Source: Tritrichomonas foetus (taxonomy: Eukaryota; Parabasalia; Tritrichomonadida; Tritrichomonadidae). Taken from it: DNA of 59,884 bases. Location: assembly GCA_001839685.1 (NCBI GenBank), contig MLAK01000602.1, positions 32,936 to 92,819 of the forward strand, given 5' to 3'. A program made the translations under genes and the position numbers. Under the pieces are notes generated by a model, which was not told the origin of the DNA, ran no database searches, and saw only the letters and a list, made by a program, of their open reading frames with translations. The stretch's first letter is position 1. Every line of letters starts with the position of its first letter. Positions 1-59,884 of the stretch are shown in pieces.

Positions 1-917
1 TGCTTCTTTAAAAAAAAAAAATTTTTTTTTTTTCTCTGCTTTAATTCTTGCTTCTTCTTCTGCCTTCAAAAAAAAAAATTCTTTTTTTTTTTTTAACAAG
101 TTCTGGTTGTTTATATTTATATTTTCAAAAAAAAAAAATTTTTTTTTTTTTTTTTCATCAGATAGATCTTTGTCTAGAGTAATTTCATTTATAACAATAT
201 CTCTTTCAATGATTTCATTTTCCAGGTCATCAGAATCTATTACATAAAAAAAAAATTCTTTTTTTTTTTCAGTGTCATTCTTTTCTTTTGGCAGGATTCG
301 TATTAAAAAAAAAATAATTTTTTTTTTTAGTTGATTATTACACTCTTCATCATTTTGGTTGTTAAAAAAAAAATCATTTTTTTTTTTATTCAATTTTATT
401 CCGCAAACTTTTACATTTTCGTAAAAAAAAAACAATTTTTTTTTTTTAATATGCCGTCCAGGTTTCCCATCAGCGCCTTCCTCGTATCGGTCAGGAAGTT
501 TTTCTTTAACTTGCAACTTCACAATTTTTGGATTATCATTATTGAAAGAATCGTCATTTTCAGCAACATCTCGAACATTACTACAAATAGTTCTACGCAA
601 AAAAAAAAACTTTTTTTTTTTTTCAGCATTTAATTGACTGCTAAGCGAAGTATTGTCTGGGTTTGATGAAACTGATATATTTGCACTTTTCTTTGACATA
701 TTTTGTTCCGGGTAATGAAAAAAAAAACGATTTTTTTTTTTCTTATTGGAATTTTCCCAGTTTTTGCTTTTTGGTGAAAAAAAAAACGCTTTTTTTTTTT
801 TATTTTTGTTGTGATTGCTCAGTGACTCACCTTGCAAAAAAAAAAGGCTTTTTTTTTTTCTTGGATTTTTATTATTTGATTCGGTTTCTTGCGAAAAAAA
901 AAAATAATTTTTTTTTT
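1..917 (-). CDS. Acidic, lysine-rich protein, C-terminus outside the window
   Basis: I do not recognise the family. One reading frame on the minus strand is supported by every unmodified piece: for example VIDSDDLENEIIERDIV near 243-190, KIVKLQVKEKLPDRYEEG near 525-470, and a Ser/Asn-rich start region (SKKSANISVSSNPDNTS) near 700-645. Composition is charged and polar with no membrane segments. Upstream of about 940 the frame meets a TAA, so the start codon is probably hidden in the block at 895-918. The gene runs off the left edge. The acidic/basic alternation suggests a nuclear or coiled protein, but that is a guess. Confidence 0.5.
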
Positions 918-2422
918 TTTGTTTACAAGTTGGTTCTTTTTATTCCGATTTGGAAAAAAAAAAGATTTTTTTTTTTTAATATTCTTAGAGATTTCCAAAT
1001 ACTGATTTAATTTTTAAATGATTTCAATTTTGAAAAAATATCGTAATATTCAATTCATTCCCAATTCAACTAAAAAAAAAATTTTTTTTTTTTTTTGGAA
1101 ATTTTTATATGCAAATTTAAAATTATTCAGAAAAAAAAAATTTTTTTTTTTTTTCATGATCAATATTGTTAAATTCATCCAGTAATCGCAAAAAAAAAAG
1201 TTTTTTTTTTTTTAGAATAAGCGCCAATAATTCTACTTGCTATCCCGTAAAAAAAAAATATTTTTTTTTTTTTAAAACATTTGCGATAAAAAATTGAAGA
1301 CAAAAAAAAAAAAAAAATCCTTTTTTTTTTTAAAGCATACCAATAATCAGAATAATTTGTCGCATTATTCCTATATTTCCATCGTGTGTAATTTTTTTGT
1401 AATTTGGCCAAATAATTGGTTTTCTAAAAAAAAAATGATTTTTTTTTTTGGAATTTCCATCAAAAAAGCGACAGCTGAATATTAAAAAAAAAAAATATTT
1501 TTTTTTTTTGATAATATAAAATTCAATTAAAGGTGATTCAAGAAAAAAAAAAATCATTTTTTTTTTTAATAATATCCTATTTTTAACTAATCATTGATAA
1601 GTAAAAAAAAAAACGTTTTTTTTTTTTGATGAGACAAAAAACATGTAATTAATCATAATAAAAAAAAAAAATGATTTTTTTTTTTAGTTCAAAATAATAG
1701 TAATAGCATTAGAAACTATTAAAAAAAAAAAAATTTTTTTTTTTACCATAACAAATTTAATCTCAGACTATCCTCTTCCAAAAAAAAAATTTTTTTTTTT
1801 TTTTTGTCACCATTTTTGGTTGGTTCTGCTGAAATAAAAAAAAAAAAAGCGTTTTTTTTTTTAGACGCAGAATTTAATTGTTCTGTTCCAATTGTTCAAA
1901 AAAAAAAATTTTTTTTTTTTTTATGCATCATCTAAAATTTTCAGAGCTTCATCATCAAAAAAAAAAGTTTTTTTTTTTTTCTCATTTTCAGCCTTCTTCT
2001 TCTGGTTTTACCATTAAAAAAAAAAGTTTTTTTTTTTTTCTTCGATATCGGTTAGACTACTTGGTCAAATTTCGAAAAAAAAAAGAATTTTTTTTTTTTG
2101 ATATTTGAAAAAAGTTCGAAATTTCCTCAAATTAAAAAAATCATCGATTGTTTTTCTCTGAAGAGACTTACCAATATACCACATGAAAAAAAAAAAAAAA
2201 AATAATTTTTTTTTTTTAATTAATTAATTATCTCCTTTCCTTTTTTCATTTAAAAAAAAAAATGTTTTTTTTTTTGACAATTGTGTAAATTTTGTGTTAC
2301 ATTCATTAATAAAAAAAAAAAGGTTTTTTTTTTTATTCGAGAAAAGATGAGGAGAAATAACAATGATAAAAAAAAAAAATTATTTTTTTTTTTTTTTTTA
2401 TCAATTTTATATTATTTCATAT
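918..2422 (-). other. Fragmentary minus-strand coding, no secure gene
   Basis: Several 35-bp pieces read as plausible protein on the minus strand (DDEALKILDDA near 1956-1924; KPIIWPNYKKITHDGNIG within 1424-1330; RLLDEFNNIDH near 1188-1156), but frames change and real TAA, TAG or TGA codons intervene outside the blocks (near 2010, 1242 and 1807). This could be one or two genes with consensus indels, or decayed copies. Pieces between about 977 and 1154 and between 1570 and 1740 look non-coding. I cannot place starts or ends. Confidence 0.3.
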
Positions 2423-3013
2423 TTAGTCAAAAAAAAAAGTTTTTTTTTTTTTGTTCACACATGAGAGGATAGATGGATTCTTTTTTGAAAAAAAAAAGAA
2501 TTTTTTTTTTTTGATCTGCCCGTCACCATTGTTGTCCATCTTTCGGAAAAAAAAAACAATTTTTTTTTTTAGCTGGTGCTTTGGCAGTTTCACGTTGCTG
2601 TTTTGAAAAAAAAAATATTTTTTTTTTTTTGATAGCTCATTCTTATCGATGTAGCCGTTTCGGTAAAAAAAAAAGACTTTTTTTTTTTATCCAGCTTTTT
2701 CGTGTAGAGTTGCCCTCGTCGACAAAAAAAAAAGCCTTTTTTTTTTTTCATAGAAATCGATTTGTTTGGAATCGTCTTTGTCAAAAAAAAAAAAATTTTT
2801 TTTTTTAAATCCACTTTTCTTAAGGCCTAAAGCATGCTCGAAAAAAAAAAAGTCTTTTTTTTTTTCGGCGATTTCCGAATTACTTACAGCTTTGAACTTT
2901 AAAAAAAAAATCTTTTTTTTTTTTACTGTGAAGCGTGTTTGTTCAGCAAGTTTAATGAAAAAAAAAAAAGTTTTTTTTTTTTTGGGAAGGCTACCTTCGT
3001 TTCCCATTTTCAA
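2423..3013 (-). CDS. EF-hand calcium sensor (calcineurin B / CBL / NCS-like)
   Basis: Calcium-binding regulatory protein of about 196 residues, the usual size for neuronal calcium sensor or calcineurin B-like proteins. After the ATG at 3013 the frame shows EF-hand loops with regular spacing: FDKDDSKQIDFYE (about residues 70-83), RNGYIDKNELS (about 118-128), and RKMDNNGDGQI (about 157-167). Between them are helices such as FEHALGLKKSGF. A C-terminal KKNPSILSCVN resembles the end of NCS/CBL proteins. The stop is a real TAA near 2425-2423, outside any block. No myristoylation signal is certain (start MKMGNEGS). The partner (phosphatase or kinase) cannot be told from sequence. About a third of residues are overwritten. 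Confidence 0.75.
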
Positions 3014-3050
3014 TTAAAAAAAAAAAAAAATTTTTTTTTTTTAATTATTT

Positions 3051-3480
3051 TTATACTTTTGGCTTCAATTCATTTTCAAAAAAAAAATATTTTTTTTTTT
3101 TTTTTGATAGTTTTTTTAGTATCAGTACATATACTTAAAAAAAAAAGAATTTTTTTTTTTAATTTTTGATATGTTTATGCCAAATTAGATTATTCAAAAA
3201 AAAAAATATTTTTTTTTTTGTTTTCAGATGATATAGAAATAACTCATAGAAATTAAAAAAAAAATGATTTTTTTTTTTAGAGGCAGTTTTAAAAATCAAA
3301 TTACTAAAATTCCAAAAAAAAAATCTTTTTTTTTTTTAAGAACTTTCAATAAAATTTGCGGTTAAGTTTTCGAAAAAAAAAACTTTTTTTTTTTTTTGAG
3401 GACATCTGCTTCTCCAAATCAAATAGATAATAAAAAAAAAAAACTTTTTTTTTTTATACGTCATCTACATTCGAGTACAT
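3051..3480 (-). CDS. Small unidentified protein with a probable frameshift
   Basis: An ATG at 3480 opens MYSNVDDV followed, after a block, by YLFDLEKQMSS. Downstream the good frame moves by one base (ENLTANFIESS, NNLIWHKHIKN, ENELKPKV then TAA at 3053-3051). The shift must lie in or next to the block at 3373-3396. About 140 residues, polar, no domain recognised. Either a consensus indel or a damaged gene. The short minus-strand ORF just upstream (3465-3728) could be its neighbour or extension. Confidence 0.3.
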
Positions 3481-3728
3481 GAGTCAACATTTTCGGAATT
3501 TGAATATAACGATTTATTATAAAAATGCACCGTCGCAGAAACCAATTTTAAAAAAAAAAAGTTTTTTTTTTTTATATCCTCCTGAACGACGACTAGATTT
3601 ACGAAAGCAAAAAAAAAACGCTTTTTTTTTTTAAATGAAATAGCTGGAATTTCGAAAACATTCCAAAAAAAAAAAAAGGCTTTTTTTTTTTTCCTTTCTT
3701 CATTCTTTTGGGATTTGATGTCATACAA
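3465..3728 (-). CDS. Short hypothetical ORF
   Basis: A minus-strand frame of 87 codons starts MYDIKSQKNEER and ends with a real TAG at 3467-3465. Pieces such as KLVSATVHFYNKSLYSNSEN are plausible protein, but the opposite strand also reads for part of the span, so the strand is uncertain. No family is recognised. Confidence 0.2.
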   Translation of the reverse strand: MYDIKSQKNEERKKKKAFFFFWNVFEIPAISFKKKKRFFFAFVNLVVVQEDIKKKNFFFLKLVSATVHFYNKSLYSNSENVDSCTRM

Positions 3729-3928
3729 AAAAAAAAGATTTTTTTTTTTTTTTTTTCGGAATGTATTTCGTATTAAAATGAGAAAAAAAAAAAAATTTTT
3801 TTTTTTTTTTCATGAATACTATGATTTGTATTGCTAAACTCAATAAAAAAAAAAATGTTTTTTTTTTTAAAGCTCACTGATGTTAAAATATTGTCGGTAT
3901 ACAAAAAAAAAAAACGTTTTTTTTTTTG

Positions 3929-4181
3929 CATCAATCAAAAATTCCATTTCAAAAATAGAAAAAAAAAAAAAATTGTTTTTTTTTTTATATTATTTTGCAA
4001 ATTAATATCAATATTTGGTTGAAAAAAAAAAAGTTTTTTTTTTTTATAATAACCTCCAGAACATGCATTTTAAAGTGGTGTATGATAAACATCAATCAAA
4101 AATTCCATTTTAAAAATAGACAATAATCATGAATTGACAAAAAAAAAAATTATTTTTTTTTTTAATTTCAATATTTGGTTG
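3929..4181. repeat. Imperfect direct repeat, unit about 160 bp
   Basis: The 30-bp string beginning CATCAATCAAAAATTCCATT occurs at 3929-3958 and again, with one mismatch, at 4090-4119. A second shared string, TCAATATTTGGTTG, sits at 4008-4021 and 4168-4181. The two pairs are 161 and 160 bp apart, so this is a two-copy tandem duplication with a one-base length difference, hidden in part by the overwrite blocks. The surrounding 3730-4458 is AT-rich, reads ambiguously on both strands and holds no secure gene. Confidence 0.6.
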
Positions 4182-4458
4182 TTGAAAAAGAAAATAGCAA
4201 AAAAAAAAAAATTTTTTTTTTTGCAAATTCGGGATATTGATATTCGAAGGGAAAATAAAAAAAAAAAGTGTTTTTTTTTTTCGATGTTCTTCACTTCGAG
4301 AAAATTGTGAAATTTTAAAAAAAAAAAAATTTTTTTTTTTGATTTCAATATTAGTTGTTTCATTAAATATGTTAAAAAAAAAAAAAAGTTTTTTTTTTTT
4401 GATTTTAGTCGATTTATTGGTATCAAAAAAATATAAAAAAAAAACGTTTTTTTTTTTT

Positions 4459-5520
4459 TCAATAGATTTCAAATAATTTTGATTCTACTTCTAAAAAAAA
4501 AAATTCTTTTTTTTTTTTTATTACTTCTAATTCTTCTTCTAAAAGATGAATAAAAAAAAAAATATTTTTTTTTTTTGAATACAGTAATGATTTTTGTGAA
4601 TATTCAACTTTAAAAAAAAAAAGATTTTTTTTTTTATTAATAGAGCCAAACGCCATCGAATATTCCAGAAAAAAAAAAAAAGATTTTTTTTTTTTAATAT
4701 CGGGATTGTTTTCATAAAATGATGGCATAAAAAAAAAAATTATTTTTTTTTTTTCTTTTAGTGAAATAAAATCGATGAAACGATTCACAAAAAAAAAACG
4801 ATTTTTTTTTTTGATTTGGTTTTATGAGTGAATTTGTCTGAGAATTTAAAAAAAAAATTCTTTTTTTTTTTCAATTATTGAATTTTATTCTTGTAATTGA
4901 TCATTGAAAAAAAAAAATTTTTTTTTTTTTATGAATTGTTTTTTTAGTCTTTCATACAATATTGTATTAAATTTTTGGATTTCTGAATGAAAAAGTAGAA
5001 AAAGATTTTTATTTCGAAATGCAAAAAAAAAAAACAGTTTTTTTTTTTTGAAAATACCTTCTTCAACAAGGAAAAATAATAAATGTTTGTTTGGTATGAA
5101 AATTAGAAATAATGTTAATTGATTTTTAATGAATGTTTCAAAATTAATTCCCTTAAAATAATCAAAAAGATATCTTGTCTTTTAGCAACAATTTCTTCAT
5201 CAAAAAAAAAAGGGTTTTTTTTTTTAATCGAAAGATGAACAAAAATGCGAAGAAATGCTTAAAAAAAAAAAAATTTTTTTTTTTTAGAGATTTTTTCAAA
5301 GTATTGAAAAAGATCTTTGAAAAAAAAAAAAGTTTTTTTTTTTGATTTAATACCTGAAAGAATGAAAATCATATTCCTAAAAAAAAAATGTTTTTTTTTT
5401 TTATCATTCCTAAACTCTGAGATTCCAAATAATTCCAAAAAAAAAAAATCTTTTTTTTTTTAGGGTCAAAATAGTTGAATTATTGCCGCTTTTTATAAAA
5501 AAAAAATATTTTTTTTTTTT
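4459..5520 (-). CDS. Ankyrin/DUF3447-like trichomonad protein, frameshifted
   Basis: Minus-strand pieces give a leucine-rich helical protein: RNMIFILSGIK, KDLFQYFEKIS, DEEIVAKRQDI, YFKGINFETFIKNQL, FRNKNLFLLFHSEIQKFNT, then MPSFYENNPDI, LEYSMAFGSIN and EVESKLFEIY before a real TGA at 4461-4459. The pattern of short helices with SFYENNPD and EYSMAFGSIN is like the large trichomonad families with DUF3447 or ankyrin repeats; that assignment is from general resemblance. Around 5165, inside unmodified sequence, the reading frame slips by one base, so either the consensus is wrong here or the gene is broken. The start is probably masked near 5500. Confidence 0.4.
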
Positions 5521-5784
5521 AACAAAAAAAAAAAAAAAAAAATTAATAAGGGTTGAAAAAAAAAAAAATTTTTTTTTTTAAAAAAAAAAAATGTGAGGAC
5601 TTTTTTTGGTGAAGAAAAAAAAAAGTATTTTTTTTTTTAATTTTTCAATATAAGTAATCACTAAAATTCACCTAAAAAAAAAAACTTTTTTTTTTTTAAT
5701 TATACTTAAAAACCTAAATATCTTGTACAATAAAAAAAAAAATGATTTTTTTTTTTCATGAATAAATCATATTTTAATATGTAA

Positions 5785-8742
5785 TTATATTATTACAATC
5801 CACTTTCCAATATGGCTTGTATTATTTATTGGTGCTATGTAAAGTATTAAAAAAAAAAAAGAATTTTTTTTTTTACTTTATTATGTACATAATAAAGTGG
5901 GACACACTTAAAAAAAAAAACATTTTTTTTTTTGTGACTGTATATAAAATGAAAATGGGATCAATCATAAAAAAAAAACATTTTTTTTTTTTAAATATAA
6001 TATGGAAATAGTATCTTTAATAACAAAAAAAAAAAAAATCTTTTTTTTTTTTTTTTGGGAAAAAATAATATCAACTCGAGTTTCAGAAAAAAAAAACTAT
6101 TTTTTTTTTTTTTGATGATTATTCATATTACAATCAGTATTCATCAAAAAAAAAAATATTTTTTTTTTTATGGTGTTCCTGAATTCTTCCATTTTCTTAG
6201 GAAGAAAAAAAAAAACCTTTTTTTTTTTTTTTCTAATATTTAAATCAGGGAAATTTTCTGATAAAAAAAAAAAAGCTTTTTTTTTTTCGTTTGCATCACA
6301 TAATCGACATATTGCTCCGCATAAAAAAAAAAGAATTTTTTTTTTTAAAAGTTCAGGTTCAGGCTTTTGTGGGAAAGTGTAAAAAAAAAAAGCATTTTTT
6401 TTTTTTAAGGCTTCAGTAGTGATTAGATTTTCTTTTGTCAAAAAAAAAAAATCTTTTTTTTTTTAAGAATTTAAGTTTTTAAGAAGCTGAATAGATAATA
6501 AAAAAAAAAGTGTTTTTTTTTTTTCATTTAAACATCTGAATCTTATTAACCTAGACAAAAAAAAAAAAATATTTTTTTTTTTAAAAGAATCATTTATTGT
6601 TTGTAAAAAGAAAAAAGAAAAAAAAAATACTTTTTTTTTTTTATTAAGACCAATGAGATTGTCTCTATCATTTTCAAAAAAAAAAACCATTTTTTTTTTT
6701 AAAGAAGGAATCAAAGTCATCGTAAATGGTTCTGAAAAAAAAAAAAAATTTTTTTTTTTGTCTAAAATTTGTGAAGAAATCGGATTATCTTTTTAAAAAA
6801 AAAAAGTTTTTTTTTTTTTATAAATCAGTGATTCAATAGATACAAAGTTTCGAAAAAAAAAAACAATTTTTTTTTTTATGAATTGTAATATTAAATCATA
6901 TGGAACAAATTGAAAAAAAAAATGGTTTTTTTTTTTAAAGCATGAAGAAATAGGAAGTAAATAAGCGTTAAAAAAAAAAAAATCTTTTTTTTTTTCCATA
7001 TCATCTTCATCACTTTGTAAAACCCCTATAAAAAAAAAAATAATTTTTTTTTTTAGTTCTTTTGGTTTATTTAAAGTTCGTTTGATGACCTTACGAAGAA
7101 AAATGAAAACTGCAAAATTTAAGCACATGTCAATCCTTTCTAAAAGAAAAAAAAAAAATTCTTTTTTTTTTTAAGCTTGAATTGGTTGTCTTTTCAAAGA
7201 ACGAACAAAAAAAAAAACAGTTTTTTTTTTTTTAATTGTATCTAACTCTTTGAGTAAATTTAAAGCAAAAAAAAAAAAGTTTTTTTTTTTTTCATCATTT
7301 AAATAATTATAGCAAGCAACAATTAAAAAAAAAAATGATTTTTTTTTTTATTGTGAGCTAAAATTTTGTTGCATTGCTTTTTGAAAAAAAAAAACAATTT
7401 TTTTTTTTCCCTCATTAGTTGAGCATTTTGGTGCAATAACTGTAAAAAAAAAAATATTTTTTTTTTTTAGTTGTTGTTGGGATTTTTCAGTTAATAAAAT
7501 TAAAAAAAAAAATAATTTTTTTTTTTTGAGTTTATCAATAAGTTCAACAGCAGCACCTCGCAAAAAAAAAATAGTTTTTTTTTTTTTACAAAAGGCTAAA
7601 TCATAAAATATAGATGGATTAAAAAAAAAATATTTTTTTTTTTTTTGTCGAAATTCAGCATATGAAAGTGCAAGATTAAAAAAAAAAAAGAATTTTTTTT
7701 TTTTGAATTGAAAATAGTATATTCCTTGTAAGACTATAAAAAAAAAAAATGTTTTTTTTTTTATATCATCTGGACATTTCGTTCTCATTGCACAGGCAGC
7801 ATTAAATGACACATTTACAATATTAGGCATAAATTGTTGAGAAAATTGTTGAATCAAAAAAAAAAATTGTTTTTTTTTTTAATGATTAAATTGCTTGTTA
7901 AATGACGAATTATCAAAAAAAAAAAATCTTTTTTTTTTTTTTTCAAGGAAAATTGCAGATCTTTGTAAGAGCAAAAAAAAAAAATTATTTTTTTTTTTTT
8001 CAAAAATCCATGAAATTATTGATAAAACGACTTAAAAAAAAAATGGTTTTTTTTTTTAATTAAGAAACCAAAGGCTTTTGATCATTGTTGTCAAAAAAAA
8101 AATTATTTTTTTTTTTAATTTAAACATAGTTGGATCTTTTGCTTTTTCAGGAAAAAAAAAAGGATTTTTTTTTTTCCAAATTCTTTCATAAAATTGAGAA
8201 ATATATTTCAAAAAAAAAAAATTTTTTTTTTTTTATACATTGATGTAAATATCAAGAATATTTGAAAGTAAAAAAAAAAACATTTTTTTTTTTTCGTCTG
8301 GACTTTTAGAATTTTCTATCATTTGTAGAAAAAAAAAATCGTTTTTTTTTTTATCATTTGAGTTTGTAAATAAAATCAAATTGCAATAAAAAAAAAAAAG
8401 TTTTTTTTTTTTTTGAGATTGTGAGACCATTAAAAAATGAATCTTGAAAAAAAAAAAAGTTTTTTTTTTTATATTTATTGGATTTATATTTCTTTGGTAA
8501 TTAATAAAAAAAAAAAAATTTTTTTTTTTAAGTGATTCAAATTCCTTTTGAAACGCTTGTGAAGAAAAAAAAAAAATTTTTTTTTTTTGATCAGCAGTTT
8601 TTGGATGTGTATAGATTCTTTTGAAAAAAAAAACTGTTTTTTTTTTTTCTGCATCTAACACAGAAGACATCCTCGAGAAGTTAAAAAAAAAAGTTTTTTT
8701 TTTTTTATTTTTCTTCATTAATACAACGATCAAAAAATTCAA
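5785..8742 (-). CDS. Large alpha-solenoid (HEAT/karyopherin-like) protein
   Basis: One minus-strand frame of about 985 codons holds through all unmodified pieces, from MNFLIVVLMKKN at 8742 to IGKWIVII and a real TAA at 5787-5785. It is helical throughout: SQAFQKEFESL, QMIENSKSPDE, LSNILDIYINV, NVSFNAACAMRTKCPDDI, LRGAAVELIDKL, ALNLLKELDTI, LRKVIKRTLNKPKEL, SVSHFIMYIIK. No membrane segments, no catalytic motif. Length and helix-pair texture suit an importin/exportin or another HEAT-repeat scaffold; the AACAMRTKC piece recalls karyopherin helices, but I cannot name the receptor. An in-frame ATG further upstream (8881, MDNLFDEIEKITF) is in another frame and may be the true N-terminus after an indel. 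Confidence 0.45.
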
Positions 8743-8909
8743 AAAAAAAAATTGTTTTTTTTTTTAATTCTATTATGACGCTTTTTCTGGCTTAATATGG
8801 AAAAAAAAAATATTTTTTTTTTTTTACATTTAAAAAATTGTGAAACGTGATTTTTTCAATTTCATCGAACAGATTATCCATTCAATTTTATCAAAAAGCC
8901 ATTCAGAAT

Positions 8910-9959
8910 ATGCGATTCAAAAAAAAAATCATTTTTTTTTTTAATGATTTATCGTCCAAGGTGAAAATTAACCATACTCCAATTGAGGTTAATTATCCAT
9001 CAGTTTAGGTAAAAATTGTGCAGTTATTGAAACGAAAAAAAAAAAATTCTTTTTTTTTTTCAAGTTATTATCCGAAAAAATCACAATGGAGTCCAAAAAA
9101 AAAAAAAATTTTTTTTTTTAATGTGGCATGCATTTTACCTCCCGACTTAGATGAAAAAAAAAAACATTTTTTTTTTTTACGGTTTCAATTTGAAGAGGTT
9201 CAATATAAGCTCAAAAAAAAAAATGATTTTTTTTTTTTTTCTCAAAAATTTGAAACATTCAATAAAAGAGAAAAAAAAAAAAAGCTTTTTTTTTTTCCAA
9301 TGATAAAATTGAAAGATAGATTACTTGTTGAAAAAAAAAAAATTTTTTTTTTTTTTCAGAAAATTTATCCTCCTTTTATCGATAATTATGAAAAAAAAAA
9401 TCGTTTTTTTTTTTAATTCACATCAACACCAAAAGTAATAAAACAAGTTAAAAAAAAAACTCTTTTTTTTTTTGAGTTGATCTTCGGTACTAATGGGAAA
9501 CGAGCTCGAAAAAAAAAAAAATTTTTTTTTTTTCAGCTGAAATTCCAATCAGAAGCACCTGAAAGCCAAAAAAAAAAGAGTTTTTTTTTTTGGAAGGAAT
9601 TTGGCCACTTCACAATCAAAGGAAACAAAAAAAAAAAAGTTTTTTTTTTTTATCATTTTATTTTAGAAATCATGAAAAGTGGATCAAAAAAAAAATACTT
9701 TTTTTTTTTGAAAAAGAAAAAATCAGGAAATATTTCCTATTCTGAAAAAAAAAAGTCTTTTTTTTTTTCACAAATAAATAATATTAATTCGAATAACGAT
9801 GAAAAAAAAAAAAAATTTTTTTTTTTTAATTTACCTGAATTATCAGCCTATTTAATTGATGCAAAAAAAAAAGATTTTTTTTTTTTAGAAGATGAAGAAA
9901 TTAATGAAAAAGATTATTTTGAAAAAAAAAAAAATTTTTTTTTTTCTGGAGTAGACTGA
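8910..9959 (+). CDS. Unidentified basic/hydrophilic protein with one in-frame TAG
   Basis: Plus-strand frame from a possible ATG at 8910 (MRF), then NDLSSKVKINHTPIEVNYPSV, a TAG at 9006 outside any block, and KIVQLLKR onwards to SGVD and TGA at 9959. Further pieces are NVACILPPDLDE, LRFQFEEVQYKL, KIYPPFIDNYE, FGTNGKRAR, QLKFQSEAPESQ and an acidic C-terminus (LEDEEINEKDYFE). The middle could be a beta-rich DNA-binding fold, but I recognise no family. The TAG may be a consensus error; otherwise the protein would have to start after it, at 9018 with a GTG. Confidence 0.45.
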
Positions 9960-10099
9960 CAAGTTTTTGTTATTTATATTCGGTATTTGTTTAAACTATT
10001 AATCTTTGATCTAGAAATAAATGTTTATTCTTTCACAATAAAAAAAAAAGTATTTTTTTTTTTCACGAAATATAAAAAATTTAAATAAAGAACAGAAAA

Positions 10100-12024
10100 A
10101 AAAAAAAAACTTTTTTTTTTTTATTGCTCATCAGATTTTCTAAAGGTGCTGCCTGTTAAAAAAAAAAGGGTTTTTTTTTTTCAATATCAGAGTCATTTTC
10201 TTCATCTTCCTTTTTCAAAAAAAAAATTGTTTTTTTTTTTTTTCCATTTTCTTTCTTGTTTTCTGTTTCAGAATCAAAAAAAAAATTTTTTTTTTTTTTT
10301 TTTATGGCTCTTTCGGCCACATTACCTTCTTTTTAAAAAAAAAAATCTTTTTTTTTTTTCTCTGGTTTTTCGCTGTTTTCTTCATTTTCAGGTAAAAAAA
10401 AAACGTTTTTTTTTTTTTCTTCTTCTTCTGGGTTTACATCACCAATGAGTTGAAAAAAAAAATCATTTTTTTTTTTTGAGAGTTTATGCTCTGTTGATTC
10501 GCTGGCTTCATCATCTGTTTCATTTGGAGTGATTGATTCTGCAACAACATTTACAGCCAATTCTAAAATAAAAAAAAAAACTTTTTTTTTTTTTGCAGGT
10601 TCATCATCATCCTTATCGTCTTTTTCACTAAAAAAAAAAGTATTTTTTTTTTTATCTCTACCTTCTTCATTATTTTCACTTTCGTTTTAAAAAAAAAAAT
10701 TTTTTTTTTTTTAATTGTCGAACTCAGCTTCTTCTTCTTCTTCCTCAAAAAAAAAAATATTTTTTTTTTTTGTGAGCATATCTTCCTTATCAACATTTTT
10801 AGAACGGCGAATGAAATGTGTACCTGGTCCAACATCAATTGAAGGTTCTTCAACATTACTAGAAAAAAAAAAAAAATCTTTTTTTTTTTGTGTCTTTCTC
10901 TTTGAGTTATTTTGTTGATTATTTAAAAAAAAAATCTTTTTTTTTTTTCCTTTCATGAATGTATCAAAGACAAATCCCTGGTTAAAAAAAAAATTATTTT
11001 TTTTTTTATTCATCTGTTCATTTTGCTGCTTCTTCTTTTCGAGCATTTTATCATTAAATGCTTTACGTTCTCTCTCTTCCTTTTCTCGCTGAGAACGAGC
11101 AAAAAAAAAAATTCTTTTTTTTTTTGTTTTCATATTGTGCGTCTTCTTGAGTGAATCAATAAAAAAAAAATTATTTTTTTTTTTCTGTCTCAGACCGTGA
11201 AGTTCCCGTTTCAACCTTTAAAAAAAAAAATTTTTTTTTTTTTGTGCTTGTTCATTAAAGAAGCCACAAAGTTGAGAAAAAAAAAAAACTTTTTTTTTTT
11301 TTAGTTCACGATATTGTTGTCTCAAATCTCGGACAACAAAAAAAAAATTATTTTTTTTTTTTTCAGCAGCCATTAAATCATCGCTTTTACTTTCACAAAA
11401 AAAAAATACTTTTTTTTTTTCGTTGTCTTCGATTTTCTTACTCAAATCTTCGAGCAAAAAAAAAAGTTTTTTTTTTTTTTTTTTCGTAGACTCTAAAACT
11501 GAATCGCCGTAACGAAAAAAAAAACGTTTTTTTTTTTTCACCAATTCTTGATAATTTTGATCCAATTCGGCAAAAAAAAAAAATTTTTTTTTTTTTTCTT
11601 CAGTAATTCCCTCTTCGAGTTGTCTGATTTCTAAAAAAAAAAGATTTTTTTTTTTTTGAAGCTGTTCGATGTCTTGGATGAGATGGAATTTAAAAAAAAA
11701 AAGTTTTTTTTTTTTTGTAAGAAGATCTTTTTCAGTCGTAATAAAAGGTAAAAAAAAAAAAGGTTTTTTTTTTTACATTTGGCGAAAGCTTTTTCGGCTT
11801 GATTTTGTAAAAAAAAAAATTGTTTTTTTTTTTGTGGTTGGTGGGACTGAAATTACGATGGGCGGAACAAAAAAAAAACGCTTTTTTTTTTTTTTGATTA
11901 ATTTTTTATTGAGATAAGATAATGTTAAAAAAAAAAAAAATTTTTTTTTTTCATGCTGTGTATTTTCTGAAAAAGTTAATAATATTAAAAAAAAAAAACT
12001 TTTTTTTTTTAAAAGTGGATTCAT
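10100..12024 (-). CDS. Coiled-coil protein with acidic C-terminus
   Basis: About 640 codons on the minus strand. The N-terminal part (MNPLL, then VPPIVISVPPTT) leads into long coiled coil: KFHLIQDIEQL, EIRQLEEEITE, LLEDLSKKIEDNE, VVRDLRQQYREL, and RSQREKEERERKAFNDKMLEKK near 11096-11030. Then NQGFVFDTFMKG, VGPGTHFIRRSKNVDKEDML, an EEEEEEAEF stretch and a tail rich in Glu, Asp and Ser (PNETDDEASESTEH). The apparent stop at 10713-10711 contains block bases and is not trusted; the real end is masked at 10099-10122. Length and heptads suit a cytoskeletal or axonemal coiled-coil protein. No specific name is justified. Confidence 0.55.
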
Positions 12025-12307
12025 TTTCCGTTTGAAAAAGATTCTAAAAAAAAAATTTTTTTTTTTTTTTTATCGACAATATACATCATATATCTTATCT
12101 ATTGAAAAAAAAAACATTTTTTTTTTTTTCAAATTTAAAATATATAGCCGATAAAATAGTTAAAAAAAAAAAAGGATTTTTTTTTTTTAGGTAATTCATT
12201 CACGAATCCATCATGTATGTTAAAAAAAAAAAATCTTTTTTTTTTTATATTGACAAAAGCTCTATTTAATATCCTACAAAAAAAAAAAAAATTGTTTTTT
12301 TTTTTTC

Positions 12308-14329
12308 ATGAGTAGTACGTTTAAAATTAATGGAATGGAGAAAAAAAAAATCGTTTTTTTTTTTAAAAAAAATCGTCATTTAAAATCATTAATATGGGAA
12401 AAAAAAAAAATGTTTTTTTTTTTAATTCTTCAAATGCAATCGGACAACGAAAATCTCCAAAAAAAAAAATTTTTTTTTTTTTAAAAACACACAGAAATCG
12501 TGGAGCAATATTCTCGTAAAAAAAAAATCCTTTTTTTTTTTCTTCGGAATATTCGATCTTATGCGCCCCGCCCATCAAAAAAAAAAAGGTTTTTTTTTTT
12601 AGATCCTAAATGGAAACTTGATGATCTTGAAGAAGAAAAAAAAAACTTTTTTTTTTTTTCTGAAGCTATTTTCGAACGTGCACAGAATCCAAAAAAAAAA
12701 AAAAAAATTTTTTTTTTTCAACTTGCCAAAAGGAAGGAGCCAATACGCCTTAAAAAAAAAAAAAGTTTTTTTTTTTTTGCTGATTTATTAGCCAAATATG
12801 ATATGTCATCAAAAAAAAAAAAAATTTTTTTTTTTTGTGCTGCTCAAAACCATCATATTAATAATAAAGATAAAAAAAAAAAACTTTTTTTTTTTCAAAA
12901 TGAACAACTTGAAATATCTTCATCTAAACAAAAAAAAAAAATTTTTTTTTTTTTTACATCATCATTGATAGTACAACAACAAAATACAAAAAAAAAAAAA
13001 GATTTTTTTTTTTATTCGACAATTTATGATAATGAGTTTTCTAACAAAAAAAAAAAAAAAATTTTTTTTTTTGATGTTAACAGAGAAAGCACTAGAGACA
13101 GCCCTTAAAAAAAAAAAGAGTTTTTTTTTTTAACTTCTGAAAAAGAGCTAATATCTCAAGAAAAAGAAAAAAAAAATTATTTTTTTTTTTATGAAGAAGA
13201 TCAAAACAACTCAGGAATCTATGCAAAAAAAAAAAATATTTTTTTTTTTAGTACAATCAAAGTAGAAAAAGCTGACAATATTGAAAAAAAAAAACATTTT
13301 TTTTTTTTAGAAGAAGAAGAAATTCCTGAAGAAATTCACAAGGAAAAAAAAAAGACTTTTTTTTTTTAGGAAGTACAAGAAGACTTATCAGAGGAAGAAG
13401 AAAAAAAAAAAAATATTTTTTTTTTTATTTCTAAAAATGAATCGAAGAATGATTCATCTTCAAAAAAAAAAGATTTTTTTTTTTTTGATGACTGTACTAA
13501 ATCGGATGAAAACATTTTAAAAAAAAAAAAAAATTTTTTTTTTTATACAAAGACATCTGTAGATGAAAAAGAGTCCCAAAAAAAAAAAAGAGTTTTTTTT
13601 TTTAATCATTCAAATTCATCTGGCGACAATATACTTATAAAAAAAAAAACATTTTTTTTTTTAAACAAGCCCATTTTAACAAATGAAGCATCGAACAAAG
13701 ATGATGAGAAAAATGATATTAACAAGAAATTAATAAGTGATTCGACAGAAAGTGGTAAAAAAAAAAAAATTTTTTTTTTTTCAGACGAAGTTGATTCTGA
13801 TACTATTGATGATGAAAAAAAAAAAAATTTTTTTTTTTTATCATCAGATGTTAATAAAGCATTTTATTCTATCGAAAAAAAAAAATATTTTTTTTTTTAA
13901 GAGGAAGATTATTATTATGAAGAAGAGGAAGAAAAAAAAAAAAAAGTTTTTTTTTTTGAAGACTATCATAATGATTATGACAATAAAAATGAAAAAAAAA
14001 AAGTATTTTTTTTTTTTGAAATCTCAACTGTGAAGCCAATGCAAAGTAGTTCAATCACAATTGGTTCTACTTCACAAATAACTAATAATAATACATCTTT
14101 ATTTGGTAGGAAAAAAAAAAACTTTTTTTTTTTTTCTGCAAGTATTAGTGAAGGAAATATATTTATATCAAAAAAAAAAGAATTTTTTTTTTTGCCAAAT
14201 CTAACATTATCACCACCATCTAATGCAAAAAAAAAAAATGGTTTTTTTTTTTCTATTAGTTCATCTGAAGGCAGTGATGATGGATTAAAAAAAAAAATTG
14301 TTTTTTTTTTTGAAATTGTTTTTAATTGA
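12308..14329 (+). CDS. Long acidic, Ser/Asn-rich protein
   Basis: An ATG at 12308 (MSSTFKINGME) starts one plus-strand frame that continues to EIVFN and TGA at 14329, about 673 residues. The first 250 residues look folded (ILQMQSDNENL, KHTEIVEQYSR, DPKWKLDDLEE, SEAIFERAQNP, QLAKRKEPIRL, ADLLAKYDMSS). The rest is disordered: many Glu/Asp runs (EEEEIPEEIHK, EVQEDLSEEEE, EEDYYYEEEE) then a Ser/Thr tail (SITIGSTSQITNNN, LTLSPPSNA). Such tails are common in nuclear and chaperone-like proteins. No domain is recognised. It is adjacent to and divergent from the coiled-coil gene on the other strand (12024). Confidence 0.55.
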
Positions 14330-14349
14330 ATAAAAATGTAATAGATAAA

Positions 14350-15578
14350 AAAAAAATTATTTTTTTTTTTGATTCTTACAATACTATTCGATTCTTACAA
14401 CACTAAAAAAAAAAAACATTTTTTTTTTTTCAAACAAGATCGAATCAAATGAAGAATGGTATATAAAAAAAAAACAATTTTTTTTTTTTCATGATTTTGG
14501 CGGTGTTCTCCACTTTTTGATATAAAAAAAAAATCGTTTTTTTTTTTATCCCTCGCTGATTTCTTCTCTCCAGGAAAACATTCGTCTTCTCCAGAAGAGA
14601 AACAGCGAGCTCGAAGCAGAATTGAGTAAAACCATGGAAGAAAAAAAAAAACTTTTTTTTTTTTTGACAAGATCGAAAACATTGCAAGAACAACTAAACA
14701 AAAAAAAAAACGATTTTTTTTTTTATTCAAGCTCATACAATTCGAACGATTTGTTAGACAAAAAAAAAACCATTTTTTTTTTTATCGATTTCGATTCAGA
14801 ATTTTCACAACAAAATCAAAAAAAAAAAGCATTTTTTTTTTTAGTTGCCAAAGAGAGAGACAGCTATATGCAAGATGAAAAAAAAAAATCTTTTTTTTTT
14901 TATTTAGTTTCAAAGAAGAATCAAGAAAATCTAGAAAAAAAAAAAAAAATTTTTTTTTTTTCACAACAGTTGGAAATTTTGAAGTTACAGCAAACAAAAA
15001 AAAAAGGCTTTTTTTTTTTTTCTGGCCCTTCTTCTTCATCGTCTTCATCGTCGTAAAAAAAAAAAACTTTTTTTTTTTCACTTCAACCGATTTTGGATGA
15101 CTTAATTCTGAAGAAAAAAAAAATGATTTTTTTTTTTGTGGAACTTGAAAATAAAATAACCGTTCTTTCAAAAAAAAAAAAAGAATTTTTTTTTTTAATC
15201 AATTTCATTCAAGCAGAAAACCAAATAATTGAAAAAAAAAATGCTTTTTTTTTTTAAAATGCGAAAATGCAATTGATTGAAGACAGAGTCAAAAAAAAAA
15301 CAGTTTTTTTTTTTTCAGGTGTCATTGAAAAAGTTAAAGAAATTGACCAAAAAAAAAAAAAATTTTTTTTTTTGATTGAAAAAATTCGGGACAATCCAAA
15401 TTTTGTATAAAAAAAAAATCATTTTTTTTTTTATGCGGAATTAATTCATGAAATCGAAGATTTGAAAGAAGAATTGAATGAATTATATGCTAATGATGTG
15501 GCTCCACAACTTGCTGTTGCTTTAAAAAAAAAAAAAGAATTTTTTTTTTTAAATGGACGATTGAAAAAACGCAAATAA
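14350..15578 (+). CDS. Coiled-coil protein
   Basis: Plus-strand frame of about 400 codons. The start is probably masked near 14350-14370, only about 20-40 bp after the preceding gene's stop. A short folded start (NKIESNEEWYI, HDFGGVLHFLI) is followed by continuous coiled coil: SLQENIRLLQKRNSELEAEL, SKTMEE, TRSKTLQEQLN, VAKERDSYMQDE, QQLEILKLQQT, a Ser run (residues coded near 15025-15053), VELENKITVLS, GVIEKVKEID, and EIEDLKEELNELYANDVAPQ, ending KKRK and TAA at 15576-15578. Probably cytoskeletal; family not recognised. Confidence 0.55.
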
Positions 15579-15730
15579 ATGTATTTTATATTTCCATGAT
15601 TTGAAAATTTTCTATTTTTAATCAACCATTGGATAATATTTATGAAAAAAAAAAACTTTTTTTTTTTTAATTACATTTTTATTCACATGTGATGTTTATC
15701 AGAATTTGAAAAATTCAAAAAAACAAATAA

Positions 15731-16295
15731 TTAGTAATATTCCAAATTTTTATTCCTCCACAAAAAAAAAAAAACTTTTTTTTTTTGACAATCATGTTTG
15801 GTAAATTTTAAAGGTGAATTTAAAAAAAAAAGTTTTTTTTTTTTTCCTAATGCAGAGGAATAGAAGTTTCTATCATTATAAAAAAAAAAATAATTTTTTT
15901 TTTTTGAAAAAGGAAATGATTGATGACAATAACGAATAAAAAAAAAAAAATTTTTTTTTTTTTCAATTTGATAATAAAACATTCTTTCAAGGATTATGAA
16001 AAAAAAAAATGTTTTTTTTTTTCATATATGCCTCAAGGGCTTCTTTTTATGACATGGAAAAAAAAAAAATTTTTTTTTTTTATTTCTCCAATAGAATTTG
16101 TGGTCATCGTTGTCGAAAAAAAAAAATTATTTTTTTTTTTATTGTAAGCAATGTTTTAAAGTGAAATTTTTTGTAAAAAAAAAAAAAATTTTTTTTTTTT
16201 AATGACGATATTTCAGTCATAAATTGAAATAAATAAAAAAAAAAATGTTTTTTTTTTTCAATGAATATTTTAAACGATGCATGCGCAATTTTCAA
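15731..16295 (-). CDS. Small Cys/His-containing protein (possible zinc finger)
   Basis: Frame pieces on the minus strand give DNDDHKFYWRN, PCHKKKPLRHM, IRYCHQSFPF, NSPLKFTKHDCQ and LWRNKNLEYY then a stop at 15731. Spaced Cys and His with aromatic residues are like small zinc-binding domains (FLYWCH or ribbon type), but overwritten bases hide the ligand pattern. A better start (MKIAHASFKIFI at 16295) lies in a different frame, so the N-terminal 40 residues are uncertain. Confidence 0.3.
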
Positions 16296-16532
16296 AAAAA
16301 AAAGATTTTTTTTTTTTAAGATCGTATTATAAAGATATTATTGCATTTATTTAAAAAAAAAAATATTTTTTTTTTTCTTTTATCACCTTTCCAGCTAGTG
16401 AAATATGATTTCGCGTGGAATTCAATTGAGTCAATTTATTGTACTGATTGAAAATAAATTTGAATGACAAAAAAAAAAAATAGTTTTTTTTTTTTGAGAA
16501 TCGTCAATCTTACATTTTCAAAAAGTTAAAAA

Positions 16533-18650
16533 AAAAAAAGGATTTTTTTTTTTTTTATTGCAGTGAAGCAATGGTTCGACAAATATCTAAAAAAAAAAGA
16601 CTTTTTTTTTTTGATCAAGCAACTCGTATTCCGTCTACAAGAAACTCAAAAAAAAAATCCTTTTTTTTTTTAATTCGAAAATTATCGTGAAAGAAGTGTG
16701 GATGAAAAAAAAAAAAATTTTTTTTTTTTTATTTCTCGCATTACAAGTTTCTATTTGGAACAGTAAAAAAAAAAACAATTTTTTTTTTTATCCATCAAGA
16801 TGGATATCGACGAGGCACTTGAAAAAAAAAAAAATGATTTTTTTTTTTATATGGGAAAGTCTCTAAGAAAGAGAATATATGGTAAAAAAAAAACTGTTTT
16901 TTTTTTTAGAACCTATCTTGAAGTTAACCGAACAGCTGGTCAAAAAAAAAAAAAATTTTTTTTTTTATGGTTAAAACTTCCTGACATGCCAGCCATTTAT
17001 CAAAAAAAAAAGGTTTTTTTTTTTTGAAATTTGCCACTAATCAGTAATGTCGTTCATGAGAAAAAAAAAATTTTTTTTTTTTTTGTGAGACAGCTGTCTG
17101 CTGTGAAAACGAAGGAATCAAAAAAAAAAATATTTTTTTTTTTTCACACGCAAATTGAAAACTCGCTAATGTGGAAACAAAAAAAAAATCTTTTTTTTTT
17201 TTAAGCTATTACGTTTAGGCATAATGAATTATTGCTTAAACCTGCTCCTTTAAAAGTAGCGCCATTAATTGTCGCCATTCTTTTACTGATTATCTGAAAA
17301 AAAAAACAGTTTTTTTTTTTTTTTGAAATGACAGCACAACGATGCCTTGGCATTGAAAAAAAAAATTCTTTTTTTTTTTCAAGTGGAGCTGTACCTTTGT
17401 GGTTAACTTCATTTAAAAAAAAAATTTTTTTTTTTTTTTGTCAAGTTCTTCCATATAGTTATGAAACTGTTGGAAAAAAAAAAGAATTTTTTTTTTTGTC
17501 GCCAACTGTTTATTTAACAATTGGTGGTTTCAAAAAAAAAAAAGCTTTTTTTTTTTCTGAAATGGATAAAAGATTGGCTACTGTTGTTTTAAAAAAAAAA
17601 ACCTTTTTTTTTTTTTTATTTTTATTAACATTAATCATCCTAAATGCATTAAAAAAAAAATGGTTTTTTTTTTTAACTAGTACAATGATTGTTGTAACTT
17701 TAGTTGCACCAACTCTAAGGCAAATTCCAACTGATTCCAATTATGCCAAAGCAGTTATATTTGCAATTAAAAAAAAAAGTATTTTTTTTTTTATGATGAC
17801 ACCACTTTCATCACCGCAAAATGCAGTAAAAAAAAAAGCTTTTTTTTTTTTTGCTTTAGAACATGATCTTGATGCAGAAATATCTTAAAAAAAAAATTTT
17901 TTTTTTTTTTTACCATTTTCATTATTCTGTTGCGTTGTTGCATGGAAAAAAAAAAAGCTTTTTTTTTTTATGGATATTGATGAAGTTCCTCCAGTTCCAT
18001 CGGCAAAAAAAAAATTCTTTTTTTTTTTAATCTTTGTTTGTATAGTTTCAATTGGCACAGTTGAAAAAAAAAAATCTTTTTTTTTTTGTGGAAATAAGGC
18101 TTTCTCTGATTTCGGTATAGTTAAAAAAAAAACAGTTTTTTTTTTTTATGGATCGACGATTTTACCCCCTGCACGATTGGCAAAAAAAAAATGGTTTTTT
18201 TTTTTCTTGTTGTTAGGTGGTAATGCCTTATGTAAAGTTGAAAAAAAAAAAGGTTTTTTTTTTTTTGCTAGTGATCTTATGACAAAATTACTTGGAGATA
18301 AAAAAAAAAGGGTTTTTTTTTTTATTGTTAATCTTTGTGTGATTTTCATTGACTTTTTAAAAAAAAAAACTTTTTTTTTTTTGATTACACTTCCACTTGT
18401 GTGCAAGTTTTCTGCCTAAAAAAAAAACTTTTTTTTTTTTTCAATGGCAGCATGCATGACAACAACTGCATCACAAAAAAAAAAAATTTTTTTTTTTTTT
18501 AATATGTGTTGTTCTTCAATACAGGATGATAATGGAAAAAAAAAAGTTTTTTTTTTTTTAATGGTAATATGGGGTATAATGATTACTATTGCATAAAAAA
18601 AAAAAGTTTTTTTTTTTTATTATGGAATTGGTCTTGCTTATGGAATGTAA
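16533..18650 (+). CDS. SPX-domain anion transporter, SLC13 (Na+/sulfate-phosphate) type
   Basis: Likely phosphate or sulfate/dicarboxylate transporter of the vacuolar or plasma membrane, like yeast low-affinity phosphate transporters that fuse SPX to an SLC13 core. About 700 residues. N-terminal SPX-like helices: AVKQWFDKYL, IKQLVFRLQET, FENYRERSVD, ISRITSFYLEQ, YMGKSLRKRIYG. The transporter core begins near 17250 (LKVAPLIVAILLLII) with GAVPLWLTSF, SPTVYLTIGGF, a long hydrophobic STMIVVTLVAPTLRQIPT, MMTPLSSPQNA (the SNT/SSP-type substrate motif of the family) and WFLLL segments, to YYGIGLAYGM and TAA at 18648-18650. Apparent stops at 17888 and 18419 include block bases. SPX domains bind inositol pyrophosphates, so flux may be set by phosphate status. 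The ATG is masked at 16530-16553; a real TAA lies just upstream at 16527. Confidence 0.7.
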
Positions 18651-18938
18651 GTAAAAAAAAAAAAAATTTTTTTTTTTAACTTGTCGAAATTTTCATCTTG
18701 ATTTTCTTCTTTAAAAAAAAAAAAATTTTTTTTTTTGTCATTTAAAACATATATTTAAATAAATATTATTTAAAAAAAAAAAGATTTTTTTTTTTAATGT
18801 AAATTTTCATGAAAGATTTTATAATTAATAAAAAAAAAAAAAATTTTTTTTTTTATCATTTTTAATTAAAAAAATTAATGAATAAAAAGAAAAAAAAAAT
18901 TGTTTTTTTTTTTTTTATTCTAATAACAATAAAAACAT

Positions 18939-21911
18939 TTACAAATATAAAAAAAAAACATTTTTTTTTTTTTGTGTCTGCCCTTCAATTCCCGTTTTTG
19001 ATGTATAACTTATGTAGAATTTATATGATTTTGGTTGTCCAAAACATAAAACAAATCGATAAATATAAAAAAAAAATTCTTTTTTTTTTTCCAGCTCACC
19101 TTCCCATAGAATGTCATTTACTTCTAAAAAAAAAACTTTTTTTTTTTTTAAGAATTCAATGCTGCATTTTTTCATTTCCTTATCAAAAAAAAAAGTCTTT
19201 TTTTTTTTTGATTCTGTTTTAATTTCATCACAAGCACTCAAGTCATCATCTTTACCAGGATTAGAAGTAATTTCAGTATTACTTTCACTTTCATTTTTAC
19301 TTAAAAAAAAAATCTTTTTTTTTTTTGTATTGTCGTATCTGAGCCATGTTGTTTTGGCTTTAAAAAAAAAAGATTTTTTTTTTTTGAATAATTCTTCATC
19401 AACAGCCGCAGATTTACTGAAAAAAAAAAATTTTTTTTTTTTTTAAACAGTCCATTCAAATTTCCATTGTTCCATCAATAAAAAAAAAATTGTTTTTTTT
19501 TTTGCCACTTTGATTCTTTGTGACAAAGTCAAACTTTTAAAAAAAAAAGATTTTTTTTTTTTTGTTTTTTGAATCAATTTTGATTTGTTTGCATCATAAA
19601 AAAAAAATATTTTTTTTTTTTGGTTATATTTTCCAACCATCATCAAACTTTCATTTAAAAAAAAAAACCTTTTTTTTTTTTTGCTGCAAATATTTGATTT
19701 ATACATAAAACTACAAAAAAAAAAATTTTTTTTTTTTTTACCAATAAATACTTTATTGAATGAATATTCACCACAAAAAAAAAATGTTTTTTTTTTTTTT
19801 CTTCGGATCTCTAAAGAGTCATTTATTATTAGTTTCTGTCGAATATGATGTGAACAACAAAATTCAGATTTCGAGCAGGATGCAACAACTTTAAAAAAAA
19901 AATATTTTTTTTTTTTTAAAGCAGTTACTGCGCAACGAATAGTTGTTTGTGAAAAAAAAAACAATTTTTTTTTTTGCCCTTGAACCAAGTGTGCCAACTC
20001 AGGTCGAAGGAAAAAAAAAACTATTTTTTTTTTTTCCATTTCACCCAAATTGGTGATCCAGATGATGAAAAAAAAAAAATCTTTTTTTTTTTTACTCAAA
20101 CTTGAAGACAAGGGAAGATCAGTTCTTAAAAAAAAAAATGGTTTTTTTTTTTCAACGTTTAAAATCAGGGGATCTTTTAATAGAAACAAAAAAAAAACAC
20201 TTTTTTTTTTTATCGAAATACCAATAATTGCACATTCGCCTACTTTAAAAAAAAAAATATTTTTTTTTTTAACATTTGTTGAATTGCTTTGGAAATATTC
20301 TGTAGAAAAAAAAAATAATTTTTTTTTTTTTGCACTTCCATTCTTATCTACAAGTAAATGAACAAAAAAAAAAAGAATTTTTTTTTTTAATGGATTTTCA
20401 AAAGTTGCACTAATAGTAATTGAAAAAAAAAAATCATTTTTTTTTTTTACATAATTATCTGTTGTTGGTAAATATGAATAAAAAAAAAAAAAACTTTTTT
20501 TTTTTTTTTTCTTCTCTTGCTTAGTAATTGTATATTTAAGTAAAAAAAAAAGTATTTTTTTTTTTGAAAGAGGTAATTTAATTTTCTTGCAAGAATAAAT
20601 AAAAAAAAAACTATTTTTTTTTTTTTGTTGTTCAAGTGGAAGTGCGGGACCAATTGCGCAAAAAAAAAATGATTTTTTTTTTTAATACAATTTAAGAGGA
20701 ACCCTATCTTTTTCTTCCAATATTATTAATATCATTGGAATACATAAATCTCGAATCTGCACCAAACTAGAAGAACTAAAAAAAAAAAAATTTTTTTTTT
20801 TTGCAAACAAAGTGAATGAATTAGATTCATCAGTATAAAAAAAAAATTTTTTTTTTTTTTATGCAAGTAAAGCAGTCCTTCGACGCATTCCAAAAAAAAA
20901 AAAAACATTTTTTTTTTTTCAAGTTTTTGAAATAACACAATCTTCGGTAGAGTTAAAAAAAAAATAATTTTTTTTTTTTTGTATTGCTTCTTTAAAGCCA
21001 TTTATAATAATTCAAAAAAAAAAATCTTTTTTTTTTTCATAATTCGCTGATTTATTATAGTAGTTTGCAGCTAAAAAAAAAAACTTTTTTTTTTTTTGTG
21101 AAAATGATGGCATCCAATTAAAAGAGGTTGAAAAAAAAAAAGATTTTTTTTTTTTGCGTGAATGAACAGCTCCTGGATTACGTAATTCAAAAAAAAAAAA
21201 AATTTTTTTTTTTTAGGCATGAACATCAAATAAATCATTTGATTCAAGTAAAAAAAAAACGGTTTTTTTTTTTCTGAGAAAAACAGGAATGTTATTTGAA
21301 ATTCCAGCAAAAAAAAAACGATTTTTTTTTTTTCTGACACTTTTTGGCTCCATGGGGAAATCATTAAAAAAAAAAAAAAGTTTTTTTTTTTCTTCAACGG
21401 AGATACCTCGAGCAATAAAATCTTGAAAAAAAAAAATCGTTTTTTTTTTTGAAAAAGTGTCAAAGCAAACACATGTTGTTTCATTAAAAAAAAAAATATT
21501 TTTTTTTTTAGCATTGAATATCACAAAAGCAACACGATCAGATTAAAAAAAAAAGTTTTTTTTTTTTTAGTTCCGTGACTCATCAATGTTCTGATTGACC
21601 GAAAAAAAAAAAAAAATTTTTTTTTTTTACCATTTCAAAAAAAGATGATATTTTTCAGCATCAAAAAAAAAATGATTTTTTTTTTTTTCGCTGGCAGAAT
21701 TACAGAATATTGGTTGGACTAAAAAAAAAAATGGTTTTTTTTTTTTGTATTTTTCGCAGGTTTTGACCAAATTTGGAAAAAAAAAAAAAAATATTTTTTT
21801 TTTTCTCATACAAAGTTCTTTCATTGATTCTTTGCAATTAAAAAAAAAATCGTTTTTTTTTTTAACAAAAAGAGGTGTAGCGAGCTGGACATCTTGAAAA
21901 AAAAAAAACAT
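18939..21911 (-). CDS. TRAPPC8/Trs85-like TRAPP III subunit (tentative)
   Basis: About 990 codons in one minus-strand frame. The start ATG at 21911 is the untouched middle triplet of a block. The N-terminal QDVQLATPLFV, NCKESMKELCM, FPNLVKTCEKY, VQPIFCNSASE follows the order seen in TRAPPC8 (value-rich strand, 'KNN-LTF-ELL' style helix). Middle: LESNDLFDVHA, AANYYNKSANY, GMRRRTALLA, SSLVQIRDLCIPMILIILEE. The C-terminal half is beta-rich as in TRAPP large subunits (ITISATFENP, VGECAIIGIS, IRCAVTAL, GEYSFNKVFIG), ending in KPKSYKF-like Ig-type strands. The stop at 19445-19443 contains block bases and the same frame continues to a real TAA at 18941-18939. Role: guanine-exchange complex in ER-Golgi/autophagy traffic, if the assignment holds. 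Confidence 0.45.
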
Positions 21912-22412
21912 TTTTTTTTTTTAAATTTAAACGTTCGCTATCTTTATATCACATAATAAAAAAAAAAATCTTTTTTTTTTTTGATAATGATGTCACATAA
22001 AATGATTTTTTGTCCAAAAAAAAAAAATCTTTTTTTTTTTTATCTAATAATATGTATGAAACATATATACAGACAAAAAAAAAAATCTTTTTTTTTTTTC
22101 CCTAAAAACATATACATAAATTTAATATCTACATAAAAAAAAAAGAATTTTTTTTTTTTATAAAATAATATATGGCGGATAAAAAAATAGAAAAAAAAAA
22201 AAATTATTTTTTTTTTTAAGTTATTGTTGATTTTAATTGTGAAGAGATTGGAAAAAAAAAAATTATTTTTTTTTTTTCTTTAATTTCATTTGTGCTACAT
22301 TGATGTGCTGTAAAAAAAAAATAATTTTTTTTTTTTATTTCATTTTTAGTCCACAAATTTTGATAAAAAAAAAAAAAAAAAATTTTTTTTTTTTTATATT
22401 TTGCTTTACATA

Positions 22413-23210
22413 TTAAAGATGTTTACAATAAAAAAAAAACTTTTTTTTTTTTTGTTCTGCCAATTCCGGGAACCATGTTCTCTCAAACAAAAAAAAAATG
22501 TTTTTTTTTTTTTTTCCTTGAGAGTCTGGTGTTTGAGCTTTGATGTTAAAAAAAAAAAGGTTTTTTTTTTTCTTTTTCTGGTTTGATGTGATGGCGTAGT
22601 GAAGTGAAAAAAAAAAGTTTTTTTTTTTTTCATTCAAATCTGCACCATAAGAGACCAACTGTTCAAAAAAAAAAAAATTTTTTTTTTTTGCGGCAATATG
22701 GAGGGGTGTTTTTCCATCTTCTGTAAAAAAAAAAAACTTTTTTTTTTTATTATCGTTATTTTCTTTTTTTGAAGATTTTTCTTAAAAAAAAAATATTTTT
22801 TTTTTTTTTTTGAGGCATTCGTCGCGTCCTGTGTAGGCGGCCAAAAAAAAAACCGTTTTTTTTTTTAAGTTTTTCTTGTTAACGTCGGCTTCTTGTTCAA
22901 TAAAAAAAAAACAGTTTTTTTTTTTGCCGTGAGCTGCGGCGCTCATCAATAAAGTATGCAAAAAAAAAAATGGTTTTTTTTTTTAGGCATCGGGACTTAC
23001 GGATGAAGGAACAAGTTCTAAAAAAAAAAGTATTTTTTTTTTTTGACATGCTTGCCATGCTTGTTTGACATTTCCTCGAAAAAAAAAATTATTTTTTTTT
23101 TTGGTCGCTATGTCATACATCAAATTCGATAAATCCAAAAAAAAAAATTTTTTTTTTTTTTGAATAAACTTATTTATTAACAGACTACTTGAATTTAAAA
23201 AAAAAAGTAT
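22413..23210 (-). CDS. Ankyrin-repeat protein
   Basis: Minus-strand frame with ankyrin signatures: HTLLMSAAAHG, IEQEADVNKKN, AAYTGRDECL, TEDGKTPLHIAA (consensus G-TPLH-A), QLVSYGADLNE and SLHYAITSNQ, ending CKHL and a stop at 22413. Upstream pieces NSSSLLINKFI, DLSNLMYDIAT and RGNVKQAWQAC extend the solenoid. The start is masked near 23200, directly behind the TAG that ends the helicase gene in another frame. About 265 residues; a protein-binding scaffold of a family greatly expanded in trichomonads. 21,912-22,412 holds no gene I can support. Confidence 0.65.
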
Positions 23211-26200
23211 TTTTTTTTTTTATCGAATAGTTCAATATTTCCACTTTGAATTAAAAAAAAAAAAATAATTTTTTTTTTTACTTTATAATACATTTAGTAA
23301 CAAACATATAAACAAAAAAAAAAAACGTTTTTTTTTTTCGCTCGGCTTGTTTGAAACCAAAGAAATCATAGCCAAAAAAAAAAACATTTTTTTTTTTCAA
23401 AGATTGTTGAGAAAGTGATTCAAGAAGCATTTAAAAAAAAAAGCCTTTTTTTTTTTCTGTAATATTCACATTTTTGCCTTCATTCATACATAAAAAAAAA
23501 AATATTTTTTTTTTTTTTTCATCATAAACAACTGTACAACCGAAACTTAAAAAAAAAAAATTTTTTTTTTTTTTATAGAACCTAATTGCATAGTAGCCAA
23601 TTGGAATTCAAAAAAAAAATTTTTTTTTTTTTTGAACAATAGAAATACCACAGTTTTGGTTCACTGGAAAAAAAAAAATATTTTTTTTTTTTTTTGGATT
23701 ATCAAAAATCCTGACAAGCTCTTTTATAAAAAAAAAACTTTTTTTTTTTTTTTCTAAAAATGAAAGATCTCTTAAACAATCAGGCAAAAAAAAAAAAATT
23801 TTTTTTTTTTCTTTTTTATATTCAACTTCTATTTTTTCTAAATCTAAAAAAAAAAACCTTTTTTTTTTTAGTCCTTTAAGTAAACATAAAGATGCAAATC
23901 CTTCAAAAAAAAAAATTTTTTTTTTTTTGTAATCAAATTTAGTTTTCCACCATGATGGTGCACAAAAAAAAAAACTTTTTTTTTTTTTACTCTTACGATT
24001 TGATATATCTCGGACTATATTTAAAAAAAAAACAATTTTTTTTTTTTGATTAGCTAAAGCTATTAAAACTTCTTGGTTTATAAAAAAAAAATCATTTTTT
24101 TTTTTTGGCTTAATACCTTTTAATAATTTTAATAAAACTGAAAAAAAAAATGATTTTTTTTTTTTAATCGAATAAACCATAGCAATAATGATTTCTTTAA
24201 AAAAAAAAATTATTTTTTTTTTTTTTTGGAGCTTAGACCAAAGTACGTCTTGGTTCACAAAAAAAAAAGGATTTTTTTTTTTATATAAAGCTCGAACAGC
24301 TCGTAAAATATTTATTTAAAAAAAAAATCGTTTTTTTTTTTTTGGATGATAAAAATCAAACCATTTTATTGGTTTTAAAAAAAAAACTGTTTTTTTTTTT
24401 TCTTCTGGAATAAATAATTCTAATTCTGAAATTACAAAAAAAAAACTTTTTTTTTTTTTATTTACAGTAAGGACATGATCATGTGAAGACAAATAAAAAA
24501 AAAATAATTTTTTTTTTTATATTTCATTATCAGTTTCAGACATTTTATTCTTAAAAAAAAAAAAAATTTTTTTTTTTTCATAATGTTCATTCCAATACAT
24601 AGGCATTGTCATAAAAAAAAAAAAATTTTTTTTTTTATTATTAAATGTGGGTGTACACATGAATGATAAAGAAAAAAAAAATCTTTTTTTTTTTTATATT
24701 TTAGCCATTGAACCTGCAATGTCATTATGAAAAAAAAAAATTATTTTTTTTTTTCTGGAAAGTGGTTCTCTCCTTAACACTGCTTTTGTAAAAAAAAAAC
24801 CTTTTTTTTTTTTTTTAATCTTTTTCATATAAATCTTTAAAAGCTTTTAAAAAAAAAAATCTTTTTTTTTTTATAAAGCATAAAGTAATGATGCAATAAG
24901 AAAATCAAAAAAAAAAAGTTTTTTTTTTTTTTTTCGAGCTTCATAACATCCATAATCAATCATAGAATCTGCAATATTAGATAATACATTTTTGGGCATA
25001 TCAATAGTGTCAACATGGAATGAATAAAAAAAAAAAAATTTTTTTTTTTAAAAATCAGGTAAATCAATTTGGCCAGGATAAAAAAAAAAAAAAATTGTTT
25101 TTTTTTTTAAGGTTTTTTCAAGTGATTCGGATGCAAAACTTTGAAAAAAAAAACCATTTTTTTTTTTATGCGCATTTCTTCGAATTAGCATATCTAAATC
25201 ACAAAAAAAAAAAGTTTTTTTTTTTTTCTCAACTGAAAATCTAATAAATAAATCCTCTTCAAAAAAAAAAAGAGTTTTTTTTTTTTAAATTGCTCGCTTC
25301 TTCATTGGTGGGGTATAGTGACTATCATAAATAATTGCGACATCAGCATTTGTATTATCGACTGTAAATTTGGATATACAAAAAAAAAAAACTTTTTTTT
25401 TTTTATTATAAAGTCGAGGTTGACCACTTCCAGCATTGAAAAAAAAAACATTTTTTTTTTTTTTCTTTTGTAAATATACTTCCAATAAGCTCACCATAAA
25501 AAAAAAATGTTTTTTTTTTTTAACACGTCGATTGGCATTTCTTAATCTATTAATTAAAAAAAAAAAAACTTTTTTTTTTTCTGAGGACTTAATAATTAGA
25601 TTTACTTCATGTTGTAAAAAAAAAATACTTTTTTTTTTTTTTTCTAAACTATCAAGTTCTTCTTTCCATAAATTAAAAAAAAAAAAATTTTTTTTTTTAA
25701 TTTTCCTTAATTGAAAAAGATGATGTGCTAAACAAAAAAAAAATAGTTTTTTTTTTTTGTTATCAAGAAAATAAGATTTAAATTGATCATGTAAAAAAAA
25801 AAATGTTTTTTTTTTTATGATGACTTCTTCTTGATTGTTATTTCGTAAAGGAAAAAAAAAATCATTTTTTTTTTTTAAAACGTATTTTCTATTTTCTCCA
25901 TCATTTAATTAAAAAAAAAAAATTTTTTTTTTTTTTTTTTCATATTCATTTCGAAAATCTTCTAGTTGTAAAAAAAAAACTTTTTTTTTTTTTTTGAAAA
26001 TAGTGAATGCTGATTCAGTTCTCAGTTTAAAAAAAAAAACTTTTTTTTTTTTAATCATATGATCAAATGAAAACTGACTTAAAAGTTAAAAAAAAAAAGC
26101 TTTTTTTTTTTGTTTTAAAATAATTTCATCAGCTATTAGGCACAGCAAAAAAAAAACATTTTTTTTTTTTCAATGATCTTTAAGTGTTTCAAATGAAGTA

Positions 26201-27105
26201 ATTACAAAAAAAAAATTCTTTTTTTTTTTATTATTATCGGTAAAAATACAATATTGATTTAAAAAAAAAAAAAATTCTTTTTTTTTTTTAAAATTTAAAA
26301 CTCGGAGATTTGTCCATTTTTCTATTTCATCTTCCCACTTATTCACACAAATGAGTGGTGCAACAATCAAATATGGGCCATGAAAAAAAAAAATATTTTT
26401 TTTTTTTTCAATAAAAGTAATACTTTGAACTGTTTTTCCAACGCCCGACTCATCCGCTAAAATAGAATTATTATTATAATGCCATTTATCTAAAAGCCAA
26501 AAAAAAAAAACAATTTTTTTTTTTGTAAGCCTGTTTTTGTTTTTATAGACCACATTATTAAAAAAAAAAATATTTTTTTTTTTTTCTTGAAATTGAGTTG
26601 TTGATTGATACTCAACTGAAAAAAAAAATTCTTTTTTTTTTTTATATTTAAATATAATTTCTTCGGGAATATTTTTGAAAAAAAAAATGGTTTTTTTTTT
26701 TGGAAGATCTTTCCATTGGACAAAAAAGTAAGTTTTAAAAAAAAAAGTTTTTTTTTTTTTAATCCTTGATGGAATAAAAAATGATTCTTTGAAAAAAAAA
26801 AAAAATGGTTTTTTTTTTTCACGAACAAATGAAACTGGTGATAATTTTGATGTTAAAAAAAAAATTTTTTTTTTTTTTAGAAGCTGAGTAGAATACGCTG
26901 GAATATCTTCAAGAAAAAAAAAAGAGTTTTTTTTTTTTTCTGAGTATTTTTTGTTTTTGAGTTTGACATAAAAATGAATGTTTGGATTATCAATCGAAAA
27001 AGTGTTACTGTTAATTCCAATAATGAATTCGAAAAAAAAAACTATTTTTTTTTTTCCGCTGTCTGCTGTTGGATGAGAAGAAGATTCGTGTGGATAAGTC
27101 ATCAA
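23185..27105 (-). CDS. CHD-type chromodomain SNF2 helicase
   Basis: ATP-dependent chromatin remodeller of the CHD1/CHD3 group. About 1,306 residues from ATG 27105. Two chromodomain-like units: FYVKLKNKKYSE with LEDIPAYSTQLL (about 40-75) and TYFFVQWKDLP with NIPEEIIFKY (about 130-160). SNF2 ATPase: WLLDKWHYNNNSILADESGVGKTVQ (about 205-225, Walker A GVGKT), PYLIVAPLICVNKWEDEIEKW, ADEIILK where DEAH is expected, LLSQFSFDHMI, LAHHLFQLRKI. Helicase C: RLRNANRRV, MVSLLEVYL, VDNTNADVAIIYDSHYTP (about 585). The apparent stop at 26172-26170 uses block bases. The same frame runs on through YWNEHY and LSSHDHVLTVN to a real TAG near 23187; that 450-residue tail could be a SANT-like C-terminus or a separate gene starting at 24543 (MSETDNEI). 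Confidence 0.75.
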
Positions 27106-27192
27106 TTTTTTTTATTTGACCATATGAATCAAAAATTGACCATAACCGGAAAAAAAAAAGGATTTTTTTTTTTGAAGTAAAAAGTGCATTTT

Positions 27193-27198
27193 TCACAA
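27193..27198 (+). promoter_or_regulatory. Initiator-like TCACAA at the CENP-S-like gene
   Basis: TCACAA fits the trichomonad initiator TCA(+1)YW. The A lies 3 nt before the ATG, within the short 5' leaders typical of these organisms. Confidence 0.4.
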
Positions 27199-27545
27199 TG
27201 GATGCTTTAAAAAAAAAAACTTTTTTTTTTTTAGACGAAATTCGACAACTACAAGATTCATTAAGTAAAAAAAAAAACAATTTTTTTTTTTATGCAGCTG
27301 GCGAACGATCAGTTTCTTCAGGTTATAAAAAAAAAATGATTTTTTTTTTTAATCAGTTTCTATCCATGTGTATTGCGCGAGATTTAATTGCATTTCGAGA
27401 CCATGCAAACAGAAAAACTCTCTCAGAAGAAGACGTCATATTAAAAAAAAAAAAAACTTTTTTTTTTTACCATTTGATAGAATATCTTGAAGACCTGGGT
27501 TTCAAAAAAAAAAACCTTTTTTTTTTTAGAAAGAAAAAAATATAA
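27198..27545 (+). CDS. CENP-S/MHF1-like histone-fold protein
   Basis: Small histone-fold protein (115 codons) that in other eukaryotes pairs with CENP-X at kinetochores and with FANCM in DNA repair. After ATG 27198 (MDAL) come LDEIRQLQDSLS and then the diagnostic stretch with CIARDLIAFRDHANRKTLSEEDVIL (about residues 60-82), matching the CENP-S pattern of AKDLE-F--HA-R-T---EDV, followed by HLIEYLEDLGF and a basic end RKKKI before TAA. Length fits the family. It is divergent from the helicase gene with 92 bp between starts. CENP-T or TAF-type histone folds are alternatives. Confidence 0.6.
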   Translation: MDALKKKTFFFLDEIRQLQDSLSKKKNNFFFYAAGERSVSSGYKKKMIFFFNQFLSMCIARDLIAFRDHANRKTLSEEDVILKKKKTFFFYHLIEYLEDLGFKKKNLFFFRKKKI

Positions 27546-27820
27546 TATGTTTCAAAAATTTAAAAAAAAAAAAGATTTTTTTTTTTCACTGTTTTCAAAC
27601 TAAATGTTAACATAATGCTATAAAAAAAAAAATTTTTTTTTTTTTCACATTACTTTACAACAAATCTAAAAATGTAGCGAAAAAAAAAAAAAATTTTTTT
27701 TTTTTTAGGCTTTCATTCTATAAATTCGATTTTAGATGAAAAAAAAAAATTTTTTTTTTTTTTGATTTGCTGGTGAGACAAATAAAAATTCAAATTAAGC
27801 AAACGAAAATGATGAACAAT

Positions 27821-28780
27821 TTAAATATCTGGATATACAGCTTCAAGGGCAACACCGAAAAAAAAAATCCTTTTTTTTTTTATTCTGATATATCCTTGTT
27901 CACCCCACGCTTCACCAAAAAAAAAACTGTTTTTTTTTTTCATTGTTCCATTTTCAACACCATAGCCGACAAGTCAAAAAAAAAAGTCTTTTTTTTTTTT
28001 ATTGCATGATGGATTATCGTAGATGCCTGAAGAGAAAAAAAAAAACTTTTTTTTTTTTGCATCAATTGCAACAGCCATTGGGCCAATGTTGGCAAAAAAA
28101 AAAACATTTTTTTTTTTGTCATGTTCAGCACAAGCAATCATTGCTCCTAAAAAAAAAAAAAAGCATTTTTTTTTTTGAATGACACAATCGCCTTTAGCTG
28201 CAATATATGGGAAAAAAAAAAGTATTTTTTTTTTTCCATTCTCAAATTTCATATCCCAGAAATAGCACATAAAAAAAAAACCATTTTTTTTTTTATGACA
28301 GTAATGGCAACAGTCAATCATGTACTGGTAAAAAAAAAAATATTTTTTTTTTTATTTGAGGCCCCAGTTGGCTTCAAGAGCAAAAGTGAAAAAAAAAAAA
28401 TTTTTTTTTTTTCAGTTTCCTTGGTCACGGATCGGATTGACAATGTTAAAAAAAAAACTATTTTTTTTTTTTTCTGGAATTGATTGGTATTTCTTTTGGT
28501 ATTGCTTAGATTGTGGTCGTATTGGGCTGCGATAATAACTGTTAAGTGATCGGTATTCTGCGGGTAAAAAAAAAACTATTTTTTTTTTTGCAAGCTTGAA
28601 TGATGAATCTTTGGCATTGTGCTCAAAAAAAAAACGCTTTTTTTTTTTGAAAATACCAAAACGAATATGGTACTCTTGGCCTGTGTAAATTTGGTTTGTT
28701 TGACGCATCCAAGAAACAAAGCTTTTCTCTTCAGTTGGAGCAAAAAAAAAAATAGTTTTTTTTTTTAGGATGAAAAACAT
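27821..28780 (-). CDS. Cathepsin L-like papain-family cysteine protease
   Basis: Secreted or lysosomal cysteine protease, 319 residues. MFFIL plus masked bases looks like a signal peptide. The propeptide I29 region reads EEKSFVSWMRQTNQIYTG (about 15-32) and LPAEYRSLN. The mature enzyme begins near VNPIRDQGN (about 115-123, the oxyanion Gln is visible in DQGN); the catalytic Cys in the CGSCW element falls in a block. Then FALEANWGLK, QYMIDCCHYCH, GYFWDMKFENG-like, YIAAKGDCVI, ANIGPMAVAIDA, SSGIYDNPSCN, VGYGVENGT (the catalytic His just before it is masked), WGEQGYIRI and GVALEAVYPDI with TAA at 27823-27821. Trichomonads secrete many such proteases. It converges with the CENP-S-like gene; the 275 bp between them hold nothing I recognise. 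Confidence 0.85.
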
Positions 28781-28972
28781 ATAAATTGAGAAAGTTAACT
28801 GAAAAAAAAAAAACTTTTTTTTTTTTGTAGAAACAATGATTTGAGACTTCAGAAAAAGCTAAAAAAAAAAGTATTTTTTTTTTTTCAATTCAGTGCAAAT
28901 ATGTTAATGAAGTATAATTAAAAAAAAAATTTTTTTTTTTTTTAATCAGTATAGAATTTAACTATGATAACC

Positions 28973-29227
28973 TCAGTTAAAAAAAAAATCATTTTTTTTT
29001 TTTGGAGATAACAGAGCAACAATTTTACATTTATTGTGATTTTTTGTATTAATTGAGAGTGATTTGAAATATTCTATTATTTCCTCATTAAAGCAAAAAA
29101 AAAAAATTGTTTTTTTTTTTGATGAATTTTTCAAGATTTCAGTGCCATGTCGAATAAAAAAAAAATGTTTTTTTTTTTTTTGATCTTCCCGATAAGATTT
29201 AAGAAAAATTATGAAAAAAAAAAACAT
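28973..29227 (-). CDS. Short hypothetical protein
   Basis: An 84-codon frame whose ATG (29227-29225) is the untouched triplet of a block. Pieces: IIFLKSYREDQ, IRHGTEILKNSS, FNEEIIEYFKSLSINTKNHN. Real TGA at 28975-28973. It resembles short helical N-terminal regions of trichomonad ankyrin proteins, but no repeat follows. May be a fragment. Confidence 0.3.
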   Translation of the reverse strand: MFFFFIIFLKSYREDQKKKKHFFFIRHGTEILKNSSKKKTIFFFCFNEEIIEYFKSLSINTKNHNKCKIVALLSPKKKNDFFFN

Positions 29228-29354
29228 TTTTTTTTTTTACCAAAGAATGTTATATTGAATTCTTCTCAATTATAAAAAAAAAATAATTTTTTTTTTTTTT
29301 TATACAAAAAGTTAGTATAAATAAAACGCGATAAAAAAAAAAACCTTTTTTTTT

Positions 29355-30622
29355 TTAATCCAATATATTAGATGCTGAAAACCCCAATACGCCCATATTT
29401 TCAAGACGTGGGCCACTCGAATTTTGGGATATCGTTGCATGCGGTTTAAAAAAAAAAAAAGGTTTTTTTTTTTTACGTCTCGGCGCAGCATTCAATGCAG
29501 GCATCGTATAAAAAAAAAAGACTTTTTTTTTTTTTGCTGTTACTGCCTATTTGGGACTTTCGCTTTACAAAAAAAAAACATTTTTTTTTTTTGAAGCCAC
29601 ATTTGAAGAAATTTGGTGTGAAGCCTTAAAAAAAAAAACATTTTTTTTTTTTGGAATTATCTCAATTTTGGCATCTTTTGCGTATTAAAAAAAAAATGTT
29701 TTTTTTTTTTAATCAACAATTCAACTACTATTTGACAAATATCATAAAAAAAAAACAATTTTTTTTTTTAATACGTTTACACTTGGTATCCTTTTAACAC
29801 TTTTAAAAAAAAAACCATTTTTTTTTTTATCATCATTGAAGACATCTGTTCGAATGTCATACAAAAAAAAAAATTTTTTTTTTTTTTTATTTATTTATAT
29901 TATTTATAGATTCATTGAATCAAAAAAAAAAAATGTTTTTTTTTTTAATAATCAACTCAGTTATTTTAACGTGAAATATACAAAAAAAAAAGTTTTTTTT
30001 TTTTTCTTCGCATATGGAATAGTCCCCTATGCATGGCCTGAAAAAAAAAATGCTTTTTTTTTTTCTCTGAAAAATTGGCACAAAATATTCGCGACAACTA
30101 AAAAAAAAAGTTTTTTTTTTTTTGTGAGTTTTGGTTTAATAAGTTATTTTATATTTTTCGAAAACAATACAAGCGGAACAATTCTTGATTATTTTCCAGA
30201 CGATATCTTAAACTTATAAAAAAAAAATTGTTTTTTTTTTTTAATTATGTTGACTGCTCCTGACCGTTTAAATTCTGTTCGATATATCATGTTGACTGTT
30301 GTAAATAAAAGTAATTTTTTCCCAAAAACCATTTGAAAAAAAAAAGGATTTTTTTTTTTTGCTATAGCAGTAATTTTGGCCACTTTAACTGAATAAAAAA
30401 AAAAGTATTTTTTTTTTTCGTGTGACATATTATCAATACTTTTGATTTATGAAAAAAAAAAAATTTTTTTTTTTTTTGCTTATAAAATGAGTGACATGAA
30501 GCGATTCGTGTCAAAAAAAAAAATTTTTTTTTTTTTAGTGATTCTACTTGCAACAACAATATATCATTATAAAAAAAAAAAAGATTTTTTTTTTTATATT
30601 TCTGTCTGTAATTAATAAACAA
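29355..30622 (+). CDS. Polytopic membrane protein, amino-acid-transporter (AAAP)-like
   Basis: Plus-strand frame of about 420 codons with a masked start. First readable part: SNILDAENPNTPIFSRRG, then PLEFWDIVACG, LGAAFNAGIV, AVTAYLGLSLY, EATFEEIWCEA, GIISILASFAY, NTFTLGILLTL, FAYGIVPYAWPE, FVSFGLISYFIFFENN, and, after an artefactual stop at 30217, LIMLTAPDRLNSVRYIML, AIAVILATLTE, ILSILLIY, VILLATTIYHY and IFLSVINKQKR. About ten hydrophobic segments. The order (N-terminal G-A-FN, late FPDD and P-R--RY elements) is like amino acid/auxin permease family members, which trichomonads expand for amino-acid uptake. Substrate unknown. Confidence 0.4.
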
Positions 30623-31039
30623 AAACGATCAAAAAAAAAATTTTTTTTTTTTTTATTCAATATGTTTTTACCATAATTCGATACTAAAAAAAAAAAAAAT
30701 AATTTTTTTTTTTAATTGTGAACAAAAAAAGATATTAATCATATTTTGAAAAAAAAAATAGTTTTTTTTTTTTTTGCCCACATTCAATTTCTTTAGATTT
30801 GAATAAAAAAAAAAAAAACATTTTTTTTTTTCAACTTCATTCAATTAATTGAAGGGGAAAAATTCAAAAAAAAAAAATGTTTTTTTTTTTTACTTTACAA
30901 AAAGTGGAATTGAATTTAAATTTTCAAAAAAAAAAATCTTTTTTTTTTTTGAAAATTGTCATAACCAGTTAAGTACTGAAAAAGAAAAAAAAAATAATTT
31001 TTTTTTTTAATATTTTGTGTATTCATTCTTTTTTCTTTC

Positions 31040-31753
31040 ATGAAAAAAAAAAAACTTTTTTTTTTTTTGATCACTGATCAAGCTACCATTTATGATATTC
31101 CTAAAAAAAAAAAAATTTTTTTTTTTGCTGTAATTATTACTGATCAGCATTTTGGACGTCGAAAAAAAAAAAAATTTTTTTTTTTATTCTGCCAAAATTT
31201 AAATAAGTTGCTTCAGGCCAAAAAAAAAAATTGTTTTTTTTTTTTTGGTGATACAATTGATTGGCATACTCGGGATGATAAAAAAAAAACTTTTTTTTTT
31301 TTTTTTAAATATTTAGAGTCCCTTCAAATTCCAGTATTAAAAAAAAAAGGATTTTTTTTTTTAGAACGTCTTCTCGGGCTAAATTTTGATGATAGTCAAA
31401 AAAAAAAAAATTTTTTTTTTTATTCTTTCATTCGAATAAATCATCCAAACTATCAAAAAAAAAAAAAAATTTTTTTTTTTTCTGACAAGTCAGCTCTTAA
31501 TAATGTTTCAGGAGTAAAAAAAAAACATTTTTTTTTTTTCAATTTCCAAGTTGATCCATGGGATGCGCCAGTTTAAAAAAAAAAGATTTTTTTTTTTTTC
31601 GAAAAATATTTTGCACCAGATGAAATTATGCTGAAAAAAAAAACCCTTTTTTTTTTTGCTTGGCCCAAAGAAAAATGCTATTCAATTGCCCAAAAAAAAA
31701 AAGAATTTTTTTTTTTTTTCTATGCTTTTATCGAAGATACTGGAAAAGGCTAA
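31040..31753 (+). CDS. Calcineurin-like metallophosphoesterase
   Basis: Two-metal phosphoesterase of about 237 residues. After MKK and ITDQATIYDIP comes AVIITDQHFGR (about residues 33-43, the D-x-H metal motif), then NLNKLLQA, GDTIDWHTRDD (about 72-82, the GD-x-x-D motif), KYLESLQIPVL, ERLLGLNFDD where GNH should precede but is masked, YSFIRINHPNY, NFQVDPWDAP, and YAFIEDTGKG. The stop near 31751 includes block bases, but the next pieces are non-coding. Substrate cannot be told; ApaH/YfcE-type or phosphodiesterase are possible. Upstream 30,640-31,039 looks non-coding. Confidence 0.65.
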
Positions 31754-32025
31754 AAAAAAAAAATTTTTTTTTTTTAATATAATAAAATTATTCATTTAAT
31801 ATATATATATAAAAAAAAAATTATTTTTTTTTTTCATTGTCTGTTTTTATTATATACTTGAATTTTTGAAAAAAAAAAAAAATTTTTTTTTTTATTCGGA
31901 ATAATATTTTGAAACCATGCTGTTTGATTTGATTCAATTTATTGTCTTTACTAAGTTATTATCTTTGAGTTAATTATTATCATTTAAAAAAAAAAAAAGC
32001 TTTTTTTTTTTGCATTTTTACAATT

Positions 32026-34629
32026 TTAATCGATATCTAATAGATAGCTGTATTTTGAATTTTTGATTGATTCCTTAATTTTTGGTCTCTTTCCAAGAAT
32101 GAGAAAAAAAAAAAATCGTTTTTTTTTTTTGGCAAGAAATGCAATAAGCCACCTTACCCAGTTAAAAAAAAAAATTTTTTTTTTTTTTTCAGTGATCACT
32201 CGTTTGGATATTATTTCATTTTTAAAAAAAAAAGTTTTTTTTTTTTTGAGTGTAATTACATCGAAAGATGAATCAATATTTTAAAAAAAAAACAATTTTT
32301 TTTTTTGTGGCTTTCCAACTTTTCTAGCAAGTGCTAAAGCTAAAAAAAAAAGATTTTTTTTTTTTGAATCAATTAAACACTGAACAAATGAATTCTCAAA
32401 AAAAAAAAAAAATTTTTTTTTTTTTCCTTCACCCTTTTCAAATACAGGCTTTAAATACTAAAAAAAAAAATTTTTTTTTTTTTGATTCATGATATTTTGT
32501 CGAAGTAATAAAATAGCAAAAAAAAAAACAATTTTTTTTTTTTCTTCATCCATAATATATTTGAGTAGGCCAGATGCAAAAAAAAAAGCATTTTTTTTTT
32601 TTACAAATGTTGTAAGTTCATTCTTTGTTTGTTTTTAAAAAAAAAAAAATTTTTTTTTTTAATCAGATGGTGAATGTCCGAATATTTCTGGGAACAAAAA
32701 AAAAAATTTTTTTTTTTTTCTATCAGACTTAGTAAGAACTAAATCACTTGCTAGAAAAAAAAAAAATTTTTTTTTTTTTCCATATTGTTGAATTAAAGAT
32801 AGCATTTTAGGTGAAAAAAAAAAATTTTTTTTTTTTTGTTGGTAATTAAATTCGGACAAATACGGATGGAGAAAAAAAAAAACTATTTTTTTTTTTACCA
32901 TTGGTAATGATTGGAATTGGTAAATTGGAATAAAAAAAAAATTATTTTTTTTTTTAATGTCATCTAGAGTATTCAAAAAGCAAAAAGCGAAAAAAAAAAA
33001 CGTTTTTTTTTTTTTCAAAACATTTAAGGATTCATCAACAAAGAAATCAAAAAAAAAAATTGTTTTTTTTTTTGTTTTCATCCCACCAATTTTTGTAGAT
33101 AACAAAGTAAAAAAAAAAAAATTTTTTTTTTTTAATCTTCTTGAAAAACATGGAATGATTTTCTTAGAAAAAAAAAAATTTTTTTTTTTTTTTGCCCTCA
33201 ATTTCTTGGAATCTTCTCGTGTGATAAAAAAAAAAACTTTTTTTTTTTTTGTAATAATTGAACTATCTGCCGAAATCCAATATGGAAAAAAAAAAAGTTT
33301 TTTTTTTTTATGCATTTCTAATCCGGAAGGAACTGACGGTTTTAAAAAAAAAAATGATTTTTTTTTTTCAAAATAGTTTAAAACGCATAAATTAATGTTA
33401 CACAAAAAAAAAACAATTTTTTTTTTTTCAGGATGTGTTGATTTATACCATTTATTCGAACTAAAAAAAAAAATATTTTTTTTTTTGTTTCCAAAACATG
33501 CTATATGTGATTTTCCAGCTGAAAAAAAAAAAATTTTTTTTTTTTGAGCAAGTGATTGATCATCAAGATTATTGCAAATTAAAAAAAAAACATTTTTTTT
33601 TTTTTTTGTTTCATATATTGCTGTTTGAGTATAATAATAATTATTTTCTGCATGTTTTAATAATTGGTATAATAGAATTCCTTTTGTGCTTGATATGTAA
33701 AAAAAAAAACGTTTTTTTTTTTCGCACAAACAATCTGGTATATTGCTTCGTTCAATAAAAAAAAAAATTTTTTTTTTTTTTGAAAATTTAGAAATTCGCG
33801 ATGGCCCAATTAAGAAAAAAAAAAAATCATTTTTTTTTTTATGTAATTTTAATGAATCATTATATGGAACAATAGAAAAAAAAAAATGTTTTTTTTTTTA
33901 TTTAAATTTGGTATTATTCGAAAGATTAGCAGAGAAAAAAAAAACACTTTTTTTTTTTATAGAAAAATAGGAATCATGCTCAAGTGAATGTGCAAAAAAA
34001 AAACTTTTTTTTTTTTTAAGTTTGTTTGCATCAATAGTATGTGAGCTGTTTTGATCATCCGAATTAGTGGTATAAAATTCGTCTGTCACCAAAAATGTAT
34101 AAAGTGATCCATCTGCGCATTGGAGGAGACAATTATGGTTAGCCAAATAAATTTTCTTGATTGGCTGGTTAAAAAAAAAATATTTTTTTTTTTTCATTAA
34201 CTCGGGCGACATTATGATCAGATTTCCTTAAAAAAAAAAACCTTTTTTTTTTTTGTCTTTTCCAATGGCCGCTGTGAAGTTTGAATTCAAAAAAAAAAGG
34301 ATTTTTTTTTTTAATGCAATTCTAGAATTTTCGAATGAACAAAATATAATTTTTCCCAATGTAGTGAAGCAAATAAAAGTCTTATTGGTCATCCACGAGC
34401 AATAAAAAAAAAAAAAATATTTTTTTTTTTGCTGTGAAGTTTGTTTAAGTTTGGTTATTATTGGCAAAAAAAAAATGTTTTTTTTTTTTATCGAAATAGA
34501 TGTCGGAGAAAGGGCAAGAAGAAAAAAAAAAAAAGGTTTTTTTTTTTTATCGATTGTGGGGTCGCCGCCTGGATGTGAAATAAAAAAAAAAAATACTTTT
34601 TTTTTTTATTTATTTATATTTGGCATCAT
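32026..34629 (-). CDS. RCC1-like/beta-propeller protein with helical C-terminus
   Basis: About 867 codons from an ATG at 34629 (MMPNINK). The N-terminal half shows repeated strand units with glycine and aspartate turns: KKIYLANHNCLLQCADGSLYTF, ICNNLDDQSLAQ, AGKSHIACFGN, SSNKWYKSTHPE, PYWISADSSII, like RCC1-type propeller blades. The C-terminal part is helical (FVDESLNVL, CFLNTLDDI, ALALARKVGKP, ENSFVQCLID, YLKPVFEKGE, ILLLRQNIMN, LLKYIMDE), reminiscent of RCC1-BTB proteins. Real TAA at 32028-32026. Exchange-factor activity is not shown. 31,754-32,025 has no gene. Confidence 0.35.
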
Positions 34630-34756
34630 TTTGACCTAAATGAAAAAAAAAATGGTTTTTTTTTTTATGATGAGATTAATTCAATAGTGATTATTTGAAA
34701 AAAAAAAAAAAGACTTTTTTTTTTTCAATCAAGCTCAATCATCATCAAAATTTTTG

Positions 34757-35107
34757 ATGGAAAAAAAAAACTCTTTTTTTTTTTAGTTCGATGCTGAACA
34801 AATCAGAAAGATTGCGCTTAAAAAAAAAAAACTTTTTTTTTTTTTTAAGAAATATGACCCGGAAGAAAATGAAAAAGTAAAAAAAAAAGTATTTTTTTTT
34901 TTTCTGAATCGGCTTTCTCCTCAAGATAGCGAAGGAAAAAAAAAAAATAATTTTTTTTTTTATTGTTTCATTTCTCCGCGTGAAACTTCAGGGTACAAAA
35001 AAAAAAGCATTTTTTTTTTTAGTGAGAATACCGATGGAATGTGTGTTGTAGATTAAAAAAAAAAAGATTTTTTTTTTTTCATCACTATCTGGGGAGTTAG
35101 GTCTTAA
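34757..35107 (+). CDS. Small hypothetical protein
   Basis: ATG 34757 opens a 116-codon plus-strand frame: FDAEQIRKIAL, KKYDPEENEKV, LNRLSPQDSEG, CFISPRETSG, SENTDGMCVVD, ITIWGVRS and a real TAA at 35105-35107. Mixed charged/helical start and a beta-rich end. Not recognised. The start is 127 bp from the divergent RCC1-like gene. 35,108-35,480 reads as non-coding. Confidence 0.4.
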
Positions 35108-35480
35108 TTATATTAAAAAAAAAAATTTTTTTTTTTTTCGATCATAAGCATGTAATAGAATTCAAAATATAATAAAAAAAAAATGTTTTTTTTTTTTAGG
35201 AAATTTGCGTTCAAATCGTTTTATTCATTACTAAAAAAAAAATTTTTTTTTTTTTTAAAAAGATTTTTTGAAAAATAATCATTTTTTATTAAAAAAAAAA
35301 AAAATTTTTTTTTTTAAAAATAAAAATGTTTATCATACTGTCAAAATTATAAAAAAAAAATTCTTTTTTTTTTTATAAAAACATATATTAATCCCACTTC
35401 ACGTACATGAAAAAAAAAACATTTTTTTTTTTTTTTAAACATATGTCCTATTGTTAAAGGTAAGGTCAAAAATTATTGAT

Positions 35481-36345
35481 TCAACTTGTTTCCAATTGCT
35501 GATCAATTTCGACTTTTTTCTTATAAAAAAAAAAAAAGTGTTTTTTTTTTTTTCTTTTTACAGGTGGACCTAATACTGGTCTTCTTAAAAAAAAAATTTT
35601 TTTTTTTTTTGCTGTAAGGCCATTTTCATCCAATCTAACAGATCAAAAAAAAAAAGATTTTTTTTTTTTTGATTGAGGTTGTCAAGACTGTGATGATGTG
35701 ATATTGATAGATGAGTAGAATGTGATCTTGAATTTCCTATGGAGTTTGATCCTGATTCAGAATAAAAAAAAAAGTTTTTTTTTTTTTAATTGCTGGTTAA
35801 TTTACCTATAATAAAGAATCAAAAAAAAAAAATGTTTTTTTTTTTTTGAATTATATGATTTTGCTGGATATAAATATTTAGAAAAAAAAAAGCATTTTTT
35901 TTTTTTAGGCGAGACAGTACATCATCTGAGAGCTGGTGATAAAAAAAAAAACATTTTTTTTTTTTTATCAATGATTTACACTCATCATTTAAGAAATTGA
36001 AAAAAAAAAGTCTTTTTTTTTTTTTTGTTTGAATTATTATTATTGGTTCTTTGTAGTCAAAAAAAAAAGACTTTTTTTTTTTGTATACAAAATTACTCCA
36101 CATGCCCATATGTCACTAAAAAAAAAACTATTTTTTTTTTTGAGAATTTCTAGAGATGAATAACAAGGAGAACCACAAAAAAAAAAAACTTTTTTTTTTT
36201 GATGAACATATCGAGAAAAACCAAAATCAGTAACTAAAAAAAAAAGGTTTTTTTTTTTTCCCAATTCAGGAAATTTCATCATGATACATAGTGAAAAAAA
36301 AAAATTTTTTTTTTTTTTAGTGAAAAGAATAAAAAGTTCAATCAT
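35481..36345 (-). CDS. Protein kinase C-lobe lacking an N-lobe, plus Ser/His-rich tail
   Basis: Kinase C-terminal lobe motifs: VTDFGFSRYVHQ (DFG), CGSPCYSSLEIL (activation segment/APE region), SDIWACGVILYT, FLNDECKSLI. Then a low-complexity linker (SGSNSIGNSRSHSTHLS, HHHSLDNLN), DLLDWMKMALQ, RRPVLGPPVKK and KKKVEIDQQLETS with TGA at 35483-35481. Only about 35-70 codons fit between DFG and the end of the IRE1-like gene at 36445, whereas a full N-lobe plus HRD needs about 150. So the N-lobe is missing, or the frame is broken in the masked DNA. A frame change near 35,797 (ILYYR then stop) suggests an indel or intron. Functional kinase activity is doubtful. Confidence 0.4.
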
Positions 36346-36444
36346 AAATTATCAAAAAAAAAAATTTTTTTTTTTTTGATAGATTCGATAGAGATAATAA
36401 ATATCGATAAAAAAAAAAAAAATAGTTTTTTTTTTTTAAATACA

Positions 36445-38565
36445 TTAAAGGCCGCCATTATTAGCATCAATAAAAAAAAAATCGTTTTTTTTTTTTAAGT
36501 AAAGGAAAAAGTTTGGGAACCTCGCATGGAAAAAAAAAAAGTATTTTTTTTTTTTTGAACCCGCTGTGTTAAACGTGTGTCCATTAGGCAAAAAAAAAAT
36601 ATTTTTTTTTTTTTTCCTAATGAAGCGGATTAGATCGACTGTCGACTCAAAAAAAAAATCGTTTTTTTTTTTTGCATCTTGTAAAAGTTGTGAATCAAGG
36701 AATCGCAAAAAAAAAAAACCTTTTTTTTTTTTACTATGTTGTTCGAAAAGTGCAATAAAACGTTTAAAAAAAAAAATCGTTTTTTTTTTTTCGCTTGCAT
36801 GGGCAATAAGTTCGAGCTTTTGAACAAAAAAAAAAAATTTTTTTTTTTTAAGAATTTCATCTGGTGTTGGACGCTCTTCATAATAAAAAAAAAACATTTT
36901 TTTTTTTTAATCAATCAACAAAGGATCAGTATACTTATTTAAAAAAAAAAAAACAGTTTTTTTTTTTACACTGTCATTATTCATTATATTTGAATTGCTT
37001 ATAAAAAAAAAAGAATTTTTTTTTTTATTGTTAGGAGTTGAAAGAAGAGTGGAATTAGAGTAAAAAAAAAAAATTTTTTTTTTTTTTTTGATATCGTCTG
37101 CTTTTTCTTCTGGGTTATTTAAAAAAAAAAAACTTTTTTTTTTTCCACCAATGATTGGTAAGCCATCATTATCGGCAAAAATACAATTTTTATCAATTGA
37201 TCCATGTACGAGTCCTCTTTTATGTAAAGATATAAGAACTTCCATCATCCTTTTGATAAACAATGTTGGATTCATTCCAGAAAAATCAAATTGTTGAAAA
37301 AAAAAAAAAGTTTTTTTTTTTGTATCATCTTTCTTGACAAATGCTCGAATTTTAACAAAAAAAAAATGTTTTTTTTTTTTAATTTCCTTCAAAATTGGTT
37401 CTTTCTGAAGCGGTGTAAAAACAATACTGCAAAGAACATTATTGAAACGACCAATTCCATTTTCAGCATCATCGAAAAAAAAAAGAATTTTTTTTTTTAG
37501 AGCGCGTTTTAATTTAGCATAGTAAATCTGAATAAAAAAAAAAATTTTTTTTTTTTTAAAAAGTGAAATAGAAATCAAAGTATAGGAAAAATAAAAAAAA
37601 AATGGTTTTTTTTTTTATAAATTTCCTAAAATTTGTTCAGCTAATCGGCTTGAATCAAGGTTAGAATGGAGGAGGTCATAATGAGGAAATTGTGATCTGA
37701 CGTCAAATAGAAAAAAAAAATACTTTTTTTTTTTTGGAACACCAGATGTAAGTACATCATAGTTTGGTGAAAAAAAAAATGGTTTTTTTTTTTTAGCTAC
37801 GTTATATCCAAATATTTCCATTAATGCAAAAAAAAAAACAGTTTTTTTTTTTCCATCAATACTCATTTCAAAATCAAATTTACCACTAAAAAAAAAAATG
37901 TTTTTTTTTTTTCCGTTTAATTTCAATTGGGAAACAATTGAACCGTAAAAAAAAAAAGATTTTTTTTTTTAAAAAGTTGTAATAACATTTATTTTCTGAG
38001 GACTTAAAAAAAAAACATTTTTTTTTTTTACATCAAATTCACTAAAATGGATAATTGATGAATGAAAAAAAAAAATGTTTTTTTTTTTATCGATTCTAAA
38101 AATCCTCACTCTATCTTTTGAAGAAAAAAAAAAAGGTTTTTTTTTTTTTGGGTGATAAGATTTAATTAGATTTCCTTTCTCAAAAAAAAAAAGCATTTTT
38201 TTTTTTTTTCCTGATGTAAAAACCATTCCGCTTTCGGTTTGAAAAAAAAAAACATTTTTTTTTTTGCGAATTGGAACGGAGATTCGTTGATATCCGTATC
38301 AAAAAAAAAAGAATTTTTTTTTTTCGATTGATGGAATGAAAGGGCCCTTACGAGTTTCGAAAAAAAAAAATATTTTTTTTTTTGTATCATGTGACCAAAT
38401 TACTTCTCCTGTTAAAATAAAAAAAAAATGATTTTTTTTTTTTGCCCTCACGATGTAGATAAAATTCTGATTGATCGAAAAAAAAAATTCTTTTTTTTTT
38501 TCAACATAAACAATAGATTCATCTTTCGTTTGGCACAAAAAAAAAAAAATTTTTTTTTTTATCAT
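36445..38565 (-). CDS. IRE1-like ER stress sensor with degenerate kinase and KEN-type RNase domain
   Basis: Likely unfolded-protein-response sensor, 706 residues, shorter than yeast or human IRE1. A signal-peptide-like start (MI, masked bases, LCQTKDES) leads to a luminal PQQ-type propeller: SINQNFIYIVRA, LTGEVIWSHDT, ETRKGPFIPSIE, SSKDRVRIFRID, SGKFDFEMSIDG. One membrane segment near residues 326-340 (FSYTLISISLF). The kinase-like domain has MMEVLISLHKRGLVHGSID (about 436-454): HGS replaces HRD, and IIGG stands where DFG is expected; both are read in unmodified DNA. After NKYTDPLLID and YEERPTPDEIL comes a KEN-like RNase part: VQKLELIAHASE, RFLDSQLLQDA, STVDLIRFIR, HARFPNFFLYL. Real TAA at 36447-36445. 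RNase L is an alternative KEN protein but has ankyrins instead. Confidence 0.65.
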
Positions 38566-38655
38566 TCAAATTTTGTCGAACGAATCGACTCTAAACTGCC
38601 AAAGATAAATTTTAATTCAATTATTTAACAACCACGAAATATTTCAGTGAATTTA

Positions 38656-39126
38656 AAAAAAAAAAAATTTTTTTTTTTATATACAAAAAAATTATCTGAT
38701 TCAAAAAGTTTACAAAAAAAAAATCCTTTTTTTTTTTTCGCTATAGAAGAATTTTTAGTTCTGATTGTCTCAAATATAAGATCTGCTTATTTAGTTAATT
38801 TGAGAAATTCACCAAATGGTCGCCTTGATAAAAAAAAAAAAAAATTTTTTTTTTTAAACTTTGTAATTTTAGAAAAGATTCAAATATTTAAAAAAAAAAA
38901 AAATTTTTTTTTTTAAAGATTATTTCAATAGTTAAAATTGAAGTGCTTCAAAAAAAAAAAATTTTTTTTTTTTATCAAAGTATGAAAATTAATGGAATGA
39001 GCAGACTTAAAAAAAAAATAATTTTTTTTTTTTGGGTGTTTCTTGTAAAAAATAGTTTTGAAATCATAAAAAAAAAACAATTTTTTTTTTTTGAATCCGA
39101 GAAAATTTATTTTTCTCGAACATCAT
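38656..39126 (+). CDS. Small hypothetical protein
   Basis: Plus-strand pieces YTKKLSDSKSL, AIEEFLVLIVSNIRSAYLVN, LNFVILEKIQIF, KIISIVKIEVL, YQSMKINGMSRL, VFLVKNSFEII and SEKIYFSRTS form about 155 residues of alternating strands and helices. The start is masked at 38655-38678; the final stop overlaps block bases. Not recognised; a small alpha/beta domain such as a roadblock- or profilin-like fold is possible. Confidence 0.3.
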
Positions 39127-39270
39127 AAAAAAAAAAATGTTTTTTTTTTTTTGTGCTTATATCATTATATTTCCTTTATCATAATAAAAAAAAAAGCATT
39201 TTTTTTTTTTTCATGAAATTTCCAAATATGATTATTTAGATTAAAAAAAAAAAATCCTTTTTTTTTTTAA

Positions 39271-40035
39271 TTACCAGTACCAATCAGAGTTTCTTTTTAA
39301 AAAATAATGGCCAGCTTCTTCAATTGAATCAAAATATATTTGCGGATTGTGGTTTGGATAACAAAAAAAAAAATTTTTTTTTTTTTCAAAAACGAGAGGA
39401 ATTGGTAATGAGTTCATCTCTAAAAAAAAAATCGTTTTTTTTTTTCTGATATCCTTTACAACAAAATTTTCTGTACCATTAAAAAAAAAAGAATTTTTTT
39501 TTTTGTTTCGACCATAATATTCACCATAGTATTCACTAAAAAAAAAAAAATCTTTTTTTTTTTTACTATCATTCCCTTCATTATTGTTTTCATTTCCAAA
39601 AAAAAAAATGTTTTTTTTTTTTTTGTCGCTACTATCTTTTCGCTTAGTAGATTGTGAAAAAAAAAAATTTTTTTTTTTTTTAACATTGGAAATATTTTCT
39701 ACATTATTGGAAGTGTAAAAAAAAAATTGTTTTTTTTTTTCGTCAGTAATTTTGGCTGCTTCGAGTATGATTGAAAAAAAAAAAATTTTTTTTTTTTTTC
39801 CATTTCGTGATTGAGCCATAATAACAGCTTGAATAATGTCCCCATCTTTTAGACCATACATAAACATTGGAGTATCGTCGTGAAGTAATAAATAAAAAAA
39901 AAATAGTTTTTTTTTTTCGTTGGGTCCTGATGCGAACCGTAGCATGTTTTGAAAAAAAAAAAATGTTTTTTTTTTTTGCAAAAGAATAGGCAAAATCGAG
40001 CCATCGGGCCATTGAATTCGAATATGATTAAGCAT
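39271..40035 (-). CDS. Protein with N-terminal ubiquitin-like domain
   Basis: 254 residues, complete frame from ATG 40035 to TAA 39271. The start MLNHIRIQWPDGSILPILL with LLLHDDTPMFMYGLKDGDII (about residues 1-65) has the strand-helix-strand pattern and the late L-DGD turn of ubiquitin-like folds. The middle is polar and Asn/Ser/Lys rich (STKRKDSSD, NENNNEGNDS, EYYGEYYGRN). The C-terminus YPNHNPQIYFDSIEEAGHYF looks folded. No protease or E3 motif seen; it may be an adaptor for ubiquitin-like interactions. Confidence 0.5.
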   Translation of the reverse strand: MLNHIRIQWPDGSILPILLQKKKTFFFFQNMLRFASGPNEKKKLFFFYLLLHDDTPMFMYGLKDGDIIQAVIMAQSRNGKKKKIFFFSIILEAAKITDEKKKQFFFYTSNNVENISNVKKKKNFFFSQSTKRKDSSDKKKKNIFFFGNENNNEGNDSKKKKDFFFFSEYYGEYYGRNKKKNSFFFNGTENFVVKDIRKKKTIFFLEMNSLPIPLVFEKKKNFFFCYPNHNPQIYFDSIEEAGHYFLKRNSDWYW

Positions 40036-42291
40036 TAAAATATAATAAGATTGATAACTAAAAATATTTCAAAAAAAAAAATTTTTTTTTTTTTTCATTC
40101 TTTTCTGAGTATATGTAGTCATATAGTGAAAAAAAAAAACCATTTTTTTTTTTAAAAAGTGTAGAACGAAAAATTTCAATGTACACATAAAAAAAAAATG
40201 ATTTTTTTTTTTTCAAATGGTTATAATCTATTAACTTTTTGATAATAAAAAAAAAAATCATTTTTTTTTTTTTTTTCTCTTAATAATTGAATGAGAATAT
40301 TTAAGAAAAAAAAAAAATTTTTTTTTTTTTAACCAAATAGTCTTAACGTACGAAATCACTAAAATAAAAAAAAAAATCTTTTTTTTTTTATACCATCAGT
40401 CAAAAATCAAAACCCAAATAGCTAAAAAAAAAAAGAATTTTTTTTTTTTCGCAAACTTCGCAAATGGCCGAATTCAAAAATATAAAAAAAAAAATTTTTT
40501 TTTTTTTATTGTTTCAGTTTTCGGGTGATAAGTCTTTCAGTCAAAAAAAAAATCTTTTTTTTTTTTTTATGAGCCATATTTATTCATAGTTTTGAAATTT
40601 TAAAAAAAAAAAACTTTTTTTTTTTCGATTTTGGAGAAAGCATAAAAAAAAATTGTGAGAAAAAAAAAAACCATTTTTTTTTTTGATTATAATACTGCTT
40701 CCCATAATTCTATTTACACAAAAAAAAAAGATTTTTTTTTTTTAATCGCGAAAATTTTGATAGTTTTAACTCAGTGATAAAAAAAAAATTCTTTTTTTTT
40801 TTGACAAATATGAATGTATTGAAATCTTTTCTGTCATAAAAAAAAAATATTTTTTTTTTTTAGACTGGCAGTCCTCAACAGCACATTCTCAAGCAGAAAA
40901 AAAAAAACATTTTTTTTTTTACCAAATCAAGAAAAATGGAATCCAATATGTTTTTAAAAAAAAAAGATTTTTTTTTTTTTTTCTGATGACTCGCCATTTA
41001 GATGGCAAAACATTAAAAAAAAAATCATTTTTTTTTTTATTTTTTTTATTTATATCAAAATTATTAATATTTTAAAAAAAAAACATTTTTTTTTTTTGGA
41101 AAACATTATAATTTTCGATGGAGGGCCATATGAAAAAAAAAAGCATTTTTTTTTTTAAGAAATAATCAAGATATTAATGCTATAAAATCACAAAAAAAAA
41201 ATATTTTTTTTTTTTATTTCTGTGGGGTTTATTTTTTTCTCACAATTTTTAAAAAAAAAAGGTTTTTTTTTTTTCTTGATTTTTAAATTATAATATTTAT
41301 ATATTATTAAAAAAAAAAAAATTTTTTTTTTTTTAGATGACAATAATATCAACAATTATTCATTTAGAAAAAAAAAAAGTCTTTTTTTTTTTGAGCTAGT
41401 TAGTTTGTATACATCTAACAAATTTCTAAAAAAAAAAGAATTTTTTTTTTTTAAATTCAGAGAACGAAATATTTATTAATGCGATAAAAAAAAAAAAAGT
41501 TTTTTTTTTTTATAATGATATCTTGCTTGAAAATATATATTTCTGACTATTACTAGGTTTGTATTTATTTAATCTATCAAAATAGTAAATATTCATAAAA
41601 TTACAAAAAAAAAAAGATTTTTTTTTTTCATTTTTCATAGATAATTTCTTTTTTGTATTCCCAAAAAAAAAAAATCTTTTTTTTTTTAACTTCTGCTTTG
41701 AATGCTCTATGATTTAAATTTACAAGTCGTGAGGAGACTTAAAATTACAAATCTTACTGTCAATGAAGTGCATTTAATATTAAAAAAAAAAAGGTTTTTT
41801 TTTTTTATATTTCGCATAATAAGTATTATTGGTTATATTTAAAAAAAAAAATGTTTTTTTTTTTATCTCGCTATTAATTGGAATGTACCAAAATTATCAA
41901 AAAAAAAAATAATTTTTTTTTTTTACATAAATGTTGTTGAGAAAATATAAGAGAAAACAAAAAAAAAATCGTTTTTTTTTTTTGATTAAAATACATGAAT
42001 GAAAATTTGGCAAGTTTCTCTGGGGTAGAATGATTGAAACAATATTTTAGTCTAGTATTTGGAAACTTTTCTTAATAAAAAAAAAAATATTTTTTTTTTT
42101 ACCCATGATTTGTGGTTATTCACAAAAAGTTGGCAAAAAAAAAAAATATTTTTTTTTTTATTACTTGACATGTACTTTATGATTTAGATATTCAAAAAAA
42201 AAAAGGCTTTTTTTTTTTCGATTTGCCGATTATTTCAACAACACGTTTATCTTAAAAAAAAAAAATTTTTTTTTTTTTACTCATAAATCAA
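40036..42291. other. 2.3-kb stretch with no secure gene
   Basis: AT-rich, blocks continue on the 59-bp grid. A short minus-strand frame at 40058-40261 is weak. Pieces near 40,860-41,030 are slightly less AT-rich but carry stops in all frames. I see no RNA gene, transposon end or repeat that I can support. Confidence 0.5.
42281..42286 (+). promoter_or_regulatory. Initiator-like TCATAA
   Basis: TCATAA lies 11 nt before the ATG at 42292 in unmodified DNA and fits the trichomonad initiator TCA(+1)YW. Confidence 0.4.
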
Positions 42292-43494
42292 ATGATCGGA
42301 CCCTCTATTTGCAAAAAAAAAATGTTTTTTTTTTTTGGTATTGCAATTGGCCCAATTATTACCGTTTTAACAAAAAAAAAATCCTTTTTTTTTTTGTTTC
42401 TTTATACGAAAACGATGGCCAACTATCATCAAAAAAAAAATGATTTTTTTTTTTACAGAATATTTGGTCGTGCTATCAGTTTGATTTTTAAAAAAAAAAT
42501 TGTTTTTTTTTTTTTATTTGTTCAAGTCTCACAGTTTCACTACTTTTGAAAAAAAAAAGGTTTTTTTTTTTTATATTATGAACCAACTGCTCCAGATGTC
42601 GTTCTTGAAAAAAAAAACATTTTTTTTTTTTTTTTGCTTATTTACATCATTCCATGGATTCATACCATTTCACTTAAAACAATGTTTGCGATTGCTGTTT
42701 TTGGAATTACAGCCATATTTTTCTTAAAAAAAAAAGTTTTTTTTTTTTTTGCAGTTGAAAAAACAGCTAAATCGCCAACAGATGAAAAAAAAAATTCTTT
42801 TTTTTTTTACACAATTAGATGTTTCACTTTAATGACTTATTCAAAAAAAAAAATTCTTTTTTTTTTTCCAGGGATTCGTCATTTAAAACATAACTCGACA
42901 CGAAAAAAAAAAGTTTTTTTTTTTTTAGCTATCTCTTTTGCTGTTCTCGTCATCTTTTTTAAAAAAAAAAAAAGTTTTTTTTTTTCTGAGATTGTTTACG
43001 CAAATACAGACACAATCAAAAAAAAAAAAATATTTTTTTTTTTTTTAATTCTTGCTTCGAGTATTCCTGCCTTGATGAAAAAAAAAAAATATTTTTTTTT
43101 TTTCTGTTTCTTACGGCTAACAAGCGTCGATCCAACAAAAAAAAAAAACTGTTTTTTTTTTTTCGAAGTTGGTGCTCTTGTTTTGAGTTCTTTGTTTGAT
43201 AAAATGATGCAATTCATGGAATTTTTCTTGTCAACCTTTTCTGTACTTTTGGCACAAAAAAAAAAAGCTTTTTTTTTTTTGATCACTTTTAAGACTTCTT
43301 CGTATCTCCATTTTAAAAAAAAAAAAATTTTTTTTTTTTTCTGCATTGTAATGGTTATACTGAATGCTCTTTATAAAAAAAAAATGTTTTTTTTTTTTGA
43401 TAAACTTGTATTATTTTTTTTAGAATGTGTTTTAAAAAAAAAATTGTTTTTTTTTTTAATGTGTTTTTCTTTAGAATGTTTTTCACAAACATAA
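42292..43494 (+). CDS. Polytopic membrane protein
   Basis: About 400 codons from ATG 42292 (MIGPSIC). Hydrophobic segments recur: GIAIGPIITVLT, RIFGRAISLIF, LIYIIPWIHTI, TMFAIAVFGITAIFFL, AISFAVLVIFF, LILASSIPALM, EVGALVLSSLF, MEFFLSTFSVLLAQ, IVMVILNALY, LVLFFLECVL. Loops include YYEPTAPDVVL and PGIRHLKHNSTR. About ten segments suggest a transporter (MFS or similar), but no family motif is clear because of the overwritten residues. The TAA at 43492-43494 includes block bases; the frame could continue to a TAA at 43564-43566. Confidence 0.5.
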
Positions 43495-43566
43495 AAAAAA
43501 AACCATTTTTTTTTTTTTTCCGATCGATATGTAAAAAATGTTTTTTTGGTGGCAACCGATAAATAA

Positions 43567-45947
43567 AATAATCAGAACATAACTAAAAAATTCCATCTAA
43601 AGTCTTCTTTAAAAAAAAAATTGTTTTTTTTTTTCAATTTCTAGTCGTTTTTGTCAACCAAGACTTTGAAAAAAAAAAAATTTTTTTTTTTTTTGTGAAG
43701 TTTAAAGGCTAAAATTCAGATTTAGAAGAAAAAAAAAAAGCTTTTTTTTTTTATTACCAAAATTTGGGAAACAATATTTTATTTGGATGAAATATTTGAG
43801 AGTTGATTCATAAGATTTTGTTTCCAGGTATAAAGAGCGCATGGGATGTAAAAATATCAAACACTTCAATGACAATTTTCTAAATATGGCGAAAATGAAT
43901 TCATTAAAAAAAAAAGTATTTTTTTTTTTAAATATTGTTAGAAAAATGAATATTAATAATAAAAAAAAAAAAAATCTTTTTTTTTTTTGAAAATAAGAAA
44001 ACATTGAATCATATTCGAAAGATAAAAAAAAAATCCTTTTTTTTTTTTTTTTCGAAAAATTAAGAATTAGTTGATTGCAAATAATTGAGTAAACGATTTT
44101 TAGTGCGTAATGTATCGAATCGAAAAATCATTACATTTATTAAAAAAAAAAGGGTTTTTTTTTTTAATTAAATATATGTGAAACACTATATACTTTTGAA
44201 AAAAAAAAAACTTTTTTTTTTTTTAAAATCTTTGATTTCATTTTTATCATCAAAATTAAAAAAAAAAAAAATTTTTTTTTTTTAATGAATCTAGTATTTT
44301 ATTTGTACCTTTAAACATAAAAAAAAAATTATTTTTTTTTTTTGAAGTCATTTCAATAATCATCGGACAATAATGATAAAAAAAAAAATATTTTTTTTTT
44401 TAGAATCTATATAAATTCAAAAGAAGAACAAGTTATAAAAAAAAAATCATTTTTTTTTTTTATTTCATATTATCTTATCGTTAAATGAGTGGCAAAAAAA
44501 AAAAATTCTTTTTTTTTTTGTAGAGTGATTAAATTGAAATGAAGACTTTAGAAAAAAAAAAAAATTGTTTTTTTTTTTCAAAAAAATTGTGAAGAAAAAA
44601 ATCGCATGTGAGCAAAAAAAAAAGATTTTTTTTTTTTGTCCAATTTGGAGAGATAAGCATATTAAATAGATTAAAAAAAAAATGATTTTTTTTTTTGATC
44701 AGAAATTTATATTCAACTGTTTTGAATGCACAGAAATTTTTCCGGAGGAATAAGCTGACGGCAATTGATGATTAATAATGAGGCCCAAAAAAAAAAAAAA
44801 TTTTTTTTTTTTTTCACATGATCCAAAAAATGTGTATCATTTCAAAGTGAAAAAAAAAAATTTTTTTTTTTTTTCGGAGATTTAGAAAAGAGGTAATTTA
44901 CAGCTATAAAAAAAAAAAATCTTTTTTTTTTTTGTATTTTAACGATATATATTATAATATATTCCTAAAAAAAAAAATATTTTTTTTTTTTTTAGTAGCA
45001 GTACGAAATAAATAGAAAATAAACAAAAAAAAAAAATGTTTTTTTTTTTTTTTTACAAATTTTATGAAAAAGTTGAAATGAAAAGAAAAGTTGAAACCTC
45101 CTTAACCACGGTATTTATTTGGAAAGTTATGAGAAAATATAAATAAAAAAAAAATTGTTTTTTTTTTTTTCTTTTAGAAAACTTTGTAGAAGTTGAATGA
45201 GATTTTATTGAATTTTTGAAATGTATGAAAAGATTATTGTTCAGAAATCCATCATGTATTGTAAAAAAAAAACATTTTTTTTTTTTACATGAAAAGTGGA
45301 TTTACATAATTCAAAATTATAAAAAAAAAAATTGTTTTTTTTTTTAACTACTTTTGTATATCTTCTTAACAATTTAAATTAAAAAAAAAACTATTTTTTT
45401 TTTTTTAAATCTGCTGATTCTATTTCAAAAGTGAATGATAAAAAAAAAACTCTTTTTTTTTTTTATCTTTTTAATGAACGATTCAAATTAGATAAATAAA
45501 AAAAAAAAAGTTTTTTTTTTTTTTTCAAAAAAGTTCTACTATTCCAATATATTTTTTAAAAAAAAAATAATTTTTTTTTTTACAACTTATTTCTCATTGA
45601 TCCAATTCCTAAATTCAAAAAAAAAATAATTTTTTTTTTTGTCAATTTTTTGAAGAATTTTCCAGAATATTCAAAAAAAAAAAAAAATTTTTTTTTTTTA
45701 GGTCTTGTTGAATTTCAATTATTACAATTGAAAAAAAAAAAAAAGATTTTTTTTTTTTATTTTCAATTTTGCAAAACTGATCTATGAATTTTGAAAAAAA
45801 AAACAATTTTTTTTTTTAATTTTGAATTGTTTAGTTTGATGTTATGATGTGTAAAAAAAAAAATATTTTTTTTTTTAAATTGAATATTTTTATTCACATT
45901 GATTCCATTTTAAAAAAAAAATATTTTTTTTTTTTTTTTTGAAAAAT
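43567..45947. other. 2.4-kb stretch with no secure gene
   Basis: Blocks continue on the grid. A minus-strand ORF at 43702-44004 has one long unmodified piece (RKLSLKCLIFLHPMRSLYLE) that is faintly protein-like, but it is isolated. The rest carries stops in all frames. Nothing else is recognised. Confidence 0.45.
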
Positions 45948-47201
45948 ATGTTCAACCAGTATGAGGGCGAAAAAAAAAAAACCTTTTTTTTTTTTATCAT
46001 AACTGGTAAGCTTGGCTCAGGATCCTTCGAAAAAAAAAATTCTTTTTTTTTTTACGTCACGGGTGTTCCAGCCGCTCTCAAATGTATTAAAAAAAAAAAA
46101 TTTTTTTTTTTTGACGACCTCAACATGCTTCAACGTGAAGTAAACCTAAAAAAAAAATTGTTTTTTTTTTTTGTCACGACCTTATATGAAATTTTGGAAG
46201 ACGATTAAAAAAAAAATTTTTTTTTTTTTTTTGTCGAAAATGGAAACCTTCTCGACTTCATTAACGTCCACATGGGTCTCCAAGAGGAACAGGCAAGGCG
46301 AATCTTTGTCCAACTTATTACAGTAAAAAAAAAATTGTTTTTTTTTTTCTGTATTGTTCATCGTGATCTCAAAGCCGAAAACGAAAAAAAAAATAATTTT
46401 TTTTTTTTCAGATTGGTCGACTTTGGCCTATCAAGAGCATTTAAAAAAAAAAATCTTTTTTTTTTTACAACCTGCGGATCGCCGGCCTACCTCGCGCCAG
46501 AAAAAAAAAAAGAGTTTTTTTTTTTAGCAACTGCCGATATTTGGTCGATTGGTGTCCTTCAAAAAAAAAAGGTTTTTTTTTTTTTTCCATTTGGAGGAGA
46601 AAACATTTCAGCCCTTTTGAAAAAAAAAATGATTTTTTTTTTTCTCATTCCAAACTGCCTCAGTCCAGAACTCAGGCAAAAAAAAAAAAGATTTTTTTTT
46701 TTGGATCCAAACCTTAGAATTACCCTCAAAGAAATCGAAAAAAAAAAATGTTTTTTTTTTTTCGCAGACAGCCGCATCTTTGACGATAAGTTCGGCAAAA
46801 AAAAAACACTTTTTTTTTTTAATCCGCAGGAGCTTGATTCCGCAGTCGTCAGCGAAAAAAAAAAACTCTTTTTTTTTTTAGCTGGTTTAATTAGTGATCT
46901 GACCGGTTATAAACAAAAAAAAAAAACTTTTTTTTTTTAAATGCTCAGGCGGCAGAGAGCATCAGAGGAAATCAAAAAAAAAAAGATTTTTTTTTTTAAG
47001 AGAGAAAACATCGCCAAAAGCACATCCGAACTAAAAAAAAAATTGTTTTTTTTTTTTCCGACCGCAATTTCTCCTTCAAGCAATAACAACCAAAAAAAAA
47101 AAAATTTTTTTTTTTTGTACGGAAAGAGAGGTGGGCCCGTCCCCATTCTCGTCCGAACTCGGAAAAGTGTACCTCTAATTACGGAAACCAAGCCTTTCTG
47201 A
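45948..47201 (+). CDS. CAMK-group serine/threonine protein kinase
   Basis: Complete kinase, 417 residues, with ATG at 45948 (MFNQYEGE). Glycine loop GKLGSGSF (about residues 21-28, the last glycine masked), VTGVPAALKCI (ATP-site Lys about 46), LQREVNL, VTTLYEILEDD, NGNLLDFINVHMGLQEEQAR, IVHRDLKAEN (about 137-146), LVDFGLSRAF (DFG about 159), TTCGSPAYLAPE (about 174-185), ADIWSIGVL, PFGGENISALL. The tail includes DLTGYKQ, MLRRQRASEEI and GKRGGPVPILVRTRKSVP with TGA at 47199-47201. The TAA at 46938-46940 begins with a block base and is ignored. All core catalytic residues that can be seen are intact. Closest in style to AMPK/MARK-like trichomonad kinases; substrate unknown. Confidence 0.85.
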
Positions 47202-47515
47202 AAGACATCAAAAAAAAAATCATTTTTTTTTTTTATAAAAAATAGATCACGAAGAAGATAGAGATGATAAAAAAAAAACACTTTTTTTTTTTATAAAAAT
47301 TATAAAAAAAAGAAAAAGAAATTGAATAAAAAAAAAATGTTTTTTTTTTTTAGTTTACACCTCATTTGTTAGAATCACTCATGTAGAAAAAAAAAATTAT
47401 TTTTTTTTTTACGTTAATAAACATATGACTTATTTTATTAAATTTAAAAAAAAAAATTTTTTTTTTTTTCTTTAGTAGTTTCTTCTTAAGAATTTCCAGC
47501 TTTCAAAAAAAAAAT

Positions 47516-47517
<2 letters not shown>
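47202..47517. other. Intergenic, last grid blocks
   Basis: No gene. Blocks centred at 47221, 47280, 47339, 47398, 47457 and 47516 keep the grid to its end. Confidence 0.5.

Positions 47518-47566
<49 letters not shown>
47518..47566. repeat. 49-base T run ending the overwritten region
   Basis: The T arm of the last block (centre 47516) continues without a break to 47566. The next expected block (centre 47575) is absent and everything to the right is clean, so this run marks a junction, probably between two sequence sources or two consensus segments. Confidence 0.85.
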
Positions 47567-48630
47567 CAAAGAGGCTCTTAATGAAGTTCTTATCGATGGG
47601 CAGTCCAATAGATGCATAAACTATGAAATTTTGGGTGTAATTGATCGATTGGAAGAGAAATGTGAAAATCAGAAGGTGGTAGGGTTCCGAAAAAGTAGAC
47701 CCGGGCCATTGTGTGCCAACTCAAATCAGTAGACCCGATGGGTATGTTCGAACATTGTCGGTTCATTGGCCTACGGACAGAAGTGAAGTGGTTCCACGAT
47801 TGGGCTCGAACCGACCCTTGGGGACTCATTACTCAAAACAGGCTCGAGCTAATGATTTCAATACCTTTCCCTCAATTTAATGGTTGAGGACCCAGTTCAT
47901 CAAATCGACTTTGGTTCACTTCTCACCTATATTTTCTCTCAAGATGAGGTGAATAAAATGAAAAGGCAAACAAGAATAGAAAGGAACTTATGTCAAGAGT
48001 GCTCTTCTTATTCATCACTTAATTTTGATGTCTTTTCCATATGTTACATAATTTGGAGTAATTGCCCTTTAAATGTAGATTGAAAAGTGCATGAAAATAA
48101 TAAACATTAAATGAATGAAGCAATCAGTTTCCATTATTTCATCAATGAAAGATCTAGTAGTCAAAATTGAGCCTTTTTCCTTGGAGAACAAGGAGAAAAA
48201 GTAAGCGCTAAAATTAGGTTCTAATTTATTTGTATTGATATGCGACCCAGATTAATTGTGCAATTATTCACATAATTTTGCACTGTCCTTTGAAAGTGGG
48301 AAAATAGTTATGCGAGAAAATAGGAAACATCTATGGCTAATGGTTCAACTTCCACCTAAAACAGTCATGAATGAATTTCTAGAAAAAATTCACTCATTCT
48401 TTCATTTTGTGATCAGGAACCAAATTATTCATATCACCTCAAGAGTAGCCCTTACCTAAAGGAGCTTGTATCAAATAATTCAGGATTCGCCAGGAGCCCA
48501 AATAAATTTGGAAGGGGATAAAACGAAAATGTTCGATTTTCTTTATTTCAACATCATGAATAAGGAATAATAATAAAAAAAAAAAAGAAGAAATATAGAG
48601 GGAAGCAGGGTACGTAAGAATGAGAATCGT
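47567..48630. other. Gene-free stretch beginning with a GC-richer island
   Basis: 47,590-47,880 is clearly richer in G+C than its surroundings and contains two copies of GTAGACCCG (near 47695 and 47730). A minus-strand ORF of 79 codons (47590-47829) has no recognisable product. 47,880-48,600 is ordinary AT-rich DNA. No tRNA or rRNA fold is convincing. Confidence 0.45.
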
Positions 48631-49905
48631 TTACTCGTGAACGTAAACCTCATGAACAAGCTTACGATCCTTAAGTTGGACACGGATTTGTTCTGGAACA
48701 GCAAATTCGATCATGTTGCCCTCTTCGTTAAGATCTGGAACTTCAACGTTCATGCCTGATGAAAGAGCTGTTGTGATTTGGCAATCGATGGACTCTTCGT
48801 TAAGGTTGACCTGGACGTTGTCGCATTTGTCGACTGTGATTGACTTGACAGCACCTGTAAGGTAGATGACAACACGCTTGCAGGATGTAAGTTCGACAAT
48901 TCCGATAACGTCGGAAACGACGAGTGTGCAACGTTCGCAGTTTTGGAATGAGAGGGCCTTAACCTTTGATGGGACCTTGATTGTGCAGTTCTTGCATTGG
49001 TAGCAGTTGACGATATCTTGGATTTGGAGTCCTTCGATGACTGGATCAGATCCGTCAAAGTATTCGACGGAGATGAGGTTATCACGGACCTTCTTGACAG
49101 AAGCTTCCTTCTTTGGTGGGGCACGTGCGCCAATGTTGAGGCCTCCGAATTTGGCAGCAAGACCGCCAGCTGGTTTGGCTGGGGCAGCGGCTGGAGCAGC
49201 AGCTGGGGCTGGTTTGGCTGGTTCTGGGGCTGGGGCGGCAGCTGGGAGGGAAGCACCCTTCATTGTGGCTGGAGCTGTGGCCTTTGAGGCACGAGCGTTC
49301 CAGTAGAGACCCATCTTGTGATGGTCATTGATGTATTCTGGGAGAGCCTTAAGGCATTGAACAAGGTTTTGAACCCACTGCATTTGGTTATCATCCTTTC
49401 CACGGTATTCCATGGCAAGTTTGTTGGTGTAGCATTGGACAGCACCTGTCATTTCTTCGACGTATGTGCCGGCAGATGGGCCGATTGTAACCCAGTCAAA
49501 GATTGAAATGGCTTCGTGGACAGCCTTTTCGTGGTTGACCCACTTTGTGCGGAAGTGCTTGTCGCACCATTGGAAGGCAGCTGCCTTGACGTCGGTCATT
49601 GGCTTGATGACATCATCGAGCTTGTCTGGCTTGGCGTGGCGGCATCCGAGGAGGACAAGGCGGCGGGTTTCACGGAAGCAGTTGACAATGAGGGCTGACA
49701 TTTCAGCAAGTTCGGCATCGATAGCTTTGGCGGCGGCTTCGAAGGCTTCAAGCTTTGGATTGAAGGTTTGATCGAAAGCCAAGACTGATGGGTATTCTTC
49801 TGTTTCTTCGTCGGCATCACCAGCTGGGGCACCAGCGCCGCACTTTTCGAGCTTTGTAACGGCAGCCTCAAGGCGTGTAACAAGGGCTTCAAGCTTTGCG
49901 TCCAT
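48631..49905 (-). CDS. Adenylyl cyclase-associated protein (CAP/Srv2)
   Basis: Actin-monomer recycling protein; in yeast CAP also binds adenylyl cyclase. 424 residues, close to the family norm. The true ATG is at 49905 (MDAKLEALVTRLEAAVTKLE), which shows the RLE motif of the CAP N-terminus. The helical CAP_N domain covers about 40-215 (FDWVTIGPSAGTYVEEM, KALPEYINDHHKMGLYWNAR), followed by a short Ala/Pro linker (about 215-250) and the C-terminal CARP beta-helix (about 270-424) with NCYQCKNCTIKVPSKVKAL, CERCTLVVSDVIGIVELTSC and DKCDNVQVNL. G+C and codon use are well above the neighbours, as in strongly expressed trichomonad genes. TAA at 48633-48631. Transcribed toward the window's left, codirectional with the cyclase gene upstream. 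Confidence 0.95.
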   Translation of the reverse strand: MDAKLEALVTRLEAAVTKLEKCGAGAPAGDADEETEEYPSVLAFDQTFNPKLEAFEAAAKAIDAELAEMSALIVNCFRETRRLVLLGCRHAKPDKLDDVIKPMTDVKAAAFQWCDKHFRTKWVNHEKAVHEAISIFDWVTIGPSAGTYVEEMTGAVQCYTNKLAMEYRGKDDNQMQWVQNLVQCLKALPEYINDHHKMGLYWNARASKATAPATMKGASLPAAAPAPEPAKPAPAAAPAAAPAKPAGGLAAKFGGLNIGARAPPKKEASVKKVRDNLISVEYFDGSDPVIEGLQIQDIVNCYQCKNCTIKVPSKVKALSFQNCERCTLVVSDVIGIVELTSCKRVVIYLTGAVKSITVDKCDNVQVNLNEESIDCQITTALSSGMNVEVPDLNEEGNMIEFAVPEQIRVQLKDRKLVHEVYVHE

Positions 49906-49918
49906 TTTTGACAAAATA

Positions 49919-49924
49919 AAGTGA
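49919..49924 (-). promoter_or_regulatory. Initiator TCACTT of the CAP gene
   Basis: On the minus strand TCACTT lies with its A 17 nt before the ATG at 49905, matching the trichomonad initiator TCA(+1)YW and its usual distance. Confidence 0.55.
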
Positions 49925-50568
49925 GATGATTTGATGTTAGTGACGGTTATTTCAAAAAATTGAATGAATTGTTTTTCCTAAGATACTTGTAAATTATTGA
50001 AAAAGCGAAATAAACTTATGAAATAATGATATAAACTACAGAAAAAATTATTTGATAAGAAAAAACTTTCATTGTCTATAATAATGGACAATAAGAGGTG
50101 AATAATTTCAATATTTAAGGTGAATCGCAAGGGTTAAAGGTTAAATCTTTATTGTAGATTTCCTATTGAAAATTTGAGTTCACACATATAAAAAATGCAG
50201 ATCGAATAACTTCTCAAAAAAAAATTATGTCATTTCATCTTTGTATCAATTGGAGAATATCGTATTTCATCAGTTCATTCTTTAACGATTGAAACATAAT
50301 TCTTCATACAATCTTCATCAAAACGATCAACTCACTTGTCTACCGTTATATATTGTCTCCTTGAGCTTTCAATACCTTTATTTCTTGTAATCGACTTTTT
50401 CCAAATTTTCAAAATTTTGGTATGTTAGTTGAAAAGAAAGTGAAATAAGAAAGCAAATGAATTTCTACCGAATATTTTATTAATAACAAAATTTTATCTT
50501 TTATCTATTTCAAAAAACATAATAATTTCGATAATTTCACTGTAACAGTTTTTTCTTGGTAAAAAAAA
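49925..50568. other. Intergenic between cyclase and CAP
   Basis: AT-rich DNA of about 640 bp with no coding frame, RNA or repeat that I recognise. It must carry the cyclase 3' end and CAP promoter. Confidence 0.6.
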
Positions 50569-53500
50569 CTATTTCTTATTTGGGCTCACAATATAAGTTA
50601 TCGTTGGAATATCTTTGATTATAGTTTCACCTTTTTCTTTAACATTAAAATTACTTCCATAAATTAATTCATAAACTGATCGAGAAATATGAACTTTCAT
50701 AGGAACACCATGATGCTCCATTTGCTGGGCCATATTAATGGTTGGACCCAGAATTTCAAATGTTGGTTTGTCAGTTCCCAAAACACCAGCCACAATTGGT
50801 CCACCAGTATTAACACCAACTCTTATTTGTAAGCTCTGTTCTATTTCTTCGTTTATTTTTTCTAAGGAGAGTATTGAATCAAGTCCAAATTCTACAACTT
50901 CTTTTGAATGAACAGATGGTTGATTAAGTTCCGCAAAAATTCCACCTGCTGCCATATAACAATCACCTATGCATTTAATTTTAGTCATTGTTGGACGAAG
51001 GGCTAATAATGAATCATACTCTTTAAACAGAATATTTAAAGTTTTCATAACTGTTGCTGCTGGTAAACTGCCACACCAAGGAGTAAAAGAAACAATATCC
51101 ATGAAAACTATAGTATCTGTTTGTACGGCAAATGAAATATTTTTCTCACCTGCTTGCACGCGTGGAATAAGTTTAGCAGGGAGAATTGTAGCTAATAGTT
51201 GATCAGTTTTTGCTTTTTCATCACTAATTAACATATTATACATCACAGTTTGTGTTTCATCATGTGTAGTTATTAAATAACTATCACCTAAATTTCTAAA
51301 TGAGACAATTAAATGGAGTTCTCCTCGATCGCCTCCATCGTACCAATATCGTTCTTCAGTATCCATTAATTCCGTTATTTTGAGGAATGGATTTTCTGTC
51401 ATGAATCTATCACCAATGACAGAAATATTTTCTCCAATTAATTTGTCAATATCGATATCATATATTCGTTTAGATGCATTATTAATGGATATAATTTTTT
51501 TATCAAGTCCAATAATAATAATAGAGTCAATCATATCTTTAACAAGTACATCATAGAATTCTTCATCACGTGACATGATATCTAATTTATTTTCATTAAA
51601 GTTTCCTGATAAAAGAGCACTAATATAACGATTGGCAATAACAACTTCTCCAGGGCAATGAAGGAGGAGTCTTAAAGAAAATTTTTGTTTATCTTCATAT
51701 TTTTTCAGAATATGTGAAAGGTATATTTCAATAGATGCAGCTATGACAATGATTATAGTGCATATGAAAATTAGAAATGGCTGTTTTTGAGATAATTGCC
51801 CCATTACCAGTGGTAGCAGATCATCAAATATATTTGAAAAGTATTGATCATATAAGTGTACCTGATGAATGTGCCATAAATGATTTATTAAAGTATCATT
51901 CCCAGAAAATGCTTCACCAAGATTTTCAAATTGCGTTAAGTACTTTCTTACTTGTTGCTGTGAATATTGGAATAACATATCTGGTGGGAAACAGGAATAA
52001 CCTTGATGGATATTGTTAGGAACGATATTTTCTGCACATGATTGATTTAATTGCACAGTTTGAATATTTAACACAGATTGAGTTGATACAATGTTTGCAT
52101 CTTTATTGCCATATCGAAAAGCTTTGTAATAAAATAAACTCTTATTTTGCCAATCCTTGATTACATAGACCAATTTGGGAGCATTGTAATTATATATATG
52201 ATATATTGGATATGGATGGATACTCGAGGGAAGCATTAATAGGATTACAAGAGAAGCAAAATCAAACGCATAAGCACCCATCATACAATCTATCAGAGGT
52301 GCAACTGTTTTTTGAATGGTTGATGAATCAAACATGAATAAACACGTCAGTATAGTGATTGCCATATGACATAAAATCACAACGAAAGTTGTAATCGTCA
52401 GATCAGATGTAATATCATTTTGGATTTTTTCATCTCTTGCTGAAGTCGAAAATAACTTCAATATATTATCCTCTTGTTTAGACATTTCATCTTCTAATCC
52501 ATTTTTTTGAGTTTTATCATTACCTTCTTCTTTTTTAATTATTTTCATTGTATCAACGACACGCGAAACCACATTTTTCGGAAGTGATGTTAAACATCTG
52601 TATATTAATGTTTCATCTTTAGATGTTTGAAAATAAATATAAATACTCGAAATAATATATAATGTCGGAACAATCACAATCACAATAATGAGTAGAATAG
52701 TTAGCATATGCCTGTTTTTATCATCTTCTTTGATTATGAACTCGATGATCATTTCAAGGATTTCTGAGAGTCTCTCTGAAATATTTCGAGCATTGTTAAA
52801 TGGCGTACTGAAATATGGCCAGTTTAATGCATCATTTGGAATTGTTTCTAACATTAGCATTTTATTGTAGAGAATTGAAAATTGCATAATAGCACTTATA
52901 ACACTTTTGTTTGACACAACAAGATCATATTTAGTCAAGTTTTCATTTGTAGTTGATTCTGTCCATCCTTCTAAATGTTGAGGTTCAGAAACATCAACAA
53001 AACGAAAAGTGTATCCATACATCGCTTCTCGAATGTTACTCAATCTTTTATCATGACTTATATAATCAATTAAACTAGATATATGTGGGATTACTTGATT
53101 AATTCTTCTCAAGAAAAATTCAGTTTGAAGTCTCGAATCATAAAATCCACCAATGGATTCAGGAGGAATTTCTTGATCCTCAATGAAACCATTAGGTTTC
53201 ATTGGGAGTGTATTGATTTTATGTAAAGGATCATATGCATTCAAATTTTCCATTATATAATGCATTCCACATCCAATAGCTTGAAATGCGACTGTTCTTA
53301 ATAATGCTATTTGATAGAGAAAACCAATAGGTGTAATTATATGTGATAGAAATGATGAGGTGTATATAAAGCATGCAGTTACAAAACCAATGAAAAGTAT
53401 TAGAAACATCATTATTCTAGAAATCCTAGCGATTCTAAATGATGGAATAGAGAGCTTCCTAATTCCTTCATTGATTGACATTCGTATCTCCGCATCAATT

Positions 53501-55413
53501 GCAAGTTTGTCTTCCTCATTTTCTATTATTTCTTGAGTAATATTGTCATCTGTCATACTAATGTTAATGATTCCTTGTGAATTGATAAGATTGGGATCAA
53601 TTGATTGAGGAAGGGTAGGGAAAGCAATTAGCCCATGCTTGTGAGCCATGTCCTCGCCTACACTAATGCCACGCTGAAGAAGTGAAACATTATCTATCCA
53701 AATCTTATAATTTGCATGATCTGCAAGTACATCACGTAGAAATCTTGCATATGAACGTGCAACAAAACGAGAATTTGGATACTGATGAAGCAGATGGTGA
53801 AACTCTGTTTGACATGTACTAATAGAATCTGCTGCCCTATCAACTATTCCACTTAGTTCCTTAACATTACTTTGAATAATGAGATCCCATATATATCTAA
53901 GTTTATGCTTTGTAGATTGTACTTGCTTGTTCAGTTTATCAATTTTGATTTTCATTTCTGGAATGAGATTAGTTTCACGTTGTCTCATAATAACTTGTAC
54001 TTGCTGACATGTATATCTTGCAACAGAGCCTCTCACACGATTTTGTTTAATTCCATGAACAAGGAAAATAAGTTGTTGACTATATTCAGGATAAATTGCC
54101 ACAAACTTAGCATAAATCATCCACAATTCAGGGCTTTTTGGAAATTTAGTAACAGCAAGTTGTGGCATTTTAAATGAAAGACATAGTGGATGACTTACAC
54201 GAAATCCTGATACAATCAAATCTATCAAAACAAATTCATGATTGAATTTTTCAAGTAAACTTTCGTTTTCTTCAAGAGAATTTAAGATTTTTACATTTCG
54301 ACAGATGATTCTGCGATAAATATAATGATTTAGAACATAAAATGCGATCCATAAAGCACTAACAACAAGAAACAAGTATTCATGAACAAATAATCCATAC
54401 TCTTCCACAATTAGAATAATTATGATTGAAATAATAGCAGTATCAGAGGCAGATAAAAGTGCTTTGGCTTGATTTTCATAAACCAAACCTCCATTTAAAA
54501 CCATTCCTGGGATAGAAAAGGCATACATAATAATAGCAGCCACTGTTAAAACAACTCTTGGAACATATTCAACTTGACCAGCAATCCCCATAAAGAAAGA
54601 TGATAACATGAATAAAATGCTAATTATTGCACCACATGTTGAGGTAACAGTTGGTAGGGAATCTGATTTAAAAATAATTGAAGCTGAATAAAGTGTAAAA
54701 TGAATCCATAAAAAGGCAAATAAAACAACAAATGCACAGATCGTGACAAAAACGTTCCAAAAATTCAAAAATTCATCACTTCTTCCAATCATCCGACCAA
54801 TGTGACTTCCTCCAATGGCTGCAACTGCTTGTGGAACCAAATGACCGAAGGTGGAGAAAAAAAATACGATGAAATAAACATTCCCAGCTGGTATTCGTGC
54901 ATATTTTTGGAAATAAAAGCTACAAATAGCTAGAAAAATGATAAATCCTAAAAATAAAAGTGAAAATAAGAAAAGAAAAAGTGCCGATGCAGATTCTCGA
55001 ACAGAGACAGGTAGGATTTGAAATAGAACCGACAAATTACTCAAAACATTATAAGAAACAGTTCCTTCACCCCATGCATAAATAGAATCAGGTGCCAAAG
55101 AAACCCAAAAATATTGGAGAATTCGCCATATCGTGATAATGTCATGCAGCTTTAATAAATCTGGCGAGTGAGCTGCAATGTGATTAAATAAAGCATAAAA
55201 AGCCGTTCTAACGCGTTTTTGGAAGGATTTATCGAATATATCATCATATTTGTTTTCCAAATCATATGAGGGCAAACTTGTGCTTATTGGAATAGTGCTG
55301 CTGGTAATTAACTGACTTTGATCGATTTGTTTCATTTGTGACACAAGTTTTTCCTGATAAATTCTTTTAAACTGATGACATTTTGCTTTCAAAAAATTGA
55401 AAAGAACTTTCAT
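50569..55413 (-). CDS. Giant membrane nucleotidyl (probably adenylyl) cyclase with PAS domain
   Basis: 1,614 residues, intronless, clean sequence. Six or more N-terminal membrane helices between about 140 and 380 (FLFLFSLLFLGFIIFLAICS; VVLTVAAIIMYAFSIPG), further ones near 650, 900, 1000-1060 and 1208 (FLIFICTIIIVIAASIEIYL). A PAS-like sensor follows near 1294 (SIIIIGLDKKIISINNASKR). The class III catalytic domain is at about 1430-1600: metal Asp in FMDIVSFT, Lys in KIKCIGDCYMAAGG (Lys as in adenylyl cyclases, not the Glu of guanylyl cyclases), RVGVNTGGPIVAGVLGTDKP, FEILGPTINMAQQME. The second purine-selecting position is Glu instead of Asp, and the usual transition-state Arg (N-x-x-x-R) is Gln. 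Architecture matches the large trichomonad cyclase family. Probable plasma-membrane cAMP source. Confidence 0.9.
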   Translation of the reverse strand: MKVLFNFLKAKCHQFKRIYQEKLVSQMKQIDQSQLITSSTIPISTSLPSYDLENKYDDIFDKSFQKRVRTAFYALFNHIAAHSPDLLKLHDIITIWRILQYFWVSLAPDSIYAWGEGTVSYNVLSNLSVLFQILPVSVRESASALFLFLFSLLFLGFIIFLAICSFYFQKYARIPAGNVYFIVFFFSTFGHLVPQAVAAIGGSHIGRMIGRSDEFLNFWNVFVTICAFVVLFAFLWIHFTLYSASIIFKSDSLPTVTSTCGAIISILFMLSSFFMGIAGQVEYVPRVVLTVAAIIMYAFSIPGMVLNGGLVYENQAKALLSASDTAIISIIIILIVEEYGLFVHEYLFLVVSALWIAFYVLNHYIYRRIICRNVKILNSLEENESLLEKFNHEFVLIDLIVSGFRVSHPLCLSFKMPQLAVTKFPKSPELWMIYAKFVAIYPEYSQQLIFLVHGIKQNRVRGSVARYTCQQVQVIMRQRETNLIPEMKIKIDKLNKQVQSTKHKLRYIWDLIIQSNVKELSGIVDRAADSISTCQTEFHHLLHQYPNSRFVARSYARFLRDVLADHANYKIWIDNVSLLQRGISVGEDMAHKHGLIAFPTLPQSIDPNLINSQGIINISMTDDNITQEIIENEEDKLAIDAEIRMSINEGIRKLSIPSFRIARISRIMMFLILFIGFVTACFIYTSSFLSHIITPIGFLYQIALLRTVAFQAIGCGMHYIMENLNAYDPLHKINTLPMKPNGFIEDQEIPPESIGGFYDSRLQTEFFLRRINQVIPHISSLIDYISHDKRLSNIREAMYGYTFRFVDVSEPQHLEGWTESTTNENLTKYDLVVSNKSVISAIMQFSILYNKMLMLETIPNDALNWPYFSTPFNNARNISERLSEILEMIIEFIIKEDDKNRHMLTILLIIVIVIVPTLYIISSIYIYFQTSKDETLIYRCLTSLPKNVVSRVVDTMKIIKKEEGNDKTQKNGLEDEMSKQEDNILKLFSTSARDEKIQNDITSDLTITTFVVILCHMAITILTCLFMFDSSTIQKTVAPLIDCMMGAYAFDFASLVILLMLPSSIHPYPIYHIYNYNAPKLVYVIKDWQNKSLFYYKAFRYGNKDANIVSTQSVLNIQTVQLNQSCAENIVPNNIHQGYSCFPPDMLFQYSQQQVRKYLTQFENLGEAFSGNDTLINHLWHIHQVHLYDQYFSNIFDDLLPLVMGQLSQKQPFLIFICTIIIVIAASIEIYLSHILKKYEDKQKFSLRLLLHCPGEVVIANRYISALLSGNFNENKLDIMSRDEEFYDVLVKDMIDSIIIIGLDKKIISINNASKRIYDIDIDKLIGENISVIGDRFMTENPFLKITELMDTEERYWYDGGDRGELHLIVSFRNLGDSYLITTHDETQTVMYNMLISDEKAKTDQLLATILPAKLIPRVQAGEKNISFAVQTDTIVFMDIVSFTPWCGSLPAATVMKTLNILFKEYDSLLALRPTMTKIKCIGDCYMAAGGIFAELNQPSVHSKEVVEFGLDSILSLEKINEEIEQSLQIRVGVNTGGPIVAGVLGTDKPTFEILGPTINMAQQMEHHGVPMKVHISRSVYELIYGSNFNVKEKGETIIKDIPTITYIVSPNKK

Positions 55414-56258
55414 AATTCATTTAAAAATAACATTTGAGAATTTTACATTGTGATAATCAATTCAAAATTAGATTATTCATATTTCAATAAGTTTTGAAAA
55501 TCATCACATAATTCAAAATTTGTTTATTCTACTTCAATAAGTTAATTGGAATAAATTTACGAGTAACACAATTTTTGAATAAATTGAGTTGGCAATTGAT
55601 GAAAATAACCAAACTGCTGTTCCCTGAATATTCTGGATTTTGGTATGAATTTATCATATTTTCTCATTATTGTGGACATACAAATGAAGTTTCCACACAT
55701 ATAAAAGTTATTGATAAATTTTTCCATCAATTTTTTTTTCGAATGAAAAGTGCTCAGACACATAAATGTTGATATTATATTTCTAAACCTTTTTGGTTCA
55801 TCAATTTAAAGTTTCAATTCTCCACCTACAAATCCTATTTGAAATTAAAAAAGTTATTTAGTTTAATATCTTCTATCCTTTCAAAATATAAAATATATTT
55901 ATTGATATCGATTAATAATCATTGACTCTTTTATTGTCTCGTAAATTACGAGTCGTAATGTAAATCTAAAATTATAATACAAGAGCAAAATTCACAGGAT
56001 CTGTTAAAATTATAATTTAATTGGAGCTTTATCGTATTTTTGCATATTTTATTTACTTTTTTCATCGTTGGATTCGTTTTAAGCAGTTCTAAAACTCAGA
56101 TCGTTGTTTCACATCAAATGAAAAAATGCCAGTCAAAAATTCATTCAATATTTTTTAGCCAATACATCGCAATTGAAATTCCATTTAATTCACGATAGAT
56201 GGATGAAATCACAACGATATAAAAAATTAATATCATATTTCCAATATATCAATATTGA
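55414..56258. other. Divergent intergenic region
   Basis: 845 bp, AT-rich, between the cyclase and the bacteriocin-like gene. Short ORFs at 55557-55772 on both strands overlap each other and look accidental. It must hold both promoters; TCATAT at 56233-56238 is a candidate initiator for the right-hand gene. Confidence 0.5.
56233..56238 (+). promoter_or_regulatory. Initiator-like TCATAT
   Basis: The A is 24 nt before the ATG at 56259 and the motif fits TCA(+1)YW. Confidence 0.35.
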
Positions 56259-57062
56259 ATGAATCTGTCAAAGATTGCCAATAATTGGGTTCAAATGCCA
56301 AAATTGCCAGGTTTCCATAGATTCACTTCAAATTTTACAATGATTCAAACAGGAAATATCACACAAGTATCACTTTTCTATTGCATCTGCTTCATTTGTA
56401 ATGTTACTCATGATGAAAGCCGTGAAGCCTTTAAATATGCACATGATCTCGGATTCATTGATAGAGATTTTGCATTAATAGCATCAGCATCAAGCAATGA
56501 TTTAATAAACATTCTTTGCAATCATTTTGGACATGAACCACGTGAAGGATGCGAACTTCTTCTTCAAGGAAAAACTTTTGTTGTTTTTCAAAATGGAAAA
56601 ATAGTCTTTCGACTATTATTCAATAAATCAGAAAATCCAATAGAAGAGAAACCAAACAGAGAAGTCGATTTACTTGACCCAGATTTTTCTCGACCAATAT
56701 TTAAGAGGAGATTTGAAACACCTAATGGAATAGGTGGCTCAATCAGCTTGAGTATGAATGTGAATCTCGATGTAAACACTTTATTAAACCAAATTGGAAA
56801 CGCAATTGATGCTGTTTTAGTACCATCAAAGAATTATTATTCTCAACCTAATGGTGGAATATGGCATTCAGGCAATTCTGATGGGAAAGTTTATTCAGCT
56901 TTATATCATCCAACTAAAACACATAGAACATCTGTCAGACCAGGCTCAAGTGCAGATATTTTCCCTAAAACCAAAGATTGGGTGCCAGGAGGACAATGGG
57001 CAATTACATATGCTGCTGCTACTAAACTTGGTGGCAACAAAGCTTACTATGAGTACCAATAA
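56259..57062 (+). CDS. Protein with C-terminal lactococcin-972-like (bacteriocin) domain
   Basis: 267 residues, clean sequence. The first 190 residues are of unknown fold: a hydrophobic patch (QVSLFYCICFICNV, about 37-50), then helical DESREAFKYAHDLGF and ASSNDLINILCNHFGH, and a charged middle. The last 70 residues have GGIWHSGNSDGKVYS, YHPTKTHRTSV, DWVPGGQWAITYAAA and a final YYEYQ. This order of GG-x-W, YS-x-YH, H, SV, W---G-WA and terminal tyrosines is the pattern of the lactococcin-972 family, small bacterial antibacterial proteins of Gram-positive origin. Family call is from motif resemblance only. If right, it suggests transfer from bacteria and use against competing bacteria. No clean N-terminal signal peptide is seen from Met1. 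Confidence 0.5.
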   Translation: MNLSKIANNWVQMPKLPGFHRFTSNFTMIQTGNITQVSLFYCICFICNVTHDESREAFKYAHDLGFIDRDFALIASASSNDLINILCNHFGHEPREGCELLLQGKTFVVFQNGKIVFRLLFNKSENPIEEKPNREVDLLDPDFSRPIFKRRFETPNGIGGSISLSMNVNLDVNTLLNQIGNAIDAVLVPSKNYYSQPNGGIWHSGNSDGKVYSALYHPTKTHRTSVRPGSSADIFPKTKDWVPGGQWAITYAAATKLGGNKAYYEYQ

Positions 57063-58089
57063 AGTGAAAGTTAGATGAAATTACTCTTTTAGATAAATAC
57101 TCATTTTTCATATTTTCATTTCATCATAAATATCATGAATGGAAAGTCATGTGGCATAAACATTGATTTTACAAACTACTTCCAGATTTGATTGACAGTT
57201 TATATTATAAATTTTTCATGATGGTGAAATGGTATTGGGATATTCTAAAAAATGAATTTCAACAATCAATTAACATGAATCGAGAAAGTCATATGGAACG
57301 AAACATTTTCACAAGTATATTCAATCAATCTTTAAAAACCATCAACAATTTGAGATTTAACAATTTTCATATATTATTTAATGTTTGATTTCGACAAAAG
57401 AATCAACATTACTCCAACCTCTATGATATATATCAAATGCTGGTATTATAGAATGCATTTATAAATCTACCCATATTTTCGGGACTTATACAAAAATGAT
57501 TTCCGAAATATTTTTATGGTGATTTTGTTGATCTTTATGATAATCATTTGATTGGGAATAGCTTCTCTAATATTTATCATTCAATAAATATGATGCAAAA
57601 TCAGATAATTATTTGGTGAACACTTTAGAGCTGATATTTGTTTTTTGTTTAATAAATTAATGAAAAACATAATATCTTATGCATACAAGGATATCCTTGT
57701 AATGAATGGAAGCATACAAAAGAATCATTTAAAAAAAAGTAATAATACATTTTTTTAGATCAAGTCAATATTACAACACTACCTATAATACTTTAACGTA
57801 CCATCACAGCCAGTTTGTCTGCCTTGCGAGATTATTCGTTTTGATCCTATTTCAATATTTGAAAAGACACTTCTCTCAAAATTGTTGGACTGAAATTGAA
57901 AAAATTGAGATAAATTCCTGACTTTTTAATTCAACCATGTTTGTCTGCCATACATTTTGCCCTCAAAAAAAATCGTGATTCTTTTCATATCATTTTCTTT
58001 CTCGAAAGAGAAAAAAATTGGTTTTATTTTAAAACAGCCATTTCCTTTTTTATCAAAAGACAGAATATATTCATAAACACACAAGAAAG
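57063..58089. other. Intergenic, 1 kb
   Basis: AT-rich with short accidental ORFs on both strands (57188-57388; 57926-58129 overlaps the next gene). Nothing is supported as a gene. Confidence 0.5.
58071..58076 (+). promoter_or_regulatory. Initiator-like TCATAA
   Basis: The A is 17 nt before the ATG at 58090, the same spacing as in the CAP gene. Confidence 0.45.
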
Positions 58090-58872
58090 ATGAAGAAGTC
58101 ATGGAGAGAAAGAAAACACACAACAACATGGAAACATATTTCTATTCTTGATGAAAATGGAAATCTAGAAAATATATTCCTGCTTGATCGACATGGAAAT
58201 TTGGCAACCAAGCTACCAAGACAGCCACGAAGAATGATTAACCCTCCTCCCGTTCAAGAACCCAAAAAGTTGAGAAGAAGAGCAAAAATGATTGCTACAC
58301 CAGAAGAATTAAACAGTATTGCACAATTGACATATTCAAGTCTACACAATCTTGTAAGTAATGAAAAAGACAGAACTCTAACAAACATGAATAATCAGAA
58401 TATGATTTTTTACCAAAATAATAAACTGACAACCAAAAATCAACAGAAAAATGAAAATTTTGTTTGTGAAAAAAGTCTTGAAAATTCCTCAGAAATATTT
58501 GAAACGTTCACAGAAAATACAGAAATAGTTGAAGCTGACACACTGTTCAACTTAAATGATGAATTTTTCGTTGAAAAAAATAATGAAAAGTCTCAATTCA
58601 ATAAAATTCAGTGTGAAATTGAACAATCAAAAAGACTCGTGAAAGAATTATCTGCCTCTATGGATTTGGATATTCATTTAAATCTAAAAATGGAAAAAGA
58701 ATTCCCTAGTTTTGAAAGCTTTATTTTGATTGATGGAAATGAAACAAACGTGAGCATCAGCTGTGATGATTTTGTTGGAACAGCAGCTGCCGCAGTCTCT
58801 CTTTCATCAGAGGAAGATGAAGATTACACTAGCTTTGATAGTATTGTGAATCAACTTCCCATCATTTATTGA
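58090..58872 (+). CDS. Low-complexity hypothetical protein
   Basis: 260 residues from ATG 58090 to TGA 58872. A basic start (MKKSWRERKHTTTWKH) leads to ISILDENGNLENIFLLDRHG, a proline/arginine patch (RQPRRMINPPP), and an Asn/Glu-rich middle. The C-terminus is acidic with Ala and Ser runs (GTAAAAVSLSSEEDEDY) and ends SFDSIVNQLPIIY. No transmembrane segment or catalytic motif. Likely a disordered trichomonad-specific protein; the clustered Arg/Lys could be a nuclear signal. Function unknown. Confidence 0.6.
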   Translation: MKKSWRERKHTTTWKHISILDENGNLENIFLLDRHGNLATKLPRQPRRMINPPPVQEPKKLRRRAKMIATPEELNSIAQLTYSSLHNLVSNEKDRTLTNMNNQNMIFYQNNKLTTKNQQKNENFVCEKSLENSSEIFETFTENTEIVEADTLFNLNDEFFVEKNNEKSQFNKIQCEIEQSKRLVKELSASMDLDIHLNLKMEKEFPSFESFILIDGNETNVSISCDDFVGTAAAAVSLSSEEDEDYTSFDSIVNQLPIIY

Positions 58873-59642
58873 GGAATTGATTCAATTCTATAAAAAATAG
58901 TTATTTTGTGCCATAGTTGGGCTTGTTGTTTAAATAAATGTTTTTATACGTACCTATACCTCTTTATAGGCATTTTTTTTTTTTATAAATATTGGAAATA
59001 AATTATTTTTGTGCCATTGCATTACTCATGTTACTACTCGTATTATGAAATTATAAGATTAATAACAATATCTGTAATGTACTAAATAGATATAAGAGAA
59101 GTACCACACGCGACTCTATATTCATGAGGATGAGAATAACGATTCTTGACTTTGAATGAAATCTACACTCATCAATATTCAATGCATTCAATTTTTGTGA
59201 AAGATGATTCCCAATGACAAAAAACACGAAAGTCAACTGTAGCACTTCTCATTTGAATTATAGAAATCTTTAATTATCATATAAAGTGACTTCTGTCATA
59301 CAGTTTACATTCACTCTTTCATGACCAATCTCGATCGATAAGACCTGAATATTTGGATATTTTTCCTTCGTTCTTTAGAAAGAAGCATGATCCGTATCGG
59401 CAAATGTGTTGAACACGATAATTCATGACTGGTGCCTTAATATGAAAGAAAATTGATTTGTTCAAACATCGGATTCGGCTCACTTCACTTTTTTTCAAAA
59501 GTTTCTGAAAGATAGCGTTTCGATTCTTGCGCATGAATTGGTGCGCACCAATTTGAAAATATCGATTGTATATCTATATAAAATGCATTTTTTTGAATAT
59601 ATCTTCTTGATTAAATATAAGTCCTGATTTTTCAATGGAAGC
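58873..59642. other. Gene-poor flank
   Basis: AT-rich, with a natural T run near 58973-58984. A minus-strand ORF at 59319-59534 (MRKNRNAIFQKLLKKSEV, extendable upstream to YFQIGAHQF) is moderately protein-like but short and unassigned; it could be a remnant of a mobile gene. Confidence 0.35.
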
Positions 59643-59660
59643 AGGAGGTCCTAACCTCCT
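59643..59660. repeat. Short perfect hairpin
   Basis: AGGAGGT-CCTA-ACCTCCT is a 7-bp stem with a 4-nt loop. It lies in a stretch with repeated AGGTCT and GGGTCCC words (59,668-59,705). Function unknown. Confidence 0.6.
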
Positions 59661-59749
59661 ATATGAAAGGTCTACATAGTGGTCCCCATCCCAAAGGTCT
59701 GGGTCCCACAATGACGACCTTTCGAAACCAATGATCCTCATCGATGTTA

Positions 59750-59750
59750 N
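59750..59750. other. Single ambiguous base (N)
   Basis: The only N in the window, within a minus-strand ORF of no known function; a mark of uncertain consensus close to the repeat. Confidence 0.95.
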
Positions 59751-59819
59751 CACCAATATCAAAGAATTTCTTCTAAATCCTTCTACTTCCAGAAGAAATT
59801 CTGAACATAAACCATTCAA

Positions 59820-59884
59820 TACTTCTAGATTTACCTAAACTCTTCTAGATTTACCTAAACTCTTCTAGATTTACCTAAACTCTT
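59820..59884. repeat. 20-bp tandem repeat at window edge
   Basis: Unit TTCTAGATTTACCTAAACTC repeats three times and runs off the right edge. The first copy differs slightly (TACTTCTAG at its start). May extend into a longer satellite or subtelomeric array. Confidence 0.85.

Follow-up and report, generated by a model that had tools for sequence, protein, structure and literature searches.

Contig C212 of the Tritrichomonas foetus assembly (92,819 bases, in an assembly of 63.7 Mb and 1,064 contigs) raises the question of whether a block of ten A, three intervening letters and eleven T, returning every 59 bases over 47.5 kb, belongs to the DNA of the organism or was written into its record. The window, i.e., the whole stretch of 59,884 nucleotides analysed here, covers bases 32936-92819 of this contig, and coordinates without a contig name refer to it. 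A lattice site is defined by a block start at 10 modulo 59, equivalent to a block centre at 21 modulo 59, and 806 such sites fit up to position 47505.

10..47528, no strand assigned: lattice tract, A10-N3-T11 at 727 of the 806 sites 10+59k

In 59-base steps the exact blocks of the window run from the first at 10 to the last at 47505-47528, and the sites past 47505 to the window end are without any exact A10-N3-T11 block. The written bases number 15,267, or 32% of the lattice tract. Over both strands the motif gives 1,469 matches in the window (902 forward, 567 reverse); 100 shuffles of the window that preserve dinucleotides give 0.37 on average. Two of the forward matches start out of phase by 3 bases, both within longer runs at occupied sites, and every run of at least eight A within 6 bases of at least eight T starts less than 30 bases from an occupied site in the window. 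The first-pass annotation had described a drift-free 59-base lattice with centres at 21 modulo 59, and the 727 exact blocks, all in register, bear it out. Its remark that every block checked obeys this pattern holds for the register, which is exact throughout; to be added is that 79 of the 806 sites (9.8%), which it did not mention, have no block. That the blocks disregard genes is likewise confirmed, occupied sites (727/806) following one modulus across coding and non-coding DNA.

The letters at the 79 empty sites are of native composition and the register continues unbroken across them; a partly written block is found perhaps only at 2134 (8/10 A, 8/11 T). Placement of the empty sites in the window is no different from random: adjacent empty pairs number 5 (7.6 in shuffles), pairs two sites apart number 10 (7.7 in shuffles) and the variance ratio is 0.87 (0.85 in shuffles). 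Neighbour counts, bins and site-index moduli from 2 to 119 brought out no rule behind them. Spacers within the lattice tract have a GC content of 0.309, central triplets one of 0.320 and empty sites one of 0.306, and the 38 unwritten positions of the 59-base unit are flat and native in composition throughout. By 2-kb bins, GC across window positions 1-46000 falls to 0.17-0.24 versus 0.31 in the untouched letters. A scan of the window for tRNA genes and Rfam families returned no tRNA and no family reaching its gathering score.

Whether the blocks replace native bases or are inserted among them can be read from a gene near the end of the tract.

45948..47201, plus strand: protein kinase gene, 19 whole blocks inside, with frame and length kept

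The gene has two in-frame stops, made by or adjoining blocks. Its 417 codons align to the 416 residues of a close relative, P0001 (ENA source), with a single gap of one residue. Agreement is found at 230 of 257 untouched codons and at 6 of the 107 in which all three bases are written; partly written codons fall to 10 of 26 with one base written and 5 of 26 with two. Over the open frame 46209-46937, a 236-residue alignment without gaps agrees at 136/144 untouched and 3/62 overwritten codons. The contrast extends to the best 120 of 845 kinase relatives (7,485/13,788 untouched vs 547/5,387 overwritten), of whose listed alignments 18 are ungapped and 102 have at least one gap, as expected of distant relatives. 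It also extends to two kinases encoded at other places in this genome (91/144 vs 7/64 and 90/141 vs 7/62). A second close copy of the window kinase was not found in that genome, the next match being 45% identical. As far as sequence comparison reaches, these alignments show length-preserving, one-for-one overwriting in the kinase gene.

Two other open frames in the tract bear on the same point or cross many blocks.

39274-40035, minus strand: open frame used for a second replacement test, two relatives, many alignment gaps
26173..27111, minus strand: open frame crossing many blocks, SNF2-related domain PF00176 (E 7.7e-18)

Against its two relatives the first frame agrees at 83/131 and 79/132 untouched positions and at 4/32 and 3/33 overwritten ones; judged from alignments with so many gaps, it bears out the contrast and not the preservation of length. 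Pfam matched two of the seven lattice frames searched (the kinase and the SNF2-related frame) and left five without a match. Because the register is unchanged where a block is missing, the kinase frame is kept and the spacers have native composition, the blocks are taken to replace bases and not to be added; in the remainder of the tract, register and composition are the grounds for inferring that replacement is one for one. Insertion of a repeated element is rejected, given the kept register, the native composition and the preserved length of the kinase.

The protein database offers a view of whether the damage is present in the public copy of the contig. Past the end of the lattice lies an undamaged gene with an entry there.

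48631..49914, minus strand: undamaged gene for cyclase-associated protein, its protein from the window's own contig being in the protein database

The entry P0121 is the cyclase-associated protein of the window contig and is 100% identical. Named relatives in the kinase and cyclase-associated protein searches are parabasalids (Tritrichomonas, Trichomonas). Among the 27 listed relatives of the latter protein, for which only candidates sharing most words were scored, T. vaginalis (53%) is the only named parabasalid. The gene is adjoined by another on the minus strand (50569-55413), whose 1,614-residue product has an adenylate/guanylate cyclase domain (PF00211) at its C-terminal end and numerous hydrophobic segments resembling membrane spans. 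The kinase search admitted lengths between 0.55 and 1.75 times 243 residues, a range that takes in a clean kinase of 417 residues, and none of the 120 best matches to the kinase frame is a kinase from the window contig. Heading the matches is a single-member cluster, located on contigs no longer than 7,070 bases. A clean public copy should have stood there instead; since the cyclase-associated protein is listed and the kinase is absent from the best 120, the lattice is likely to be present in the deposited, public record as well. The corresponding search with the frame 39274-40035 recovered its two relatives but no copy, native or latticed, from the window contig, although the native length may lie outside the range searched.

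A scan of the parent assembly for the same motif, which the first-pass annotation had proposed, yields 15 matches outside the window (8 of the 910 forward matches in the whole 63.7 Mb, and 7 of the 574 on the reverse strand). One such match, on C129, led to another lattice; in all, three further tracts were found, differing from the window in stride or letter.

C129:26743-64490, forward T: second lattice, T12 blocks every 45 bases at 13 modulo 45
C203:5539-25809, forward T: pure-T tract of 20,271 T, T in every piece read
C432:22296-29920, forward T: pure-T tract of 7,625 T, T in both pieces read

Between 26743 and 56100 on C129, 609 of the 650 sites that could be scored have the T12 block; the later pieces, which reach 64500, have it at 42 of 43. 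The empty sites of C129 cluster, 14 of 29 sites being empty between 46318 and 47578 versus 27 of 621 elsewhere, and four single N stand beside the cluster. A single N also occurs at position 59750 of the window, in otherwise clean sequence, as on C129 and other stretches. The 27,775 forward T82 positions of the assembly resolve into the two unbroken runs of 20,271 and 7,625, with 41 positions left over. In the whole assembly T100 is followed by A, C or G at 0, 1 and 1 forward ends and at no reverse end, so that the runs on C203 and C432 are the only T or A runs of at least 100 bases that end in another base. These two tracts may be gaps filled with T instead of overwritten native sequence.

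The extent of such damage was gauged from homopolymer counts. Forward T12 positions number 49,195 versus 16,959 in reverse, and the four tracts account for about 30,013 of the excess of 32,236 (the share of C129 being partly extrapolated); the remaining 2,223 or so may mark another damaged contig. A bias of T runs to one strand everywhere (T33 at 32,168 forward vs 4,003 reverse positions) was considered and rejected, the excess lying almost wholly on C203 and C432. Runs of C10 are few and scattered (45 forward, 46 reverse), with no sign of a lattice made of C or G blocks of such length, and a search for T12-N11-T12 does not separate lattices from long T runs. No lattice is seen in 15 other stretches with readable sequence, namely two of C1, one each of C2, C3, C9, C60, C100, C150, C200, C250, C300 and C400, and three that together cover C212:1-25930; C30:1-9900 (all N) and C600:1-9900 (9,530 N) were left out of this count, being mostly N. 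At least four contigs are thus affected, with a total of about 113 kb from first block to last T.

The four tracts share their boundaries, which in the window are as follows.

1..9, no strand assigned: bases ahead of the first block, adjoining the end of a run of 7,006 N (C212:25930-32935)
47518..47566, plus strand: T49 run closing the lattice, its first 11 T being the T half of the last block

The tracts on C212, C129, C203 and C432 start 9, 32, 13 and 2 bases, respectively, after an N run, which need not be an assembly gap. All four known tracts end in poly-T: T49 on C212, T38 on C129 and the ends of the pure-T runs on C203 and C432. Beyond the pure-T runs of C203 and C432 the sequence continues as GTT and CTT microsatellites, and beyond the T49 of C212 as unique sequence. 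Among five isolated T or A runs of 49-88 bases, T52 and T49 adjoin a GTTT or GTT repeat and T56, T88 and A59 do not. In both lattices the terminal T run starts at a block start; because the T of the block itself sets the start, this coincidence tells no more than that a longer run sets in inside the last block or immediately behind it. The presence of a long run at that point is more telling. Outside the pure-T tracts T33 occurs at about 4,336 forward and 4,003 reverse positions, or roughly 1 in 7,600 (8,339 of 63.7 million, both strands), and at this rarity a long T run closing both lattices is not chance. The tracts behave like single assembly contigs with an unclosed gap on one side and a poly-T run on the other, an argument that would be weaker if the N runs were not assembly gaps.

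The favoured reading, at a probability of roughly four in five, is that blocks of ten A and eleven T at fixed positions, which replace native bases in the gene compared, were written by assembly or gap-closing software and are absent from the DNA of the organism. A technical overwrite had been put forward as most likely by the first-pass annotation and is supported here by the one-for-one replacement in the kinase gene and by the further tracts: three of them, with another stride or letter, lie in the same assembly and all run from N to poly-T, which points to a technical origin. A gap-closing or consensus program handling a contig flanked by an unclosed gap and a poly-T run would stall at the poly-T and would write into the contig either the homopolymer letter T (A on the other strand) or a default letter for positions with no evidence. 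It would write at a fixed stride on C212 and C129 and without a break on C203 and C432; where the stride does not exceed the block length, a tract would turn into pure T. The clustered empty sites of C129, however, do not fit a simple stride.

Damage might instead have arisen in the reads, certain cycles being called T, or N later turned into A or T, and carried into the consensus. Missing calls are commonly filled with homopolymer letters, and the window shows both strands in its A10 and T11. Reads, however, start at various places, so that a register locked to the contig over 47.5 kb would need pseudo-reads cut at a fixed step, and the strides differ among contigs of one assembly; this origin is improbable. 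A change of letters after public release, for example during the preparation of a data set, would account for the scripted look of a lattice present at about 90% of sites on a fixed modulus. Against it stand the three other damaged contigs with their poly-T bounds and the protein database, an independent product of the contig, which has no native kinase among the 120 best matches, and such a change appears just as improbable. A biological alternative is very unlikely. It would require a drift-free 59-base A10/T11 array over genes, together with kindred 45-base T12 and multi-kilobase poly-T arrays, made in the physical DNA by an unknown templated process anchored on poly-T. The genome does hold long poly-T and poly-A runs, as the T33 counts attest. 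The blocks, however, wipe out conserved kinase residues and leave neighbours and frame intact, the 806 sites show no drift by insertion or deletion, the other tracts differ in stride and letter, and almost no matches occur elsewhere in the 63.7 Mb, all of which makes a physical array scarcely credible. To our knowledge, such an A10/T11 array, if physical, would have no precedent.

Among known phenomena, errors of assembly and gap filling in draft genomes resemble the tracts in their bounds of N runs and homopolymers, in affecting contigs and not genes, and in the homopolymer filler; they are unlike them in the strict stride over 47.5 kb and the native letters kept between blocks. No title reporting such a fixed-stride pattern, or a program that yields it, was found in a literature search that covered titles only, with most subscription papers outside it. 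A tandem repeat or satellite, which shares the fixed unit length, is rejected, as only the 21 written bases recur and the units are not alike along their whole length, the other 38 positions being flat and native. Phased A-tract arrays and nucleosome-positioning poly(dA:dT) likewise have A and T runs at regular distances. The helical turn of DNA is 10.5 bases, and 59 is not a whole number of turns. Unlike such arrays, the lattice has a period of 59, shows no drift and cuts through a conserved gene. Known A-tract phasing follows the helical period of 10-11 bases (PMC3940949, PMC4132750).

The result merits a notice to those working with the assembly, and little beyond that. A fixed-modulus scan for homopolymer blocks would reveal such damage in other draft genomes. 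In T. foetus, gene callers may lose proteins in the damaged tracts, and those who use the assembly for studies of gene content, codon use or A/T tracts should mask them. The tracts look like ordinary sequence, yet most likely come from software, leaving genes broken on paper only and the composition distorted.
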